Part shown: one piece after another, positions 1 through 64,000 of the stretch
Layout: each line of letters opens with the position of its first letter
Numbering within the stretch: position 1 is the first letter of the stretch
From: Lacrimispora sp. BS-2
GTDB lineage: Bacteria; Bacillota; Clostridia; Lachnospirales; Lachnospiraceae
DNA: 64,000 nt
Assembly: GCF_040207125.1 (NCBI RefSeq)
Contig: NZ_CP157940.1
Span: 806,001 to 870,000 of the forward strand
Reading direction: 5' to 3'
Translations under genes and position numbers: made by a program
The notes under the pieces: model-generated
Database searches by the model: none
The model's input: the letters and a program-made list of their open reading frames with translations, nothing else
What the model was told of the DNA's origin: nothing

Positions 1-657
1 CTGTTGTTCGGTGTGAGCACTGCTTTGGGACTTACTTTGGCGTACCGCACAGATCTGGTGGTGCTGCTGTTAGGCGGGCTGTGTTTTCTCTGCGGAGTGT
101 TCTATACCTGGGGACCGGTTCCGATTTCCCGTTTACCCTTGGGAGAGATTTTTTCAGGTCTGTTTTATGGCCTGTTTATCCCTTTTCTGATGCTTTATAT
201 GAACCTGCCGTCAGGAACGTTTCTGACATTGATGGTGGATTGGCATACGATCCGGTTCGACCTAAATATTGCGCCTGCGTTATCCCTGCTTTTGCTTTCG
301 GCCGGTCCGATCTGTGCGACTGCCAATATTATGCTGGCTAATAATATCTGCGATCTGGAAAAGGATATTACGGTAGGGCGATATACGCTGCCTTACTTTT
401 TTGGTAAAAATGCGCTGAATGTTTTTGCCGGGTTGTATTATGTTACTTATTTGACATGGGCAACGGCTATTGCGCTTGGGATTCTGTCCCCTGTGTGTCT
501 GCCGGCACTGATTACCATAATTCCTGTGCATAAGAACATCTGCCGCTTCAGAGCGGAACATATCAAAGAAAAGACCTTTGTTCTTTCGGTCCAGAATTAT
601 ATCATTATTGTGGGAGCGCAAACGATAATGATCTTTTTAAGTGGTCTATTTATTTGA
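1..657 (+). CDS. UbiA-family prenyltransferase, 5' truncated by the window edge
   Basis: The reading frame is open from base 1, so the start codon and the N-terminal part (with the first Asp-rich motif) lie outside the window. The visible 218 residues are strongly hydrophobic with about six membrane segments. They carry the second UbiA-type Asp motif, NNICDLEKDITVGRYTLP, which binds Mg-prenyl diphosphate. The NxCDxExD...GRxTLP form resembles MenA-like prenyltransferases that attach a polyprenyl chain to a quinone ring at the membrane. Its real substrate cannot be read from this fragment. A strong terminator follows 50 nt after the stop, so it ends its transcription unit. Confidence 0.8.
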   Translation: MLFGVSTALGLTLAYRTDLVVLLLGGLCFLCGVFYTWGPVPISRLPLGEIFSGLFYGLFIPFLMLYMNLPSGTFLTLMVDWHTIRFDLNIAPALSLLLLSAGPICATANIMLANNICDLEKDITVGRYTLPYFFGKNALNVFAGLYYVTYLTWATAIALGILSPVCLPALITIIPVHKNICRFRAEHIKEKTFVLSVQNYIIIVGAQTIMIFLSGLFI

Positions 658-706
658 CGGGAACTGCACTCGTAATCTTTTCTTCTTATTTAAATTTCTG
701 ATTTCC

Positions 707-741
707 TGACCGGAGCTGCGGCTCCGGTCAATTGTTTTTTT
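707..741 (+). terminator. Intrinsic terminator after the UbiA-type gene
   Basis: Perfect 10-bp stem (TGACCGGAGC / GCTCCGGTCA) with loop TGCG, then AATTGTTTTTTT. Confidence 0.9.
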
Positions 742-844
742 GCCAGAATAATTGTAAGAAAAAACTACCAGGTCAATACTGGCAGTTAGAAGCCTTTTTC
801 ATAATTACTAACTTAAAATTAAAGGTGTGCTGCAAAATTGCAGG

Positions 845-1384
845 TTATTTTATTGCATCTATGATGATAGATACCATTCCGAGTTTACCATTATAATTTC
901 TTGTATCAAATCGCAATGACCTTCCTATCATTCCTTGTTCGGGATTCCAATAGTTAAAATGAAATCTTCCATTTTCATCACAGTATTCCAACAAATCAAC
1001 TTCAAATCCTGCTTTTTTAAATACAGTTGTTAATGTCTTATAATCATAAAATACTTTATGCGTATATGCCGGATGTTCTATTGGCCCAGGACCACCTGGT
1101 TTGCACATATCATGATACCATTGATTTTTAAAATACACATCGGGAACTGCTATTCTTGCATATCCTCCTTTCTTTAAAAATGCATACAGGTTTTCTGCCG
1201 CTTTAATGCCCTCATCAATTGTTAAATGCTCAAATACATGCTCTGCAAGAAATGTATCCACACTTTCTTCAGATTGAAACCATTTATCGAAATCTCTTTT
1301 ATTTAATAAATTTAAATCTTTTTCTTGCGTTGGAAGCCAGCCATGATAATGTGTATTACCTGCTCCAAGTATTATCTTTTTCAT
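845..1384 (-). CDS. Small SAM-dependent methyltransferase-like protein
   Basis: 179 aa. It opens with a glycine-rich SAM-binding type motif (IILGAGNTHYHGW) followed by an acidic strand end (EKDLNLL), then FLAEHVFEHL and a GGYARIAVPDVYF strand. This matches the short predicted methyltransferases of the COG4627 type, which often modify sugars or lipids; the substrate is unknown. The start is ATG with GAAGGGG upstream. It lies alone on the minus strand between two plus-strand units. The AT-rich composition differs somewhat from its neighbours, which may hint at transfer, but no mobile element is visible. Confidence 0.7.
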   Translation of the reverse strand: MKKIILGAGNTHYHGWLPTQEKDLNLLNKRDFDKWFQSEESVDTFLAEHVFEHLTIDEGIKAAENLYAFLKKGGYARIAVPDVYFKNQWYHDMCKPGGPGPIEHPAYTHKVFYDYKTLTTVFKKAGFEVDLLEYCDENGRFHFNYWNPEQGMIGRSLRFDTRNYNGKLGMVSIIIDAIK

Positions 1385-1659
1385 AAACGTTCCCCTTCTT
1401 TAAATGTATTTCATAATAGCAGACCTTGGCCATATATAAATTATTTTCAAATATCTATCCAATAATGAACAGCCAGACAAATTCATTTTCCATCATATTA
1501 CAGGAAAATCCCCTAACTATCAATATTAATCTTTCAATTGCATAAGCCGAATACTAATTCATATAATAGGCAGAATCCGGACATATGCTGTTTCATTTCC
1601 CATTGCTGATACCAACCGCCATGTACCTATCCATTCAAAATAAGTGAAGCAAATTGGAT

Positions 1660-1689
1660 TTGTCTGCGGATTCATTGGAATGCTATACT
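1660..1689 (+). promoter_or_regulatory. Probable promoter of the PTS operon
   Basis: TTGTCT at 1660-1665, an 18-bp spacer and extended -10 TGCTATACT (hexamer 1684-1689). It lies just upstream of the ribosome site GGAGG at 1701, so the leader is very short and translation should start at 1711 rather than at the in-frame codon at 1654. The rest of 1385-1659 shows no gene. It contains a TATCCAATAATGAA element (about 1458) resembling the TATCCAATGA motifs upstream of the LacI operon. Confidence 0.45.
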
Positions 1690-1710
1690 TATCACATAAA
1701 GGAGGAAACC

Positions 1711-3747
1711 ATGGATAACCGACTTTTAGAAATATTTCGTCTTGTCTGCCAAAGTAACCGTGAGTTTACCGTACGGGAGCTGGCACAGCAGTTTTCTGTA
1801 AGCAGCAGGACTATTTACAGCGATATAAAAAAATTAAATGAATTACTGGAGGCTTCCGGATATCCTGAAATCAATGCGGATAAGGGGAAGATGTTTTATA
1901 GATCACCGCTGATGATCGAATTTAAAAGCCTGATCCACTCAACCCCGGCCTTTGTTCTATCAAATCCCAGAATACGGCGGCTGCGGATCACCACGTCCAT
2001 CCTTTTGTCCGGCGATCAGTTTACGGTGGATGACCTTTTGAAGGAGCTTGATATTTCAAGAAATACTCTCATCGGTGATTTAAAGGAAGTAAGGGAAATG
2101 CTCAGCTTTCATTCCATCGCAGTTGAGGCCGCACCTTTTAAAGGGTACCGGGTATCCGGAAAGGAACAAAACATCAGAAATCTTCTGATTATTTCAATCA
2201 GTGAAGATCCGCTGTTTTTTGAGGACAGGACAGGAAAAGAAGATATGCAGATACTGTATTCCTGTGAAGCCTTTCTCGATGATGCAGCCAGACGGCTTAA
2301 TGTAGAATTAAGCGATGTATCATTTAACCGTATGCTGATTGCCTTTTATGTCACTTATGCAAGGATCTCTATTGGAAAAGCGTTTACCGGGGGACCTAAG
2401 GATATTTTAACGAGAGAAGAAAAGGCTTTTGTAGAACGGCATAAGGAAATCGAGGCAATATTCGGAAGGGAAGTATCCCTGGATGACTGCTTTTATCTGG
2501 CAAATAAACTGGCAGAAGCATCTGTAGTCAAATCCGAGGAGCTGCTGTCTGAAAAATGGCTGCCTTTTAATCTGGTAACGAATCAGTTTATCGACGCCGT
2601 GGCACAGGAATACTCCTTTGAAGCTTTTCGCAGCGATTCCAAGCTTTATGAGGGACTGCTTAATCATCTGCGTCCTGCCTATAAGAGGGCTTTGGCTGGG
2701 GAATGGGCGGAAAATCCATTATTGAGCTATGTTCTTGAAAATTTCTTCCAGCTTAACAAGGCGGTGGAAAAGGGGGTAAAAGTGCTTGAAGAAAAGCTTA
2801 AAGTGCATTTTAACGAGCATGAAATATCTTACTTCACATTGTTTTTTGCTTCGGTGATAGAAAGAAATGAAAAACAGATCCGCAGGACGCCCAATGTCAT
2901 CATTGTCTGCAATGCAGGAATCAGCACTTCTGAGATATTAAAAAGCAGGCTGCAGGCCATTTTCCATGTGAATATATTGGGAACATTCAGCGTGAGAAAT
3001 GCGTCACTGTGGTTAAAGGAGCGCACTCCGGACCTGATCATATCAACGGTGCCTTTTAAATGGAAGGACACAAAGGTGCTGAAGGTAAGCCCTTATTTAT
3101 CGGATTATGACATAAAGGAAATACAGAGCCAATTATCGTTTCTCACCGCCCGGATCCATATGTCTGATGTAATGAACATTATCGGCAAATATGCGGAGAT
3201 TGAGGATCAAAAGCTGGCACCTTTAAAAAATGAATTGAGTATATATTTGGGAATTACAGAAAATTCGGAACCAAAGAAAGGAATTTATCAACCGATGTTA
3301 AAAGAAATTTTGACCACAGATTTAATTAAAGCAAAATTTGAGGCAGCCAGCCGGGATGAAGCCGTTAAGGAAAGCGGCAGGCTCCTTGTGGACAAGGGGC
3401 TGGCAGATGAGTCCTACATCCAGGCAATGCTTAAAAATGTTGAGGTGAACGGAACCTATATCGTAATCTCACCAGGAATCGCCATGCCCCACGCCAGACC
3501 TGAGGAAGGTGCCCTGGATATCGGCCTTAGCATTGTAACATTAAAGGAACCCGTTGTATTCGGACATCCGAAAAACGACCCGGTTAAAATCGTGGTGGGC
3601 CTTTGCGCCATTGACCATCAGTCCCATTTAAAAGCGCTTACCGAGCTTGCGGACATTTTAATGGACGAAAAAAAGGTAAAGGAAATAACAAGTGCAGATT
3701 CCGCAGAGGAAATATTACAGATCATAAAGGGGGATTCATTATGTTAA
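1711..3747 (+). CDS. PRD-domain PTS regulator (MtlR/BglG type) with EIIB-like and EIIA domains
   Basis: 678 aa from the ATG at 1711, which has GGAGG 5 nt upstream. Domain order: winged helix at about 16-44 (VRELAQQFSVSSRTIYSDIKKL), second HTH at about 102-133, two PTS regulation domains at about 185-400, an EIIB-like domain beginning VIIVCNAGISTSEIL with its Cys, and a C-terminal EIIA-2 domain with the phospho-His motif GIAMPHARPEEGA. Such proteins sense PTS phosphorylation state and activate their own transport operon; the EIIA domain may also serve as the missing EIIA of the transporter. It overlaps the EIIB gene by 7 nt and likely activates the operon 1711-6032. Confidence 0.9.
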   Translation: MDNRLLEIFRLVCQSNREFTVRELAQQFSVSSRTIYSDIKKLNELLEASGYPEINADKGKMFYRSPLMIEFKSLIHSTPAFVLSNPRIRRLRITTSILLSGDQFTVDDLLKELDISRNTLIGDLKEVREMLSFHSIAVEAAPFKGYRVSGKEQNIRNLLIISISEDPLFFEDRTGKEDMQILYSCEAFLDDAARRLNVELSDVSFNRMLIAFYVTYARISIGKAFTGGPKDILTREEKAFVERHKEIEAIFGREVSLDDCFYLANKLAEASVVKSEELLSEKWLPFNLVTNQFIDAVAQEYSFEAFRSDSKLYEGLLNHLRPAYKRALAGEWAENPLLSYVLENFFQLNKAVEKGVKVLEEKLKVHFNEHEISYFTLFFASVIERNEKQIRRTPNVIIVCNAGISTSEILKSRLQAIFHVNILGTFSVRNASLWLKERTPDLIISTVPFKWKDTKVLKVSPYLSDYDIKEIQSQLSFLTARIHMSDVMNIIGKYAEIEDQKLAPLKNELSIYLGITENSEPKKGIYQPMLKEILTTDLIKAKFEAASRDEAVKESGRLLVDKGLADESYIQAMLKNVEVNGTYIVISPGIAMPHARPEEGALDIGLSIVTLKEPVVFGHPKNDPVKIVVGLCAIDHQSHLKALTELADILMDEKKVKEITSADSAEEILQIIKGDSLC

Positions 3748-4016
3748 AAATTGTTACCGTATGTGGTGCAGGAGTAGGAAGTTCCATGATGCTTCGCCTG
3801 TTTACCCAGCAGATTCTTGAGGCTGAAAAGATTGAAGCAACCGTGGATGCTTCCGATATTGGTTCCGTCAGCCCGGATTTTTATGATATTTTAATCACAA
3901 CTTCTGACTTTGCAGATGTTCTAAGAGATTCTAAGGCGTACATTATCCGCATCGACAACATGATGGATAAGCAGTATTTAAAAGAACAGCTTCTTGAAGC
4001 AATAAACAAGAGATAA
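3741..4016 (+). CDS. PTS EIIB component, ascorbate (Ula/Sga) type
   Basis: 91 aa. The N-terminus MLKIVTVCGAGVGSSMM is the phosphocysteine loop of lactose/cellobiose-fold EIIB proteins, with Cys8 as the phosphorylated residue. Length and sequence fit the SgaB/UlaB group. It accepts phosphate from an EIIA domain and passes it to the incoming sugar at the EIIC channel. The ATG lies inside the end of the regulator gene (GGGG ribosome site), indicating translational coupling. The EIIC partner follows 37 nt downstream. No separate EIIA gene is present, so the EIIA domain of the regulator, or one elsewhere, must supply phosphate. Confidence 0.9.
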   Translation: MLKIVTVCGAGVGSSMMLRLFTQQILEAEKIEATVDASDIGSVSPDFYDILITTSDFADVLRDSKAYIIRIDNMMDKQYLKEQLLEAINKR

Positions 4017-4053
4017 TGGGAAGGCTGATGGGGGCCTTGGAAGGGAGAGAAAA

Positions 4054-5334
4054 ATGGGAGTAGTAATGTATTTGATTAATAATGTTTTCAGCCAGGCTGT
4101 TTTCATTATAGGTATTGTTGTGATCGCCGGTATGGCTGCCCAGAAGAAAACCTGGGACCAGATCCTTCCCAGCGTGATCAAGACCATGATCGGTTTTACC
4201 ATGATCAATGTAGGAGGACAGACCCTTGGTATGTCTCTGCTGCCTTTGCAGGGAATGATCTCAAAGATATTCCACATGCCGTCTGTGTCAGTGGACATCG
4301 GTGCGGCCCAAAGCGAAAGCCTTTCCGGGATCGGTACGGAAATGGCATTGATCTTTGCACTTGGTTTTGTTGTGAACCTTTTGCTGGCAAGATTTACACG
4401 CTTTAAATATGTGCATTTGTCAGCTCATGTATCCTTCTTTTATGCCGGGTTGATTGCGGCGCTGTTAAAGTTCGGAACAAATCTGTCTTTTGTACCTCTG
4501 GTAATGACCGGTTCTGTTTTATTAGGTCTTTATATGACCTTTTCCTGTGCCTATGTGGCGGTATTTATGAAGGAAGTAAAGGGAGGAGAGGGCTTTACCC
4601 TTGCTCATTCCAGTTCCATCGGTATCCTGATTTCTTCCCTGCTGGCTAAAACCTTTGGGAACAAGGAAAATGACCTTGAAAACTTAAATGTACCGAAAAG
4701 GCTTAACTTCTTAAGGGAGATGACCATTTCCCTGACCATTGTTATGACGATTCTCTTTTTGGTCATAAGCCTGATTTCCGGCCCGGCCTGGGTGCGTGAA
4801 ACTATTACAGGCGGACAGGATATTGTTGTATTCAGCTTTTTACGGGGCTTATCCTTCGGTATGTGGATCACAGTTATTATAACAGGTGTAAGAATGATGC
4901 TTTCTGAGATCATTTCCGCATTCCATGGTATTGCCAATAAGATCATACCAAATTCTGTACCCGGACTTGATATCCCTCTGCTTTTCCCCAATTATCCCAA
5001 CTCCGTGATATTGGGCTTCCTGACCAGCTTAATTGCAGGTCTGATGGGTATGATGATCCTTGGATTTATCAATTATCCGGTTGTGGTATTCCCGGCTCTG
5101 ATCCCCACCTTTTTCACCGGTGCGGTAACAGCCATCTTCGGCAATGCCCATGGCGGACGCAGGGGTGCGATCATAGGCTCCTTTGTAAATGGTCTGATCC
5201 TTATTTTCGGACAGGCCCTGCTTCTTCCCATGATCGGGACTTATGCGCCGATCATGCGTATTTTAAGCGAGACAGATTATTCCTTCTATGGTCCGATCTT
5301 AGGCTGGGTGCTTAAGCTGTTTGGAGGCATATAA
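4054..5334 (+). CDS. PTS EIIC transporter, SgaT/UlaA type
   Basis: 426 aa with about ten hydrophobic segments (for example 10-30, 92-114, 125-150, 222-245, 316-340). The sequence fits the SgaT/UlaA family of PTS EIIC proteins, whose best-studied member imports L-ascorbate as ascorbate 6-phosphate. Members of this family also take other sugars or sugar acids, so the substrate is open. Start ATG at 4054 with GGGAGAG upstream; a second ATG at 4066 is possible. The stop codon overlaps the next start (TAATG), so the TrpA-like gene is translationally coupled to it. Confidence 0.88.
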   Translation: MGVVMYLINNVFSQAVFIIGIVVIAGMAAQKKTWDQILPSVIKTMIGFTMINVGGQTLGMSLLPLQGMISKIFHMPSVSVDIGAAQSESLSGIGTEMALIFALGFVVNLLLARFTRFKYVHLSAHVSFFYAGLIAALLKFGTNLSFVPLVMTGSVLLGLYMTFSCAYVAVFMKEVKGGEGFTLAHSSSIGILISSLLAKTFGNKENDLENLNVPKRLNFLREMTISLTIVMTILFLVISLISGPAWVRETITGGQDIVVFSFLRGLSFGMWITVIITGVRMMLSEIISAFHGIANKIIPNSVPGLDIPLLFPNYPNSVILGFLTSLIAGLMGMMILGFINYPVVVFPALIPTFFTGAVTAIFGNAHGGRRGAIIGSFVNGLILIFGQALLLPMIGTYAPIMRILSETDYSFYGPILGWVLKLFGGI

Positions 5335-6032
5335 TGAAAAATCTTGTGTTTTATCTTACTTTGCATTATCCGGACAGGGAAACCTTTTTTCAGATCCTGG
5401 AATTATTGGATAAGGAAAAGGCGGGGTATGTTGAAATCGGCATACCGGTTTCCAATCCTTATATAGACGGTGCCGTAATCGGGCAGACCCATAAGGACGT
5501 TCTGGAGCAGGAAATAAGGTCAGGTGATGTGATAAACACCCTGGAAGAAATCCGCAGGCGTTTTACTTTTAAAGTTGTGTTAATGACTTATAAGGAAGGG
5601 GTAGAGCATTTTCACCTTTCTGATGTGCCAAAAGATTTATATGACGGTTTTCTCTGTGTGGATGGAGAATATCCAGCCGGTTCTTTTCCGAACCAGATTG
5701 CTGTGCTGGGACAGTCTCTTGATGAAGAAGGCCTGGCAAAGGCTCTTGAACATAATGAGCTGTTTGCCTATGTGGTTTCCGGGGAAGGGAAAACAGGCTC
5801 TTTTGATCAGCTTCCCAGGTCGTACATTGAAGTTGTAAAAAAGGTAAAATCTGTTTCAAAGATACCGGCCTACGTAGGCTTTGGGATAAAATCCGCTGAG
5901 GACGTGAAGGAAGTCATGAAAAATGGTGCTGACGGCGCCATCATAGGTACTGAGTTCATAAAGCGTTACCAGGCTGGAGGCATGGAAGCTTTAAATGCCT
6001 ATCTGGAACAGCTGAAAAAGGCAGACGCATAA
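5334..6032 (+). CDS. TrpA-like TIM-barrel lyase in a PTS operon
   Basis: 232 aa, close to tryptophan synthase alpha subunit (about 260 aa) but shorter. It keeps both catalytic acids: Glu34 in YVEIGIPVSNPYIDG (Glu49 of TrpA) and Asp45 in the same motif (Asp60). It also keeps the loop-6 motif SGEGKTGS and the phosphate loops GFGIKSAEDV and GADGAIIGTEF. TrpA splits indole-3-glycerol phosphate by a retro-aldol step. No trpB or other trp gene is near; it is coupled by a 1-nt overlap to a SgaT-type EIIC. The likely role is cleavage or conversion of the phosphorylated product of this PTS, where ula operons would carry UlaD. That role is inference. Confidence 0.75.
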   Translation: MKNLVFYLTLHYPDRETFFQILELLDKEKAGYVEIGIPVSNPYIDGAVIGQTHKDVLEQEIRSGDVINTLEEIRRRFTFKVVLMTYKEGVEHFHLSDVPKDLYDGFLCVDGEYPAGSFPNQIAVLGQSLDEEGLAKALEHNELFAYVVSGEGKTGSFDQLPRSYIEVVKKVKSVSKIPAYVGFGIKSAEDVKEVMKNGADGAIIGTEFIKRYQAGGMEALNAYLEQLKKADA

Positions 6033-6186
6033 GCTGGCTACAATCTGCTTAAAATGACAAGGGGAGTGTTCTGATATAGCAGAGAAGAGGGCAGGCATGA
6101 TTTAATATCTGGCTTTGCCTGCATAATAATGATACACAAAAAGACAGAGGGCTGTAACATGGCCCGGTTAAAAGCAATAAACGAAA

Positions 6187-6234
6187 AATAAGTCTTGATT
6201 GGCCTAAAAAGTCATTTTCAAGGCTTATTTTTTA
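6187..6234 (+). terminator. Terminator after the PTS operon
   Basis: AATAAGTCTTGA pairs with TCAAGGCTTATT (one G-T pair), followed by TTTTTT. It stands 155 nt after the TrpA-like gene; nothing else is visible between them. Confidence 0.7.
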
Positions 6235-6240
6235 TATCAT

Positions 6241-6420
6241 CCATTATTGGGTATCCATCACAATTACTTTAAATATCCAATGATGGAAAGTATCCACTCT
6301 AATAGGATTAAAATCCTGTACTTTTGTGGATTTTTATAAGGCTTATCATTTGCATTTATATAAAGTTACTATAAAAATAAAAATATATACGAAAAAAAAT
6401 ATAAAAATATCCAATGAGTG
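6241..6420. promoter_or_regulatory. Repeated TATCCA(ATGATGG) elements upstream of the LacI operon
   Basis: CCATTATTGGGTATCC (6241-6256) is a near inverted copy of ATATCCAATGATGG (6273-6286). TATCCA recurs at 6252, 6274, 6291 and 6408 (TATCCAATGAGTG). An AT-rich stretch and a TATAAA-type -10 (about 6456) follow. These are candidate operators for the LacI-family protein encoded next; this assignment is inference. Confidence 0.35.
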
Positions 6421-6498
6421 ATTGCCAAATAACAAAATATATGTTAAGTTAATAGTATAAAATGTAAGCTAACAAATGACTTGTAAAAGGAGGCAGCT

Positions 6499-7512
6499 GT
6501 GGCAGGTAAAAAAACGGTATCCATGCAGAATATCGCGGATGAGCTGGGAATCAGCAAGGTGACAGTTTCCAAGGCTTTGAATGGAAAAGATGGTGTAAGT
6601 GAGGAATTGAAGGAGAAAATCTACCAGGCGGCGCAGCAGAAGGGTTATATTTTGCCCAGCTACGGGCAGAGAAAAACAAGAAAAGCAGGCATTATTATGA
6701 GCAGCCGGTTTTCCACTCTGTCGGACAGCGGGAAATTTTACATGGGAATGTATGAAAAGATTATCAATGAGCTTAGAAAAATCTCCTGTTCCGGTGTTAT
6801 GATTACTCCTGATAAAGAGAGCATTGCAGAGGATTTGGAAACCATTGAAAAAAAGGGGATGTTTGATGGGTTGATTCTTTTGGGAATTTTGGATAAGGAA
6901 GTCAGGGACAGGGTGGCTGACGTTTCTTTGCCTAAGGTATACGTGGATGTGTATGATGAAACCCATAAGTCCGATTCCGTAGTGACAGAAAATATTTACA
7001 GCACTTATGAAATGACTCAATACCTGGTGCAAATGGGGCACAGAGAAATCGGATTCGTAGGTACGGTGGGAGCAACCACCAGCATTACGGACCGTTATTT
7101 GGGATATAAGCGGGCTTTGATTGAACAAAAGCTTCCTTATGTTGTGGAATGGGAGATACCGGACCGGACCATGAAAGGGGAGGCGGTGGAGATAAAGCTC
7201 CCTTCCGCCATACCGGGAGCTTTTATCTGCAACTGTGATGAAACAGCTTTCCGTCTTGTCCGAGCCTTAAAAGAAAGAGGGCTTATGGTTCCGGATGATG
7301 TTTCCGTTGTGGGTTTTGATAACGATATTTATGCCGAGCTTTGTGAACCCAGGCTGACGACGGTTGCGGTGAACATGGAAGAAATAGGCAAAATGGTAGC
7401 AAAAAGGTTTGCAATAAATATGGAACACCCATTCAAGAAAGAAGGGGAGATTTACAGGGTGGAAGGGAAGAGTGTTTTCAGGGATTCCGTAAGGAATCAA
7501 AAGGGGAAATGA
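6499..7512 (+). CDS. LacI-family transcriptional regulator
   Basis: 337 aa from a GTG start with AAAGGAGG at 6486-6493. The N-terminal HTH (SMQNIADELGISKVTVSKALNG, residues 7-28) is typical of LacI. A periplasmic-binding-like core follows, ending in the conserved stretch VPDDVSVVGFDND...LTTVAVNMEEIGKMVAKR. The N-terminal and core lengths are normal. It lies 38 nt ahead of the sugar importer genes on the same strand, so it most likely controls this mannoside uptake and degradation operon in response to a sugar ligand. Confidence 0.9.
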   Translation: MAGKKTVSMQNIADELGISKVTVSKALNGKDGVSEELKEKIYQAAQQKGYILPSYGQRKTRKAGIIMSSRFSTLSDSGKFYMGMYEKIINELRKISCSGVMITPDKESIAEDLETIEKKGMFDGLILLGILDKEVRDRVADVSLPKVYVDVYDETHKSDSVVTENIYSTYEMTQYLVQMGHREIGFVGTVGATTSITDRYLGYKRALIEQKLPYVVEWEIPDRTMKGEAVEIKLPSAIPGAFICNCDETAFRLVRALKERGLMVPDDVSVVGFDNDIYAELCEPRLTTVAVNMEEIGKMVAKRFAINMEHPFKKEGEIYRVEGKSVFRDSVRNQKGK

Positions 7513-7550
7513 TAAAGTAAAATCTAATTGCAGTAAAAGGAGGGGAACAA

Positions 7551-8510
7551 GTGAAAAAAAAGACGATTCTGAAAAAAAGAGAGGGACGGCGGTGGAGCAG
7601 AAACGATACGGAACTTTCCTTGCTGGCGCTGCCTACGGTGGCATGGTATTTGCTTTTTAGCTTTCTGCCCATGTTCGGACTTGTGATTGCGTTTAAAAAT
7701 TACAAGGTTACGGGGGGAAAGAGCTTTCTTTATAATGTAGTTCACAGTGAGTGGGCGGGATTTAAGAATTTTGAATTCTTAATAAAATCCAATGATCTTT
7801 TTGTCATACTGCGTAATACCATTTGCTATAACCTGGTATTTATTGTGCTGGGAATGACGATTTCCGTCAGTCTGGCGATTATGATCAGTCTGCTTCACAG
7901 CAAAAGGAAATCCAAGGTTTACCAAACCCTGATGTTTTTTCCGTATTTTATGTCATGGGTAGTTGCTGCATATTTTCTGGACGCATTTTTAAACCAGGAT
8001 AACGGGCTGATAAACGGAATGTTAAGGGATTTGGGCAGGGCGCCCGTCCAATGGTATATGAAGCCGGGAAAGTGGCCGTTTATTCTGGTTTTTATGTACT
8101 TATGGAAATCCTGCGGTTACAATATGGTAATTTACTTATCCGCCATTACCGGCATCGACACCACTCTATATGAGGCGGCTGTGGTGGATGGGGCAGGCAA
8201 GGGTCAGCAGGTGCGGTATATTACACTGCCTTGTTTGAAAAATGTGATTCTCATGATGTTCATATTAAACGTGGGGAAGATTTTTTATTCGGATTTTGGA
8301 TTGTTTTACCAGCTTTCCCAGGGGGCAGGAGGTTCGATCTTCAATACCACGGCAACCATTGATACATACGTATTTAATGCCCTTCAATTCTCCACACCCA
8401 TTGGGATGACGTCTGCTGCTACATTTTTTCAATCTGTGTCATGCTGTATTACAATTCTTGCGGCCAATGCTCTGATAAAAAGGATTGATTCCAGCAGTGC
8501 TATATTATGA
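7551..8510 (+). CDS. ABC sugar transporter permease, LplB type
   Basis: 319 aa from a GTG start with AGGAGGGG upstream. Six membrane segments are visible (first at about 25-47). The cytoplasmic EAA loop is YEAAVVDGAGKGQQVRYITLP, which docks to the ATPase. The N-terminus, with LLALPTVAWYLLFSFLPMFGLVIAFKNY, is typical of LplB permeases for oligosaccharides. No ATPase is encoded in the operon, as is usual for this group, which shares an MsmX-like ATPase. A second permease follows 106 nt downstream. Confidence 0.92.
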   Translation: MKKKTILKKREGRRWSRNDTELSLLALPTVAWYLLFSFLPMFGLVIAFKNYKVTGGKSFLYNVVHSEWAGFKNFEFLIKSNDLFVILRNTICYNLVFIVLGMTISVSLAIMISLLHSKRKSKVYQTLMFFPYFMSWVVAAYFLDAFLNQDNGLINGMLRDLGRAPVQWYMKPGKWPFILVFMYLWKSCGYNMVIYLSAITGIDTTLYEAAVVDGAGKGQQVRYITLPCLKNVILMMFILNVGKIFYSDFGLFYQLSQGAGGSIFNTTATIDTYVFNALQFSTPIGMTSAATFFQSVSCCITILAANALIKRIDSSSAIL

Positions 8511-8594
8511 AAACAAAAAGATGTTTTCATAATCGGATGGACGGCAGCAGAGAACGCTGCCTTTTATCAGAAGCTGCGTTGCATCTTCTGATAA
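8507..8594 (+). other. Three tandem hairpins between the permease genes
   Basis: ATGAAAACA/TGTTTTCAT (8507-8515 with 8522-8530), GGCAGC/GCTGCC (8543-8548 with 8556-8561) and TTATCAGAAG/CTTCTGATAA (8564-8573 with 8585-8594) are each perfect stems. None has a strong U-tract. They may act as an mRNA stability or processing element that sets the ratio of the two permeases. Confidence 0.5.
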
Positions 8595-8616
8595 CCTATT
8601 ATAGGAGGTAAAAACG

Positions 8617-9543
8617 ATGGGAAAGAACAAAAGGGAAGAAGAGGAAGGATTCGGCTTGAACCGGATATCAGGAAAGGTAAACGCGCTTTTTCATGGGATT
8701 TTTATTTTGGTGACAAGTTTATGCATACTTCCCATGATATTTGTTTTTATGATTTCCATTTCTTCCGAACAGTCTATCAAGATGAACGGGTACCGCTTTT
8801 GGCCGGAAGTCTTTTCTCTGGAAGCCTATAGGTTTTTATTGCGGGAAGGGAAAATGATTTTGCACGCGTTAGGAGTTTCCTGCTTTGTTACGGTGGTGGG
8901 GACGGTAGTGGGGGTGCTGCTTACAACCTTGATGGGGTATGTGCTTTCACGAAGGGAATACAGGCTAAACGGGCTTTGCACCATGATTGTGTTTATTCCT
9001 ATGATTTTTAATGGAGGAATGATTTCTTCTTATGTGGTGAATACTCAGTTTTTGCACTTGAAAAACTCCATATGGGCTTTGATTTTGCCTTTGTGTGTTT
9101 CCTCCTTTAACGTAGTCATTTGCAAGACATTTTTTAGGATCAATATTCCGGATTCTGTGATTGAATCGGCGCAAATGGACGGCGCGTCTCATTTTACCAT
9201 CTTCGGAAGGATTGCGCTGCCTTTGTCAAAGCCTTTGATTGCCACTGTGGCTTTGTTTTTGACTTTTGGCTTTTGGAATGACTGGTTTCAGTCCTCTTTG
9301 TACATTACCAATACAAAACTGTTTTCCCTGCAGGCCCTTTTGGACCATGTGCAGAGAAACATTGCAATGATGGCAAATAATCCTTCTTTGGGAGTGAACT
9401 TAAAACAGTACATGAATACCATGCCCAAGGAAGGCGCAAGAATGGCAATGGCAATGATTATTATCGTGCCGATTGCCTGTACCTATCCGTTTTTCCAGAG
9501 ATATTTTGTCACTGGGCTTACGGTGGGAGCAGTGAAGGGATAA
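8617..9543 (+). CDS. ABC sugar transporter permease, YtcP/LplC type
   Basis: 308 aa with six membrane segments, an extracytoplasmic loop rich in conserved residues after the first segment (SSEQSIKMNGYRFWPEVFSLEAYRFLL), and an EAA loop (ESAQMDGASHFTIFGRIALPLSKP). This is the usual partner of an LplB permease. The start ATG has AGGAGG at 8604-8609. The solute-binding lipoprotein gene begins 41 nt after the stop, so all three transporter genes lie in one operon. Confidence 0.92.
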   Translation: MGKNKREEEEGFGLNRISGKVNALFHGIFILVTSLCILPMIFVFMISISSEQSIKMNGYRFWPEVFSLEAYRFLLREGKMILHALGVSCFVTVVGTVVGVLLTTLMGYVLSRREYRLNGLCTMIVFIPMIFNGGMISSYVVNTQFLHLKNSIWALILPLCVSSFNVVICKTFFRINIPDSVIESAQMDGASHFTIFGRIALPLSKPLIATVALFLTFGFWNDWFQSSLYITNTKLFSLQALLDHVQRNIAMMANNPSLGVNLKQYMNTMPKEGARMAMAMIIIVPIACTYPFFQRYFVTGLTVGAVKG

Positions 9544-9584
9544 TGGAAACTATTATTAATATATAGATAAGGAGAACAGGTACT

Positions 9585-11045
9585 ATGAAAAAGAAAACAC
9601 TTATTGGAATGGCATGTGTAATGGGAATGGCCCTTTTGGCAGGTTGCCAAAGTGCCGGTACAAAAGGCGGGGCAGAAGAAGCCAAGGGGGTGGAAAAATC
9701 CGGAAAGGAAGATACGGTGACTTTAAAATGGATCCAGGTAGGGAACGGAATGCCTGACAATTACGATGCCTGGCTGGCACAAATCAACCCCTATCTGGAG
9801 GAAAAAATCGGCGTCAACCTGGATATGGAAGTAGTGCCCTGGGGTGATTGGGAAAACCGCCGCAGTGTAATCGTGAACTCGGGAGAATATTTTGACATTC
9901 TTTTTACAGATCAGACAAGGTACAATGCGGAAGCAGCTACAGGCGCTCTTTATGACATGACCGATCTTTTAAAAACCAAGGCCCCACAGTTGTATGACAT
10001 GATTCCGGAGGACTACTGGCGGGCTGCTTCCATCGGAGGGAAAATATACGCAGTTCCTACATATAAGGATAGTTCTGTCACTGAGTATTTTATATGGGAT
10101 AAAACAAAGGCGGATCAATACGGCATTGATATCCAGACGGTGAACAGCTTTGAGACGCTGCATGAAGCTCTTGAAAAAATGAAGGCCGGCGGGGAGAAGA
10201 CACCTTATTTCATGTCCAAGTCAGGGGCGGACTTCCTTGTAAAGGATTATTATGACCAGTTAGGCTCCGGGCTTGCCGCTTTGGGAATCCGCTATGACGA
10301 CAATACCAAAACAGTGGTAAATCCCATGGAGCAGGAAGATGTATTAAAACAGCTTGATATTGTTCATAAAATGTATCAGGAAGGGATCATTAACGGAGAT
10401 GCGCCTACTGCAGACGATTCTAACAAATACAGAACCTTTTTCACCTGTCAGGGCTGGAGCGGAGCGGCAGCATCTACCTGGGGTCCCATCAATGGAATTG
10501 ATAATTGTGTGGCAGTGCAGTACGGGAATACGGTAGTTTCCAATACTTCGGTGCGTGGCTCTTTAAATGCTGTTTACTCCGGTTGTAAAAATCCGGAAAA
10601 AGCCATTTTGTTTTTGCAGCTGGTGAATACAGATTCTAAGGTACGGGACCTTTTGTATTATGGGGTAGAAGGAGAGAATTTTGTATACACACAGGACGGA
10701 AAAGTAGACAAAAAGAATTCAGACTGGAGTCTGGCAGGCTATACCCAGGGTACCTTTTTCCAGGTTTCCCAGCTTGCTACCGATGAATTTAACCAATGGG
10801 ATGAGGTAAGGGAATTAAATGCCAGCGCTTCCCCGTCTGTTATGTTAGGCTTTGACATGGATACCAGCAACGTGGAAACAGAGCTGGCCAGCTGCAGGGC
10901 GGTCTATGAGAAATACAGAGCAGAGTTTTTTACCGGCGCTAGAGACCCGCGGGAATTAATAGAAGTGATAAAAAAGGAGCTTTCTGCCGCAGGCTGGGAA
11001 AGAATCAGGGAGGAAGCCCAAAAACAGGTGGATGACTGGAAATAG
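9585..11045 (+). CDS. Sugar-binding lipoprotein of the LplA/DUF3502 type
   Basis: 486 aa. A lipoprotein signal ends in LLAGC with Cys21 as the lipidated residue. The body is a family-1 extracellular solute-binding protein. The C-terminal quarter (VMLGFDMDTSNVETELASCRAVYEKY...) matches the DUF3502 domain found in LplA-type binding proteins paired with LplB and YtcP permeases. It should capture an oligosaccharide outside the membrane and deliver it to the two permeases. With a GH38 alpha-mannosidase directly downstream (15 nt), a mannose-containing glycan is the likely ligand. Confidence 0.9.
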   Translation: MKKKTLIGMACVMGMALLAGCQSAGTKGGAEEAKGVEKSGKEDTVTLKWIQVGNGMPDNYDAWLAQINPYLEEKIGVNLDMEVVPWGDWENRRSVIVNSGEYFDILFTDQTRYNAEAATGALYDMTDLLKTKAPQLYDMIPEDYWRAASIGGKIYAVPTYKDSSVTEYFIWDKTKADQYGIDIQTVNSFETLHEALEKMKAGGEKTPYFMSKSGADFLVKDYYDQLGSGLAALGIRYDDNTKTVVNPMEQEDVLKQLDIVHKMYQEGIINGDAPTADDSNKYRTFFTCQGWSGAAASTWGPINGIDNCVAVQYGNTVVSNTSVRGSLNAVYSGCKNPEKAILFLQLVNTDSKVRDLLYYGVEGENFVYTQDGKVDKKNSDWSLAGYTQGTFFQVSQLATDEFNQWDEVRELNASASPSVMLGFDMDTSNVETELASCRAVYEKYRAEFFTGARDPRELIEVIKKELSAAGWERIREEAQKQVDDWK

Positions 11046-11060
11046 GAGCGAGGAAAGTTT

Positions 11061-14000
11061 ATGTGGTTTATTGACAAACGGATACAGGTAATCTGTGAGG
11101 AATTAAAAAGGCTGTCAGTGGTAAAAAAGCTGCCGATCAGAAACCTGCAGTATAAAAAAGGGCAGTATTTTTATCCATGGGAAGCAGAACAGGCCCTGGC
11201 TCCCTGGGAGGATTTTATCCCAGGGAATATGAAATGGTACGGGCCGGACCAGCATTACTGGTTCCGGACAACGTACACTGTACCGGAAGAATTGGACGGA
11301 AAGACCCTGCGTCTTCATGTGAAGACCCAGATTGAGGAATGGGACGATGCCAAAAACCCCCAGTTTCTTTTGTTTGCCGGCGGCAAAATCCTCCAGGGAA
11401 TGGATATGAACCACAGAAGCGTCCAGCTGACAGGAAAAGCCCAGGCAGGGGAATGCTGGGAGTTGGATATGCAAGCTTATACAGGAACGCTGCATTCTGA
11501 ATTTGATATGATTGCGGAGATATGGCAGGTGGATGTAAGGCTTGAAAAGCTGTACTATGATCTGGTGGTTCCCCTGCAGGCATTTGGACGCATGGAAAAA
11601 GAGGATAAGGTAAGGCTTGATTTGGAAACGGTGCTGAATGAGACGGTGAACCTGCTGGATTTGCGCAATCCTTATTCGTCTGCATTTTACGAAAGCGTGG
11701 AACGTGCGTCTGCTTACTTAAAAGAGGCCTTGTATGAAGCCATGGGCGGTTACGAAGAGGTGATTGCCACCTGTATTGGCCATACCCATATTGATGTGGC
11801 GTGGTGGTGGACCGTGGAGCAGACAAGGGAAAAGGTGGCCAGAAGTTTTGCCACCGTACTAAAGCTGATGGAAGAATATCCCAATTATAAATTTATGTCC
11901 AGTCAGCCCCAGCTCTATCTGTTTTTAAAGGAACGCTATCCGGAGCTTTACGAGAAGATAAAGGACAGAGTCAGGGAAGGACGCTGGGAGCCGGAAGGGG
12001 GGATGTGGCTGGAAGCAGACACCAATTTGACTTCCGGTGAATCTCTGGTACGCCAGTTCCTTTACGGGAAGAAATTCTTTCAGGAAGAGTTCGGAACAGA
12101 CAACCGGATTTTGTGGCTTCCGGATGTATTTGGTTATTCCGGAGCATTGCCTCAGATCATGAAGAAATGCGGCATTGACTATTTTATGACTACGAAACTG
12201 TCGTGGAACCAGGTGGATCAAATGCCCTATGATACATTCCTCTGGAAAGGGATTGATGGTACGGAGGTTTTTACCCATTTGGTGACCACCCTGGGAGTGG
12301 GACAAAGCACGGACGATTTTTTTACCACTTATAACGGAGTCCTTCATCCGGATTCTATTATGGGCGGGTGGAAGCGGTATCAGAATAAGGATATTAACAA
12401 CGATATTTTGATTTCCTACGGCTATGGAGACGGCGGCGGAGGACCTACCAGGGAAATGCTGGAGACTTCTTTGAGAATGGAGAAGGGGATTCAGGGAATT
12501 CCCAGGGTGCGCCAGGAGTTTTCCGGGACTTATTTTAAAGAGTTATTTGACAGGGTAAAGGGAAAACGCAGGCTTCCTACCTGGGAAGGTGAGCTGTATT
12601 TTGAGTATCACAGGGGAACCTATACCTCCATGGCAAGAAATAAGCGGGCTAACAGAAAATGCGAATTTCTGATGATGAATCTGGAATTTTTCAGCCTTCT
12701 TGCCTCATGGAAGGGCATTGCATATCCCAAAGAAGAAATAGACAGAATGTGGAAAGTGATTCTTTTGAATCAATTCCACGACATTTTGCCCGGAACGTCT
12801 ATTCACCAGGTGTATGAGGTAACGAAAAGGGAGTATGAAGAACTGGAAGAAACCGGAAGTAAGCTGGTGAAAAAAGGGATGGAGGTTCTCGCAGACGGAG
12901 GAAATGCCATTACGGTGTTTAATACTCTGGGCTTTGACAGGGACGATCTGCTGCATTTGCCTAAGGGAATGAAGGGTGTGCTAAAAGACAGGGAAGGCAA
13001 TATTTATCCGGTGCAGGAACTTCAGGACTGTTCCATTGCCTATGTGAAAGGCATTCCGTCCAAGGGCCTAAAAAGCTTTGAAACAGAAAGGGAGGAAGCT
13101 TCCGGCTGTGCCAGGGAAACAGGCAGTCCCTTTGTGAGAAAGGGAAACCAGCTGGAAACGCCTTATTACATCGTAAAACTGGATGAAAATGGACTGTTTG
13201 CCTCTGTCTATGATAAGAAAAACAAAAGGGAAGTCCTGAAAGAGGGGACAAAAGGGAACCTGTTCCGTATGTACGAGGATAAGCCCATTTACTATGACAA
13301 TTGGGACATTGATATTTATCATACGGAGAAGAGCTGGGATGTAACAGAACTGTCCCATATGGTATGGAAAGAGGAAGGTCCGGTCTGCATTGTTCTGGAA
13401 ATGGAACGTCCTGTGAGTAAGTCCCTGATCCGGCAGAAAATTTATTTTTATGGAAACAGCCCCAGAATTGATTTTGAAACCTATGTGGACTGGAAGGAGC
13501 ACCAGCACCTTTTAAAGGTTCATTTCCCTGTGGACATTCATTCGGACGAAGCGTCATTTGATATTCAGTTTGGAAATCTGACGAGAAAGGTACATACGAA
13601 TACTTCCTGGGATATGGCCCGGTTTGAATCCTGCGGGCAGAAATGGATGGATTTTTCCGAAGGACATTACGGGGTAAGTCTTTTAAACGACTGTAAGTAC
13701 GGACATTCTGTGAAGGATTCGGTTATGGGGCTTACTTTGATTAAATCGGGAATTGAACCGAATCCGGTGACGGATCAGGAGGAGCATTTGTTCACTTATT
13801 CTTTGTATCCTCACGCAGGAAATTTAAGAGAATGTGACGTTGTGAAGGAGGGCTATAAACTAAATGTGCCCCTGCTTTTCCTGGAAGCAGGCGAACCAGG
13901 GCGGCAGGAATCCCTTTTGCAGGTGGATGCTTCCAATGTGATGGTGGAAACCGTTAAGGAGGCAGAAAACGGAGAAGGAATGATAATTCGCATGTATGAA

Positions 14001-14189
14001 TATGAAAATGCAAAAACCCACGCCACACTTACCCTGGGAATGGGAAAGAGGATTAAACGGGTCTATGAATGCAATCTGCTTGAGACACGGGAACGAGAAG
14101 TGACAGAGCATAGGTCTCAGGAGTTTGAATTTGTAATAAAACCTTTTGAAATTAAGACTTATGAGGTTGTGTTTGAAAGCCTTTCTTAA
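11061..14189 (+). CDS. Alpha-mannosidase, glycoside hydrolase family 38
   Basis: 1042 aa, typical length for bacterial GH38. The Zn-binding HTHIDVAWWW (His241, His243 region, Asp245) and the nucleophile motif LPDVFGYS (Asp355) are present. An N-terminal accessory domain (about 1-230) and a C-terminal beta-rich part follow the family layout. No signal peptide is seen, so it acts in the cytoplasm on imported mannosides. It is the last gene of the LacI-LplB-YtcP-LplA operon and ends in a strong terminator. Linkage specificity cannot be read from sequence. The ATG at 11061 has GGAGCGAGGAAAG upstream. Confidence 0.93.
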   Translation: MWFIDKRIQVICEELKRLSVVKKLPIRNLQYKKGQYFYPWEAEQALAPWEDFIPGNMKWYGPDQHYWFRTTYTVPEELDGKTLRLHVKTQIEEWDDAKNPQFLLFAGGKILQGMDMNHRSVQLTGKAQAGECWELDMQAYTGTLHSEFDMIAEIWQVDVRLEKLYYDLVVPLQAFGRMEKEDKVRLDLETVLNETVNLLDLRNPYSSAFYESVERASAYLKEALYEAMGGYEEVIATCIGHTHIDVAWWWTVEQTREKVARSFATVLKLMEEYPNYKFMSSQPQLYLFLKERYPELYEKIKDRVREGRWEPEGGMWLEADTNLTSGESLVRQFLYGKKFFQEEFGTDNRILWLPDVFGYSGALPQIMKKCGIDYFMTTKLSWNQVDQMPYDTFLWKGIDGTEVFTHLVTTLGVGQSTDDFFTTYNGVLHPDSIMGGWKRYQNKDINNDILISYGYGDGGGGPTREMLETSLRMEKGIQGIPRVRQEFSGTYFKELFDRVKGKRRLPTWEGELYFEYHRGTYTSMARNKRANRKCEFLMMNLEFFSLLASWKGIAYPKEEIDRMWKVILLNQFHDILPGTSIHQVYEVTKREYEELEETGSKLVKKGMEVLADGGNAITVFNTLGFDRDDLLHLPKGMKGVLKDREGNIYPVQELQDCSIAYVKGIPSKGLKSFETEREEASGCARETGSPFVRKGNQLETPYYIVKLDENGLFASVYDKKNKREVLKEGTKGNLFRMYEDKPIYYDNWDIDIYHTEKSWDVTELSHMVWKEEGPVCIVLEMERPVSKSLIRQKIYFYGNSPRIDFETYVDWKEHQHLLKVHFPVDIHSDEASFDIQFGNLTRKVHTNTSWDMARFESCGQKWMDFSEGHYGVSLLNDCKYGHSVKDSVMGLTLIKSGIEPNPVTDQEEHLFTYSLYPHAGNLRECDVVKEGYKLNVPLLFLEAGEPGRQESLLQVDASNVMVETVKEAENGEGMIIRMYEYENAKTHATLTLGMGKRIKRVYECNLLETREREVTEHRSQEFEFVIKPFEIKTYEVVFESLS

Positions 14190-14193
14190 AGGT

Positions 14194-14257
14194 AAAATGC
14201 GATCCCCCCTGCAAATGTTGGCAATAACAGCATTTGCGGGGGGGATCGCATTTTTTT
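14194..14257 (+). terminator. Strong terminator of the mannoside operon
   Basis: A long stem of about 20 bp (TGCGATCCCCCC... with ...GGGGGGATCGCA) is followed by TTTTTTT, 4 nt after the mannosidase stop. Confidence 0.95.
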
Positions 14258-14343
14258 CAGCAGTCCATAAAAGATTGGATTTTCTACAATTGGCTGGAAT
14301 ATCAGCTTGGGGACCGGACAGACGGTTTCTAATTGATGACTTA

Positions 14344-14727
14344 TTAACCTCTGCCCAGAAGGGCTTCTGCCATGCTGTCATAGCCATAAATTGATGATAC
14401 GTATCTTAAGCCGTCGGTAATTTCATTTTTGGAAAAATCATGCTCTTCAAGAAAACTGTAATCTACCTGATTTAAATGATAATAAAACATGAGTGCCATT
14501 TTAAAATGCTCCATATCTTCCAAATCCAGCTCATCCAATAATTTGTTTTCCGCCTCATTGATGTTTCCCGCCTGGATGAGAGCTAAAAGCTCCTGATATT
14601 TAGATGCTGTCTCCTGATCTTTAAAATTCAGTTCATCATTTTCCCCTAATTCAATATGAAAAATCAGCTTCAGCAATGTTGTTACCATTTCGTGGATCAT
14701 GCGCATGATAAAATCTTCTTCCAGCAT
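14344..14727 (-). CDS. DUF6483-type helical protein
   Basis: 127 aa from the ATG at 14727, which has AAGGAG 5 nt upstream; an in-frame TTG at 14745 precedes that site and is unlikely. The protein is acidic and helical: MLEEDFIMRMIHEMVTTLLKLIF, a central LLALIQAGNINEAENKLLDEL hairpin resembling a TPR unit, and EEHDFSKNEITDGLRYVSSIYG. It fits the DUF6483 family of Firmicutes. No enzyme motif is visible and function is unknown. It is convergent with the mannosidase and divergent from the CdaR-type gene. Confidence 0.75.
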   Translation of the reverse strand: MLEEDFIMRMIHEMVTTLLKLIFHIELGENDELNFKDQETASKYQELLALIQAGNINEAENKLLDELDLEDMEHFKMALMFYYHLNQVDYSFLEEHDFSKNEITDGLRYVSSIYGYDSMAEALLGRG

Positions 14728-15004
14728 AAAATTCTCCTTTTTCAACCGTAATTAATGATAAGCATGTAAATGTTTTTCATAAAAAATAATTTACCACAAA
14801 TCATAAAAAAAGTAAAATATATATTTGGCAGATGCTTTGGACAGGTTGATGAATGGAAACTGATTCGGCTTCCCTGTTTTAGGGAAAGATGGTAAGAAAA
14901 AGGATAAAATCCTCAGCTATTGAAGGAGATAGCAAAATATGGTAAGCTGTTTCTTAAAATGATGCTGGAAAATAAGACAAACTATAAGCTCCGGGAGGCC
15001 GCAG

Positions 15005-16129
15005 ATGATAGAAACGGAATTGGCAAAGAAATTCATTGAACAGGTCACACAATATACAGAATACAATATCAACATTATGAATGAGCAGGGAGTCATCATC
15101 GCCAGCCGGGATCCGAAACGGGTGGGATCCTTTCATGAGGTTGCCTACTATATTGTAACCGGAAATGAGGACATAGTGGTCACTTCCACGGAGGAGGATT
15201 ATCCCGGTGTAAAGCCTGGAATCAATATGGTCATTAACATTGACGGCAGGCGTGAGAGAGTGGTGGGAATCACCGGAGATCCGGGAGAGATAAAGCCTGT
15301 CGCCTTAATCACCAAAATGGCCATCGAAGCCATGCTGAAATATGAGAAACAGCAGGAGGAACTGAGGCGGAGGAGGAACCGGAAGGAGCATTTTACAAAC
15401 CTTTTGATCCATGTGGAGTATCCGGACCCCGGGGAGCTTCGGAGCATGGCAAAGCAGCTTAATTATTCGGAGAACATAATCCGCATCCCCATATTGTGTA
15501 AACTGGATGACATCAGGCCGGAGCCGTTTCTGGACATGATCAAGAAAAGCCCCAGGCACGGGTCGGAGGATATCAGTATTGTCTTGGACAGTAACCATAT
15601 CCTCATATTCAAAACAATGCCGGAACAGACGCGAAAAGTATTTGCAGATTATAAATACATTATTGCGGAATATTTAAGCACTGCTTTAAAATGGCTCCGG
15701 GAGCAGGAGAGGAACTGTAAATTTTACATCGGCTCCTTTCAGGGAAGCTTTACCCAGTATTATAATGCCTACCGTCACTGCAAGTGGCTGGAAGAAAATG
15801 CAGATTCCGGTTCTGCCGCCTTTTTTTATGACTATACGGGAAATTATGTACGTTCCATTGTACCCATGAATGAGCTGCAATGGATGTTCAATATTTATGA
15901 AAGGGAGCTGGGGGAAGAATTTAAAAAGACATTTATTGAGATTGCCGGAGCTCTCATAAAGACAAATTATAATCTGGTAACAGCATCAAAAGAGCTTTTC
16001 GTGCACAAAAATACCCTTTTGTACCGTTATAATAAAGTGAAGGGCATCTTGAATATTAATCCAATAGAATCTTCGTCAGACCGGTTTTTTCTGGAAACCT
16101 TTTATAGTTTTTTAAGAAAAGAACACTAG
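15005..16129 (+). CDS. CdaR-type sugar-diacid regulator
   Basis: 374 aa. The N-terminal diacid-recognition domain (about 1-130) includes YNINIMNEQGVIIASRDPKRVGSFHEVA and the GVKPGINMVI segment. A GGDEF-like linker follows, then a C-terminal PucR-type HTH (LVTASKELFVHKNTLLYRYNKVKGILNINP, about 325-355). CdaR proteins activate glycerate, glucarate and galactarate genes. The downstream GntP permease and glycerate kinase make D-glycerate or a related sugar acid the probable signal. Start ATG with GGGAGG at 14993-14998. Confidence 0.88.
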   Translation: MIETELAKKFIEQVTQYTEYNINIMNEQGVIIASRDPKRVGSFHEVAYYIVTGNEDIVVTSTEEDYPGVKPGINMVINIDGRRERVVGITGDPGEIKPVALITKMAIEAMLKYEKQQEELRRRRNRKEHFTNLLIHVEYPDPGELRSMAKQLNYSENIIRIPILCKLDDIRPEPFLDMIKKSPRHGSEDISIVLDSNHILIFKTMPEQTRKVFADYKYIIAEYLSTALKWLREQERNCKFYIGSFQGSFTQYYNAYRHCKWLEENADSGSAAFFYDYTGNYVRSIVPMNELQWMFNIYERELGEEFKKTFIEIAGALIKTNYNLVTASKELFVHKNTLLYRYNKVKGILNINPIESSSDRFFLETFYSFLRKEH

Positions 16130-16257
16130 TTTTGTAATGGCGACACAAAAATCAGGGTCATATTGATACTCACGGCAGTAGAAATCCTGGGGGCAATGGT
16201 GTTATGATACCATAAAACAGCATATACTATTGTCATTGTTTAGAAGGGGGTCATTTT

Positions 16258-17649
16258 ATGACAGGTTTACCACTGATTTTTATTTTTGTATTGGCAATTA
16301 TCCTGATGATCGTTGCAATCTCCAAGTTTAACATTCATCCATTTATTGCCATCATGAGCATCTCACTGCTCTTAGGACTTATTGCAGGGATTCCGCTGGT
16401 CGATAGGACATTAGAAGATGGGACCAAGGTAAGCGGCCTTGCAAGCGTAATCGGGGCCGGATTTTCCGGCACATTCTCAAGCATCGGTATTGTTATCATC
16501 CTTGGAGCCCTGATCGGGACCATATTGGAGAAAACAGGGGCAGCCCTTAAGCTTGCTGATATGGTGATCAGGCTTGTGGGGAAAAACAATCCGGTCCTGG
16601 CCATGGAGATGATGGGCTGGGTGGTATCCATTCCCGTGTTCTGTGATTCCGGTTTTGTAATTTTAAACCCTATCCGGAAAGCTCTGGTAAACAGAACTGC
16701 CGCATCATCTGTAGCCATGACTGTGGGTCTTTCCTCAGGGCTTTACATTTCCCACGTTTTCATTCCTCCAACACCAGGCCCAATTGCCGCAGCTTCTACC
16801 CTTGGCATTGGAGAAAATCTGCTTCTTGTTATGGGAATGGGCGTGTTGTGCTCTATCTTTCCTCTGATTGCCGGGTTCTTTTACGCAAAATACATTGGAG
16901 GAAAGGTACGGTCTGACGATGAAGCCGATATGGGCGAGATAACAAAAACCTATGAGGAGCTGGTTGCCGAATACGGCAGACTTCCCGGCGGTTTCAATGC
17001 CCTTGCTCCTATTATTGTTCCAATCCTTTTTATGGCTTTTTCCTCTGTTGCGGCCATGGCCAATATGCAGGGTTTTGGGGCTGATGTTATTAAATTTTTA
17101 GGAACTCCCATCATCGCTCTGGCAGTTGGTACTGTATGCGGCATCCTTCAGCTGAAGGGAGCAGGTAAGATGGAAACGTTTTATGAGATAACCAATGATA
17201 CCTTAAAGACTGTGGGACCGATATTGTTTGTAACGGCTGCCGGCGGCGTGCTGGGTAAGGTAATTTCTTCCACTGATATGGTGAATTATATCAAAGATCA
17301 TGCTTCAGTACTGAGCACCATGGGTATTTTCTTCCCCTTCTTTTTGGCAGCTATTTTAAAGAGTGCCCAGGGTTCCTCTACTGTGGCTTTAACCACCACC
17401 GCAGGAATTATAGCTCCGCTGCTTCCAATGCTGGGCCTTGAAAGCCCTGTCCGGGTAACTCTTGCCTGCATGGCAATCGGCGCGGGAGCCATGACCGTTT
17501 CCCACGCAAACGATTCCTATTTCTGGGTGGTGACGAATTTTGGGGCCATGACTCCGGAAAAGGGGTATAAGACACAGACCATGGTAACACTGATTTTGGG
17601 AATTGCAGGAATCCTGGAAATCTTTATTCTGACTTTAATCCTGCATTAA
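16258..17649 (+). CDS. GntP-family sugar-acid permease
   Basis: 463 aa, highly hydrophobic with 12 or more membrane segments. Family landmarks include the N-terminal PLIFIFVLAIILMIVAISKFNIHPFIAIM, the GxxSGLYISHVFIPPTPGPIAAA motif and the C-terminal SHANDSYFWVVTNFG. GntP proteins are proton symporters for gluconate, glycerate and related acids. Between a CdaR-type regulator and a glycerate kinase, D-glycerate is the best guess. AAGGGGG stands upstream of the ATG. Confidence 0.9.
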   Translation: MTGLPLIFIFVLAIILMIVAISKFNIHPFIAIMSISLLLGLIAGIPLVDRTLEDGTKVSGLASVIGAGFSGTFSSIGIVIILGALIGTILEKTGAALKLADMVIRLVGKNNPVLAMEMMGWVVSIPVFCDSGFVILNPIRKALVNRTAASSVAMTVGLSSGLYISHVFIPPTPGPIAAASTLGIGENLLLVMGMGVLCSIFPLIAGFFYAKYIGGKVRSDDEADMGEITKTYEELVAEYGRLPGGFNALAPIIVPILFMAFSSVAAMANMQGFGADVIKFLGTPIIALAVGTVCGILQLKGAGKMETFYEITNDTLKTVGPILFVTAAGGVLGKVISSTDMVNYIKDHASVLSTMGIFFPFFLAAILKSAQGSSTVALTTTAGIIAPLLPMLGLESPVRVTLACMAIGAGAMTVSHANDSYFWVVTNFGAMTPEKGYKTQTMVTLILGIAGILEIFILTLILH

Positions 17650-17699
17650 TTAAGAACCAACGAGAATTAAACTTCACTGGTCAAAGGAGGACTTTGTAT

Positions 17700-18857
17700 A
17701 TGAAATTACTGTTTGCATCTGACTCGTTTAAGGGGACTCTTTCCAGTGAACAGACCATAGAACTGCTTAAAAAGGCTGCGGCAAAAGTATTTGATCAAGT
17801 GGAATGTACCGGAATCCCCGTAGCCGATGGAGGAGAGGGAACCACGGATGCCGTGATCGCAGCCATTCAGGGAGAACGGGTACCGGTAACTGTCTGCGGG
17901 CCCCTTCTTGCTCCTGTTCATGCTTATTACGGAAAACTGGATGAGAAACGCGCCATTCTTGAGATGGCAGCGGCTTCCGGGCTTCCCCTGGTTCCAATGG
18001 ATTTAAGGGATCCAAGAAACACCACCACCTATGGAACCGGGGAGCTGATAAAGGATGCTTTAGACCGGGGATTTACCGAGATTTCCATTGCAATCGGCGG
18101 TTCGGCAACCAATGACGGCGGAATGGGCTGTATGAGGGCGCTGGGAGTAAAATTCCTGGATCCAGAGGGAAGAGAGCTGGAAGGAACGGGAAAGGATCTG
18201 GGAAATGTGGCACATATTGATATTTCCGGCCTTCATCCCAGGGTCTCTGAAGTAAAACTGACTGCAATGTGTGACGTCAATAATCCATTATGCGGTAAAG
18301 ACGGAGCCACCTATACCTTTGGAGAGCAGAAGGGCGGTACGCCACAGGTCCTTGATGAACTGGAAAAAGGTATGCAGAACTACCGGGATGTGTTGATACG
18401 GGAACTTGGGATCGATCCAGATAACATGCCTGGTTCCGGAGCGGCAGGAGGCCTGGGTGCGGCGCTTTTGGTATTCCTCCGTGCGGAGTTAAAATCAGGA
18501 ATTGAAACGGTTCTGGATTTAATTGATTTTGATTCCCGTTTAGAAAATGTGTCCATGGTCGTGACCGGAGAGGGACGGACGGACTGGCAGTCCTGTTTTG
18601 GAAAGGTGATACAGGGCATTGGAATGCGGTGTAAAAGAAAAGGTATCCCGGCTGTTGCTCTGGTAGGAGCTATGGGAGAAGGTGCAGAGAAGATATATGA
18701 CTTTGGGATCTGCTCTATTATGACAACGGTCAATGGGGTCATGGAACTGGATAAGGCCCTTGAACATGCTGAGGACTTATATTATCAGGGAGCCTTACGG
18801 ATGTTCCGTTTTATAAAAACTGGCATGGCAATACAGGAAAAGGCTGCGGGAATTTGA
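17700..18857 (+). CDS. Glycerate kinase (GlxK/GarK family)
   Basis: 385 aa from the ATG at 17700, with AAAGGAGG at 17682-17689; an in-frame TTG at 17694 is less likely. The N-terminus MKLLFASDSFKGTLSS and the motifs IPVADGGEGTTDA, AIGGSATNDGGMGCMRALG and VTGEGRTDWQS are diagnostic of the glycerate 2-kinase family, which phosphorylates D-glycerate with ATP to feed lower glycolysis. Length is normal. It closes the CdaR-GntP-glycerate kinase operon; the terminator stem overlaps its last codons. Confidence 0.94.
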   Translation: MKLLFASDSFKGTLSSEQTIELLKKAAAKVFDQVECTGIPVADGGEGTTDAVIAAIQGERVPVTVCGPLLAPVHAYYGKLDEKRAILEMAAASGLPLVPMDLRDPRNTTTYGTGELIKDALDRGFTEISIAIGGSATNDGGMGCMRALGVKFLDPEGRELEGTGKDLGNVAHIDISGLHPRVSEVKLTAMCDVNNPLCGKDGATYTFGEQKGGTPQVLDELEKGMQNYRDVLIRELGIDPDNMPGSGAAGGLGAALLVFLRAELKSGIETVLDLIDFDSRLENVSMVVTGEGRTDWQSCFGKVIQGIGMRCKRKGIPAVALVGAMGEGAEKIYDFGICSIMTTVNGVMELDKALEHAEDLYYQGALRMFRFIKTGMAIQEKAAGI

Positions 18858-18874
18858 AACCCGCAGCCTTTTTA
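18840..18874. terminator. Bidirectional terminator between glycerate kinase and chemoreceptor
   Basis: AAGGCTGCGGG pairs with CCCGCAGCCTT, followed by TTTTT on the plus strand; the minus strand also has TTTTCC after the stem. The plus-strand stop codon lies in the loop. Confidence 0.9.
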
Positions 18875-18909
18875 TGGACACTTGCTAAAAGACAGAAATC
18901 CTGTAACGA

Positions 18910-21111
18910 TTAATATTTATAATTATCTTCTTCCGGAGCAGAAACCTCCAATGGGGCAGTTGGCTGGCCGGACGCAGAAGGTGCTTTATCCATCAGCTGG
19001 AATTTTTCTACCAGGTATTTTAAATTAAGGGCCTGGGCGGTCAGCTCTTCGGAAGTGGCCGCACTTTCTTCCGATGTTGCGGAGGTGGTCTGTACAACTG
19101 CAGAAATCTGGTCAATGCCTGCTGTGATCTGCACCAAAGCATCGGACTGGGCGGCGGATGCTTCCGCAATTTCTGCTACCCTGACGGAAGAAATGTTTGA
19201 TTTTTCAACCACGAGCCGCAGGGCTTTAGCTGTTTCATCTGCAATTTTAGTTCCGTTTCCAATGGCTGAAATAGAGCTTTCAATAAGAACTGTGGTATTT
19301 TTAGCAGCTTCTGCGGACTTGCTGGCCAGATTGCGGACTTCATCGGCAACGACTGCAAACCCCTTTCCAGCAGAACCGGCCCTTGCTGCTTCTACGGCTG
19401 CATTTAACGCCAGGATATTGGTCTGGAACGCGATATCGTCTATGGTTTTGATGATCTTGCTTATTTCGCCGGAGGTGCTTGCGATTTCATTCATTGCAGA
19501 AATCATATCTTCCATCTTCTGATTGCTGCTCAGTATGCCCTCACTCGCTTCCAGGGACAGGGAATTTGCCTCTAAGGCGTTGGACGCATTTTCCTTTACC
19601 CGTTCTGAAATTTCGTTAATGGCTGCGGATAACTCTTCAATGGAAGATGCCTGTTCCGTGGCTCCCTGGCTGAGAGACTGGGAAGCATCGGAAACCTGGG
19701 ACGCGCCGGAGGAAACCTGTTCAGAAGCCTGGTCGATCTCTGAAAGCGTATTGCTTAATGTGAGACGGATGTTCTGCATTGCTTCTAAGATATGCCGGTA
19801 TGCTCCGGTGTATTTTTCTTCGTTTTTGGTCATTGCCTTAAAGTTGCCATTGCTCATTTCACCCAGAACATCATTGATATCCTGAATAATGAAATTTAAG
19901 TTTTCTGCCATGTCCATGAATGTCCTGGACAGTACCCCGATTTCATCATTAGACTTGGCCTCCATCTGGGTATCCAGGTTGCCTGACGCGATGCCGGCAG
20001 CAGCGGCCACAACGCCGCCAATAGGGCGGAGAGTCTTTTTTAAGAAAACCGGAATGACGATATTAATAAAGGTCAGTGCAATGACTGCAAGAAGGATCAT
20101 TGATTCAATGATCTTTGTTACATCCTTTGTTAGATCTCTCTTTTCCAGACAACTGGAAGCCCACCAGGTCTGTGAGCCGCAGGTGATCGGGTAATAATGT
20201 CTGGATTCTACGGTTCCGCTGGATTTTTTTATATCAATATGGAATTCGGTTTTAGCCTGCTGTAAAGCTGTAATTTTTGCATATTCGGAAGACGGAATCA
20301 TTTCCTTTAAGTTTTTCCCGATGTGGTCACTGGATTGGCTGTCAAAGACGGTTATGTTATCTTCCGTGTAAATATTAGCATACATGGTGGGATATTTTGA
20401 ATCCGAAGTTTTTATTTTGGAGAAGTTTGATACGTTGATATCGGCCATAATAACTCCAATGACATCATCTCCCTTCATGATGGGAAATGCTATGGTACTC
20501 ATCATAGTTCCTCCGAAAACATAAGGATCCGTAATATAAGGAGCTTTTGTTTCCTTGGCAACACGGTAATAATCCTTTATGGAATAGTCACTGTATGCTC
20601 CAATGGACTGGGCTGTTTTGTTTTGTGCATCATTCTTGTCCACAAAGAGAGTATAGTCTTTGACCGCAGGATCAAATTTTCCAGATTCAAAAAATGCACC
20701 GATTCCACTGATATCAGGATTGTTGCCCACGGTTGACCAGGCTGAATTTAAGATATAATCCTCGACCGCATAAGTAGTTTCCTTTAACTGAACATTGTAT
20801 ATCTTGCTCTTTAAGTCCGTGCTGTTCAAATCGCTGACAGTGTCCTTGGCGTTATATGCACGGTTTAAGTAATCCTGCAAATTCCTGGCAGCTCCGGTGG
20901 CATCATTGATTACGGCTTGTACCATAAGGCCGTTCTGGGCGGATATTCCGGAAAATTCACCGTTGATTGCCTTTGAAACTGCTTTGCTTGCCAGTAACGC
21001 TGAGATCGTAATCAGCAATGTCATGCTTACTGCCAGAATGATTCCCGTAGTAAGGGAAGTTTTTGCAGCAAGTTTTAAATTGCTTAACTTCAGTTTTTTC
21101 ATTTTCTTCAT
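18910..21111 (-). CDS. Methyl-accepting chemotaxis protein with dCache sensor
   Basis: 733 aa. Membrane segment at about 18-40, extracellular double-Cache-like domain at about 45-330 (with [26 protein letters not shown]), second membrane segment near 340-360, HAMP, and a long helical signalling domain. The hairpin tip is complete ([39 protein letters not shown]). It senses small ligands outside and signals to CheA/CheW. Start ATG with GGGAG upstream. No chemotaxis genes adjoin it; a second, broken chemoreceptor fragment lies at 39835-40041. Confidence 0.93.
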
Positions 21112-21438
21112 AATTGCATTATACTCCCTTTAATTTATTGATCAGTAAAAATAAGCCCCAAATGGAGAAAGTGGGAAACAATGGAGGAACCTCCTTTCCT
21201 GTTTAAAGGCATATATGTACTATCTGTATAACCACTATATATTCGACATGAAATGACAAAAAATAATAGTAAAACATTATTTTTCTAAGAATTGTAACAA
21301 TTGCTGTATCAATGCTCAATGTTCATAGAAAGACTCTGGGCCATCCATTATTCATGGAAGCGGTTATTTTAAGAGGACAGGGGACTCACCCCGTTTTATA
21401 AACAGATGCAAATAAGCAAAAAATTCTTTTGGGAAATT

Positions 21439-21454
21439 CGTTGTAAATACAACG
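21439..21454. promoter_or_regulatory. Palindrome CGTTGTAAATACAACG, probable Crp/Fnr operator of the ferredoxin gene
   Basis: Arms CGTTGTA and TACAACG are separated by AA. The centre (21446.5) lies 29.5 nt before a TATGAT -10 box at 21476-21481, which puts it at -41.5 from the predicted start, the class-II activator position. The same GTTGTA-N2-TACAAC motif occurs at 23014. The remainder of the 21112-21516 gap shows no gene. Confidence 0.7.
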
Positions 21455-21516
21455 GACAGAATCCCGGCAGCATAGTATGATAACTCCAGAAAGCAAACAA
21501 CAGGAGGATATGAGGG

Positions 21517-22218
21517 ATGGTTCGTAGAATTATTCAGATTGATAAAGAAAAATGCAATGGATGTGGTCTTTGTGCGGCGGCATGTCATGAGGGAGCCATT
21601 GGAATGGTAAATGGAAAAGCAGAGCTTATGCGGGATGATTACTGCGATGGATTAGGGGATTGCCTTCCTGCATGTCCTACCGGGGCCATCACATTTATAG
21701 AAAGAGAAGCAGCCGCTTATGATGAAGAGGCGGTGGCATTGAATAAGAAAAAGGCTGGGGGAAAAGGAAATGCTTCCTTTAGCAGATGTCCTGGAAGCCG
21801 GGCCATGAAGATCGAGCGCGGGGCTGAAGCTAAGAAGACGGAAGAGGTCCCTATTCAGTCCCAGTTAAGACAGTGGCCGGTGCAGATCAAGCTGGTTCCT
21901 GTGAAAGCGCCTTATTTTGAAGAGGCAGATTTATTGATCGCAGCGGATTGCAGCGCCTATGCTTATGGAGACTTTCATCAGAAATTCTTAAAGGGAAAGG
22001 TCGTTCTTGTAGGATGTCCCAAGCTTGACCAGGTGGATTACAGCGAAAAGCTGGCAGAGATCATAAGGAACAACGCCATTCAAAGCATTACGGTCGTCCG
22101 GATGGAGGTACCATGCTGCGGCGGTCTGGAACATGCGGCTTTAAGAGCTCTTGAGGACAGCGGAAAAGAAATTCCCTGCCAGGTCGTTACCATCTCTGTT
22201 GATGGAAATATTATATAA
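21517..22218 (+). CDS. Two-cluster ferredoxin with C-terminal Cys-rich domain
   Basis: 233 aa. Two [4Fe-4S] motifs sit at residues 11-60: CNGCGLCAAACHEGA and a second, looser one, CDGLGDCLPACPTGA. The C-terminal domain holds more cysteines, including RCPGS, VGCPKLD and PCCGGLEH, the last recalling CCG-type cluster sites. This protein type often accompanies hcp genes and may pass electrons to Hcp. The gene has its own promoter with the predicted Crp/Fnr operator and faces the Crp/Fnr gene convergently. The partner and reaction are inferred from context only. Confidence 0.8.
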   Translation: MVRRIIQIDKEKCNGCGLCAAACHEGAIGMVNGKAELMRDDYCDGLGDCLPACPTGAITFIEREAAAYDEEAVALNKKKAGGKGNASFSRCPGSRAMKIERGAEAKKTEEVPIQSQLRQWPVQIKLVPVKAPYFEEADLLIAADCSAYAYGDFHQKFLKGKVVLVGCPKLDQVDYSEKLAEIIRNNAIQSITVVRMEVPCCGGLEHAALRALEDSGKEIPCQVVTISVDGNII

Positions 22219-22223
22219 AATTA

Positions 22224-22266
22224 AAAACGGAATCCGGCAGGTAATGATGCCGGATTCCGTTTTTTA
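22224..22266. terminator. Bidirectional terminator between ferredoxin and Crp/Fnr genes
   Basis: ACGGAATCCGGCA pairs with TGCCGGATTCCGT; T-runs flank it on both strands. Confidence 0.92.
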
Positions 22267-22305
22267 TACAGGCTTTAAAGGCTGGGACGGACAGGAAGAT
22301 AGAAA

Positions 22306-22983
22306 TTATCCTTCATGGAAATCTTCTTTTAAGGTGAACCGGTTCTTCTTATAGGTTAAAATTCCTTCGTCCTGTAATTTGCTCATTTCATTGGACAGGG
22401 CGCTGCGGTCAATGGACAGGTAATCCGCCAGCTGCTGCCTGTTAAATGGAATATCAAAGGTAGAGGAATTGTTTTTTAAGGATTCGGCGGAAAGGTAGGA
22501 GAGCAGTTTTTCCCTGATGGTCTTTTTGGACATATGCTGCATTTTTTTTGTGAGGGTCAAATTCCTTCTGGCAATGGAAGATAAAAAATTTTGTAACAGA
22601 CGTGTATGAAAGGTGCATGCGGAAGTGCACACATGCAGAATCTTGTTAAAGTCCATAAACAGCACATCGCATTCAGAGTCGGAGATAACACTCATTTCAA
22701 TCGGTATGGAGGGGATGCAGGCATAGGTTTCCGCAAAAATAGTGCCTGGCATAACATCGGAAATAATGGTCCGTTTGCCCCAGAAATCCTCCTGTATGAT
22801 AAGAGCGGACCCTGAGAGAAGCATTCCAACGGAACGGATGTAGTCCCCGCTTCTTATGATAAATTCTTCTTTTTTAAAATGCCTGATCCGGGCCGACAGG
22901 CAATTTAACATTGCGCTGATCTCCTCTGGCTGGACTCCGGAAAACAGGTTAGATTTTTTTAATACGGATAAGTATTCCTCCAT
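22306..22983 (-). CDS. Crp/Fnr-family regulator, HcpR-like
   Basis: 225 aa. Cyclic-nucleotide-binding fold at about 10-130 and winged HTH at about 160-215 with the recognition helix RQQLADYLSIDRSALSNEMSKLQDEG. There is no N-terminal Fnr-type Cys cluster; cysteines occur at CLSARI, CIPS, CDVLF and CTSACTF, so a cluster- or haem-based sensor is possible but not shown. It sits between a ferredoxin and the cupin-hcp genes. A perfect 16-bp palindrome lies in its divergent promoter, partly over its own -35/-10 spacer. It likely activates both redox units and represses itself; this is inferred from site position. Confidence 0.88.
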   Translation of the reverse strand: MEEYLSVLKKSNLFSGVQPEEISAMLNCLSARIRHFKKEEFIIRSGDYIRSVGMLLSGSALIIQEDFWGKRTIISDVMPGTIFAETYACIPSIPIEMSVISDSECDVLFMDFNKILHVCTSACTFHTRLLQNFLSSIARRNLTLTKKMQHMSKKTIREKLLSYLSAESLKNNSSTFDIPFNRQQLADYLSIDRSALSNEMSKLQDEGILTYKKNRFTLKEDFHEG

Positions 22984-23013
22984 TTGCCGTCTCCTTTTAA
23001 ATTATTTTTATAA

Positions 23014-23029
23014 TGTTGTAATTACAACA
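23014..23029. promoter_or_regulatory. Perfect 16-bp palindrome TGTTGTAATTACAACA, probable Crp/Fnr operator
   Basis: Its centre (23021.5) is 29.5 nt before the TATAAT at 23051-23056 (cupin direction), i.e. -41.5 from the predicted start. On the minus strand a TATAAA begins one base after the palindrome, so the same site would block the regulator's own promoter. Confidence 0.78.
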
Positions 23030-23095
23030 GAAATGTTGAAATTATTATATTATAATCTGTTTATAAAAGCAAGAGAAAAACAAGGAGGCAGACAA

Positions 23096-23431
23096 ATGTC
23101 AGAGAAATTTATTAAAAATATAAAGCATGAAGAAATCGTAATGTTATCTGATCTGGTTCAGGCAAATGAAGGCCAGATCGTCAGCAAGACCCTTGCACAG
23201 AATGAAGCTCTCAGCATTACGTTATTTGCATTTGATAAAGGGGAAGAAATCAGTACCCACGAATCCAACGGGGATGCCATGGTGACTGTTTTGGAAGGAA
23301 CCGGAAAATTTACGGTAGATGGTAAGGAGTATCTGTTAAATGCAGGAGAGACCCTTATCATGCCTGCTAAAAAGCCACATGCAGTTTATGCACAAGAACG
23401 CTTTAAGATGGAATTGGTCGTGGTATTTTAA
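23096..23431 (+). CDS. Small cupin-domain protein
   Basis: 111 aa from the ATG at 23096, with AAGGAGG at 23082-23088. The in-frame sequence further upstream runs through the operator and is not coding. It is a single cupin barrel with motif-1-like residues around EEISTHESNGDAMVTVLEGTGKFTVDGKEY and motif 2 GETLIMPAKKPHAVYA, giving possible metal-binding His and Glu. Such cupins are common beside hcp in clostridia; function is unproven. It lies 44 nt ahead of hcp and should be co-transcribed with it. Confidence 0.85.
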   Translation: MSEKFIKNIKHEEIVMLSDLVQANEGQIVSKTLAQNEALSITLFAFDKGEEISTHESNGDAMVTVLEGTGKFTVDGKEYLLNAGETLIMPAKKPHAVYAQERFKMELVVVF

Positions 23432-23475
23432 CCAGTTGGAATGAAAAGGACAAAATAGAAAGGTTGAATAAATAT

Positions 23476-25068
23476 ATGGATAGTAAGATGTTTTGCTTTC
23501 AGTGTGAACAGACGGCAGGCTGCAGCGGCTGTACGGGCAGCGCAGGAGTGTGCGGCAAGTCAGCCAGCACTGCAAATTTGCAGGATGAACTGACAGGCGC
23601 CCTGATCGGTCTGGCAAAGGCCTGCGGCAATAATTCTCCTTTGGAGACAACCACAAGAATCCTTGTGGAAGGGCTGTTCACCACCATTACAAATGTAAAC
23701 TTTAATGATGAAGTTTTAATAAAGATGATCAAAAGGGTGCGGGAAGAAAAAGAAAGAATCGTGCCGGATTGCAGCAAATGCACCTCTGTCTGCGGAAATA
23801 CTTCTGATTATGATATGAAGAACATCTGGGATGCACAGGAAGATATCCGTTCCTTAAAGTCTTTGATTTTATTCGGACTTCGCGGCGTTGCGGCCTATGC
23901 CTACCATGCCATGGTGCTTGGATATGAAGATGAAGGGGTCAATCATTTCTTCTATAAGGCTCTGTCAATCATCAGCTATGATCTGACCATGGAGCAGCTT
24001 CTTCCGGTGGCCCTTGAAGTGGGAGAGGTAAATTTAAAATGCATGGAACTTCTGGATAAAGCAAACACCACTGCATTTGGGACTCCTAAGCCGGCCAAAG
24101 TACCTCTTACCATTGAAAAAGGTCCGTTTATTGTAATCACCGGACATGATTTATATGATTTAAAACAACTCCTTGAGCAGACGAAGGATAAGGGAATCAA
24201 TATCTATACTCACGGAGAGATGCTTCCGGCCCATGGCTATCCGGAATTAAAGAAGTATCCTCATTTAAAGGGGAATTTCGGAACTGCATGGCAGAATCAG
24301 CAAAAAGAGTTTGATGATCTTCCAGCACCGATCCTCTTTACCACAAACTGCCTGATGCCGGTAAAGAAGAGCTATGCTGACCGTGTATTCACCACAGAAG
24401 TGGTTTCCTATCCGGAAATGGTCCACATAGGAGAAGACAAAGACTTTACTCCTGTAATCGAAAAGGCGCTGGAGCTTGGCGGATATGAGGAAGACCATGA
24501 AATGACCGGAATCAACGGCGGTAAGGAAGTCATGACAGGATTTTCCCATGGAACTGTATTGGGAGTTGCGGATCAGGTCATTGACGCAGTAAAGCAGGGA
24601 GCGATCAGCCACTTCTTCTTAGTAGGCGGCTGTGACGGCGCTAAGACAGGAAGAAATTATTATACGGAATTTGTAAAGCAGTCTCCTAAGGATTCCATCA
24701 TCTTAACCCTGGCCTGCGGAAAATACCGTTTTAATGACCTTGACCTTGGAACCATTGGAGGGCTTCCAAGAATCATGGATATGGGACAGTGTAATGATGC
24801 ATTCAGTGCCATCAAGGTAGCGGTGGCTCTGGCGGAAGCCTTTGAATGCGGGGTCAATGAGCTCCCATTGTCCATGGTATTATCCTGGTATGAGCAGAAG
24901 GCAGTATGCATTCTTCTTACCTTGCTGCACCTTGGAATCAAGAACATTTATCTGGGGCCATCTTTACCGGCATTCTTATCACAGAATGTATTAACGTTCC
25001 TTGTTGAGAACTATGGAATATCACCCATCAGCACACCGGAAGAGGATTTAAAGAAAATTCTTGGATAA
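23476..25068 (+). CDS. hcp: Hydroxylamine reductase / hybrid-cluster protein
   Basis: 530 aa from the ATG at 23476; GAAAGG at 23458-23463 favours this over the TTG at 23464. The N-terminal cluster ligands Cys7, Cys10, Cys19 and Cys26 are spaced CX2C-X8-C-X6-C, close to the class-I pattern. Hybrid-cluster residues appear in GHDLYDL, HGEMLPAHGYPELKKYPHL, TTNCLMP, GGCDGAKTGRNYYTEF and LACGKYRFN. Hcp reduces NO and hydroxylamine in the cytoplasm of anaerobes. It stands in a Crp/Fnr-controlled unit with a cupin, and DUF1858 and hemerythrin genes follow on the same strand. Confidence 0.96.
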   Translation: MDSKMFCFQCEQTAGCSGCTGSAGVCGKSASTANLQDELTGALIGLAKACGNNSPLETTTRILVEGLFTTITNVNFNDEVLIKMIKRVREEKERIVPDCSKCTSVCGNTSDYDMKNIWDAQEDIRSLKSLILFGLRGVAAYAYHAMVLGYEDEGVNHFFYKALSIISYDLTMEQLLPVALEVGEVNLKCMELLDKANTTAFGTPKPAKVPLTIEKGPFIVITGHDLYDLKQLLEQTKDKGINIYTHGEMLPAHGYPELKKYPHLKGNFGTAWQNQQKEFDDLPAPILFTTNCLMPVKKSYADRVFTTEVVSYPEMVHIGEDKDFTPVIEKALELGGYEEDHEMTGINGGKEVMTGFSHGTVLGVADQVIDAVKQGAISHFFLVGGCDGAKTGRNYYTEFVKQSPKDSIILTLACGKYRFNDLDLGTIGGLPRIMDMGQCNDAFSAIKVAVALAEAFECGVNELPLSMVLSWYEQKAVCILLTLLHLGIKNIYLGPSLPAFLSQNVLTFLVENYGISPISTPEEDLKKILG

Positions 25069-25104
25069 TATAAATCATAAATAACAAATCAGGAGGAAAA
25101 TTAT

Positions 25105-25287
25105 ATGATAACGAAAGAAATGTATATTGGAGAAATTTTAAGAAGCAATCCAAAGGCAGCGGAGATTTTAATGGGCTGCGGCATGCACTGTCTGGGATGT
25201 CCGTCATCCCAGATGGAATCCTTAGAGGATGCATGTATGGTTCACGGGCTTGATACAGACACAGTTCTGGACAAGCTGAACCAGTAA
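25105..25287 (+). CDS. DUF1858 / Hcp-associated redox-disulfide protein
   Basis: 60 aa with AGGAGG upstream of the ATG. The core [22 protein letters not shown] and the motif [21 protein letters not shown] match the DUF1858 (prismane-associated) family, in which a CxxC pair is thought to be redox-active or metal-binding. It follows hcp by 36 nt and precedes the unknown gene by 16 nt, so it is part of the same stress operon. DUF1858 resembles the N-terminal part of ScdA/RIC-type di-iron repair proteins, whose hemerythrin part could correspond to the separate genes downstream. Confidence 0.88.
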
Positions 25288-25303
25288 AGGAAAGAGGTGT
25301 AAA

Positions 25304-25912
25304 ATGAGTGCCTTTTTAGGACCAATCCACACTTGGTTATACAACAAAATAAAATTTCAGGATGCAATGACTGATGCAATTTTAGATTTTGCAGAAGAAA
25401 CCGGTTGCAGCAAAGACCTTAGAGCCAGGACCGACGGCAGATATGGAGTGCTTGAAAAGGGAAATCTGGAGGATATGATCGATACGGGCAATATCCATGG
25501 CTGGCTTCAGGAAAAAGTGAGCCTGGTGGAAAACAGACTGGCTTATGTGGTCACTGAGCTTATAGAAACGGATCAGGAAAGATTGTCCCATATTTCTGAT
25601 GCAGTCCGGAACTTTGGAAAAAGAAATTCTGCGGATAAAAACATTACGGTCCGCAAAGGCTATGATTATCTTGAAAGCACCCTGCTAAACGGCATGCCTT
25701 GTGACAGAGTAAACGAGCTGGTTCAGGAAACGGAAGACAAACTGGTATGGAGACAGACCCAGGATATCCATGGCGCTTATTGGAACATGATCCATGGAGA
25801 TGTAACACATTATTATACCTTGAGAGAATCTCTGATAAAAGGAATGTTTGAGGATTCCGAACTGGAATTTCATCAGATAGAAGATCAGGTATATGAATTG
25901 AGGAGGCGCTAA
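25304..25912 (+). CDS. Conserved protein of unknown function in the hcp operon
   Basis: 202 aa, AAAGAGGTG upstream. I do not recognise a named family. It is hydrophilic and mostly helical, with histidines and acidic residues spread through it: GNIHGWLQEKV, ETDQERLSHISDAV, DIHGAYWNMIHGDVTHYYTLRE and ELEFHQIEDQVYELRRR. It has a single pair of Cys (GCSKD, MPCDR), no signal peptide and no membrane segment. The stop overlaps the next start (TAATG), so it is translationally coupled to a hemerythrin. The His/Glu content could fit a metal-handling role, but nothing proves it. Confidence 0.7.
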   Translation: MSAFLGPIHTWLYNKIKFQDAMTDAILDFAEETGCSKDLRARTDGRYGVLEKGNLEDMIDTGNIHGWLQEKVSLVENRLAYVVTELIETDQERLSHISDAVRNFGKRNSADKNITVRKGYDYLESTLLNGMPCDRVNELVQETEDKLVWRQTQDIHGAYWNMIHGDVTHYYTLRESLIKGMFEDSELEFHQIEDQVYELRRR

Positions 25913-26460
25913 TGTACGGAATAGATATTTTAATGAAAGAGCATGAAAACATTCTGGCTTTTACCGGCTTTTTAAGAAGTATCAGCTCCGATATTCTGGA
26001 GGGGAAGCCGGTGGATGCCCCCCTGCTGCGGGAGTGCCTTGAATTTGCAAGAAATTACGCAGATAAGCATCATCACGGAAAGGAAGAAAAGATCTTGTTC
26101 CGGATCATGATGGAAAATATGGGACCTGTTGCGGAAAAGCTTATCAGGAATGGTATGCTTGTGGAACATGATCTTGGAAGATTATATCTTTCTGAGCTGG
26201 AAAAAGCCATAGATGAATATGAGAAAAATCCGGGAACAGAGCCAAAGCTGGATATCATCTCCAATGCGGTTGGCTATGGCGCCTTATTAAAGCGCCATAT
26301 TGAAAAAGAGGATGAGGCTGCCTATTCATTTGCAGTACGTGCATTGGCAGAGGATAAGTTAAAAGCTGTGGATGATGAGACGGAATCATTTGAAAGACAG
26401 GCAAAGGACCAGGGCGTACAGGATAAGTACGAATCCTGGATCCGCGAAAAAACAAGGTAA
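25912..26460 (+). CDS. Hemerythrin HHE-domain protein
   Basis: 182 aa. The di-iron ligands of the hemerythrin fold are visible: ILMKEHENIL, KHHHGKEEKILF, VEHDLGR and LKRHIEKEDEAAY. The extended length and the HHHGKEE motif match YtfE/RIC-like hemerythrin proteins involved in iron-sulfur repair or NO handling, but without the N-terminal ScdA domain. It is coupled by a 1-nt overlap to the unknown protein and belongs to the hcp-DUF1858 operon. Confidence 0.9.
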   Translation: MYGIDILMKEHENILAFTGFLRSISSDILEGKPVDAPLLRECLEFARNYADKHHHGKEEKILFRIMMENMGPVAEKLIRNGMLVEHDLGRLYLSELEKAIDEYEKNPGTEPKLDIISNAVGYGALLKRHIEKEDEAAYSFAVRALAEDKLKAVDDETESFERQAKDQGVQDKYESWIREKTR

Positions 26461-26539
26461 CAGGGACGGGACGGCCTGGAGGGGAAACAGGCCGTCCCAT
26501 CTGCTATATGGAAGATACAAAAGAAAGGGGCGTACAGGA

Positions 26540-26947
26540 ATGGAGTTAAAAAATTATATGGAGCAGCATGATCGGATACGGGAAGAATTAGAGATCTTGA
26601 AAAGGCTGTGCAAAAACAGGGACTTAGAACAAACATCATCGGAAATCGCCTTACATATAAGCAGTCTTGCAGGAAAGCTGAAAATACATTTATCCTCAGA
26701 GGATCAGTACCTTTACCCATCCTTTTTAAGATCCGGTGATTCAAGGCTGGTGAATCAGGCGGAGGAATATCAAAAGGAAATGGGAAACCTGCTTGCCCTG
26801 TTTACGGAATTTAAGGATAAATATAATACAAAAATAAAAATCCTTTCAGAAAGGGAAAGCTTTTTCGGCGAGGCTGAAAAAATCATGAGAAGCATTGAAG
26901 TGAGAATGCAAAAAGAGGAAAGGGGTCTATACCGTCTGGTGAGATAA
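26540..26947 (+). CDS. Second, shorter hemerythrin-like protein
   Basis: 135 aa from the ATG at 26540 (AAAGGGGCG upstream); the frame is open further upstream but that part is not coding. EQHDRIREEL (His10), LHISSLAGKLKIHLSSEDQYLYP and IEVRMQKEERGLY keep part of the HHE ligand set: His in helices 1 and 2 plus Glu/Asp. The C-terminal helix lacks an obvious His, so the di-iron site may be incomplete. It lies 79 nt after the first hemerythrin and probably ends this operon, before the terminator at 27033. Confidence 0.75.
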   Translation: MELKNYMEQHDRIREELEILKRLCKNRDLEQTSSEIALHISSLAGKLKIHLSSEDQYLYPSFLRSGDSRLVNQAEEYQKEMGNLLALFTEFKDKYNTKIKILSERESFFGEAEKIMRSIEVRMQKEERGLYRLVR

Positions 26948-27032
26948 GGAAGTATAATGGCTGGATATTGCAATGGATTTTTGGCTTATGCAGCAATTAA
27001 AGATGATAGTTGGAAATGTTACAGAAAAGCTG

Positions 27033-27074
27033 GAGGCTGTACACGAATACTTCGTGCAACAGTCTCTTTTTTTG
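27033..27074 (+). terminator. Terminator after the hemerythrin genes
   Basis: GAGGCTGT-AC-ACGAA pairs with TTCGT-GCA-ACAGTCTC (one G-T pair), followed by TTTTTTTG. Confidence 0.75.
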
Positions 27075-27167
27075 TTATAAAACCGTAAAAATGGGAAGGC
27101 TATTTTTAAATTCCTCCGTATAAAGAAAGCATACAGATTTGATAATATTCCGTATCATGGATTTACA

Positions 27168-27365
27168 TTGTTATCATTTTTACTTATACTTTTTCAGGTG
27201 ATCCCGTTTCTTATTCAGACCCTGAAAAAGTCCGCAGAGCTGGATATGACTGACGAAATTGCACATGAGATAAATCTTTTCTGTGTGCAGGTCCGCAGGC
27301 TGGAGCTTAAGGACTTATCGGCCACGGAAGAGAAATTTAAGGAACCAGTGAATGAAACATTTTAA
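27168..27365 (+). CDS. Possible small membrane-anchored ORF ahead of the P-type ATPase
   Basis: 65 codons from a TTG, with one hydrophobic stretch at the N-terminus (LSFLLILFQVIPFLIQTL) and a charged tail. No convincing ribosome site precedes the TTG, and the frame stays open upstream to about 27085 without an ATG. It may be a small gene, a degenerate fragment or chance. No homology is recognised. Confidence 0.25.
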   Translation: MLSFLLILFQVIPFLIQTLKKSAELDMTDEIAHEINLFCVQVRRLELKDLSATEEKFKEPVNETF

Positions 27366-27384
27366 TTGAAAGGAGGAGGATTAA

Positions 27385-30084
27385 GTGGAAAATTGTTATG
27401 TAGCGAGCATAACAGAGACACTTGAGAACTTTAACACGAACGAAAATACTGGATTATCAGATCAAGAGGTGGCAAACCGGCAAAGCAGCTATGGAAAAAA
27501 CGAGTTTGCAAAGCAGGAAAAAACAAGTCTGATTAAAGAAATACTGCACCAGCTGAAAGACATTTCTACGATAATACTGCTTCTGGCTGCTTTGCTGTCT
27601 TTAGGCATGGCATTGAGGGAAGGCCATGGCTTCTTAGAGCCAGTAGTCATCGTGTCTATTGTTATCTTAAATCTGATACTGGCAATTACCCAGGAGCGGG
27701 GCGCTGAAAAAGCCCTGGAGGCATTGTCAAGCTTAAATTCTCCAAACTGTATTGTATTACGGGAAGGCGTACAAAAAGAGATGGATACCAGTGAATTGGT
27801 ACCGGGTGATATCATTCTTCTTCATCTGGGAAGCATTGTTCCTGCCGACGCACGTCTGCTTTCCAGCACCAATTTACAGGTGGATGAGTCGGCACTCACA
27901 GGAGAGAGCGAGCCGTCGGAAAAAGATGCAAATATCCTGCTGCAGGGAAGTGTTCCCCTGGGAGATCAGCTTAACATGGTATTTTCCAGCTGTCATGTTA
28001 CCTCCGGACATGGCACAGCCGTTGTTACTGCTACCGGAATGCAGACGGAGATGGGGAAGATTGCAGGATACTTAAATAATTCACAGAAAATTAAGACACC
28101 GTTACAGCAGCGTCTGGAGCGTGTTGCAAAGTCCATCAGCATGATCGCTGTTCTGGCAGCTGTATTGCTCTTAGCCATCGGTCTTTTACAGGGAGAGTCC
28201 ATTTGGGTTATGGTTATGCTTGCGGCCACCCTGGCTGTAGCCGCTGTACCGGAAACTCTAAATTTAATTGTAACCTTATCCCTTTCCCAGGGCGTTAAAA
28301 ATATGGTCAATAAAAATGCGCTGATCCGAAAGCTGTCTGCAGTAGAAACCCTTGGAAATACCTCGGTCATTTGCTCGGATAAGACCGGAACCCTGACGCA
28401 GAACCAAATGACCATTGAAAAGCTTTGGATTCCTGGAAATGAGCCGTTTGAAGGGGGAGGCGAATTTGCAGCAGGTCAGACAGAACTTCTGACGCTGTTT
28501 GCTCTTGCAAGTAATGCTTCTGTCCAGGAAGAAGAGGATGGTACCTTAACCATCATGGGAAATCCGACGGAGAAAGCCATCATGCGTCTTCTCCATGAAA
28601 AGGGATTATCCAAAGAACGCATTTCTGAGCAATACCGTATTGTAGGAGAAATCCCATTTTCTTCCGAGCGTAAGATGATGACCATTGTTTTGGAGACTTC
28701 TTCGGGAGAATATTTAATTATTACCAAAGGTGCTCTTGACCGGTTGCCTCTCAAGGCATTTGATGAGGAAAGGGAAAAAGAAGTTGACCGGGTTCATAAG
28801 TATTTTGCCGGGGAGGCACTTCGTGTCCTGTCCCTTGGAATCCGGTATATGAATGAGGTTCCTTCCATGGATAAGCCGGAGGAAATTGAACGGGATCTGG
28901 AGCTGTGCGGGCTTATTGGTTTAATTGATCCGGCTCGCCCGGAAGCAGCCCAAGCGGTAGAAAAAGCAAAGCTGGCAGGAATCCGTACCATCATGATCAC
29001 CGGCGACCACGCGGCAACAGCCAGTGCGATCGCAAGAAATATTGGAATTCTTGGTGAAAATGAAAAGGTTCTCACCGGACAACAGCTGAAAACCATGTCA
29101 GATGAAGAGCTTTGCAGGAATATCCATCATTACTCTGTTTATGCCCGGGTATCCCCTGAGGATAAGATCCGCATTGTTGAGGCATGGCAGGAAAATGGAG
29201 AAGTTGTTTCCATGACCGGGGACGGTGTTAATGATACACCGGCACTAAAGGCAGCAGATGTGGGGATCTCCATGGGCCAAAGCGGGACTGAGGTGGCAAA
29301 AAGTGCGTCTGACATGGTTTTAACGGATGACAACTTTGCCACGATCATTGATGCGATATCAGAAGGAAGGAATGTTTTCTCGAATATCAGAAAGACTATT
29401 TACTTTCTTCTGGTATGCAATATTTCGGAAATTGTCATTATGCTGGTTGCCCAGTTAAAGGGCTGGGGTATTCCTGTAACACCGATCATGCTGCTGCTGG
29501 TCAATGTGCTGGGTGACGGCATTCCGGGACTTTGCTTGTCCAGGGAAACCTCGGATCCTCGCCTTATGGACCGGGAGCCTATACGCAGAGACGAAGGATT
29601 TTTAGGGGGAGGCCTTCTTACGGTAATTATACAGCAGACCATAGCATGTTCGGTTGTGGTTCTGATTGGATATTACATCAGTACGTTCCGGGCATTTCCA
29701 GGAATGCCGGGACCCTCTCCTGCAATCGGGCAGACCGTTGCCTTTCTGGTTTTGGGCTGGACCTCCATCCTTCATTTATTTACGGTCCGCAGCAGAAAGT
29801 CCATTTTCAAGCGGTCGATTATAGATAATCCGCCTGTAATATACAGTACCATTGCCATGATCGGATTATTCGGCCTTCTTGTGGCTTTCCCGCCCGTTGG
29901 AAAAATCTTTGGCCTGACTGCCATAGGAAGCTATCACTGGCTGCTTGCATTGGGCCTTTCCCTAATACCGACGGCAGTAGCTGAGATTGGAAAATTCATC
30001 GATAACCAGACAAACATTCGTGAAAATCGTAAATATCAGAATCGTTTGATCCGCCACCAGACAAGAAGGGATGATAGCTTTTAA
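27385..30084 (+). CDS. P-type cation-transporting ATPase, Ca2+ (P2A)-like
   Basis: 899 aa from a GTG start with AGGAGGAGG upstream. It contains an N-terminal cation-ATPase domain, TGES motif (ALTGESEPS), phosphorylation motif CSDKTGTLTQNQ (Asp332), KGALD, and hinge GDGVNDTPALKAADVGISMG. Membrane residues that bind Ca2+ in SERCA are largely kept: Glu290 in M4, NISE in M5 and NVLGDG in M6. The M4 motif is VPETLNL rather than the usual PEGLP. It likely exports Ca2+ or a similar divalent ion from the cytoplasm. It is flanked by terminators and seems a single-gene unit. Confidence 0.9.
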   Translation: MENCYVASITETLENFNTNENTGLSDQEVANRQSSYGKNEFAKQEKTSLIKEILHQLKDISTIILLLAALLSLGMALREGHGFLEPVVIVSIVILNLILAITQERGAEKALEALSSLNSPNCIVLREGVQKEMDTSELVPGDIILLHLGSIVPADARLLSSTNLQVDESALTGESEPSEKDANILLQGSVPLGDQLNMVFSSCHVTSGHGTAVVTATGMQTEMGKIAGYLNNSQKIKTPLQQRLERVAKSISMIAVLAAVLLLAIGLLQGESIWVMVMLAATLAVAAVPETLNLIVTLSLSQGVKNMVNKNALIRKLSAVETLGNTSVICSDKTGTLTQNQMTIEKLWIPGNEPFEGGGEFAAGQTELLTLFALASNASVQEEEDGTLTIMGNPTEKAIMRLLHEKGLSKERISEQYRIVGEIPFSSERKMMTIVLETSSGEYLIITKGALDRLPLKAFDEEREKEVDRVHKYFAGEALRVLSLGIRYMNEVPSMDKPEEIERDLELCGLIGLIDPARPEAAQAVEKAKLAGIRTIMITGDHAATASAIARNIGILGENEKVLTGQQLKTMSDEELCRNIHHYSVYARVSPEDKIRIVEAWQENGEVVSMTGDGVNDTPALKAADVGISMGQSGTEVAKSASDMVLTDDNFATIIDAISEGRNVFSNIRKTIYFLLVCNISEIVIMLVAQLKGWGIPVTPIMLLLVNVLGDGIPGLCLSRETSDPRLMDREPIRRDEGFLGGGLLTVIIQQTIACSVVVLIGYYISTFRAFPGMPGPSPAIGQTVAFLVLGWTSILHLFTVRSRKSIFKRSIIDNPPVIYSTIAMIGLFGLLVAFPPVGKIFGLTAIGSYHWLLALGLSLIPTAVAEIGKFIDNQTNIRENRKYQNRLIRHQTRRDDSF

Positions 30085-30135
30085 TATTTTTCTTCATATA
30101 GTCAATAAAGATTATAAGTAGTTAGTTAAGACCCT

Positions 30136-30200
30136 AAAATAGCAGGCAATGAAAAGCCACTGAGAAATCAGAGGTTCAGTAATTGTCTGCTATTTTTTCT
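30136..30200 (+). terminator. Terminator after the P-type ATPase
   Basis: AAAATAGCAGGCAAT pairs with ATTGTCTGCTATTTT (one G-T pair), followed by TT and CT. The remainder of the 30085-30332 gap shows no gene. Confidence 0.75.
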
Positions 30201-30332
30201 CTGTCCGTAAATCTGGAATGAAAAAGAACTATAAAATCAATTGCCCAAATAAGCATTTAGAAGTATAATAATTTGAAGTGTTTTTTTATTCCTACTAAAT
30301 TGATAGAAAATTAAAGAAAGAGGTAGAATCAA

Positions 30333-31103
30333 TTGTTAAACCAGTTTTCAAGAACCCAGTTGTTGTTGGGTGAAGATGCCATGGAAAAATTGATGAGTGC
30401 AAAGGTTGCTGTTTTTGGCATCGGCGGTGTGGGCGGATATGTGGTAGAAGCTCTGGTAAGAAGCGGGGTCCGTTCCTTTGTGCTTGTTGATGATGATAAG
30501 GTTTGTCTTACCAATTTAAACAGGCAGATCATAGCCACCAGAAAAACGGTAGGCAAATATAAAGTTGAAGTAATGAAAGACAGAATATTGGAAATCAATC
30601 CTGATGCCCAGGTGGAAATGCACCAGTGCTTTTACCTGCCGGAAAATGCGGATGATTTTGACTTTAAAAATTATGATTATGTGGTGGATGCAGTAGATAC
30701 CGTAACTGCAAAGCTTGAACTGATCATGCGGGCAAAAGAGGCAGGCGTGCCGGTCATCAGCTGTATGGGTGCAGGCAATAAGCTGGATCCTACAAAATTT
30801 CAGGTTGCGGATATTTATAAAACCACCATGTGCCCCCTTGCAAAGGTCATGCGCAGAGAACTTAAGAAAAGAGGCGTAAAGAAGCTTAAGGTGGTTTATT
30901 CCACAGAAAAGCCTACAAGGCCACTGGAAGATATGTCCATCAGCTGCAGGACAAACTGTATCTGCCCGCCGGGAGCCAAGCATAAGTGTACGGAGCGGAG
31001 AGATATTCCCGGCAGCGTAGCCTTTGTTCCTTCTGTGGCAGGGCTTATCATAGCAGGAGAAGTGATCAAGGATCTGTCTCTAAATGGAAGGATTGGGAGG
31101 TAA
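30333..31103 (+). CDS. tcdA: tRNA threonylcarbamoyladenosine dehydratase (TcdA/CsdL, ThiF fold)
   Basis: 256 aa from a TTG with AAAGAGG upstream. The E1-like nucleotide motif VAVFGIGGVGGYVVEALVRSG (25-45) is followed by LVDDDKVCLTNLNRQI and the VVDAVDTVTAKLELI helix, as in the TcdA family. It makes cyclic t6A on tRNA position 37 using ATP. A C-terminal Cys-rich segment (SCRTNCICPPGAKHKC) is typical of clostridial members. The rhodanese-TtcA fusion starts 5 nt after the stop, so the two tRNA-modifying genes form an operon. Confidence 0.9.
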   Translation: MLNQFSRTQLLLGEDAMEKLMSAKVAVFGIGGVGGYVVEALVRSGVRSFVLVDDDKVCLTNLNRQIIATRKTVGKYKVEVMKDRILEINPDAQVEMHQCFYLPENADDFDFKNYDYVVDAVDTVTAKLELIMRAKEAGVPVISCMGAGNKLDPTKFQVADIYKTTMCPLAKVMRRELKKRGVKKLKVVYSTEKPTRPLEDMSISCRTNCICPPGAKHKCTERRDIPGSVAFVPSVAGLIIAGEVIKDLSLNGRIGR

Positions 31104-31107
31104 TCAC

Positions 31108-32280
31108 ATGTTTGACGGCAATATGGCTCATGAGCAGGATCTGTCATTGGAGCAAATGAAGCAAATGAACCCGGAGGAATATGTGCTTGTAGACGTCAGA
31201 GACCAGACTGCGTATAACCATGGATTTATACCGGGAGCCATAAATATAGAAAAAGAGGCATTGTTAAACGGGGAGGCCTCCCTTCCCAGGGACAAAAAGA
31301 TCATATTATACTGCTTAAAGGGGATCATCAGTGAAGAGGCTGCAGGTCATTTAAATGAAAAGGGATATGAAGCATATAATCTTCGCGGCGGCTATGGGGA
31401 ATGGCTGCTTCGTGCCATGGAAAAAGAGGACAAGGGAAAAGAACGCCTGGAAGAGATAGAAAAGAGCATCCGAAAGAAATTCCATAAGGTGCTTTTCAGC
31501 AGATTTGCAAAGGCTGTCAATGAGTATGAGCTGGTAAAGGAAAACGACAGGATCGCCGTCTGTATTTCAGGGGGTAAGGATTCCATGCTCATGGCAAAGC
31601 TGTTTCAGGAGCTAAGACGGCACAATAAATTTCCTTTTGAGCTGGTCTTTCTTGTCATGGATCCAGGCTACAATGAGACCAACCGGCAGGTAATCGAAAG
31701 CAATGCAAAGCTTTTGGATATTCCCATCACCGTATTTGAAACCCAGATTTTTGACGCAGTTTATGACGTGGAGAAATCCCCGTGCTATTTGTGCGCCAGA
31801 ATGAGGCGGGGATATTTGTACAGCAAGGCAAAGGAACTGGGATGTAATAAGATCGCCCTGGGACATCACTATGACGATGTCATTGAGACAATTCTCATGG
31901 GAATGATGTATGGAGCCCAGATCCAGACCATGATGCCCAAGCTGCACAGCACGAATTTTGAAGGAATGGAACTCATCCGTCCCATGTATCTCATACGGGA
32001 GGAAGACATTAAGGGCTGGAGAGATTACAATGATCTGCACTTCATTCAATGCGCATGCCGGTTTACGGATACCTGTACGACCTGCAGGACCGATGGCAGC
32101 ACCGGATCAAAGAGAATGGAGATAAAGGACCTGATCAGGCAGTTAAAGGAAGTCAACCCGTATATTGAAAGCAATATTTTTAAGAGTGTGGAAAATGTAA
32201 ATTTAAATACCATCATTGCTTACAAAGAAAATGGAACCGTGCATCATTTCCTGGACGGTTATGATTTGGATACAAAATAA
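31108..32280 (+). CDS. Rhodanese - TtcA-like tRNA sulfurtransferase fusion
   Basis: 390 aa from the ATG at 31108 with GGGAGG upstream. Residues about 10-105 are a rhodanese domain with active-site Cys in ILYCLKGIISEEAAG. Residues about 110-390 are an ATP-PPase of the TtcA group: P-loop VCISGGKDSMLMAK, two Cys in CYLCARMRRG and more in CACRFTDTCTTCRT that can hold an Fe-S cluster. TtcA makes 2-thiocytidine at tRNA position 32; the fused rhodanese could supply the persulfide sulfur. It follows tcdA and precedes an Rrf2 regulator by 21 nt. Confidence 0.88.
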   Translation: MFDGNMAHEQDLSLEQMKQMNPEEYVLVDVRDQTAYNHGFIPGAINIEKEALLNGEASLPRDKKIILYCLKGIISEEAAGHLNEKGYEAYNLRGGYGEWLLRAMEKEDKGKERLEEIEKSIRKKFHKVLFSRFAKAVNEYELVKENDRIAVCISGGKDSMLMAKLFQELRRHNKFPFELVFLVMDPGYNETNRQVIESNAKLLDIPITVFETQIFDAVYDVEKSPCYLCARMRRGYLYSKAKELGCNKIALGHHYDDVIETILMGMMYGAQIQTMMPKLHSTNFEGMELIRPMYLIREEDIKGWRDYNDLHFIQCACRFTDTCTTCRTDGSTGSKRMEIKDLIRQLKEVNPYIESNIFKSVENVNLNTIIAYKENGTVHHFLDGYDLDTK

Positions 32281-32301
32281 TGAATCTGGAGGCGGTGTCT
32301 T

Positions 32302-32733
32302 ATGAAGATTTCAACAAAAGGCCGCTATGCGGTCAGGCTCATGATAGACCTGGCTGAACATAACCATGGAGAATATATTCCTCTCATGGATATTGCAAAG
32401 AGACAGGAGATATCGGAAAAATACTTAGAATCCATTGTTTCGGTTCTGAGTAAGAGCAATCTGCTCATTTCCCTGAGAGGAAAAGGCGGCGGTTATAAGC
32501 TGGCGAAAAAACCGGAGGATTATACCGTAGGCAGTATATTAAGGCTTACGGAAGGATCTCTTGCTCCGGTTTCCTGTCTGGAAGGGGAGGTAAATGACTG
32601 CGCAAGGGCCTGTCATTGCCGGACCCTTCCCATGTGGGAGGGTTTCAATAAGCTGATTAATGATTATTTTGACGGAATCACCATTGCTGATCTGGTTTCC
32701 GGCGGTGATTATTCAGACGATTACATGATATAA
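32302..32733 (+). CDS. Rrf2-family regulator (IscR-like)
   Basis: 143 aa. The N-terminal wHTH MKISTKGRYAVRLMIDLAEH and the recognition region SEKYLESIVSVLSKSNLLISLRGKGGGYKLAK are standard Rrf2. The Cys motif SCLEGEVNDCARACHC resembles the IscR iron-sulfur site, so it may sense Fe-S status. It has GGAGGCGG upstream and lies 21 nt after the TtcA-like gene. It may regulate iron-sulfur or sulfur genes; the targets are unknown. Confidence 0.88.
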   Translation: MKISTKGRYAVRLMIDLAEHNHGEYIPLMDIAKRQEISEKYLESIVSVLSKSNLLISLRGKGGGYKLAKKPEDYTVGSILRLTEGSLAPVSCLEGEVNDCARACHCRTLPMWEGFNKLINDYFDGITIADLVSGGDYSDDYMI

Positions 32734-32811
32734 AATCAACCTGAGGAGACTTCCAGAAAATTCCCAATTATTTCCACTGGAAAAATGGAAACAAGAGTGT
32801 TATCATATATT

Positions 32812-32840
32812 TGTAACATAAATGTAACACAAATGTAACA
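32812..32840 (+). repeat. Three TGTAACA direct repeats, 11-bp phase
   Basis: TGTAACA occurs at 32812, 32823 and 32834, exactly one helical turn apart, ending 6 nt before the ribosome site of the CAP-protein gene. The pattern resembles direct-repeat operators of OmpR/PhoB-type response regulators. The regulator is not identified. Confidence 0.6.
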
Positions 32841-32861
32841 ATTTCAAAGGAGGCAAATGAA

Positions 32862-33653
32862 TTGAGAAAACTAACAGCACTTGGAATGATTACACTTACT
32901 TTAACGAGTATGATACCATTGACAGCGAATGCGGCGGTGGCAAGACCTTACAGCCAATGCAACAATGGAAGAAATGTGATAACAGTGAGCAGGAACTGTA
33001 ATTTAGATGATTTAAAGGCTAGATTACAGCGATCAGGGGTTGATTGTAATAACATTGACTGGTCTAAGCTCATCAATAACGGATATGCAGGCAAGAATTG
33101 TAATAATGGCAATAATGGTAACACTGGTAATACAGGAAATACAGAAAATACAGGTAATACAGGAAATACAGAAAATACAGGTAATACAGGTAATACAGGC
33201 AACACTGGAAATACCGGAAACAACGGCGATACAAATACAGATACCACACCAGATGAGTCAACAGACAATACAGCCAATAAGTCTTATACCCAGCAGGTAG
33301 TTGACCTTGTAAATGCTGAAAGAGCAAAAGAAGGACTTGCACCTCTTACCATTGATCCTAATGTGGAGAAGGCTGCAACTGTAAGAGCCAAAGAAATACA
33401 ATCAAATTTTGACCATACACGTCCAAACGGAAGCTCATTCTCAACTGCTTTAAAGGAGCAGGGTGTGAATTACCGCGGAGCAGGCGAGAATATTGCATGG
33501 GGACAGAAAACTCCTCAGGAGGTGGTGAATGCCTGGATGAACAGCGCAGGCCACCGTGCAAACATCATGAATAAGAGCTATACACATATCGGTGTAGGCA
33601 ATACTCAGAACGGTTCCGGAACACAGTACTGGGTACAGTTATTTACATATTAA
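32862..33653 (+). CDS. Secreted CAP/SCP-domain protein with Asn-Thr-Gly repeats
   Basis: 263 aa from a TTG start (AAAGGAGG at 32846-32853). Signal peptide about 1-24 (ends TANA). A short Cys-bearing region follows, then a low-complexity Asn/Thr/Gly/Glu linker (residues about 80-125) and a C-terminal CAP domain (VVDLVNAERAKEGLAPLTIDP..., GAGENIAWG, WMNSAGHRANIMN, GTQYWVQLFTY) like YkwD of Bacillus. Such proteins are exported to the cell surface or spore; their biochemical role in bacteria is unsettled. It is flanked by the TGTAACA repeats and a strong terminator, so it is its own unit. Confidence 0.9.
   Translation: MRKLTALGMITLTLTSMIPLTANAAVARPYSQCNNGRNVITVSRNCNLDDLKARLQRSGVDCNNIDWSKLINNGYAGKNCNNGNNGNTGNTGNTENTGNTGNTENTGNTGNTGNTGNTGNNGDTNTDTTPDESTDNTANKSYTQQVVDLVNAERAKEGLAPLTIDPNVEKAATVRAKEIQSNFDHTRPNGSSFSTALKEQGVNYRGAGENIAWGQKTPQEVVNAWMNSAGHRANIMNKSYTHIGVGNTQNGSGTQYWVQLFTY
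33101..33228 (+). repeat. Minisatellite encoding NTG/NTE units
   Basis: About fourteen 9-nt units of the form AAYACWGGN/AATACAGAA encode (N-T-[GE])n inside the CAP protein. Unit number is likely variable between strains by slippage. Confidence 0.85.
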
Positions 33654-33723
33654 CAGTAGGAATGCCTTGTAAATCAAGATAAAATAAGGGTTTATCAGGA
33701 TTCTATTAATGAAAGAGATTGGC

Positions 33724-33780
33724 GGCGGCCTCCATTTGACAACCCTTTTTGGGAAGTTGTCAAACGGAGGCCGCCTTTTT
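33724..33780 (+). terminator. Terminator after the CAP-protein gene
   Basis: A stem of about 20 bp, GGCGGCCTCCATTTGACAAC with GTTGTCAAACGGAGGCCGCC (one mismatch), is followed by TTTTTG. Confidence 0.92.
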
Positions 33781-33838
33781 GAATAGGCTCAGATAATTAT
33801 TAGAGCCTTTTATAGCAGTAAAGTTATTAAATTTTGTA

Positions 33839-34852
33839 TTAACAGCATCTGCCGTTATTATCTACAGCTATTGCGGAAAGTCTTGCGTTGGTAATAGTAA
33901 CAGAAGCATCAGTTGTAGCTGTAGTTGCTACTATTGAATAGGTGCAGCATTCATCAGGGCAAATGTCACAATCACAAACAAAGAAAGAAAATGTTGAAGT
34001 ACCAGAAAATCCAGGTGTTGCAGGTGGAAGTATTAGGTTTGTAAATGGAACTGAAAAAGCCAACTGTGGCCCTACTGGTATTGGGTTGCGCTGATTGTCG
34101 CAAAGTTTAAATACCTGAAAGTTTACAACTGTGCTATCAATAGTGGTAGGACTTGAATAAGCTAAAGTGCTTGTAAATTCAAGCTTTACGCATGGATCAC
34201 ATAAGCAGGAAGTATTTAAAGAGAGAGTACTGACGGTAAAAGCAGTGCCAGCCAAAGTACTTGGAGTTATTGATATTGCACTGCCGGATGTTCCGCATTT
34301 TAAAATAGTCTTATTATCTTTACAGCTAAGTTTATTACATGGGCAACAGTCATCATCATATTTCGGATTATCTGCAACAATTGCGGCCAGCCTTGCTGCA
34401 AAAATGCCAACATTACCATTAACAGGATCAGATCCACCAGCTGAAACAACAACACTATAGGTGCAGCATTCATTTGAACATAAATTACAATCACAAACAA
34501 AAAATGTAAATACATTAGCAAAAACAGCTTGTATCGATTGTGTAAAATAGAACTGTGGACCAATAGGGATTGGCAGCTGATCATTACAAGATTTATATAA
34601 TTGAAAATTTAAAGTTCCTTGAAAAAGCGTTCCAATTATATTAGATGTAAATTCGAATATTATACATGGGTGACTAAATTCAGAGGTATCCAGGGTGATA
34701 GTAGCGGCAGGTACAGATGTTCCTATACTCGTACCATTAAATAACAATGCTTGACTAACTTCGCCGCATTTTAGTATTTGTCCGCATGAGTCACTGCTCT
34801 TATTACTGCTTTCATAATCATCCATAAAATTAGCGTTTGATGATAAATTCAT
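33839..34852 (-). CDS. Tandem DUF4489-domain protein
   Basis: 337 aa with GGAG upstream of the ATG. It holds two similar halves: residues about 25-160 and 170-335. Each begins with a KCG motif (ILKCGEVS / ILKCGTSG), contains a beta-rich core with FEFTS / LEFTS, an FFVCDCN / FFVCDCD segment and an ECCTYS motif, and ends with a ARLAAI / ARLSAI strand. This fits DUF4489 of Clostridia. It has no signal peptide and many Cys in CDC and CC pairs; a role in spore or cell surface layers cross-linked by disulfides is a guess. A Cys-rich protein and a spore-type LysM-GH18 protein are near. Confidence 0.75.
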   Translation of the reverse strand: MNLSSNANFMDDYESSNKSSDSCGQILKCGEVSQALLFNGTSIGTSVPAATITLDTSEFSHPCIIFEFTSNIIGTLFQGTLNFQLYKSCNDQLPIPIGPQFYFTQSIQAVFANVFTFFVCDCNLCSNECCTYSVVVSAGGSDPVNGNVGIFAARLAAIVADNPKYDDDCCPCNKLSCKDNKTILKCGTSGSAISITPSTLAGTAFTVSTLSLNTSCLCDPCVKLEFTSTLAYSSPTTIDSTVVNFQVFKLCDNQRNPIPVGPQLAFSVPFTNLILPPATPGFSGTSTFSFFVCDCDICPDECCTYSIVATTATTDASVTITNARLSAIAVDNNGRCC

Positions 34853-34895
34853 ATTATTTACTCCTTCACATTGAGCGTTTAAAAAATTCTACTTA

Positions 34896-34910
34896 AAGTA
34901 CTATGTACTT
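34896..34910. promoter_or_regulatory. Small palindrome AAGTAC-TAT-GTACTT in the DUF4489 / Cys-rich intergenic region
   Basis: Perfect 6+3+6 inverted repeat about 45 nt upstream of the DUF4489 start codon; a possible operator. No other gene is visible in 34853-35166. Confidence 0.35.
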
Positions 34911-35125
34911 ATAAAGAACAGGTTAATGGAGTAAGCTGTTTATTCATTTATTTAATATAGAATATGAGATTAATGAATAGAGGTGATTATTTCTTTAGAC
35001 ATTTACAAGTTTGAGAAAGTTTTTCTGTAAAACGGAGTTTTATAGGGCCTTCTATGATAAAATAATTGCTTTAGCTGTCCTTAGTGTGCTTTGCATTGCA
35101 CCTACACATCTTATCTGCCTGTCCC

Positions 35126-35134
35126 ATATAATAT
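35126..35134 (+). promoter_or_regulatory. Candidate sporulation-type -10 CATATAATA
   Basis: CATATAATA fits the CATANNNTA form of sigma-K -10 elements and also contains TATAAT, so a vegetative promoter is equally possible. It lies about 33 nt ahead of the Cys-rich small gene. Confidence 0.3.
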
Positions 35135-35166
35135 AGTGTAGTACGACAAGAGAAGGGGCAAAGTAT

Positions 35167-35427
35167 ATGAGTAGTAATACTTTTAAATGGAGATGCGAAT
35201 GTTCTAAGTGGTGTGAACCCAAACGTGAATGTGAATGCTATCGCGAGTGTGATCGTGGTAAGGACTGCGAATGGTTCAGAAAAGCATTAAAAGAAGTTTA
35301 CTGGAGAGGCTTTAAAGACGGTTGCAGAAAATGCAGACGGAAAGAAAATGAATATGACGAATGTGAAAAGTATGAAAAGCATGAAGAATATGAAGAATAT
35401 GAAGAATATGAAGAGTATGAAAGATAG
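35167..35427 (+). CDS. Small Cys-rich, highly charged protein with EEY repeats
   Basis: 86 aa with AGAAGGGG upstream of the ATG. Ten Cys occur in the first 60 residues, often as CxC or with basic and acidic neighbours: WRCECSKWCEPKRECECYRECDRG, then KDGCRKCRRKENEYDECEK. The tail is a run of EEY units. No family is recognised. The composition resembles small spore coat or exosporium proteins that cross-link through cysteine and tyrosine. Between a DUF4489 protein and a spore-type hydrolase, such a role is plausible but unproven. Confidence 0.65.
   Translation: MSSNTFKWRCECSKWCEPKRECECYRECDRGKDCEWFRKALKEVYWRGFKDGCRKCRRKENEYDECEKYEKHEEYEEYEEYEEYER
35379..35423 (+). repeat. 9-nt repeats GAAGAATAT coding EEY
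   Basis: Four to five near-identical GAAGAATAT units at the 3' end of the Cys-rich gene. Confidence 0.8.
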
Positions 35428-35439
35428 TCTATAACAAGA

Positions 35440-35464
35440 GCGGGCTTCGGTATCCCGGGCCCGC
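35440..35464. terminator. Hairpin between the Cys-rich gene and the LysM-GH18 gene
   Basis: GCGGGC (35440-35445) pairs with GCCCGC (35459-35464) between two convergent genes. T-runs are weak on both sides. Confidence 0.45.
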
Positions 35465-35529
35465 CTATAAAAAATACTTTACAATCTGTCAGTTGCATAG
35501 GTGTTTTAATCCTTCTGGCATTGGCATTA

Positions 35530-36828
35530 TCATATCTGAATATCGGACAACTTCTGGATGTAATATTGAGTATTAATAATAAACCACATTTGGGCATCAA
35601 ATCTCATAATGGTCCAGATCGATAAGCCCTGGAGATCATATTCTGCTACCAGTGCAGCCCTTGCGTCAAAGCTTCTTGCATCTTTAAACCATACTAAATG
35701 CAAAATCCCATCACTGCCCACATAGTAGAAATAAGATGACTGTGCTGCTTCATTAAATTGTATTGGTATACCGTTTGCCGATGCAATTTCAACCGCATTA
35801 TTAAAGTTTATCGCGGTAGCTTCTGTGGCCCCGGGAACATAGGGAAGTGTCCAATCATAGCCCAGAGTGGTGATTCCTAGAAGAACTTTTTCAGGTGGAA
35901 TAATACTAACCCCGTAACCTAATAATTCTCTTAAGACATTAACCGGAAAGATTGAGCTGGGATAGCTGTAATACCTTGCCCATTCATAAGAAGAAAATGT
36001 GATTCCATCCACAAGTTCAGATAATTTTGAATAGTCTATTTTTTCAAAACTTACGTTAGGGGTATCAATATACATAACTGGTGTTATGGTAATTACTATC
36101 CTGTAACCTTCTGAATGAAATATCGCAGAGGCTTTTTTAAAATATTCTGCAATGCTATCTATGTTGTCATAGGTGATGTTTTCAACATATATGTTTATAC
36201 CATAAAAGCCTTTCATTTTCAGGGTGTGAAGAGCATTATCAATAAGGAGATCCTGCACAGAAGGATTATTTAAAATATTATAGGCCACTTCACGGCTGAC
36301 TATTCCTTCTTCCGTAATAGTTGAAACAAACATCATGGGTGCTACACCATAAATTTTAGCCAGATTGACAAGTTCCGTGTCATCGGCACTGGAGACAATT
36401 TCCCCTTCACTTGTCGCTCTATAATTGAATATGTCCAGATAAGATAAAAATGGAAGCGTTTTTATTAAAACAGATTTATCTATATATGGAAAGGCATAAC
36501 CACTGGTGGCAATTGTTCTTGTTTTATTCGTTTGATAGCTTATGACTATGGTTTCACCGGCGTACATAAATTCTCTATCGGAAAGATAGGGGTTATTTCT
36601 TAATAATTCCATTGGCGTAGTACCATGCTGCTCTGCAATACTCCCCAAAGTGTCACCAGCCTGGACCGTATAGAGTGTTTCCGGCTGTACAATCACAATA
36701 GTTTGGCCTATTGCTAAATTGCCAGGGTTTATAATTCCGTTTTCCAATATTAATCTGTTAACAGGGATTTTGTAATAATCTGATATTGAATTTATGGTTT
36801 CACCGGGTTGGACAACGTGTATGATCAT
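35530..36828 (-). CDS. LysM - GH18 protein (YaaH/SleL-like) with altered catalytic motif
   Basis: 432 aa from the ATG at 36828 (GAGGG 5 nt upstream); the in-frame TTG at 36840 overlaps that ribosome site. Two LysM domains (about 1-45 and 50-95: VVQPGETINSISDYY, TVQAGDTLGSIAEQHG) are followed by a GH18 barrel. This is the layout of spore cortex-lytic N-acetylglucosaminidases of the YaaH/SleL group. The catalytic motif DGxNxDxE appears as YGINIYVEN: the final Glu remains but both Asp positions are Tyr. It may be a weak enzyme or a sugar-binding coat protein. No signal peptide, as usual for SleL-type proteins. Confidence 0.82.
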   Translation of the reverse strand: MIIHVVQPGETINSISDYYKIPVNRLILENGIINPGNLAIGQTIVIVQPETLYTVQAGDTLGSIAEQHGTTPMELLRNNPYLSDREFMYAGETIVISYQTNKTRTIATSGYAFPYIDKSVLIKTLPFLSYLDIFNYRATSEGEIVSSADDTELVNLAKIYGVAPMMFVSTITEEGIVSREVAYNILNNPSVQDLLIDNALHTLKMKGFYGINIYVENITYDNIDSIAEYFKKASAIFHSEGYRIVITITPVMYIDTPNVSFEKIDYSKLSELVDGITFSSYEWARYYSYPSSIFPVNVLRELLGYGVSIIPPEKVLLGITTLGYDWTLPYVPGATEATAINFNNAVEIASANGIPIQFNEAAQSSYFYYVGSDGILHLVWFKDARSFDARAALVAEYDLQGLSIWTIMRFDAQMWFIINTQYYIQKLSDIQI

Positions 36829-37021
36829 GGATTCCCTCAAATGATCTTATTAATACTATTATATGCTAATCTTACATGTTCATAACATCATAGTATAATA
36901 ATATGTATCTCAATAATTTTACGCAATAACTGGCTTAGGCAGCTGCAATAGATAGTCAATGATAAAGACGGGTATCCGGAAAATTCCGGACCGCCCTTAA
37001 TGATAAATATTTAACCGAATG

Positions 37022-37069
37022 AAAAAATCCAAATTTCTTGCGATGAATGATAAGGGATTTGGATTTTTT
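37022..37069. terminator. AT-rich hairpin with flanking T-runs
   Basis: AAAAAATCCAAAT pairs with ATTTGGATTTTTT around a 22-nt loop. A second hairpin (TCCGG-AAAATT-CCGGA) lies at about 36968-36983. Both lie in the 36829-37160 gap upstream of the GGDEF gene; no riboswitch consensus was recognised. Confidence 0.5.
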
Positions 37070-37160
37070 ATGTGCAAAGATTTTCAGGTTGAACTTTGTA
37101 AGAGAAATAGTTATACTTAATTTATGCGGGGCCAGCCAGCATGTAATACAGCAATGAGCC

Positions 37161-39836
37161 ATGCAGGAAAGGGTATGTTTAACCGAAGCGATCAGGAAGA
37201 TGAGATTACGAAGACCACGAAAATGCATGTCGATTCAGAATGTGACTATTGTCACATTTATCTGTCTGTTCCTCTTGTCCATTGTAACCATTGAAAGACT
37301 TGTGCTGAACAATTGGCAATCCTCTATAATCAGAGAGACTGCCGGGATGTCTGAAAAGATGAACCATGATACCATAGAAAAGGTGAATTTATTTTTCAGA
37401 GTTCCAGTTACGGCAAATGAACTAGGGAAAAAACTGATTGAAAATAACACCATTAATTTTACTGATGAAAAGAGCCGCAACTCTTTTTTTCTTGGCATAT
37501 TAAACTCTTATGAGAAAGAGATTTATAGTTTTGCTTATGCATCGGTTGATGGAGAATACTATGGTGCTCTCAGAAATAAAAAAGGGGAACTTGAACTGAT
37601 AAAGAACACAGGCGCCTTTGATCCAAGGCAGCAGGAATGGTATCAGGCGGCTGAAAAAGAGGGGGAACCTGTCTTTTCGCCTGTATACAAAGACTTCATC
37701 GTAAATGACCTGGCAGTATCTGTTTCATGCCCTGTATATGATGAAGAAGGAAAGCTTAAGGGCGTTTTAGGATCCCATATACTTCTTTCCGATATGGGTG
37801 ATTATCTGAAAAACGAGACCGCTGGTTCGGGCGGCTATGTATCTGTTATAGAGGAGGATACCCGGTATTTAATTGCAAATTCCATGGGAGAAAATAATTA
37901 TTCCATAACTGGTGACGGGTCACTGAAAAGAAGTACCATCGATGACCTTTCCCTTCCGGCCGTAAAGAACAGTTATGAGAAATATCTTAAATCCCATGAG
38001 GCAGAATTCTCATTGAAGATGGGAGATGTGGACTGGTATGGGAACGTACAGGAATACCGGGAAACAGGTCTAGACTGGATCATTATTTCTGTGATTCCGG
38101 GAAGACTTCTGACTGCGGAACTGAACCGGAATATCGGGGTTTCAGCGGAGCTGGCTTTTATTGCCGGCCTTCTTTCCATAGGTATTTTTTCCCTTATCAT
38201 CCAAAGGCTCTATAAGCCCATCAATGGCCTGCTGACCATTGCGGAGAATATTTCTGCGGGAAATTTAGAGCAAAGGGTAAAGATCGTAAGGAATGACGAA
38301 ATCGGAAGGATATCCCATGTATTTAACCGTCTGGCGGATAATCTGCTGGATATGGTCAAGCATCTGGAAAGTATTGTTGAAATGCGGACCATGGAGTTAA
38401 ATAAGGCAAATGAAATTTTAAAGGAGAATCAGTCCCAGCTTCATCTCATACTGGATACGGCGGCGGAAGCCATATTTGGCACGGATTTAAACGGCAGATG
38501 TACATTCTGCAACAAAAGCTGTCTTCGTCTTCTGGGATATACAGAGCCTGAGGAATTGCTGGGAATCGATATGTGGTCTGCTTTAGGCTGCAAAGGGCAG
38601 GCTGAGGGGACAAGCTTGAATGGAAAGCAGTTTTTTGCCGATTTTCTCAGTCCGGATAAGGCTGGAGTGGAAAAGACCGGCTTGCTGAAACGGGCCGACG
38701 GAACATGCTTTGATGCGGAATACCGCGCCCTGCCCCAATTAAGGGAGGGGAGGCATGTTGGATATGTCATAACCTTTGCGGATATTACCGAACGAAAGAA
38801 GGGGGAGGAAAAGATCCGCTTTTTGAGCTATCATGATCCTCTGACCGGACTGGTAAACCGAAGATGTTTTGAGAAGGAGATGAAGCAGGCGGATACCCAG
38901 CAGAACCATCCGGTTTCCCTGATATTTCTCGATTTAAACGGATTAAAGCTCATCAATGATACCTTTGGGCATACGGACGGGGATGAATTCATTGTTAAAG
39001 TCGCTCAGGTCTTAAAAAATAACTGCCGGGAAAGGGATGTTGCCGCACGGATCGGCGGAGATGAATTTACGGTTTTGCTTCCGCGCACTTCCAGGGAAGA
39101 GGCAGAGACCATCGCTGCAAGGATAAAAGATCAGGTTGCCGGGGAAAAGGTCAACATGGTATCATGCAGCGTTGCAGTGGGAATTGCTGCAAAGGTCAGG
39201 CACTGGCAGAAGATTGAACAGATACTGGAGGCAGCAGAGAACGAGATGTATAAGGAAAAGAGCATTTCTTCCATAAACTTTGGAATTCATGCGATTAATG
39301 GCATCATCACCTCTCTTCATATGAAAAGCCCCTGGGAGAAAAAACACTCGGAAGAAGTCAGTAAGCTGTGCGAAAAGATCGGTACAGCCATGGGGCTTCC
39401 TGAAACAGATATCAAGAAGCTGCGGGATGGGGCATATCTTCACGACATCGGCAAGATAACCCTAAGCGAGTCGATTCTTGAGAAAACTCCGGAGCAGCTG
39501 AATGAAGTTGAAAATGAGATGATAAGGCAGCATCCTGCCATCGGATACCGCATCCTGAATCTGTCCCAGGAAACCCTGGACCTTGCCAACGGGGTGTACG
39601 GGCACCACGAATGCTGGGATGGTTCCGGGTATCCTAAGGGCTTAAAAGGGGAGGAAATCCCGCTTAATTCACGTATTTTAGCTGTTGCAGAAGTGTATGA
39701 GCGGATCTTAAACCGGGAAAAGGACCGGAGAGTGGGAAAGAAAAAGGCGCTGCAGGCCATTTCAATGGGTTCCGGACAGAAATATGATCCAGCTATTGCT
39801 GAGTTATTCATCCGTATCATGAAGGATAGAAGGTAA
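37161..39836 (+). CDS. Membrane GGDEF / HD-GYP protein with Cache, HAMP and PAS
   Basis: Up to 891 aa. The start is uncertain: ATG codons at 37161, 37200 and 37227 are in frame and none has a clean ribosome site. Order: membrane segment at about 28-48, dCache sensor about 50-325, second segment about 330-350, HAMP, short coiled coil, PAS (LILDTAAEAIFGTDLNG), GGDEF with intact GGDEF motif (DPLTGLVNRR...ARIGGDEFTVLL), and HD-GYP with LHDIGK and HHECWDGSGYPKGL. It can in principle both make and break cyclic di-GMP, though many such fusions work in one direction. Typical of clostridial environment sensors. Confidence 0.9.
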   Translation: MQERVCLTEAIRKMRLRRPRKCMSIQNVTIVTFICLFLLSIVTIERLVLNNWQSSIIRETAGMSEKMNHDTIEKVNLFFRVPVTANELGKKLIENNTINFTDEKSRNSFFLGILNSYEKEIYSFAYASVDGEYYGALRNKKGELELIKNTGAFDPRQQEWYQAAEKEGEPVFSPVYKDFIVNDLAVSVSCPVYDEEGKLKGVLGSHILLSDMGDYLKNETAGSGGYVSVIEEDTRYLIANSMGENNYSITGDGSLKRSTIDDLSLPAVKNSYEKYLKSHEAEFSLKMGDVDWYGNVQEYRETGLDWIIISVIPGRLLTAELNRNIGVSAELAFIAGLLSIGIFSLIIQRLYKPINGLLTIAENISAGNLEQRVKIVRNDEIGRISHVFNRLADNLLDMVKHLESIVEMRTMELNKANEILKENQSQLHLILDTAAEAIFGTDLNGRCTFCNKSCLRLLGYTEPEELLGIDMWSALGCKGQAEGTSLNGKQFFADFLSPDKAGVEKTGLLKRADGTCFDAEYRALPQLREGRHVGYVITFADITERKKGEEKIRFLSYHDPLTGLVNRRCFEKEMKQADTQQNHPVSLIFLDLNGLKLINDTFGHTDGDEFIVKVAQVLKNNCRERDVAARIGGDEFTVLLPRTSREEAETIAARIKDQVAGEKVNMVSCSVAVGIAAKVRHWQKIEQILEAAENEMYKEKSISSINFGIHAINGIITSLHMKSPWEKKHSEEVSKLCEKIGTAMGLPETDIKKLRDGAYLHDIGKITLSESILEKTPEQLNEVENEMIRQHPAIGYRILNLSQETLDLANGVYGHHECWDGSGYPKGLKGEEIPLNSRILAVAEVYERILNREKDRRVGKKKALQAISMGSGQKYDPAIAELFIRIMKDRR

Positions 39837-40041
39837 TGCCGCTTTGGGAAAACAGAACACAGAGCAGACTGCCGATGTGTTTAAAAAGATCGTAGAACAG
39901 ACTGATTCCGTTAATACGCTGGTGTCAAAGATATCCGAATCATTGAAGAGCCAGGCAAACAGTGTCTCTGAACTGGGAGATGGAATGCAGAAGATTTCCA
40001 TGGTAACCCAGGTTAACGCAGTCAGTCTGATGTTACAATGA
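39835..40041 (+). pseudogene. Remnant of a chemoreceptor signalling domain
   Basis: The reading (AALGKQNTEQTADVFKKIVEQTDSVNTLVSKISESLKSQ... then GDGMQKISMVTQVNA) matches the C-terminal helix of methyl-accepting proteins, where it should continue into SATAEE-type sequence, but it breaks off after VNAVSLMLQ. No N-terminal part is present. It abuts the end of the GGDEF/HD-GYP gene, so it is a degraded leftover or a product of a deletion. Confidence 0.55.
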
Positions 40042-40126
40042 TAAACATACTTTAAGGGACAAATGCTTTCAGATGGAAAGAAAGGGGATAGAGGTATCCA
40101 GATAAAAAGAAGTTAATAAAAAAAGA

Positions 40127-40155
40127 TTGACAAATAGTCAAGATGACAGTATATT
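40127..40155 (+). promoter_or_regulatory. Promoter of the first Cys leader
   Basis: TTGACA at 40127-40132, 17-bp spacer, TATATT at 40150-40155. ATATTAAAC (40151-40159) and the inverted arms TAAAC/GTTTA (40155-40159, 40166-40170) follow. The 9-mer ATATTAAAC recurs after the -10 of the second Cys leader (62578). Confidence 0.75.
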
Positions 40156-40195
40156 AAACATATAGGTTTAGTATGAATAAGGAGAAACAGAAAAA

Positions 40196-40303
40196 ATGAA
40201 AACGAGCTGCAAGAGAAACATGAATCATATGATGAAATGTTGTTGCTGTAGATGCTTCCATGAAACAGATACAGTTTATTTGTGTGCGCGTCTTGGCTTC
40301 TGA
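40196..40303 (+). CDS. Cys-rich leader peptide upstream of the cysteine-type ABC transporter
   Basis: 35 aa; AAGGAG at 40179-40184, 11 nt before the ATG. The core is MKCCCCRCF (four consecutive Cys codons, then one more after Arg) followed by DTVYLCARLGF. A hairpin begins 31 nt after the stop. Consecutive Cys codons ahead of a terminator and a cysteine-type importer suggest transcription attenuation: stalled ribosomes at low Cys-tRNA allow read-through. The peptide resembles the one at 62628. Mechanism is inference. Confidence 0.65.
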   Translation: MKTSCKRNMNHMMKCCCCRCFHETDTVYLCARLGF

Positions 40304-40333
40304 TTTCCAATTGTTATCTTGTGACACTGAGAA

Positions 40334-40385
40334 AATAAATGGAAGGGAGCAGGTATATGCGTATACCTGCTCCTTTCCATTTATT
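40334..40385 (+). terminator. Attenuator-like hairpin between Cys leader peptide and transporter
   Basis: A 24-bp stem (AATAAATGGAAGGGAGCAGG... paired with ...CCTGCTCCTTTCCATTTATT, one G-T pair), loop TGCG. The tail is U-rich (ATTTATT) rather than a run of T, so termination may be partial. TTTCCA right after the leader stop (40304-40309) can pair with TGGAAG in its 5' arm (40340-40345), a possible antiterminator. Confidence 0.65.
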
Positions 40386-40450
40386 AATAGAAAAGGGAGG
40401 AAGGTAATTGATGAACCATATAAGAAAGAAGGAGGGGGAAAAGAAAAATC

Positions 40451-41110
40451 ATGGATTTTGAGTTTATCCGTGCCTATACGCCACTGTATGCAGAGGCGGC
40501 GGGTCTGACACTTCGAATATCTTTTCTGGGAATCCTGCTGTCAGCAGCCATTGGACTTTTGTGCAGCCTGGTCAAAATTTTTAAGATACCAGTGTTAAGG
40601 AGTATTGTGAATGGCTATATTGAGGTATCCAGGAATACGCCTCTTTTGATCCAGTTGTTCTTTTTATACTTCGGACTCCCTAAAATCGGTGTTGTTTTAA
40701 GCTCTGAAAGCTGCGCCGTAACAGGGCTGGCATTTTTAGGAGGAAGCTACATGGCGGAAGCGTTCCGCACGGGAATTGAACAGGTACCGGTCATCCAGTC
40801 AGAATCGGGTCTAAGCCTGGGTCTTACAAAATGGCAGGTATTCCGGTATATCATCCTTCCTCAGGCGGTCACCACCTCGGTTCCTGTATTTTGTGCCAAT
40901 ATCATATTTCTAATAAAAGAAACATCGGTGTTCAGTGCGGTGGCCCTGGCTGACTTAATGTTTGTGGCAAAGGATCTGATAGGAATCTATTATAAAACAG
41001 ATGAGGCCCTCCTGATGCTGGTGGCGGCATACTTAATCATTCTGCTGCCAATATCCTTACTCTGTTCCTGGATAGAAAGGAGGGTCCGCTATGCAGAATT
41101 TGGGAATTAG
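40451..41110 (+). CDS. Polar amino acid ABC permease (first)
   Basis: 219 aa with AAGGAGGGGG upstream of the ATG. About five membrane segments with the HisM-type EAA region (SESGLSLGLTKWQVFRYIILPQAV). The N-terminal YTPLYAEAAGLTLRISFLGILLS is standard for polar amino acid permeases. It is the first gene after the Cys leader; its 3' end overlaps the second permease by 20 nt. The binding protein of the operon resembles cysteine-binding CjaA, so cysteine or cystine is the likely cargo. Confidence 0.92.
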   Translation: MDFEFIRAYTPLYAEAAGLTLRISFLGILLSAAIGLLCSLVKIFKIPVLRSIVNGYIEVSRNTPLLIQLFFLYFGLPKIGVVLSSESCAVTGLAFLGGSYMAEAFRTGIEQVPVIQSESGLSLGLTKWQVFRYIILPQAVTTSVPVFCANIIFLIKETSVFSAVALADLMFVAKDLIGIYYKTDEALLMLVAAYLIILLPISLLCSWIERRVRYAEFGN

Positions 41111-41768
41111 GATACTGTTTGAGGGAAATAATTTTTTACGGCTATTTGGCGGACTCCTGGTATCTCTCAGGATTGCGGTCATATCCATGGTTTTATCCGT
41201 GGTACTTGGAATACTCCTTGGAATGGTGATGACCAGCAAAAAAAGGCCGGTTAAGTTTTTTACAAGGTTTTATCTGGAGACGGTCCGGATCATGCCTCAG
41301 CTGGTTCTTTTGTTTCTTGTTTATTTTGGGGCTGCAAAGCATTTGAACGTGAATTTCTCCGGGCAAATGGCTGCGGTCATTGTATTCACCTTTTGGGGGA
41401 CGGCTGAAATGGGGGATTTGGTCCGAAGCGCTCTGGAATCCATTCCGGTCCACCAGTATCAGAGCGGCTTTGGCCTTGGCATGACGGAGCTTCAAGTCTA
41501 CCGGTACATTGTGATTCCCCAGACCATAAGGAGGCTTCTGCCGTCAGTTATGAATCTTTTGACGAGAATGATCAAGACCACGTCTCTTGTTGTATTGATC
41601 GGCGTGATTGAGGTGGTCAAGGTTGGAAAACAGATCATTGATGCTTCCAGGTACACGGTCCCTGATGCGGCCCTCTGGATATATGGAGTGATTTTCATCC
41701 TGTACTTTGTAATCTGTTACCCGTTTTCCAGGGCAGCTGCCCTGCTAGATAAAAAATTAAAGGATTGA
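41091..41768 (+). CDS. Polar amino acid ABC permease (second)
   Basis: 225 aa, AGGAGG upstream of the ATG inside the end of the first permease. It has the HisM-type fold with EAA region YQSGFGLGMTELQVYRYIVIPQTI and four to five membrane segments. The two permeases probably form a heterodimer. The ATPase gene starts 5 nt after its stop, and expression should be controlled by the Cys leader upstream. Confidence 0.92.
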   Translation: MQNLGIRILFEGNNFLRLFGGLLVSLRIAVISMVLSVVLGILLGMVMTSKKRPVKFFTRFYLETVRIMPQLVLLFLVYFGAAKHLNVNFSGQMAAVIVFTFWGTAEMGDLVRSALESIPVHQYQSGFGLGMTELQVYRYIVIPQTIRRLLPSVMNLLTRMIKTTSLVVLIGVIEVVKVGKQIIDASRYTVPDAALWIYGVIFILYFVICYPFSRAAALLDKKLKD

Positions 41769-41773
41769 TAAAA

Positions 41774-42526
41774 ATGAGTCAGGAAATGATATTAAAGACA
41801 GAGAATCTTAGGAAGTCCTATGAAAACGGGCAGCCGGTTTTAAAGGATATTTCATTTACCTTGGAAAAAGGAGAGGTAGTCGTGGTGGTAGGACCTTCCG
41901 GCTGCGGTAAGAGCACCTTTTTGCGATGTCTCAACATGCTGGAGCCCATTGATTCCGGTACGATTCAGTTTAAGGACCGGATCATTGACAGGAGCAAGCG
42001 GGATGTTTATGAAATAAGACAGAAGATCGGCATGGTATTCCAGAGCTACGATCTATTCCCCCATAAGACCATTCTGGGGAATATTCTTCTGGCCCCTTTA
42101 AAGGTGCAGAAAAGAGATAAAAAAGAGGTGGAAAAGGAAGCGGAGCAGCTTCTGGCCCGGGTAGGGCTTCTGGACAAAAAGGATTCTTACCCAAGGCAGC
42201 TGTCCGGCGGACAGAAGCAAAGAGTGGCCATTGTAAGGGCGCTTATCATGCATCCGGAAATCCTTCTCTTAGATGAGATTACGGCAGCCCTGGACCCGGA
42301 GATGGTGCGGGAGGTTTTACAGGTGGTGCTGGAGCTGGCAAAGGACGGAATGACCATGGTCATCGTCACCCATGAAATGGAATTTGCCAGGGCAGTGGCT
42401 GACCGTGTCCTGTTCATGGATCAGGGCGTGGTAGTGGAAGAGAGCCTGCCGGGAGAGTTTTTCACCTCTCCGCGGACAGAGCGGGCAAAGCAGTTTTTAA
42501 ATACGTTTCATTATGAAGCGTTATAA
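41774..42526 (+). CDS. Polar amino acid ABC transporter ATPase
   Basis: 250 aa from the ATG at 41774 (AAAGGA upstream; an in-frame TTG at 41765 is less likely). Walker A GPSGCGKST, Q-loop FQSYDLFPHKT, signature LSGGQKQRVAIVRAL, Walker B ILLLDEITAALD and switch His in IVTHEMEFA are complete. It is the ATP-hydrolysing subunit of the importer, next to both permeases and the binding lipoprotein. Confidence 0.95.
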   Translation: MSQEMILKTENLRKSYENGQPVLKDISFTLEKGEVVVVVGPSGCGKSTFLRCLNMLEPIDSGTIQFKDRIIDRSKRDVYEIRQKIGMVFQSYDLFPHKTILGNILLAPLKVQKRDKKEVEKEAEQLLARVGLLDKKDSYPRQLSGGQKQRVAIVRALIMHPEILLLDEITAALDPEMVREVLQVVLELAKDGMTMVIVTHEMEFARAVADRVLFMDQGVVVEESLPGEFFTSPRTERAKQFLNTFHYEAL

Positions 42527-42554
42527 AATAAAAAATTAAAAGGAGGATGTAATT

Positions 42555-43424
42555 ATGAAAAAGAAATTACTGGGTGCATTATTAGGAATTACCATGGCGG
42601 CAGGTATTTTGGCAGGCTGCGGCCAGGCAAAGGACAATGGAGGAAACACAGGAGGAGCAGTTGCAAAGGCAAGAACCTTATCTGAAATCAAGGATGCCGG
42701 AACCATTAAGATTGGCGTATTCAGTGATAAGAATCCATTTGGATATGTGGATTCCAACGGAAAAATCCAGGGCTATGATGTGTATTTTGCAAAGCGCCTG
42801 GCAAAGGATTTATTTGGAAGTGAGGATAAGGTTGAATTTGTATACGTAGAGGCTGCCAGCCGGGTGGAATATTTAAAGTCAGCAAAGGTGGATGTGATTC
42901 TTGCTAATTTTACTGTTACAGATGAGAGAAAGGAACAGGTGGATTTTGCACTTCCTTACATGAAGGTGGCTCTTGGAGTGGTATCCCCTGATGCTGCTTT
43001 GATTACTGATGTGGCACAGTTAAAGGATAAGACCCTGATTGTGGTAAAGGGTACTACGGCGGAAACTTATTTTTCAGAAAACCATCAGTCAGTCAAGCTG
43101 TTAAAGTTTGATGAGTATCAGGAAGCCTATGACGCACTTCTGGACGGAAGAGGAGATGCTTTCTCCACCGATAACACAGAGGTTCTTGCCTGGGCCATTC
43201 AGAACAAGGGATTTGCCGTAGGAATCGAATCCATCGGAAATCTGGATACCATTGCTCCGGCTGTTCAGAAAGGAAACAAAGAGCTTTTAGACTGGATCAA
43301 CAGTGAGATCGAGACTCTTGGCAAGGAAGAGTTTTTCCACAAGGATTTTGAGGAAACCTTAAAGCCTGTGTATGGAGATGAAATTGATCCGGAAAATCTG
43401 GTGGTGGAAGGCGGTCAGGTTTAG
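42555..43424 (+). CDS. Cysteine-type solute-binding lipoprotein (CjaA-like)
   Basis: 289 aa. Lipoprotein signal with LAGC (Cys22), AAGGAGG upstream. The mature part, KIGVFSDKNPFGYVDSNGKIQGYDVYFAKRLAKDLFG and VEAASRVEYLKSAKVDVILANFTVTDERKEQVDFALPYMKVALGVVS, follows closely the layout of CjaA of Campylobacter, a cysteine-binding protein, as I recall it. It captures an amino acid outside the membrane for the two permeases and ATPase encoded before it. Cysteine (or cystine) specificity is also suggested by the Cys-rich leader peptide at the operon start. Confidence 0.88.
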   Translation: MKKKLLGALLGITMAAGILAGCGQAKDNGGNTGGAVAKARTLSEIKDAGTIKIGVFSDKNPFGYVDSNGKIQGYDVYFAKRLAKDLFGSEDKVEFVYVEAASRVEYLKSAKVDVILANFTVTDERKEQVDFALPYMKVALGVVSPDAALITDVAQLKDKTLIVVKGTTAETYFSENHQSVKLLKFDEYQEAYDALLDGRGDAFSTDNTEVLAWAIQNKGFAVGIESIGNLDTIAPAVQKGNKELLDWINSEIETLGKEEFFHKDFEETLKPVYGDEIDPENLVVEGGQV

Positions 43425-43487
43425 GAAACAGGATCTGAGAAAAAACATCAACAGCTGTCTTGAAATGACTTAATGAGAAAAAAAACC

Positions 43488-43516
43488 GGCAGGGCGTATT
43501 GACGTCCTGCCTTTTT
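43488..43516 (+). terminator. Terminator of the cysteine-type transporter operon
   Basis: GGCAGGGCGT pairs with ACGTCCTGCC (one G-T pair), loop ATTG, followed by TTTTT. Confidence 0.88.
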
Positions 43517-43568
43517 CATTCCATAATAAATAGCAATATTATATAACAGTGTTATAAAAGGGGAAAGA

Positions 43569-43637
43569 ATGAGTGTTCAAATAAATGATACACGTCTGGC
43601 TATTTGGGTGGCAGGAAAACATGGCTGGAGCGTCTAA
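43569..43637 (+). CDS. Possible 22-codon upstream ORF
   Basis: ATG with AAAAGGGGAAAG just upstream, coding MSVQINDTRLAIWVAGKHGW and two more residues. It ends 25 nt before the methyltransferase start. It could be a leader peptide or chance; no family is recognised. Confidence 0.3.
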   Translation: MSVQINDTRLAIWVAGKHGWSV

Positions 43638-43662
43638 GGGGAAAATGGAGGAGGTATATTAA

Positions 43663-44484
43663 ATGAAATCGGAATTAAATTCTCAAACAGTACAAAACAC
43701 CATGCTTTTACCGTTGTGGGGCCGTGCCACGGCCAGTGCGAAAAACCTTGAGATATTAAATGATAAGGAAGCCATAGAAATCATCAAAAACTGCGATTAT
43801 GATTTCAGTACCGTTGCAAAGACCTTCGGTGAATTCGGCGGAATCTGTTATATCGTCCGTGCCAGGAAAATTGATGATACAATCCGTAAATTCATCCGAA
43901 AACATCCCCGTGCTTCTATTGTAAATATCGGGGCAGGGCTGGATACTACCTTTTCCAGGGTGGATAACGGAAGTATCAACTGGTATAATCTTGACCTGCC
44001 TGATGCCATTGCTTTCCGGCAGAAATTCCTTCCGGATTCTCCCCGTAACACAAGCATTGCCAAATCCCTGTTTGACACTTCCTGGTTTGATGATGTTATT
44101 TTTAACCGCGGGGACGGTATTTTATTTGTGTCGGCCGGAGTTTTTTATTATTTCAGGGAAGAGCAGCTAAAAGCCATCTTTGAAGCGATGGCTCACCGTT
44201 TTCCCGGAGGAGAAATTTATTTTGATGCGGAATCAAGGCAGGCGGTTAAGAAGTCAAACCGTATGGTTGAAAAAACCGGGAATAAAGGCGCCATGATGTA
44301 TTTTTACGTCAATGATTTAAAAGATCTGGAAAACTGGTCCCCGGTTATCCGGGCCGTTGCCTGTGAAAAATACTTTAAGGGCATACCGGTTAACAGGCAG
44401 TGGAGCTTTGGTATCCGCTTTATGATGAAAATCATGGACCGGATAAATATGATGAAATTCATACACCTGCGTTTTTCGGAATAA
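43663..44484 (+). CDS. LCM/TcmP-type SAM-dependent methyltransferase
   Basis: 273 aa with GGAGGAGG upstream of the ATG. The motif RASIVNIGAGLDTTFSRVDNGSINWYNLDLPDAIAFR is typical of the leucine carboxyl methyltransferase-like family (Ppm1/TcmP), and ILFVSAGVFYYFREEQLKAIF is a later family motif. These proteins O-methylate carboxyl or hydroxyl groups of small molecules; the substrate here is unknown. It is followed by a fragmentary reading frame and a terminator, and is not obviously linked to neighbours. Confidence 0.82.
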   Translation: MKSELNSQTVQNTMLLPLWGRATASAKNLEILNDKEAIEIIKNCDYDFSTVAKTFGEFGGICYIVRARKIDDTIRKFIRKHPRASIVNIGAGLDTTFSRVDNGSINWYNLDLPDAIAFRQKFLPDSPRNTSIAKSLFDTSWFDDVIFNRGDGILFVSAGVFYYFREEQLKAIFEAMAHRFPGGEIYFDAESRQAVKKSNRMVEKTGNKGAMMYFYVNDLKDLENWSPVIRAVACEKYFKGIPVNRQWSFGIRFMMKIMDRINMMKFIHLRFSE

Positions 44485-44520
44485 TTAATCATAGCCCTAA
44501 AACGGATAGGAGGAGCTGCT

Positions 44521-44658
44521 TGCTTTAACCGGAATGCCGAAATTCATGAAGAGCTGATACCTATTATCAAGGAACTATGTGACGATCCTGTATTGACTCT
44601 GTTTAAAGGAAACGGAATCAAGGATCTGGATTTTGAATATGCAGTTAAAGAAATTTAA
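44521..44658 (+). pseudogene. Short open frame without a start, possible gene remnant
   Basis: An open frame reads CFNRNAEIHEELIPIIKELC followed by DDPVLTLFKGNGIKDLDFEY and AVKEI, then stops. It has no start codon. The ribosome site AGGAGG at 44509 leads instead to a TTG-CTT-TAA in another frame, as if a frameshift or deletion had occurred. It looks like the C-terminal end of a lost protein. No family was recognised. Confidence 0.4.
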
Positions 44659-44698
44659 AGATGTTTATCAGGTATTACCGAAATAACTTTTTCATTTT

Positions 44699-44730
44699 CA
44701 GGCCGCCATTTTTTGGCGGCCTGATTGTTT
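44699..44730 (+). terminator. Terminator before the Afu-type operon
   Basis: CAGGCCGCC pairs with GGCGGCCTG, loop ATTTTTT, tail ATTGTTTT. Confidence 0.88.
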
Positions 44731-44936
44731 TGCAACAAGATGCCTTGAAAATTGTAAAATATGTACATGTATATTGGGTATTGCAATAAAAAATAGTGCA
44801 AAAGTTCAGGATGACAAAAGAAATGTAAGAATATTAAATGGAAAAATGCACATTAAAACCTTATAATTAGGTCATGGGAATTAAACATTTCCATATAAGC
44901 GTGAACTCAAATAATTTTATAAAGGAGAGGTTATTT
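44731..44936 (+). promoter_or_regulatory. Promoter region of the Afu-type binding-protein gene
   Basis: TATAAT at 44862-44867 has a poor -35 (TGGAAA about 17 nt upstream), as expected for an activated promoter. TTGCAATAAAAAATAGTGCAAAA (about 44780-44802) and TATGTACATGTATA lie upstream and may bind the AraC-type response regulator at 54244; this is inference. Confidence 0.4.
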
Positions 44937-46055
44937 ATGAAAAAAAGATTATTAACAGCTTCACTGGCAGCATTGGCAGCATTAAGCTTATCCGCCTGCA
45001 GCGGCGGAGGAAAGCCTGCGGAAACCACAGCAGCTCCTCAGACTACTGCAGAGGCGGCATCTGACGAAACAAAGGCAGAGGAGTCCAAGGACGGAGCCGA
45101 GGCAGCAGCAAAAGCACCGGAGGAGTACAAAGGAACCGTTGTCGTATATTCTCCTCATGATGCAGACCCGCTCAATGCAGGCGTGAACTTATTCATGCAG
45201 AAGTATCCCAATGTGAAGGTGGAGGTCGTGGCGGCCGGTACAGGAGAACTGTGCAACCGTATTGCAGCCGAGTCCGCAAATCCTATTGCAGACGTATTGT
45301 GGGGCGGAGGAGCAGACTCTCTGGCAGCCTTTAAGGAATATTTCGCTCCTTATGTATGTGCCAATGACGAGTTCATCGGCGACGCTTATAAGGATTCCGA
45401 GGACATGTGGATCGGAGAAAGCCCTCTGCCCATGGTCATTTTCTACAACAAGGATTTGATTCAGAAGGATGGCCTTGCAATTCCCGAGACATGGGAGGAT
45501 TTGACAAAGCCTGAATGGAAAGGTAAGATCGCATACTGTCTGCCCTCCAAGTCCGGTTCCGCCTACACTCAGCTATGTACCATGATCCTTGGCCATGGCG
45601 GCAAGGAAGCCGGCTGGGATTTCATTAAGAAATTATATGACAATCTGGACGGCAAGATTGTAGACTCTTCCGGCAAGTGCCACAAGATGGTTGCAGACGG
45701 TGAGTTCTACGCAGGCCTGACTCTGGAGAAATCCGCAGTCCAGTATAAGGAGGATCCGTCCGTTGGATTCGTATATCCAAAAGACGGAACCAGCGCAGTG
45801 CCGGATGGCGTAGCTCTTGTAAAGGGCGGTCCTAACGAGGAAAACGCAAAGCTGTTTATTGATTTTGTTACATCAAAGGAATGCCAGACAGAGCAGAGTA
45901 AGAACTGGGGACGCCGCCCAGTAAGAAGCGACATGGAAGTGGGAGAAGGAATGGCGAAGTTACAGGATATCGTACTGGTGGATTATGATTTTGACTGGGC
46001 GGCAAATGAAAAAGAAGCCATTATTGAGAAATTCAACGACATTATGGTCGATTAA
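44937..46055 (+). CDS. AfuA/FbpA-type binding lipoprotein (predicted sugar-phosphate)
   Basis: 372 aa from the ATG at 44937 (AAAGGAGAGG upstream). Lipoprotein signal with LSAC (Cys21), then an Ala/Glu/Thr-rich linker. The binding domain starts GTVVVYSPHDADPLNAGVNLFMQKYPNVKVEVVAAGTGELCNRI and belongs to the iron(III)/Afu family. AfuABC of Actinobacillus imports hexose phosphates. Nearby phosphoglucomutase and HptA/HptS/HptR-like genes favour a sugar phosphate over iron, but sequence alone cannot settle it. A hairpin separates it from the ATPase gene, probably giving more binding protein than transporter. Confidence 0.85.
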   Translation: MKKRLLTASLAALAALSLSACSGGGKPAETTAAPQTTAEAASDETKAEESKDGAEAAAKAPEEYKGTVVVYSPHDADPLNAGVNLFMQKYPNVKVEVVAAGTGELCNRIAAESANPIADVLWGGGADSLAAFKEYFAPYVCANDEFIGDAYKDSEDMWIGESPLPMVIFYNKDLIQKDGLAIPETWEDLTKPEWKGKIAYCLPSKSGSAYTQLCTMILGHGGKEAGWDFIKKLYDNLDGKIVDSSGKCHKMVADGEFYAGLTLEKSAVQYKEDPSVGFVYPKDGTSAVPDGVALVKGGPNEENAKLFIDFVTSKECQTEQSKNWGRRPVRSDMEVGEGMAKLQDIVLVDYDFDWAANEKEAIIEKFNDIMVD

Positions 46056-46081
46056 TAAAAGGATAGGAATACATTCTGACA

Positions 46082-46122
46082 AAAAAGACTGTCCCGGCCC
46101 CTTGGGGACAGGACAGTCTTTT
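46082..46122 (+). terminator. Partial terminator between binding protein and ATPase genes
   Basis: AGACTGTCC pairs with GGACAGTCT, with a second inner stem (GGCCCC/GGGGAC-like), followed by TTTTC. It likely gives partial termination inside the operon. Confidence 0.7.
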
Positions 46123-46169
46123 CAGTAAGAGACAGGAAGACAGCCGATGGTATAAGGAGAGCAAAACAT

Positions 46170-47249
46170 ATGAGCCATGCAGTAATTATTAAACAGGCCG
46201 TGAAAAAGTACGGTGATTTTACAGCCCTGAATGGGGTGGATTTAGAGATGAAGCCGGGGGAATTTTTCACATTGCTTGGTCCCTCCGGATGCGGCAAGAC
46301 GACCCTCCTTCGTATGATCGCAGGATTTAATTCTGTGGATGGCGGGGAGATCTGCTTTGATGACAGGGTAATCAACAACCTGGAGGCCCACAAGAGGGAT
46401 ATTGGCATGGTGTTCCAGAACTACGCCATCTTTCCCCATCTGACTGTGGCGGAGAATGTGGCTTATGGCCTGAAAGCAAAAAAGTATCCCAAAGACCAGA
46501 TTTCAGGCAAGGTGGAAGAAGCCCTTGACTTAGTGCAGATCAGAAACCTAAAAGACAGGAAACCAAATGAGCTGTCCGGCGGTCAGCAGCAGCGGGTGGC
46601 TCTTGCAAGGGCGTTTGTTATTGAGCCAGGGGTGCTTCTCATGGATGAGCCCTTATCCAACCTGGATGCAAAGCTTAGAGTACAGATGAGAACAGTTATT
46701 AAAAAGCTGCAAAGACGGCTTGGAATCACCACCATTTATGTTACCCACGATCAGGAGGAGGCTCTGGCTATTTCCGACCGGATCGCAGTTATGAAGGAAG
46801 GCAACATCATGCAGGTAGGTTCGCCGGAAGAGATTTACAAGAAGCCGGGAAACACCTTTGTGGCCGGATTCATCGGCGTATCAAACTTCATTGAATGTGA
46901 GGTGGATGGAAGCGTTCCGGACAGAGCTGTTTTAAATATCAAGGATGAATGCAGTTTGACCTGCAGGCTGAAATCCGCCTACAAGGGTAAGGGAATCATT
47001 TCCGCAAGACCGGAGCAGCTGTTCTTCGATGAAAAGGAAGGGCTTCCTGGCCGGATCGTCATTTCCACGTTCCTGGGAGATTTCATTGAGTATGAGATCC
47101 AGCTGAACAATGGTCAGACCATTCAGCTAAATGAATACACAAAGGATGCAAGCGACCTGCGGCCAGACGGACAGGAGGTGCGGGTGAACTTTGATATCAG
47201 CGCGGTAGGTGTATACGATGCCCAGACCCAGGAGGTGATATCATGGTAA
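46170..47249 (+). CDS. Afu/Fbp-type ABC transporter ATPase
   Basis: 359 aa. Walker A GPSGCGKTT, Q-loop FQNYAIFPHLTV, signature LSGGQQQRVALARAF, Walker B LLMDEPLSNLDA and switch His in YVTHDQEEAL are present. A C-terminal TOBE-like domain follows at about 240-355. The length is typical for PotA/FbpC ATPases. It overlaps the permease gene by 7 nt and energises import of the ligand bound by the AfuA-type lipoprotein. Confidence 0.93.
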   Translation: MSHAVIIKQAVKKYGDFTALNGVDLEMKPGEFFTLLGPSGCGKTTLLRMIAGFNSVDGGEICFDDRVINNLEAHKRDIGMVFQNYAIFPHLTVAENVAYGLKAKKYPKDQISGKVEEALDLVQIRNLKDRKPNELSGGQQQRVALARAFVIEPGVLLMDEPLSNLDAKLRVQMRTVIKKLQRRLGITTIYVTHDQEEALAISDRIAVMKEGNIMQVGSPEEIYKKPGNTFVAGFIGVSNFIECEVDGSVPDRAVLNIKDECSLTCRLKSAYKGKGIISARPEQLFFDEKEGLPGRIVISTFLGDFIEYEIQLNNGQTIQLNEYTKDASDLRPDGQEVRVNFDISAVGVYDAQTQEVISW

Positions 47250-48895
47250 AGAAAGGCTGGAAGCCGGATTTCTGGTTTTGGGTGAAGGTGGCGGTGGTAG
47301 GCTTTATGCTGCTGTTTCTGATTTATCCTTTCTGTACCCTGATCACCCGAAGCTTCTTCTCCGGTAAGGTGGAAGGCTTCACCCTTGAAAACTACATCCG
47401 GTTCTTCACGAAAAAGTATTATTATTCCTCTCTTGGGCGAAGCCTGTTCGTCTCCATTGTCACCACAGCCACAACTTTGGCCGTAGGGGTGCCCATGGCC
47501 TATCTGATGTCCAGATACAATGTTTTTGGAAAACGTTTTATCCATATATTCATCATTATGAGCCTTATGAGCCCCCCGTTTATCGGCGCTTACAGCTGGA
47601 TCATGCTGTTTGGGCGCGCCGGCTTTGTCACACGGTTTTTTGCAGGCATGGGAATCCATCTTCCCAGCATTTATGGAAAGCTTGGCATTATTCTTGTGTT
47701 TACGTTCAAGCTGTTTCCCTATGTATATTTATATACGTCAGGGGCAATGGGAAGCATTGATTCAAGCCTTGAGGAGGCGGCGGAAAATCTGGGAAGCAAT
47801 AAGCTGCGCAGGCTTTTGACCATTACTATACCGGTCATCCTGCCCTCCATTGCAGCGGGAGCCATTATGGTATTTATGACCAGCCTTGCGGACTTTGGCA
47901 CGCCCATGCTTATTGGTGAGGGTTATATGGTCCTTCCCGTCCTGGTATATAACGAATATATGAGTGAGATCGGTGGAAATGCTCATTTAGCCAGCGCGTT
48001 GTCCGTGATTGTGGTGCTTTGCTCTACTACGGTGCTTTTGGTTCAGAAATATTTTGTGACCAGAAAAAATTATGTCATGACAGCCATGAGACCGCCTAAG
48101 GAAGAAAAACTTCACGGACTGAAACGCTTCCTGGTAACCTTGCCGGTTCTGCTGGTAACCTTTATTGGAATTCTTCCCCAGATCGTGGTGGTGGTCAGCA
48201 GCTTTGTAAAAAGCGATTTTACAGGGTTTAAAAAAGGCTTTAGCATAGAAAGCTATGTGACGATTTTTAACAGGCTGTGGACCAATATCCGCAATACCTT
48301 CGTGTTCTCTGCTGCAGCCATTGTGTTCATTATCGTGCTGGGCATGCTGATATCCTATATTGTGGTACGCCAGAGAGGGATAGCAGGACAGCTGATGGAT
48401 CTTCTCATTATGTTTCCCTTTGTCATTCCGGGCGCGGTACTGGGCATCAGCCTGATTGTGGCGTTTAATAAACAGCCCATGATCCTTACAGGTACTGCCG
48501 CTATTATGATCATAGCCTTTGTAGTCAGGAAGCTGCCCTATACGGTGCGGTCGGGAAGCGCATTCCTGCAGCAGATGGATCCCAGTGTGGAGGAAGCCTC
48601 CATCAGTCTGGGGGTATCACCCATGAAAACCTTTGCCAAGGTGACGGCAAGGCTTATGGCCCCGGGTATCCTCTCAGGAGCCATATTAAGCTGGATCACC
48701 TGTATCAACGAGCTGTCTTCCAGCGTTATGCTTTACGGGGGCAAGACAAGTACCATATCCGTGGCCATCTATACGGAGGTCGTCCGAAACAGCTATGGTA
48801 CGGCGGCAGCACTGGCTTCCATATTGACTGTCAGTACGGTCATATCCCTGCTTATTTTCTTAAAGGTAAGCAAGGGGAAGGTTTCGGTTGTATGA
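47243..48895 (+). CDS. Afu/Fbp-type double-domain ABC permease
   Basis: 550 aa, two fused permease halves of about six membrane segments each. The two EAA loops are EEAAENLGSNKLRRLLTITIPVILP and EEASISLGVSPMKTFAKVTARLMAP. This fused form is typical of FbpB/AfuB permeases. The start overlaps the ATPase gene end. The phosphoglucomutase gene starts 91 nt downstream. Confidence 0.93.
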   Translation: MVKKGWKPDFWFWVKVAVVGFMLLFLIYPFCTLITRSFFSGKVEGFTLENYIRFFTKKYYYSSLGRSLFVSIVTTATTLAVGVPMAYLMSRYNVFGKRFIHIFIIMSLMSPPFIGAYSWIMLFGRAGFVTRFFAGMGIHLPSIYGKLGIILVFTFKLFPYVYLYTSGAMGSIDSSLEEAAENLGSNKLRRLLTITIPVILPSIAAGAIMVFMTSLADFGTPMLIGEGYMVLPVLVYNEYMSEIGGNAHLASALSVIVVLCSTTVLLVQKYFVTRKNYVMTAMRPPKEEKLHGLKRFLVTLPVLLVTFIGILPQIVVVVSSFVKSDFTGFKKGFSIESYVTIFNRLWTNIRNTFVFSAAAIVFIIVLGMLISYIVVRQRGIAGQLMDLLIMFPFVIPGAVLGISLIVAFNKQPMILTGTAAIMIIAFVVRKLPYTVRSGSAFLQQMDPSVEEASISLGVSPMKTFAKVTARLMAPGILSGAILSWITCINELSSSVMLYGGKTSTISVAIYTEVVRNSYGTAAALASILTVSTVISLLIFLKVSKGKVSVV

Positions 48896-48986
48896 GCTGC
48901 ACTGCGGACACATGGCATAATAATCCGCCCAAGGTTTTTGGTGGAAAGCTTTGGGCATTTCCAGAAAACATGGAGGGATACAAAGG

Positions 48987-50435
48987 ATGGTAACATTTGG
49001 TACCGGTGGCTGGAGAGCCATCATCGGAGAGGAATTTACAAAAGAAAATATCCAAAAACTGGCTCTTGCCCTTAGCCTTAAGATGAAAGCAGAAAAAAAA
49101 GAAGGAGAAGGAATCGTCATAGGCTATGACAGGCGTTTCCTGTCCAAGGAAGCGGTCATATGGGCCTGTGAGATCTTTGGGAAGCAGGGAATTAAGGTGT
49201 TTTTTATAAACCGCAGTTCCCCCACGCCTCTTATCATGTTTTATGTGATGAAGCACCGTTTAAGCTACGGCATGATGGTGACGGCCAGCCATAATCCGGC
49301 CATTTATAATGGAATCAAGGTGTTTACTTATGGAGGGCGTGATGCGGATGAGGGACAGACCGGGGATATTGAAAAATATCTTTTAGAAGCGGAGAAGATA
49401 TACCAGCCAGACGATGAGGAGGCTGGACAGATGCCCCCAGCCTCGTATCTTCAACTTGTAAAAAAAGGAGTGGTAGAGGAAATCAACCCCTTAAATGAAT
49501 ATCTGGACAATATCATATCCGTCATTGACATGGATGCCATACGCGCCCGGGATTTCCGGGTTGCCATTGACCCCATGTACGGAGTGAGCCTTACGGCCTT
49601 AAGCACCATCCTTTCCGTTGCCAGATGTACCATTGAAACTATCAACGACCAGCATGACACTTTGTTTGGCGGAAAGATGCCTGCGCCTACGGAGCAGACC
49701 TTGCGGAGCTTACAAAATTATGTACTGGACCGGTACTGCGATATCGGTATTGCCACGGATGGGGATGCGGACAGACTGGGAGTCATTGACGATCAGGGCC
49801 GTTACCTCCATGCCAACAACATTCTGGTGATGCTGTATTATTATCTTCTGAAGTACAAGGGCTGGCGGGGGCCGGTGGTCCGAAGTCTTTCCACTACCCA
49901 TGTGCTGGACCGGGTAGCGGAGAGCTTTGGGCAGAAATGTTATGAAGTCCCCGTTGGATTTAAGTTCGTATCCGCAAAAATGCAGGAGATGGATGCCATC
50001 ATTGGCGGAGAGTCATCAGGCGGCCTGACGGTGAAGGGGCATATTCACGGCAAGGATGGAATTTATGCTGCCTCCCTTCTGGTAGAAATGATGGCAGTAT
50101 CCGGGAAAAAGCTGTCTGAGATTGCAGCGGACATCCGCAGGGAGTACGGGGCAATCCATATGACAGAGCGGGATTACCGTTTTACAGCCGAGGAAAAGGA
50201 AAGAATCCACCGGATTCTGATGATTGACAGGAAGATTCCCCAACTGCCTTTTGAGATTGAAAAGATCTCCTATGAGGATGGCTGTAAGGTTTACTTTAAA
50301 AACGGCGGCTGGGTGATCGCAAGGTTCTCCGGTACGGAACCGCTGCTGCGGATCTTCTGTGAGATGAAGGCAGAGGCAGATTCTGTAAGCGTGTGCAGTT
50401 TGTTTGAGGAATATCTGGGACTGCAGGAGGGATAG
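48987..50435 (+). CDS. Phosphoglucomutase / phosphomannomutase family enzyme
   Basis: 482 aa from the ATG at 48987, GGAGGG 9 nt upstream. Motifs: N-terminal MVTFGTGGWRAIIGEEFT, active-serine loop VTASHNPAIYNGIK, metal loop ATDGDADRLGV, sugar loop GGESSGGL and phosphate loop RFSGTEPLLRIF. It interconverts hexose 1- and 6-phosphates in the cytoplasm. Its place right after an Afu-type transporter suggests that it processes the imported sugar phosphate. The C-terminus meets a hairpin shared with the convergent PP2C-like gene. Confidence 0.92.
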   Translation: MVTFGTGGWRAIIGEEFTKENIQKLALALSLKMKAEKKEGEGIVIGYDRRFLSKEAVIWACEIFGKQGIKVFFINRSSPTPLIMFYVMKHRLSYGMMVTASHNPAIYNGIKVFTYGGRDADEGQTGDIEKYLLEAEKIYQPDDEEAGQMPPASYLQLVKKGVVEEINPLNEYLDNIISVIDMDAIRARDFRVAIDPMYGVSLTALSTILSVARCTIETINDQHDTLFGGKMPAPTEQTLRSLQNYVLDRYCDIGIATDGDADRLGVIDDQGRYLHANNILVMLYYYLLKYKGWRGPVVRSLSTTHVLDRVAESFGQKCYEVPVGFKFVSAKMQEMDAIIGGESSGGLTVKGHIHGKDGIYAASLLVEMMAVSGKKLSEIAADIRREYGAIHMTERDYRFTAEEKERIHRILMIDRKIPQLPFEIEKISYEDGCKVYFKNGGWVIARFSGTEPLLRIFCEMKAEADSVSVCSLFEEYLGLQEG

Positions 50436-50442
50436 GAAAATG

Positions 50443-50484
50443 AAAAGGCTGCTGCAAAAGGAATGATTTCCTTTTGCAGCAGCC
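50443..50484 (-). terminator. Terminator of the PP2C-like gene (convergent hairpin)
   Basis: A perfect 17-bp stem, GGCTGCTGCAAAAGGAA with TTCCTTTTGCAGCAGCC, loop TGAT. The T-rich tail (TTTTCATTTT) is on the minus strand. Confidence 0.85.
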
Positions 50485-50498
50485 ACTCTGCGCTTTAT

Positions 50499-51344
50499 TT
50501 ATAAAGTATCAAAGCGGATATAGGTGCGGTCATCAAAGCTGTTATTTCCCTTGACCAGCCCTTTTGTGCCCATGTTTTCCCGAAAGCAAAGGGGGTCATT
50601 TTTAATCAGCTCCCTAAGGGCAGCCTCACTTTCCGACAGAGTTTCCTTAAGGACGGGATACCCGTCGCTTGCCAGGACTATCCGTGAGTGAGGAGGAACG
50701 GGCTGGATGATGACATGACCCGGGTGAATGGGGAAACCGTTCAATACGTCATATCCGTAGGGAGAATCCTCATTGGCGAAAAGGAGCTGGCGGCGCAGGA
50801 GGGGAAGGATATATTCCCGTCCGGTGTCGTGGCCGGAAAGAGACGCTTCCGTACGGCCTAAAAGCAGCTCCGTCTGAATATAAAGGCTTCTGACCTGGGA
50901 TAGGAGGCTGTCGACGGCTTTGGCGTGCTGGTGATGGATGCCGTTAATGAGACACTGGCAGTCGCCAAAGGCCCATACCTCTCTGCGGCGGAGGCTGTAG
51001 AGGATGATGACTGCCTGCAGGCGTTCTTCGGGCTTCTCCTTCAGGATAGAGCGGCGTGTAGGGCAGGCCCGGGCCAGGGATTCGTTTAAATAGTCCATGG
51101 CACCGGCTCCGTCAATGCCGGGGGGCATGGTGCTTAAGGCCTCTGACAGCACTTCTTTTGCATAGCATCCGCTGGTCATGTTTCCAGCGCCTTTCTCCAG
51201 GTCTTCGGGCCAGGTAAGTGCTCCCTTGCTTGTCACTCCGTCGATTACGGCGATGAAGTTTTCATTTACAAACAGCCCATCCTCACACAGGCTGCTTTCC
51301 GTGTGCTTTGGAATAATGGATTGTTCTATGATTTGTACGGCCAT
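50499..51344 (-). CDS. PP2C-like protein phosphatase
   Basis: 281 aa from the ATG at 51344 (GGAGG 8 nt upstream; the in-frame TTG at 51359 precedes that site). It shows PP2C landmarks: an N-terminal ESSLCEDGLFVNENFIAVIDGVTSKG with Asp residues for Mn2+, AFGDCQCLING, IVLASDGYPVL and a final FDDRTYIRF. Identity to classical PP2C enzymes is limited; it may remove phosphate from Ser/Thr proteins or from a small phospho-ester. It lies between the phosphoglucomutase and the sensor operon on the opposite strand; its link to the sugar system is unclear. Confidence 0.72.
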   Translation of the reverse strand: MAVQIIEQSIIPKHTESSLCEDGLFVNENFIAVIDGVTSKGALTWPEDLEKGAGNMTSGCYAKEVLSEALSTMPPGIDGAGAMDYLNESLARACPTRRSILKEKPEERLQAVIILYSLRRREVWAFGDCQCLINGIHHQHAKAVDSLLSQVRSLYIQTELLLGRTEASLSGHDTGREYILPLLRRQLLFANEDSPYGYDVLNGFPIHPGHVIIQPVPPHSRIVLASDGYPVLKETLSESEAALRELIKNDPLCFRENMGTKGLVKGNNSFDDRTYIRFDTL

Positions 51345-51474
51345 TGCAGGCACCTCCAATTATTTATTAGGTAAAGTTTACCATAAATAAGGCCTTCTGC
51401 CCATGGAAAAACGAACATATTTTTGATATAATGAATAATATGAAGCCATATTTCGGACAGGAGAGGAGGCGTCT

Positions 51475-52536
51475 ATGAGACTTACTAACAGCACCAGAGG
51501 AAAATGGCCGGAGGTCTGCGCTCTGTCTCTTATTTGCTGCGTTCTCCTGTCTTCCTGCCGGCCGGAAACGGGAGAGCCGCCCATGCTTTCCCAGGCTGAT
51601 CTGGTGGTTTACACGGTCCAGGAGAAAGGGATCTGTGAGCCGGTGGTCAAGGAGTTCGAGGAGCGCACAGGCTTGAATGTAAAGGTGGAAGCCGGGTCTT
51701 TGGAGGAACTTTTAAAGACTTTAGAGGACGGCGGCGGCCCCTGCAGCGATGACGGAGAAACATGGGATGTGGTATTTGGGGTAGGAATCAGGACTCTGGA
51801 AGAGAAAAAGGAGTACTGGCAGGCTTACGAAAGTCCTGAAACCCCATTCATAGCCGGGGCGTTCCGCTGCAGCGATCATAAATGGACCAGCTTTTCCGCC
51901 TGCCCCTTAGTCATCATGTACAACACCAATGTGGTCACATACCGGGAGGTGCCTGCTGGCTGGACCAGCCTGCTGGAACCAAGATGGAAAGGCCGGGTAG
52001 CCTTTATGGATCCCGGCATGTCGGATATCTATTCCTCGGCTCTGGCTGCGGCTGTTTATACGTACCGGGGAAAAGACTATATGGAGCAGCTGGCAGCTAA
52101 CTTGGAATACAGCAGCCTTTCCAGCTTATCGGAGGTGAATTCCGGAATTCTGGACGGCAGGTATTCCCTGGGAGTCACCATAGAAGGGACGGCACAGGCT
52201 CTGCGCTCCGGTGGTGCAGATGTGGACTACATTTATCCGAAAGAAGGGACCACAGTGCTGCCCGATGGTACTGCCATTGTAAATGGCTGCTCACGGCCGG
52301 AGGCTGCCAGACGGTTTTTGGATTTCACGGTCAGTAAGGATGCCCAGAAAATCCTTGTTTCAGATTTAAACAGGCGCTCCGTGCGGATGGACGTCCCCCC
52401 TCTGCCCGGACTTTCCCCTGTCAGCAGGCTTTCCATCATTGACATGGATTTAAAGGAACTGTCCAGAGAAAAAGAGGAAATTCTGAAACAATGGAACGGG
52501 ATCCTGTCCCTGCACAAAAGGAGGGCCGGAGAATGA
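51475..52536 (+). CDS. HptA-like sensor binding lipoprotein
   Basis: 353 aa, GAGAGGAGG upstream of the ATG. Lipoprotein signal ending LLSSC (Cys28). The binding domain (DLVVYTVQEKGICEPVVKEFEERTGLNVKVEAG...) is of the same Fe/Afu family as the protein at 44937. It is encoded ahead of, and coupled to, a YesM-type kinase and an AraC-type response regulator, as HptA is with HptS and HptR in Staphylococcus aureus, where the trio senses external glucose 6-phosphate. So it more likely presents ligand to the kinase than to a permease. Stop and next start overlap (ATGA). Confidence 0.8.
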   Translation: MRLTNSTRGKWPEVCALSLICCVLLSSCRPETGEPPMLSQADLVVYTVQEKGICEPVVKEFEERTGLNVKVEAGSLEELLKTLEDGGGPCSDDGETWDVVFGVGIRTLEEKKEYWQAYESPETPFIAGAFRCSDHKWTSFSACPLVIMYNTNVVTYREVPAGWTSLLEPRWKGRVAFMDPGMSDIYSSALAAAVYTYRGKDYMEQLAANLEYSSLSSLSEVNSGILDGRYSLGVTIEGTAQALRSGGADVDYIYPKEGTTVLPDGTAIVNGCSRPEAARRFLDFTVSKDAQKILVSDLNRRSVRMDVPPLPGLSPVSRLSIIDMDLKELSREKEEILKQWNGILSLHKRRAGE

Positions 52537-54251
52537 AGTGGTACGGCCGGTTTTCTTTCAAAACACGGGTGTTTTTGGGATGTCTTCTGGTAGCACTGGT
52601 TCCTCTGACCTTTTCGAGCGTGGTAGTGACCAGGCTTTTTACTGCTTCCATTAACCGGCAGATGGCGGTGGAGGGGAACCGGCAGCTGGACGAGGCAAGC
52701 AAAAAGCTGACCCAGCTATTTGAAAACTGTGAGAAGGCCTGCCAGGCTTTTACAGCAGACGGTACGGCAGCCAGGGTGATGATCGACAAGGATGCCATTG
52801 AGATGCAGAAGGATTTGTACCTGTCTTTGTATCAGGCGGTTCAGGAAATATACAGCAGCGCCCAGTTCAGCATTTATGATTCTGGCGGAAAGCTGCGTTT
52901 TACAACGGATACTGGTTCCAAAAACAGTTTTCTTCCCGTCCATTGGGGGCTTTTAAGAAAGGTTCAGGGGGTGAAGGGGATCACCTATTACAGGACCGAT
53001 CCCTATCTTCCGGAAACGGATAAAAATATCCTGATGCAGGGAGCCTATTCCCTGGAAAATCCCCAGGGAGCCAGGACTGGTTATGTGGTTCTTGATTTTT
53101 CCAGGGAGAATTTTGACAATCTGTTAAATGGTTTTTATTCCTCAGGGGATACCTTACTGCTGCTGGATTCCCATCAAAGACCCATTTACTGCTCAAGGCC
53201 GGAGTATGGAGAAGAGGAGATGGACGATATCATTCTCCATGGAATGACGGGACAGGAGGGAGAAAAAGGGAAGGGAGTATATACCAGGTATTTGTGGACC
53301 AGGGAGCCCTCCCATGGAATCTATGTCCTCTTAAGACGCTCCTCACCAATCAGTGTCGGTGCCATCCATACCATGAGGACCGTAAGCTTTCTTTTATCCG
53401 CTCTGGGGCTGATCCTCTGCCTGCTGATTTCCGGCGCTCTTTCCAAAGGAATTGCCCAGCCGGTGAGCCAGTTAGATAAGGCGATGGCAAAGGTAAAAAA
53501 AGGGGATTTATCCATCCGCATTCATACGAACCGGCAGGATGAGCTGGGAAGGCTGACGGAAAGCTTTAACCAGATGACAGGGGACTTACAGAAATACTTA
53601 GAGGACACGGTTCAGAAGCAGAAGGATTTAAATAAGACCACCATTAAACTGTATCAGACCCAGTTAAACCCTCATTTTCTCTATAATACCCTGGACACCA
53701 TTAAATGGAATGCAAGGATTAACCAGATTCCGGAAATCGCCATATTGGCGGAGAATCTTGCAGTGATCCTGCGGAGAAGCATTTCCAGCCGCCCTTTTAT
53801 CACCTTGAGGGAGGAGCTGGAAACCATTGAAAGCTATATACAGATCCAAAAGATCCGTTTTACAGGACGTTTCCTTTATGAGACCGAGATACCGGACCAG
53901 CTTGAGGACTGCATGGTGCCCAAAATGTTTTTGCAGCCATTGGTGGAAAACGCCATCATCCATGGGCTTTATGGATGCGAGAACGGGTACATATGCATTT
54001 TTGCAGTTGAGAAAGATGGCGTGTTAAGCATTTCCATCACGGATGACGGGTGCGGGATGAACAAGGAAATGGTGGACTGGATCAACAGTGACAATCCTTT
54101 CAAAAGGGATGGGCACCTGGGGCTTTACAATGTGATCCGTATATTGAAGATTTATTACGGGCAGGAATACGGGATCAGGGCGGAGGTAACAAAGGAGGGA
54201 ACCACCATTGCCTTAAGGCTGCCGGCCCAGAGGGAGGTGACGGATGTATAA
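52533..54251 (+). CDS. YesM/HptS-like sensor histidine kinase
   Basis: 572 aa from the ATG at 52533 (AAAGGAGGG upstream, ATGA overlap with the binding-protein stop). It has a membrane segment near 12-32, an extracellular sensor domain to about 280, a second segment near 290-315, HAMP, and a LytS/YesM-type His-kinase domain. Phospho-acceptor His381 lies in LNPHFLYNTLDTIKW; the N box LVENAIIHG and G box DDGCGM are present. It should be stimulated by the HptA-like protein and phosphorylate the regulator at 54244. Confidence 0.92.
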   Translation: MKWYGRFSFKTRVFLGCLLVALVPLTFSSVVVTRLFTASINRQMAVEGNRQLDEASKKLTQLFENCEKACQAFTADGTAARVMIDKDAIEMQKDLYLSLYQAVQEIYSSAQFSIYDSGGKLRFTTDTGSKNSFLPVHWGLLRKVQGVKGITYYRTDPYLPETDKNILMQGAYSLENPQGARTGYVVLDFSRENFDNLLNGFYSSGDTLLLLDSHQRPIYCSRPEYGEEEMDDIILHGMTGQEGEKGKGVYTRYLWTREPSHGIYVLLRRSSPISVGAIHTMRTVSFLLSALGLILCLLISGALSKGIAQPVSQLDKAMAKVKKGDLSIRIHTNRQDELGRLTESFNQMTGDLQKYLEDTVQKQKDLNKTTIKLYQTQLNPHFLYNTLDTIKWNARINQIPEIAILAENLAVILRRSISSRPFITLREELETIESYIQIQKIRFTGRFLYETEIPDQLEDCMVPKMFLQPLVENAIIHGLYGCENGYICIFAVEKDGVLSISITDDGCGMNKEMVDWINSDNPFKRDGHLGLYNVIRILKIYYGQEYGIRAEVTKEGTTIALRLPAQREVTDV

Positions 54252-54999
54252 GGTCATAGTTGTGGAAGATGAGACGATGGTCCGCCGGGGAATCATTTTG
54301 ACCATCAACTGGGCGGCTCTGGACTGTGTCATAGCGGGCGAGGCTGCCAACGGGGAAGAAGGGGCCCGTCTGGCAGAACGGCTCTCCCCGGATATTATCG
54401 TGACGGATGTGAAGATGCCCCGCATGGACGGGGTAGAGATGATCACCAGGCTGAGGGAAGAAGGGTGCACTGCCAGGTTCATTATCCTGACTGCTTACGG
54501 GGATTTTAAGTACGCACAAAGCGCATTGCGCTTAGGGGTCAGTGATTACCTCTTAAAGCCCTTAAAGGATGGAGATCTGGAGCAGGCCATCCTTCACATC
54601 AGGAGCCAGATTGAGAAAGGCACGGAAAAAGAGGCTGCGGCGCCGGTGCTCCGTTTTCATGCAGATAAGAAATCCAAAAACAAATATGTGGCTGAGGCCA
54701 TCCGGTACATCCGGAGGCATTATCAGGAGAACATCACCATCAGCACGGTGGCGGAATATTTAGAAATCAGCGAGGGATATTTAAGCCGGGTGTTAAAAAA
54801 GGAAACGGATTATACATTTACCAGCTATCTCACCTTTTACCGGATGCAGGTAGCCATGTCCCTGCTTAAGGACTGCCGGGTCAAGGTTTATGAAGTGGCG
54901 GACCAGGTGGGATATTCGGACACGGCCTATTTCAGTGCGCAGTTTAAAAAGCTTTTGGGAGTGTCTCCCTCGGAATACCAGGAAAGATGCGGGAAGTAA
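54244..54999 (+). CDS. AraC-type response regulator (YesN/HptR-like)
   Basis: 251 aa, overlapping the kinase end by 8 nt. Receiver domain with phospho-acceptor Asp55 (VTDVKMPRMDG), Thr/Lys of the switch (LTAYGD, LLKPLKDGD), and a C-terminal AraC HTH pair (ITISTVAEYLEISEGYLSRVLKK; VYEVADQVGYSDTAYFSAQFKKLLGVSPSEY). It is the DNA-binding output of the sensor. The Afu-type operon from 44937 is its most likely target. Confidence 0.93.
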   Translation: MYKVIVVEDETMVRRGIILTINWAALDCVIAGEAANGEEGARLAERLSPDIIVTDVKMPRMDGVEMITRLREEGCTARFIILTAYGDFKYAQSALRLGVSDYLLKPLKDGDLEQAILHIRSQIEKGTEKEAAAPVLRFHADKKSKNKYVAEAIRYIRRHYQENITISTVAEYLEISEGYLSRVLKKETDYTFTSYLTFYRMQVAMSLLKDCRVKVYEVADQVGYSDTAYFSAQFKKLLGVSPSEYQERCGK

Positions 55000-55103
55000 A
55001 ATGGTATTGTCTGCCGGCTGGAATCTATTGTAAATTATTGGTATTTATGTTATACTGAGAATATAATTCAATAAGGATTCAAAAGACGAAGGAGGTTATT
55101 ACT

Positions 55104-55478
55104 ATGAAATTTTTAAAGTGTAACCGTTGCGGTAATATTGTGGCGGTTGTAGAAGAAAAAGGCGGTACAATTACGTGTTGCGGAGAAGATATGCACGAAT
55201 TGGCAGCCAATACAACAGATGCTGCAACTGAGAAGCACGTTCCGGTTATTGAGATTGACGGACACCATGTAAAAGTTACTGTTGGTTCCGTGGAACACCC
55301 AATGCTTCCTGAACATTTCATCGGTTGGATCGCATTAGAGACCAAGCAGGGCAATCAGAGAAAGATATTGAATCCGGGAGATAAACCGGTGGCTGAATTC
55401 ATGCTTTGCGACGGAGATAAGATAGTTGCTGCATACGAATACTGTAATCTTCACGGATTATGGAAAGCTGATAAATAA
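55104..55478 (+). CDS. Desulfoferrodoxin (superoxide reductase)
   Basis: 124 aa, AAGGAGG upstream. The N-terminal desulforedoxin domain has Cys6, Cys9, Cys25 and Cys26 for a rubredoxin-type iron. The C-terminal neelaredoxin domain keeps the catalytic ligands His45, His65, His71, Cys114 and His117 (VEHPM, EHFIGW, YCNLHGLW). This two-iron protein reduces superoxide to peroxide in anaerobes without making oxygen. It is a single-gene unit with its own terminator. Confidence 0.96.
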   Translation: MKFLKCNRCGNIVAVVEEKGGTITCCGEDMHELAANTTDAATEKHVPVIEIDGHHVKVTVGSVEHPMLPEHFIGWIALETKQGNQRKILNPGDKPVAEFMLCDGDKIVAAYEYCNLHGLWKADK

Positions 55479-55485
55479 GAAAATT

Positions 55486-55523
55486 AAAAAGCTCACGGGC
55501 CTGGTGGTCTGTGAGCTTTTTTT
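55486..55523 (+). terminator. Terminator after desulfoferrodoxin
   Basis: AAAGCTCAC pairs with GTGAGCTTT; the tail continues in T. Confidence 0.9.
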
Positions 55524-55607
55524 AGTATTACCAATTCTTGACTTCTGGCCTGATTTGCACTAGTATTAAATTTGCAGTTTTACTTTAGAATAGGAGAAGA
55601 CCGTAGA

Positions 55608-56765
55608 ATGAACAAGAAAGAAGCCAATGAAATAAAGAAACTTTTCACTCCGGCCAACTGTGCCATCAGCCGTATCTGCGGCTGCTATGTGGACGCGGAA
55701 AAGAACAAGAGAACGGAGCTTAAGGAAGCATTTTTATCCCTCCCAGAGGAAGAAGCATTTAAATATTTCACCATCTTTAGAAGCGGCCTGTCAGGGACCA
55801 TCGGCAAGAACATGGTCAATATGGAATTTCCCTTACATACGGAAGCAGAAGGCGGAACCCAGAATTTTCTGCTGAAGCTCCGGGACAGCCAATTAAAGGA
55901 TGATGCCCTGATTGAGGAATTCTATGACAGGTTGATTGCCAGCTACGATTACGGCGAGAATTATTACATCATCCTCATTCATTGTGCCTATGATATTCCC
56001 GCAAGGAGCTCCGATGGCCTGGAAATGGAAGATGCCTCTGATTTTGTATATGAATTCATTCAGTGCTCCATTTGCCCGGTGAAGCTGTCAAAGGCAGGGC
56101 TTTGCTACAATTCCGAGGCCAACGTCATCGAAAACCGCAACAGGGACTGGATCGTGGAGGCTCCTGATACCGGCTTTTTATTTCCGGCCTTCACAGACCG
56201 GAATACGGATATCCACAGCCTTTTATACTATGCCAAAAACCCGGAGCAGATGCCGGAACGCCTGATTGATGAACTGCTTGGCTGCGTGATACCTATGTCC
56301 GCCAAGAGCCAGAAGGAGACGTTCCAGGCCATTGTAGAGGAAACCCTGGGAGATAACTGCGATTTTGAAACGGTTAAGAGCCTTCACGAAAATTTAAATG
56401 AGATTCTTGAAGAAACAAAGGATGAGCCGGCTCCCTTTACCCTGGACAAGTACCAGATGAAAAGACTGTTGGAGAACAATGGAGCCAGCCAGGAGAAGCT
56501 GGAGGAATTTGAGCAGCGTTATAGCGAAGACGAAGAAAAGTCTGTGCCTCCCTTTATCGCGTCCAATGTGATCAATACCAAAAGCTTTGAGATTAAAACA
56601 ACGGACGTGAGTATAAAGGTAGCCCCTGATAAGACCCATCTGGTAGAAAACCGGATGATCGACGGCAGGCCATGTATTGTCATCGGTATCAGCGAGCATG
56701 TGGAGATCAACGGAATCACGGTAAGGCCCATAGCAGCAGAAAGGACAATGGAGCCGGAGGAGTAA
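55608..56765 (+). CDS. DUF4317-family protein
   Basis: 385 aa from the ATG at 55608 (TAGGAGAA upstream). It matches the DUF4317 family of Clostridia: N-terminal MNKKEANEIKKLFTPANCAISRICGCYVD, a central segment with NYYIILIHCAYDIP and IQCSICPVKLSKAGLCY, and a C-terminal strand-rich end. It is cytoplasmic with no known catalytic motif. The function of the family is unknown. Its 3' end is convergent with the acyltransferase gene and the shared hairpin sits over both stops. Confidence 0.85.
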   Translation: MNKKEANEIKKLFTPANCAISRICGCYVDAEKNKRTELKEAFLSLPEEEAFKYFTIFRSGLSGTIGKNMVNMEFPLHTEAEGGTQNFLLKLRDSQLKDDALIEEFYDRLIASYDYGENYYIILIHCAYDIPARSSDGLEMEDASDFVYEFIQCSICPVKLSKAGLCYNSEANVIENRNRDWIVEAPDTGFLFPAFTDRNTDIHSLLYYAKNPEQMPERLIDELLGCVIPMSAKSQKETFQAIVEETLGDNCDFETVKSLHENLNEILEETKDEPAPFTLDKYQMKRLLENNGASQEKLEEFEQRYSEDEEKSVPPFIASNVINTKSFEIKTTDVSIKVAPDKTHLVENRMIDGRPCIVIGISEHVEINGITVRPIAAERTMEPEE

Positions 56766-56779
56766 AACTCACCGGCTCC
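56750..56779. terminator. Hairpin over the stop codons of two convergent genes
   Basis: GGAGCCGG (56750-56757) pairs with CCGGCTCC (56772-56779) around a 14-nt loop. T-runs are weak. Confidence 0.5.
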
Positions 56780-57929
56780 TTAATGGATGGACCAGGCCTT
56801 TAAAAAGTGTCTGGACGCAAAGGACTATGGTCTGGTCAAAGAGAAAGGCTGCAGCGGAAGAAAGGACCAGAACCAGGATAAAGGAAAGCAGGGTGCTGCC
56901 TGCCATGCCAAAGGAAAGCCAGTTGATCCCTGACCGCTCTCTGACAAAATAAAGCACGGCCCAGTGAACCAGCAGGATGGAATAGCTGTGCCGGATCAGG
57001 AAGTTCATCACCATCCCTGGCCTTGGAAGCCGGTTTTCCAGGGAACGAAGCATAAGAAAAACTGAGGCTCCCAGAAGGATCATGGCAGGAGCGCCTTCTG
57101 CCAATAGAATGGCCTTGTAATCAGGCCGCAGGGCGGTACAGAGGATGGTGAACAGAAAGGATACCATGCCAAGTCCCAACCAGGCCTTCCTGTATTTCAT
57201 GGAAATGGGCTTGGAAAAGTAATAGCCAAGCAAAAACACTCCTTCCCATGGACTGATCATAAGTTCAAAGTTTAAGGGCAGGCCAATAACAGGCAGGTAA
57301 ACGGCCAGACAGCGGAAAAGGAGGATTAGGACCGCCAGTCCGTGAAGCATGGAGCCGGTCAGATGCCTTAAAAGAATGCTGAAAAACGGAGCCAGGATAT
57401 AGAGGGACAAAATGACATAGATCACCCACAAATGAGGCGCCCAGTCAATGGGGCCTGCCGCCATATCCTTTAAGGCTTTCAAGATTCCGTTCATGAGGCC
57501 GGAATTAAAATACCGGCAGGAGAGCAGGATATAAATGCAGTAGTAACAAAAAAAAGGAAGGGCCACCTGAAGGAACCGCTTATAATAAAAGGCAGGCAGG
57601 CTCTCCTTTTGCTCTCTCAGGATCAAAGCACCGCTGTTCATGATAAACAGGGTATTGCAGACCAGGAGAATAGAGGAAAGGGACTGAACCCCCACCCAGG
57701 TTTTGCTCCCGGCCGTAAGCCCGGCTGTGGAGAAATCAAGGCAGTGGACTAAAATAACGAAAAGGGCGGCAATAAGACGGACATAATCAAGGTAGAGGAT
57801 CCTGCTTTTTCCGGAATCATTTCCTAAAAACAGATGTTTTAAATAATCTCTGTCCTTAAGCTGCCGCCTGATATGAATGCCGCAGGAAATTGCAATAAAA
57901 GCAAGTATTGTCATCTGTAACTTTCCCAT
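56769..57929 (-). CDS. Membrane acyltransferase (Acyltransferase-3 family)
   Basis: 386 aa with about ten hydrophobic segments. An early segment carries LDYVRLIAALFVILVHC, the usual R-x10-H motif of acyltransferase-3 proteins such as OatA and other O-acetyltransferases, and GVFLLGYYF follows later. They move acyl groups from the cytoplasm to surface sugars or peptidoglycan. The acceptor here cannot be read. GGAAC precedes the ATG. It is transcribed divergently from the FokI-like gene. Confidence 0.85.
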   Translation of the reverse strand: MGKLQMTILAFIAISCGIHIRRQLKDRDYLKHLFLGNDSGKSRILYLDYVRLIAALFVILVHCLDFSTAGLTAGSKTWVGVQSLSSILLVCNTLFIMNSGALILREQKESLPAFYYKRFLQVALPFFCYYCIYILLSCRYFNSGLMNGILKALKDMAAGPIDWAPHLWVIYVILSLYILAPFFSILLRHLTGSMLHGLAVLILLFRCLAVYLPVIGLPLNFELMISPWEGVFLLGYYFSKPISMKYRKAWLGLGMVSFLFTILCTALRPDYKAILLAEGAPAMILLGASVFLMLRSLENRLPRPGMVMNFLIRHSYSILLVHWAVLYFVRERSGINWLSFGMAGSTLLSFILVLVLSSAAAFLFDQTIVLCVQTLFKGLVHPLRSR

Positions 57930-58148
57930 AATTTCTGTTCCTTTCCGGTCCTTTTCATCTTATAAAGATAACAAGCTTTCACCATTATATCACAGGAATC
58001 CGTTCATCACAAACCAAACCCTTTGGCCATTCTCAGGAAAATTACGTGGTCAATCCCTGGCGGCTATGGTATACTTAAGAAAACGCCCTGCGGGGATACT
58101 TTTATGCCCAAAGAACATGGGCTGGAAAAAGAAAAATGCAGAGAGGAA

Positions 58149-59888
58149 ATGACAGTGGCAGATCGGACATTTGGCTGGGTACAGGAGGCCTATACCCTGG
58201 AAAATCTAAAAAATGTTGTATCCGCGTTTGTGCCGGATTCAGAGATCAACAGGATCCTGCGTATGGATAAGATACCCAGGCTCATATCGGAAAAAGACGG
58301 AAAAGACGAGTTTATACGGGAATTAAGCAGCAGGGAAATTTCCATCCCCTATACCCATTTAAAGGGAAAAGGGACGCCTGCAGGCTATACAAGGAGCAAT
58401 GCCCCTTGTTCCGGGATCATTCAGGCCGTCCTGCCGGGACAGCGAAAGGAATACCAAAGCGACTGGCCGGCAGATTCCTTTTTGAGATGGGCAGTGAGCA
58501 TTGGCTTTCTTCATTACAGCCGGAACGAGGATGTCTGTTCCCTGTCCCCCCTGGGACAGCAGTATGCCAATGCGCCTGCAGGCAGTGAGGAGGAGGCTTT
58601 CGCGTTAAGGACCGCCCTTCTTTCCTACCCGCCCGTGTGCAGAGTTCTGTCCCTGTTGGGAGAAGAAGGGCATCTGACAAAGTTTGAGATGGGAGCAAGG
58701 CTTGGCTTTATCGGAGAGGCAGGCTTTACCTCCATTCCCCAGTACATGATCCTCCAGGGGCTGGCGGAAGCAGAAACCAGAGAAGAGAGGACAAAGCTTC
58801 TCCAGGATACGGAAGGCACCAGCGATAAATATGTCCGGACTATTTGCAGCTGGCTTTTACAGATGGGCTGGATCAACAAGGCGGCAAAGGAGGTAACTGC
58901 TGCCATCGGAGGGAAGTCCTGTACCGGAACCATCCCCCAGTCTTACCAGTTGACATTAAAGGGAAGGACCGTATTAAAGCATGTGACAGGCGTTTCAAAA
59001 TTCCCCAGAATTCCCAAGCGGGTGATGTGGGATATGCTGGCTACCAAGGTGGCTGACCGGGAATATCTGCGCAACCGCAGGACCCATATCATAAAATATC
59101 TGGAAGGAGCCTACCGCTCCCCATTGCAGGTAAAGGAATATTTAAAAGGCATGGGCATGGAAGAGGAGGAAGAGACGATTCTCGATGACATCCGAAGCCT
59201 TGAAAATATTGGGCTTCAAGTGAAAAAGACCGGAAACACCTATCGGATCATGGAGGAAATAACCGGTCTTGAGCTGCCTTATGAAAACCATGGACCGGTG
59301 CCGGTAAAATCAGAAGTGTCCCTGTGCAAGGATTATTTAAGATCCCATTTAATCCATGTGGACCATCGGTATCTCATCCTTTTGGATCTGGGATTTGACG
59401 GCAGTTCAGACAGGGATTATGAGATACAGACAGCCCAGCTTTTGACAGCTGAACTGGACTTTAAGGGAGCCAGGCTTGGGGATACCAGAAAGCCGGATGT
59501 GTGCGTATATTATGGAGAAGATGGGCTGATCATTGATAACAAGGCTTATGGAAAAGGGTATTCCCTTCCGATCAAACAGGCCGATGAGATGTACCGCTAC
59601 ATAGAGGAAAATAAGGAACGGAATGAGAAGCTTAATCCAAACAAGTGGTGGGAGATCTTTGATAAAGGTGTGATACGCTATCACTTTGCTTTTGTTTCCG
59701 GTGCGTTTACCGGCGGATTTAGGGAAAGGCTTGAGAATATCCGGATGCGTTCCGGGATCTGCGGAGCCGCAGTCAATTCCCTGAATCTTCTTTTGATGGC
59801 AGAAGAGCTGAAGTCAGGAAGGCTGGACTACAGTGAGTGCTTTAAGTTTTTTGACTGCAATGATGAGATTGGGTTTCAACGTTCTTAG
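58149..59888 (+). CDS. FokI-type type IIS restriction endonuclease
   Basis: 579 aa from the ATG at 58149, almost the length of FokI; other in-frame starts are ATG 58104 and GTG 58155 (GAGAGG 8 nt upstream). The N-terminal recognition domain aligns with FokI by memory (RTFGWVQ...ENLK, SDGFLRW-like WPADSFLRWAVSIGF, LTKFEMGARLGFIGEAGFTS, RIPKRVMWDMLAT). The C-terminal nuclease keeps RKPD (Asp450), IIDNKAY (Asp463, Lys465), LPIKQADEMYRYIEEN and NPNKWWE. FokI binds GGATG and cuts outside it. No adjacent methyltransferase is seen. Confidence 0.93.
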   Translation: MTVADRTFGWVQEAYTLENLKNVVSAFVPDSEINRILRMDKIPRLISEKDGKDEFIRELSSREISIPYTHLKGKGTPAGYTRSNAPCSGIIQAVLPGQRKEYQSDWPADSFLRWAVSIGFLHYSRNEDVCSLSPLGQQYANAPAGSEEEAFALRTALLSYPPVCRVLSLLGEEGHLTKFEMGARLGFIGEAGFTSIPQYMILQGLAEAETREERTKLLQDTEGTSDKYVRTICSWLLQMGWINKAAKEVTAAIGGKSCTGTIPQSYQLTLKGRTVLKHVTGVSKFPRIPKRVMWDMLATKVADREYLRNRRTHIIKYLEGAYRSPLQVKEYLKGMGMEEEEETILDDIRSLENIGLQVKKTGNTYRIMEEITGLELPYENHGPVPVKSEVSLCKDYLRSHLIHVDHRYLILLDLGFDGSSDRDYEIQTAQLLTAELDFKGARLGDTRKPDVCVYYGEDGLIIDNKAYGKGYSLPIKQADEMYRYIEENKERNEKLNPNKWWEIFDKGVIRYHFAFVSGAFTGGFRERLENIRMRSGICGAAVNSLNLLLMAEELKSGRLDYSECFKFFDCNDEIGFQRS

Positions 59889-59908
59889 GCACATGGAGGT
59901 TTGATGTT

Positions 59909-60577
59909 ATGGTGTTGGGAGAGTATCTTCCTTTTTGGAATAAGCTGACAGAGAGACAGAGAATGCTCTTAAAAGAAAAAGCCAGGGAAGCCAGGTTTGA
60001 AAAAGGTATGCTGGTCCACGGCGGGGCTGACGGCTGCAGCGGGCTTTTGCTTGTGACCGAAGGACAGCTTAGGGTTTTTATGATATCGGATGAGGGACGG
60101 GAGCTGACGCTTTATCGTCTGCTTGAGCGGGATATCTGCCTTTTTTCCGGTCCTTGTATGGTTAAAAACATTCAATTTGATGTTACGGTGGAAGCGGAGC
60201 AGGATTCCGTGGTCTCAGTGATTCCGCCGGAGGTCTACAAGACGCTGATGGAGCAGTCGGCAGTTGTCTCAAACTTTACCAATGAGCTGATGGCTTCCCG
60301 TTTTACCGATGTCATGTGGCTCATGGACCAGGTCTTAAATAAGAAAATGGATGGCCGCCTGGCCGCTTTTCTTCTGGAAGAGGGGAGGCTTACGGGTTCC
60401 GGGGAGCTTTCCATTACCCACGAGCAGATCGCCCATCATCTGGGAACGGCAAGAGAAGTGGTGACCCGCCTCTTACGGCTGTTCCAGGCGGACCTCCTGG
60501 TTAAACTCACCAGGGGAAGTGTGGAGCTTCTTGATGAGAAGGGCTTAGAACTTCTGGCAGAGGACAGTCTGAGATAG
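59909..60577 (+). CDS. Crp/Fnr-family regulator (second)
   Basis: 222 aa with GGAGG upstream of the ATG. Cyclic-nucleotide-binding-type N-terminal half, then winged HTH LSITHEQIAHHLGTAREVVTRLLRLFQADLL at about 165-205. Cys occur at DGCSG, DICLF and GPCMV; the last two lie in the sensor half. It lies 20 nt after the FokI-like gene and 111 nt before the SulP transporter and could regulate either; the ligand is unknown. It differs clearly from the Crp/Fnr protein at 22306. Confidence 0.88.
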   Translation: MVLGEYLPFWNKLTERQRMLLKEKAREARFEKGMLVHGGADGCSGLLLVTEGQLRVFMISDEGRELTLYRLLERDICLFSGPCMVKNIQFDVTVEAEQDSVVSVIPPEVYKTLMEQSAVVSNFTNELMASRFTDVMWLMDQVLNKKMDGRLAAFLLEEGRLTGSGELSITHEQIAHHLGTAREVVTRLLRLFQADLLVKLTRGSVELLDEKGLELLAEDSLR

Positions 60578-60688
60578 GAATCCTTGTACTATTTGAAAAA
60601 CATGGGAAATTCACTTGCATTCTTTTCTTTTCACAGTTATATTATAAAAAGTTTGTGAAAAATTTATAATGTAAAAGGATCGGGAAAA

Positions 60689-62326
60689 ATGAAGGATATG
60701 ATACCCCAGTTTTTTTTATCAATGAAGCACTATACAAGAGAGCAGTTTATAAAGGATATTATTTCCGGAATTATCGTGGCAATCATTGCCCTGCCTCTCT
60801 CTATCGCTCTTGCCCTGGCTTCCGGCGTAACCCCGGAGCAGGGACTTTATACGGCCATTGTCGCAGGCTTTGTGATCTCTTTTTTAGGCGGCAGTAAGGT
60901 GCAGATTGCAGGGCCTACGGCTGCATTTGCTTCTATTGTTGCTGGTATTGTCATAAAAAACGGGCTTGACGGTCTGGCCGCGGCAACCGTAATGGCCGGA
61001 ATTATTCTGGTTATCATGGGATTTTTACGGTTGGGAAGTCTGATACGTTTTATTCCCTATACCATTACAACCGGGTTTACCGCCGGCATTGCGGTGACTA
61101 TTTTTATCGGCCAGATAAAGGATTTCCTGGGGCTTACCTTTGAAAAGGCTCCGGTGGAGACCATGGAAAAGCTGGAGCAGGTGGTACACTCCATCGGAAC
61201 CCTTAATCCCATGGCATTGGCAATAGGAATGATCGCCCTTTCCGTACTTATCATCTGGCCAAGATATTTTAAGAAGGTCCCCCCATCCTTAGTTGCAGTT
61301 GTTCTCACTGCGGTTCTGGTAAAGGTGCTGGATCTTCCGGTTCATACCATTGGTGATCTGTATACCATTTCCCCCAGTCTTCCGGCTCTGCATGTTCCCA
61401 GGCTGTCCCTTGACATGATGGGGAAGGTCATGCCTGATGCAGTGACCATTGCGGTGTTGGCTGCCATTGAATCATTGCTGTCCTGCGTTGTGGCAGACGG
61501 AATGATAGGAAGCAGGCATAATTCCAACATGGAACTGATTGCTCAGGGACTGGGTAATACCTTTTCTGCATTGTTTGGAGGAATCCCGGCTACAGGCGCC
61601 ATTGCGCGGACGGCCGCCAACGTGAAAAACGGAGGAAGAACTCCTGTGGCGGGAATGGTTCATGCAGTTCTTCTGCTGTTGATCCTTGTATTTCTCATGC
61701 CATATGCAGCCCTTATCCCTATGCCGGCCATTGCAGCGATTCTGTTTATGGTTGCATATAATATGAGCGAGTGGAGAGAATTTGTTTCAATTGTAAAAAC
61801 TTCCCCTAAAAGTGACTGGTCCGTGCTTTTGGTCGCTTTTATCCTGACCGTGGTATTTGATCTGGTGGTGGCTATCGGCGTTGGCCTGATATTTGCTTCT
61901 TTGCTGTTCATGAAGCGGATGGCGGATGTGGCCGAGGTAAACGGCTGGAAGTATCTGGAGGATAAAGAGGAGAATGAAGGAGACCGCATTGACTTAAAGC
62001 CTGTTCCAGGGCATGTGGCCGTATTTGAAATCAATGGTCCAATGTTTTTTGGAGCCGCAGATAAGATATCCAAGGTGGTACTGGAAGACGGAAAGAGAGT
62101 GCTGATACTCCGTATGCGGAGCGTTCCGGCCATGGATACAACTGCCTTAAAAAGCTTAAAGAAGCTTTACAGCAGTTTAAAAAGAAAGAACATCACACTG
62201 ATGTTATCCCATGTGAACGAACAGCCTATGTCAATGATGGAACGGGCGGGATTTGTAGATGATATGGGACGGGAGAATATTGCAGGCTGCATTGATGAGG
62301 CTTTGATGCGTGCCTCCGCGCTATAA
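60689..62326 (+). CDS. SulP-family anion transporter with STAS domain
   Basis: 545 aa. Ten or more membrane segments span about 20-420; family motifs include DIISGIIVAIIALPLSIALALASGVTPEQGLYTAIVAGF and GSKVQIAGPTAAF. A C-terminal STAS domain lies at about 440-540 (VAVFEINGPMFFGAADKI, ILRMRSVPAMDTTALKSLKKL). SulP proteins move sulfate, bicarbonate or other anions. No carbonic anhydrase or sulfate-reduction gene adjoins it, so the ion is open. A Crp/Fnr regulator precedes it. Confidence 0.9.
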   Translation: MKDMIPQFFLSMKHYTREQFIKDIISGIIVAIIALPLSIALALASGVTPEQGLYTAIVAGFVISFLGGSKVQIAGPTAAFASIVAGIVIKNGLDGLAAATVMAGIILVIMGFLRLGSLIRFIPYTITTGFTAGIAVTIFIGQIKDFLGLTFEKAPVETMEKLEQVVHSIGTLNPMALAIGMIALSVLIIWPRYFKKVPPSLVAVVLTAVLVKVLDLPVHTIGDLYTISPSLPALHVPRLSLDMMGKVMPDAVTIAVLAAIESLLSCVVADGMIGSRHNSNMELIAQGLGNTFSALFGGIPATGAIARTAANVKNGGRTPVAGMVHAVLLLLILVFLMPYAALIPMPAIAAILFMVAYNMSEWREFVSIVKTSPKSDWSVLLVAFILTVVFDLVVAIGVGLIFASLLFMKRMADVAEVNGWKYLEDKEENEGDRIDLKPVPGHVAVFEINGPMFFGAADKISKVVLEDGKRVLILRMRSVPAMDTTALKSLKKLYSSLKRKNITLMLSHVNEQPMSMMERAGFVDDMGRENIAGCIDEALMRASAL

Positions 62327-62343
62327 AAATACCGGCAAGCCGG

Positions 62344-62402
62344 AAAACAGGCCGTAAGGGTCAGAGAAAAGGAATGCTCTGATTTCTTACGGCCTGTTTA
62401 TG
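62344..62402 (+). terminator. Terminator after the SulP gene
   Basis: AACAGGCCGTAAG pairs with CTTACGGCCTGTT, with an inner stem TCAGAG/CTCTGA. The following 62403-62540 holds no gene. Confidence 0.82.
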
Positions 62403-62542
62403 TTCTGTCAGCCGCTTTATTCCCTTCTTAGGACCGGTCAATCCCCAACTCTTTTCCATGGGCGGGGGCCTGGGAAGGGGGAACAATGGAGATAAAAAGG
62501 GACAAGTCGTTAAAAAAATATCATAAAAATATGAAAAAGATG

Positions 62543-62571
62543 TTGACATCTCAAAAAGATAATATTATAAT
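62543..62571 (+). promoter_or_regulatory. Promoter of the second Cys leader
   Basis: TTGACA at 62543-62548, exactly 17 bp, TATAAT at 62566-62571. ATATTAAAC (62578-62586) and the imperfect inverted repeat AACCTAT/ATAGGGT (62584-62590, 62598-62604) follow, a possible repressor site. Confidence 0.85.
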
Positions 62572-62627
62572 CAATACATATTAAACCTATAAAGATAATA
62601 GGGTATTGAAGAAAGGATGTCATTCAT

Positions 62628-62747
62628 ATGATAAACACAATGTTTTCTGCAGGGATTGACCATTTTGCAAGCTTTGAACAGATGGATAGCTGTTGTTGTA
62701 AAACTGTGTGCATGTATATGAATACAGCTTATTTTTGTATGTATTAG
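62628..62747 (+). CDS. Cys-rich leader peptide upstream of yezD-nifB
   Basis: 39 aa; AAAGGA about 11 nt before the ATG. The C-terminal half reads DSCCCKTVCMYMNTAYFCMY, with three consecutive Cys codons. Leader 1 shares the order CCC...C...[DN]T[VA]Y[LF]C. A textbook terminator starts 31 nt after the stop, the same distance as in leader 1. TACCTG just after the stop (62750-62755) can pair with CAGGTA of the terminator arm (62779-62784). This suggests Cys-dependent attenuation; mechanism is inference. Confidence 0.65.
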   Translation: MINTMFSAGIDHFASFEQMDSCCCKTVCMYMNTAYFCMY

Positions 62748-62777
62748 AATACCTGGATCCGTGACAGCTGGAGTTTT

Positions 62778-62807
62778 ACAGGTACTGTAATAGTACCTGT
62801 TTTTTTT
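62778..62807 (+). terminator. Attenuator terminator after the second Cys leader
   Basis: ACAGGTACT pairs with AGTACCTGT, loop GTAAT, followed by a run of eight T. It stands 176 nt before the YezD start. Confidence 0.88.
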
Positions 62808-62982
62808 ATAAGCGGAAATTAATGATAAAGTCCATGGTTATGCCATTGGATCAATCCATAAATGCAGGAGATTCAGGGAATACGAAAAGAATGAAAATAC
62901 ATATAAAAAGAACCACCTGAGAAAAAGAAACCGGGCCGGGGAAAGAGATAGGGTCCTGGCGGAGATTCATAAGTGAGAGAAG

Positions 62983-63147
62983 GTGATTCCCATATCCTAT
63001 TCAAATGCTTCTGATCCTGAAAAAGAATACATTGAGCTGATCCATGAAATGGCCAGCCATGTAAAGTATGGTTCCATTACCATAACGATTCAGGATGGAA
63101 AAATCGTACAGATCGAAAAAATAGAAAAAATCAGATTAAAGAGCTGA
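62983..63147 (+). CDS. YezD / DUF2292 small protein
   Basis: 54 aa; GTG start at 62983 (GAGAAGG overlaps it closely, so the start is uncertain; the frame closes upstream). The core EYIELIHEMASHVKYGSITITIQDGKIVQIEKIEKIRL is the DUF2292 signature. DUF2292 genes are common in sulfate- and cysteine-assimilation operons, though their function is unknown. It lies downstream of the Cys leader terminator and 88 nt before nifB, with another hairpin in between. Confidence 0.8.
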   Translation: MIPISYSNASDPEKEYIELIHEMASHVKYGSITITIQDGKIVQIEKIEKIRLKS

Positions 63148-63150
63148 CTG

Positions 63151-63207
63151 GACAACCGGAGGTTCTGATAAGCAGGAATGCGTATCAGGGAAGGTTGTCT
63201 TTTTTTG
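63151..63207 (+). terminator. Terminator-like hairpin between yezD and nifB
   Basis: GACAACC pairs with GGTTGTC and an inner TCTGATA pairs with TATCAGG, followed by TTTTTTT. It may limit or regulate read-through into nifB. Confidence 0.82.
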
Positions 63208-63235
63208 TATCCTAATTTAAGAAAGAGAGAGTGAA

Positions 63236-64000
63236 ATGGCAAATACATATCAAAATCTGCAAAAGTCACATCCATGCTTTGGAGGAAATAAAAACAACGT
63301 GGGCCGGATCCATCTTCCGGTAAGCCCTGGCTGCAATATTTCCTGTAAGTTCTGTGACAGGAGAATTAACGATGAGGAAGAAAGGCCGGGAGTGACCTCT
63401 AAGGTGCTCACCCCTTTGCAGGCACTTAAGGTTCTTGACAAGGCTCTTGTCCTTTGTCCGGAGATCACGGTGGCAGGCATTGCAGGTCCAGGCGATACCC
63501 TGGCTACGGATTACGCTCTGGAGACATTCCGCCTGGTAAAGAAACACCATCCGGAGCTGATCAAATGTATGAGCACCAACGGGCTCCTTCTCTATGAAAG
63601 GGCGGCTGAGATCATTGAAATCGGAGTAGAATCCGTGACCGTTACAGTAAATGCGGTGGACCCGGAAATCGAGGCAAAGCTGAACCGGTGGATTCTGTAC
63701 CATGGAAAAATCTATGAGGGAGTCCAGGCGGCTGAGATCCTGATAGAAAACCAGTTAAAGGGAATCAAAAAGATAGCGGATGCAGGAATTACGGTGAAAG
63801 TGAATACCGTGCTGGTGCCAAACATAAACGGAGGGCATATTGAGGATATTGCAAAGGCCGTAAAAGAGGCAGGCGCAAGGATCTATAACATCATTCCCCT
63901 GATCCCACAGGCAGACCTTTCCCGTGAACCAGCCCCTGTCTGTCAGGAAATCGACGAGGCCAGGACCCGGGCAGGAAAATACATCGATGTTTTCCGCCAC
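63236..64000 (+). CDS. nifB: NifB-type radical SAM protein, cut by the window end
   Basis: 255 codons visible from the ATG at 63236 (AGAAAGAGAGAG upstream); the 3' end lies outside. It has the NifB-type opening SHPCFGGNKNN, radical-SAM motif CNISCKFC (CX3CX2C), RINDEEERPGVTS and the SAM-side motif TVAGIAGPGDTLA. NifB makes the 8Fe core cluster used by nitrogenases and nitrogenase-like reductases. The location behind a Cys leader and a DUF2292 gene suggests a sulfur-related nitrogenase-like system rather than, or in addition to, nitrogen fixation; the decisive genes would lie beyond 64000. Confidence 0.9.
   Translation, partial: MANTYQNLQKSHPCFGGNKNNVGRIHLPVSPGCNISCKFCDRRINDEEERPGVTSKVLTPLQALKVLDKALVLCPEITVAGIAGPGDTLATDYALETFRLVKKHHPELIKCMSTNGLLLYERAAEIIEIGVESVTVTVNAVDPEIEAKLNRWILYHGKIYEGVQAAEILIENQLKGIKKIADAGITVKVNTVLVPNINGGHIEDIAKAVKEAGARIYNIIPLIPQADLSREPAPVCQEIDEARTRAGKYIDVFRH

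Follow-up and report, generated by a model that had tools for sequence, protein, structure and literature searches.

What does a short, cysteine-rich open reading frame (ORF) do ahead of a transporter operon and, a second time in the same window (the whole 64,000-nucleotide stretch of Lacrimispora sp. BS-2 DNA that was analyzed), ahead of a nitrogenase-like cluster? Our preferred answer, which we hold at a probability of roughly 0.86, is that each leader would work by ribosome-mediated transcription attenuation, reading Cys-tRNA(Cys) and turning its operon on when cysteine is short. The parts observed are the ORFs, selection on their Cys codons, a hairpin (P1), terminators, complementarity near the stop codon at the level of the group, and sulfur-type targets; from these we infer ribosome stalling, termination or readthrough, the role of P1, and the signal sensed. 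We confirmed both leaders as the preliminary description had drawn them, with 17-bp-spacer promoters, ORFs, peptide order, and hairpins (Table 1). The ATPase of the leader 1 operon has TcyN as its best NCBIfam match, at a score under the cut-off.

Table 1. Features of the two leaders and the genes behind them, in window positions
Feature	Positions	Strand	Details
Leader 1 promoter, TTGACA-17-TATATT	40127..40155	+	-35 at 40127-40132, -10 at 40150-40155; 11/12 consensus matches
Leader 1 operator-like dyad, ATATTAAAC...GTTTAGTAT	40151..40174	+	overlaps -10; from sequence, related motif enriched upstream of leaders
Leader 1 ORF, 35 aa, CCCC run, MKTSCKRNMNHMMKCCCCRCFHETDTVYLCARLGF	40196..40303	+	
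Leader 1 hairpin P1	40245..40275	+	GCUGUA 40245-40250 with UACAGU 40270-40275; 5' arm within Cys codons
Leader 1 candidate antiterminator segment (UUUCCA...)	40304..40313	+	directly 3' of stop; p 0.08 and 0.16 for leader 1 alone
Leader 1 terminator-like hairpin, long	about 40334..40385	+	U-tract interrupted in this genome
ABC transporter operon (two permeases, ATPase, substrate-binding protein)	40451..43424	+	
Leader 2 promoter, TTGACA-17-TATAAT	62543..62571	+	12/12 consensus matches
Leader 2 operator-like palindrome, CCTAT-N7-ATAGG	62586..62602	+	motif enrichment analysis of leader upstream regions
Leader 2 ORF, 39 aa, CCC run, MINTMFSAGIDHFASFEQMDSCCCKTVCMYMNTAYFCMY	62628..62747	+	
Leader 2 hairpin P1	62701..62730	+	arms 62701-62709 and 62722-62730
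Leader 2 candidate antiterminator segment, AUACCUGG	62749..62756	+	complementary to terminator 5' arm; p 0.16 alone
Leader 2 intrinsic terminator and U-tract	62778..62808	+	hairpin 62778-62800, then T-run
yezD-like gene (DUF2292), putative start codon	62992..63144	+	PF10055, 1.1e-15
nifB-like radical SAM gene	63236..64000	+	continues beyond window

The BS-2 genome carries at least four leaders with Cys runs, and the targets of four are a polar-amino-acid ABC transporter, a nitrogenase-like (methylthio-alkane-reductase-like) cluster, cysK, and a GST/cystine-type-transporter operon. Homologous leaders occur genus-wide in Lacrimispora and in other Lachnospiraceae, and in relatives they also precede sulfonate (SsuA) and MetQ/NlpA-type transporters. 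We cataloged 56 leaders, found via their Cys runs. An SD-like core is present in 49; the seven without a clear core, judged by pattern, are all of the cysK type. Run length changes by whole codons, although a small number of leaders carry a frameshift beyond the run. Upstream of cysK in the same genus, 21 of 23 loci have a CCC leader, with none recognizable in G004 and G011. Five of seven cysK loci from other genera lack a recognizable leader, and the remaining two have Cys-run ORFs with no terminator visible by eye. Across 80 related loci, small Cys-cluster ORFs that lie outside mapped genes and have a terminator numbered 18 on the operon strand versus 2 on the opposite strand, an excess over chance, and 55 versus 42 when the terminator condition was lifted. 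One Cys-cluster ORF (L236), among 17 of the 80, looks like chance, leaving 16.

RNA model R1, which is blind to genes, matched in 21 of 25 genus genomes. At the family level its matches were few under strict filters (10 of 299 genomes), with nine sites at E ≤ 1e-3, two of them in the window's genome. Sites at this threshold precede cysK, yezD/nifB, a MetQ/NlpA-type lipoprotein gene, and a family-5 solute-binding protein gene adjoining cysK/nifD-like genes; another, in G245, precedes an unassigned gene within a nitrogenase-like cluster. The matches in L289 and L290 (E 0.004 to 0.007) look like chance, and the site G024:C1:769837 was left out of inspection. Profile A1 returned 15 sites across 250 family genomes: three in the window's genome, two real-looking ones elsewhere (L062 and L064), and ten others (E 3e-4 to 0.008), of which nine were inspected and look like chance and one (L072) was left out. 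The proposal that the two window leaders belong to one sulfur-linked regulon is thereby supported and widened to further operons: related genomes repeat the leaders before cysteine genes, amino-acid, sulfonate, and MetQ-type transporters, and nitrogenase-like clusters, and among the leaders detected none was convincing outside operons linked to sulfur or amino-acid transport.

Smaller details of the two window leaders held there and faded in the family. The 9-mer ATATTAAAC is present in both, and in exact form in only 14 of the 56. GTGACA, likewise in both, recurs in 9 of 56 leaders (8/19 of the leader-1 type and 1/9 of the leader-2 type), and the stop-to-hairpin distance, equal in both (30 nt by our count, 31 as first claimed), ranges from 0 to 79 nt, with 30 or 31 in 8 of 56. 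Because GTGACA and the fixed distance are so rarely kept, they are coincidence or local inheritance, and we dropped both as family features.

Comparison of synonymous with other changes in three leader types set the Cys run apart from what precedes it. The pN/pS ratio was 0.27, 0.00, and 0.03 within the run and 0.72 to 0.90 before it, with synonymous change present in the run (pS 0.37 to 0.61) and both codons in use (206 UGU and 99 UGC in the 56 leaders). Since the Cys run itself served to pick out the leaders, the value of pN in the run is biased downward; yet 21 of 23 orthologous loci passed. This pattern argues that the Cys codons are under purifying selection and are conserved as codons.

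An intrinsic terminator lies between the ORF and the first gene in 47 of 56 leaders by a strict scan, and in the other nine only by a looser rule; a simple terminator scan returned no plus-strand terminator in the hairpin region of leader 1. The preliminary description had also placed a potential antiterminator segment near the stop codon, and this complementarity is present in the group and weak leader by leader. Pairing with the terminator 5' arm was stronger for windows from -12 to +20 around the stop than for their dinucleotide shuffles (20 leaders, z -3.08, 1/400), and control windows at -60 to -28 (n = 20) and +20 to +52 (n = 12) showed no excess pairing (z +0.77 and +0.97). Individually, p fell below 0.05 in 2 of 20 leaders, and a second per-leader test was significant in 6 of 56, all of the leader-1 type; for the window's own leaders p was 0.08 and 0.16 (leader 1) and 0.16 (leader 2, second test). 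In 39 of 56 leaders, modelled sequestration of the 5' arm is lower with the ribosome at the stop than with it on the Cys run. The prediction fails in 17: five are unchanged, including the window's leader 1 (0.99 to 0.99), and twelve go in the opposite direction, at least eleven of them of the cysK type, including this genome's cysK leader.

The E. coli trp and his attenuators combine control codons, a 1:2 hairpin, and a mutually exclusive antiterminator and terminator. Applied to the Lachnospiraceae leaders, this logic would run as follows. When cysteine is ample, the ribosome would translate the leader to its stop and cover the stop-codon segment; the terminator hairpin could then form, leaving the operon off. 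Under a shortage of charged tRNA(Cys), a ribosome stalled at the Cys run would leave that segment uncovered; the segment could then base-pair with the 5' arm of the terminator, so that RNA polymerase would read through into the sulfur-acquisition genes. P1, which sits on the Cys codons or immediately behind them, would be the counterpart of the 1:2 hairpin, and probably pauses polymerase or shields the downstream RNA until the ribosome arrives. Unlike in E. coli trp and his, the candidate antiterminator segment here lies close to the stop codon and is distinct from the P1 3' arm.

A different kind of control would act at the promoter. The motif AAC[AC]TAT, looser than the 9-mer, is enriched in the upstream regions (42 of 56, against a mononucleotide-shuffle mean of 2.5) and resembles part of a candidate operator, and 12 of 56 leaders have palindromes resembling CCTAT-N7-ATAGG 3' of the -10, against a shuffle mean of 0.015. 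A promoter-bound repressor could thus be the main cysteine switch, with the leader merely tuning expression. We consider this unlikely, if worth keeping in view, as the exact palindrome is missing in 44 of 56 leaders and a repressor leaves the selection on Cys codons, P1, and the terminators unaccounted for.

Attenuation aside, the peptide itself might be read in the ribosome tunnel, with [DN]T[VA]Y[LF] as an arrest sequence, and residues of the forms [DN]T[VA][YLF] and [TA]V do recur between operons and genera. These residues, however, spell both arms of P1. In P1, 95.8% of cells are paired at register 0 versus 30 to 49% when the arms are slid, and RNAalifold predicts the same helix. Pairing was found at 185 of 198 pairs versus 145.3 ± 4.2 in synonymous randomizations, none of 4,000 reaching it; the rule of this test excluded the leader-1 type and L4, and missing anchors removed L3_G007, G002c, G206, L173, and L186. 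Alignment A3 comprises 24 of 35 core sequences; it lacks G009 and G367, whose pairing is poorer (7/9 and 6/9). Pairing survives residue change (ACUGUA/UACGGU versus ACUGAA/UUCGGU; NTA versus NMV; UA for AU in the G016 group). Minimum free energy folding reproduces the helix of leader 1 in 16 of 18 distinct leader-1 sequences; no P1 was seen in leader 4. After the Cys run pN/pS is 0.38 to 0.99 with low pS, which points to constraint on nucleotides rather than on the peptide. Since the shared residues encode P1, we set nascent-chain arrest aside as very improbable; the residues common to the leaders beyond the Cys run are explained by a conserved RNA hairpin, and what is conserved in the element first taken for a leader peptide is the Cys codons plus that hairpin.

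It is even harder to credit that the ORFs encode functional Cys-rich peptides (metal-binding or modified) that are regulatory by position only. They have up to five consecutive Cys, but their N-terminal parts are near-neutral (the pre-run ratios above), the two window peptides have no Pfam or NCBIfam match at E ≤ 1, and a terminator stands between the leader ORF and the first gene. A cysteine T-box or riboswitch overlapping the leader and doing the sensing, conceivable since the available text of PMC2940859 places C. perfringens cysK and cystine transporters under cysteine T-boxes, can be dismissed almost entirely, as only tRNA reaches the Rfam gathering score in the window or 27 scanned loci, no T-box (RF00230) covariance-model match falls at the leaders there, and none of the 12 T-box matches in this genome is closer than 25 kb to any of the four leaders.

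The attenuator we favor has published kin. Leaders with Cys codons have been described in Actinobacteria and Rhodobacterales (PMC1262725; PMC8632094, from the text available), so the preliminary label "apparently undescribed" fits the leader family within the literature searched and not the kind of device; here such leaders make up an apparent multi-operon regulon in Clostridia. The Rhodobacterales cysS motif uORFC-8-2, for which ribosome-mediated attenuation by Cys-tRNA was proposed, resembles our leaders, by its description, in a uORF with tandem Cys codons, a first stem holding them, and a U-run fitting a terminator stem (PMC8632094, in part). As described there, it concerns Alphaproteobacteria, one gene (cysS), and two Cys codons, whereas the Lachnospiraceae leaders serve a multi-operon sulfur-acquisition set with runs of up to five. 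The Actinobacteria leaders are likewise short Cys-run ORFs, before cys operons or cbs; their run is near the stop, whereas ours is internal, with P1 and an intrinsic terminator behind it, and for Mycobacterium no conserved terminator hairpin was found and Rho was suggested (PMC1262725, excerpted text). The C. perfringens T-box shares cysK and cyst(e)ine uptake genes as targets and tRNA(Cys) charging as signal; it binds tRNA directly, whereas our leader codons would be translated and no T-box was found at the loci (PMC2940859, in part). The histidine leader peptide of bacilli is also a classical Firmicutes attenuator, common to the paralogous genes hisS and hisZ and replacing a T-box; it differs in amino acid and in serving hisS-family genes (PMC2965389, in part). 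Lachnospiraceae thus have an apparent cysteine regulon of translated leaders at genes that are under T-boxes in C. perfringens, suggesting that, with signal and genes the same, one sensing device stands in for another.

Many related clusters contain a non-canonical tRNA-Cys between cysK and nifB, apparently co-transcribed behind the leader and cysK. Non-canonical bacterial tRNA(Cys) is reportedly the subject of a 2023 JBC paper by Schuntermann et al. The embedded tRNA(Cys) of relatives has a GCA anticodon and lacks the U73 identity base, which is the tRNA(Cys) identity rule in the part of PMC8762117 available. Nothing matched a 13-base pattern written for the standard tRNA(Cys) anticodon arm. 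Speculatively, and with the odds well against it, the regulon in relatives may include its own tRNA(Cys), made only in cysteine starvation and charged either poorly or with something different, that either decodes or blocks the leader Cys codons in a feedback loop on the attenuator or, through recoding of Cys codons, saves sulfur during production of the nitrogenase-like scavenging enzymes. Its place inside such operons makes its role testable.

The leaders would also tie nitrogenase-like clusters to sulfur starvation. Nitrogenase-like genes of Clostridium indolis were interpreted as nitrogen fixation in the available text of PMC4149025, which does not imply that they belong to the leader 2 cluster type. 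Downstream of the nifB-like gene, the genome continues with nifX, nifH, cysK-like, nifD/K-like, and cystine-type ABC genes. The NifD-like protein has its best PDB match in 9fmg_A (4.6e-91, versus 3.5e-30 for the best MoFe alpha chain), and 9FMG is MarDK2H2; by homology, the protein is closer to MarD than to NifD and is predicted to be methylthio-alkane-reductase-like.

Both Cys-run leaders claimed in the preliminary description were found in the window as described. The ATPase of the leader 1 operon has TcyN, a cystine ATPase, as its best NCBIfam match (292.6 bits, below the 406 cut-off), and cystine is a putative substrate only. The leader 2 operon continues beyond the window with nifX, nifH, a cysK homolog, nifD-like and nifK-like genes, then a gene for a protein with a FeMo-Co domain and the genes of a cystine-type ABC transporter. 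Its NifD-like protein is far nearer PDB 9FMG (4.6e-91), a methylthio-alkane reductase according to PMC12552129, than MoFe nitrogenase (3.5e-30), which argues that the cluster is probably sulfur-scavenging rather than nitrogen-fixing. A SulP-family permease gene lies immediately 5' of leader 2 (60689-62326), a position kept in same-genus L056, L057, L058, L060, L061, L291, L292, and L294 and not in L055. Between the two leaders, a gene at 58023-59888 encodes the complete set of four Pfam domains of FokI, those for recognition as well as those for cleavage.

At least four leaders are present in this genome. A weak match to the leader 2 query among 25 same-genus genomes (G000:C1:512874, E 0.09) is a third leader, and a fourth follows cysK. 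Genes 3' of the GST-like gene behind the fourth leader encode a cystine-type ABC transporter, a GNAT acetyltransferase, more GST-like proteins, and an M20 peptidase.

Leaders, RNA model (R1) sites, and associated features
Feature	Record	Position or sequence	Context
Leader 1 ORF	window	40196-40303	5' of ABC transporter operon (two permeases, ATPase, family-3 solute-binding protein)
Leader 2 ORF	window	62628-62747	5' of DUF2292/YezD-like gene, then nifB-like gene at window edge
Palindrome CCTAT-N7-ATAGG, operator-like	window	62586-62602	just 3' of -10 of sulfur promoter
Third leader	window genome	...CCCQAVCMKKNTVLF	end 148 nt 5' of cysK
Fourth leader	window genome	MFKRNERMVLMCCCCCKCVRNGHFTCALKLETPVHGVYA	between cysK and GST-like gene
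R1 family sites, E<=1e-3	window genome, G185, G136, G259, G377		5' of cysK
R1 family site, E<=1e-3	window genome		5' of yezD/nifB
R1 family site, E<=1e-3	G166		5' of family-5 solute-binding protein, then cysK- and nifD-like genes
R1 family site, E<=1e-3	G098		5' of MetQ/NlpA-type lipoprotein (Pfam NlpA above cut-off, NCBIfam MetQ models below)
R1 family site, E<=1e-3	G245		5' of unassigned gene within nitrogenase-like cluster
tRNA-Cys	L136	3809-3878	
tRNA-Cys	L139	3908-3979	
tRNA-Cys	L140	4079-4150	
tRNA-Cys	L143	1599-1668	
tRNA-Cys	L146	3901-3972	
tRNA-Cys	L149	3240-3309	
tRNA-Cys	L055	17114-17185	
tRNA-Cys	L057	10586-10658	

Further leaders had been expected before sulfur genes, and matches recurred 5' of cysK, yezD/nifB, MetQ/NlpA-type, and sulfonate-type operons; among the loci inspected, no convincing leader lay outside sulfur- or amino-acid-transport-linked operons. 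Upstream regions of cysK orthologs contained a leader in 21/23 same-genus loci, and a Cys-run ORF in two of seven loci of other genera (none in five). A MarD/NifD-like query returned 233 relatives among species genomes. In the best 80 of these 233 loci, many of which end at contig boundaries, a Cys-cluster ORF with a terminator lay <=450 nt 5' of a mapped gene in 17 (16 convincing), and terminator-bearing candidates numbered 18 on the operon strand versus 2 on the opposite strand. R1, an RNA model of the leaders that is blind to genes, matched 21/25 genus genomes (35 sites) and 10/299 family genomes (11 sites); nine family sites had E<=1e-3. The training rows included the window genome's two sites, G185, and G136, and G245 is nearly identical to one such row. 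The two weaker sites appeared to be chance matches. A leader seen on scanning the G002 locus (L056 14212-14292) precedes a sulfonate-type operon with genes for Fe-ADH, an aminotransferase, an SsuC-like permease, and SsuA, the last scoring above its NCBIfam cut-off. Literature searches found no published description of this Cys-leader family of Lacrimispora/Lachnospiraceae sulfur operons.

Some loci are rearranged. In G005, a leader 2 remnant (MDCCCCKTVCMYMNTAYFCMY; L060 2189-2357, also L012) sits beside an atp_nif fragment; this species seems to have lost the nitrogenase-like cluster by deletion, and its leader 1 has an early stop. In G018, nifK-orf152-SBP-permease is partly duplicated in tandem inside the cluster (L059 8522-14306). 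Closely related clusters (77-78%) in spirochete-titled records (Treponema L206, L228, L236, L247, and L250; Spirochaetaceae L238) suggest horizontal transfer or binning error.

Peptide conservation beyond the Cys run had been taken as a possible sign of nascent-chain recognition. Substitution patterns bore out conservation of the Cys codons, and the other shared residues trace to an RNA hairpin, not to the peptide. For leader types 1/2/3, pN/pS was 0.84/0.72/0.90 5' of the run and 0.27/0.00/0.03 in its last three codons, a value biased downward by finding leaders via Cys-rich peptides, yet 21/23 orthologous cysK loci passed. On the 3' side it was 0.59/0.38/0.99, with pS low too (0.31/0.22/0.27). 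This combination argues that the Cys codons are preserved as codons and the post-run part as nucleotides, the latter because of hairpin P1, at or directly after the Cys codons.

In 22 distinct P1 arm pairs, anchored by peptide motif and not by pairing, 185/198 possible pairs form; synonymous randomization based on the codon usage of 14 genes in the window gave 145.3 +- 4.2 and reached 185 in 0/4000. Sliding the 3' arm reduced pairing from 93% to 32-51%, and redealing its letters reached the paired fraction in 15/2000, the double changes in 74, and the extra pair types in 0. On A3, an alignment of 24/35 core sequences, 95.8% of cells were paired and 1/500 shuffles matched the covariation score; there was no excess of pairs altered on both sides (2, reached by 90/500 shuffles) or of cells so altered (3 versus a mean of 2.9). 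RNAalifold predicted the helix unprompted. The 5' arm in leader 1 lies within the Cys codons, a fold shared by 16/18 distinct leader-1 sequences; no P1 was seen in leader 4.

The leaders are best read as ribosome-mediated attenuators that would respond to Cys-tRNA(Cys). Across 20 representative leaders, the stop-proximal segment, the candidate antiterminator, showed stronger pairing with the 5' arm of the terminator than shuffled sequences did (z -3.08), whereas control windows before (n = 20) and after it (n = 12) did no better than shuffles. Single leaders reached p<0.05 in 2/20 cases, and in 6/56, all leader-1 type, with a longer segment. In truncated-transcript folds with the ribosome at the Cys run, the terminator 5' arm was sequestered (group means 0.76-0.98). 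With the ribosome at the stop, sequestration was lower in 39/56 leaders (17/19 leader-1 type, 9/9 leader-2 type, 5/19 cysK type, leader 4, G151, and 6/7 others), unchanged in 5, including the window's leader 1 (0.99 to 0.99), and moved the opposite way in 12, at least 11 of cysK type, including this genome's cysK leader. Several cysK leaders have their complementary segment 12-18 nt 3' of the stop, which places it at the limit of a ribosome footprint taken as 12 nt. The modeled switch has good support in the leader-2 type and in most homologs of leader 1; for the cysK type and the leader 1 of this genome it is a candidate mechanism. These cases slightly lower the probability of attenuation overall, which we put at about 0.86.

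ARAGORN found tRNA-Cys genes in 8/33 loci scanned. The one in G001 lies a short distance 3' of a Cys leader and the one in G008 lies 5' of a solute-binding protein gene, whereas six loci of other genera have theirs between cysK and nifB. Within the best 80 of the 233 loci, tRNA-Cys was present in 32 (L231 with an ACA anticodon), and cysK lay 5' of nifB in 49, with tRNA-Cys between them in 29; the order leader, cysK, tRNA-Cys, nifB occurred in L182, L191, L213, L214, L222, and L243. No tRNA-Cys was present in the window or in its genome's two leader loci beyond it. By eye, readable copies (GCA anticodon) have A or G at discriminator position 73; CysRS expects U73, as stated in PMC8762117. To judge from sequence, these tRNAs, located between cysK and nifB of nitrogenase-like clusters or close behind a Cys leader, would be non-canonical. 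Against nine genomes, the G001 copy closely matched only itself and the G008 copy, a search uninformative on divergent copies elsewhere.

The CCTAT-N7-ATAGG palindrome stands 3' of the -10 in 12/56 upstream regions against a shuffle mean of 0.015, and the motif AAC[AC]TAT is present in 42/56 against a mean of 2.5. The 9-mer of the preliminary description belongs to these elements. A natural guess is that the palindrome is a putative repressor operator, a second regulatory layer. Several cysK loci of other genera have, by eye, a different TTATCA...GATAA element.
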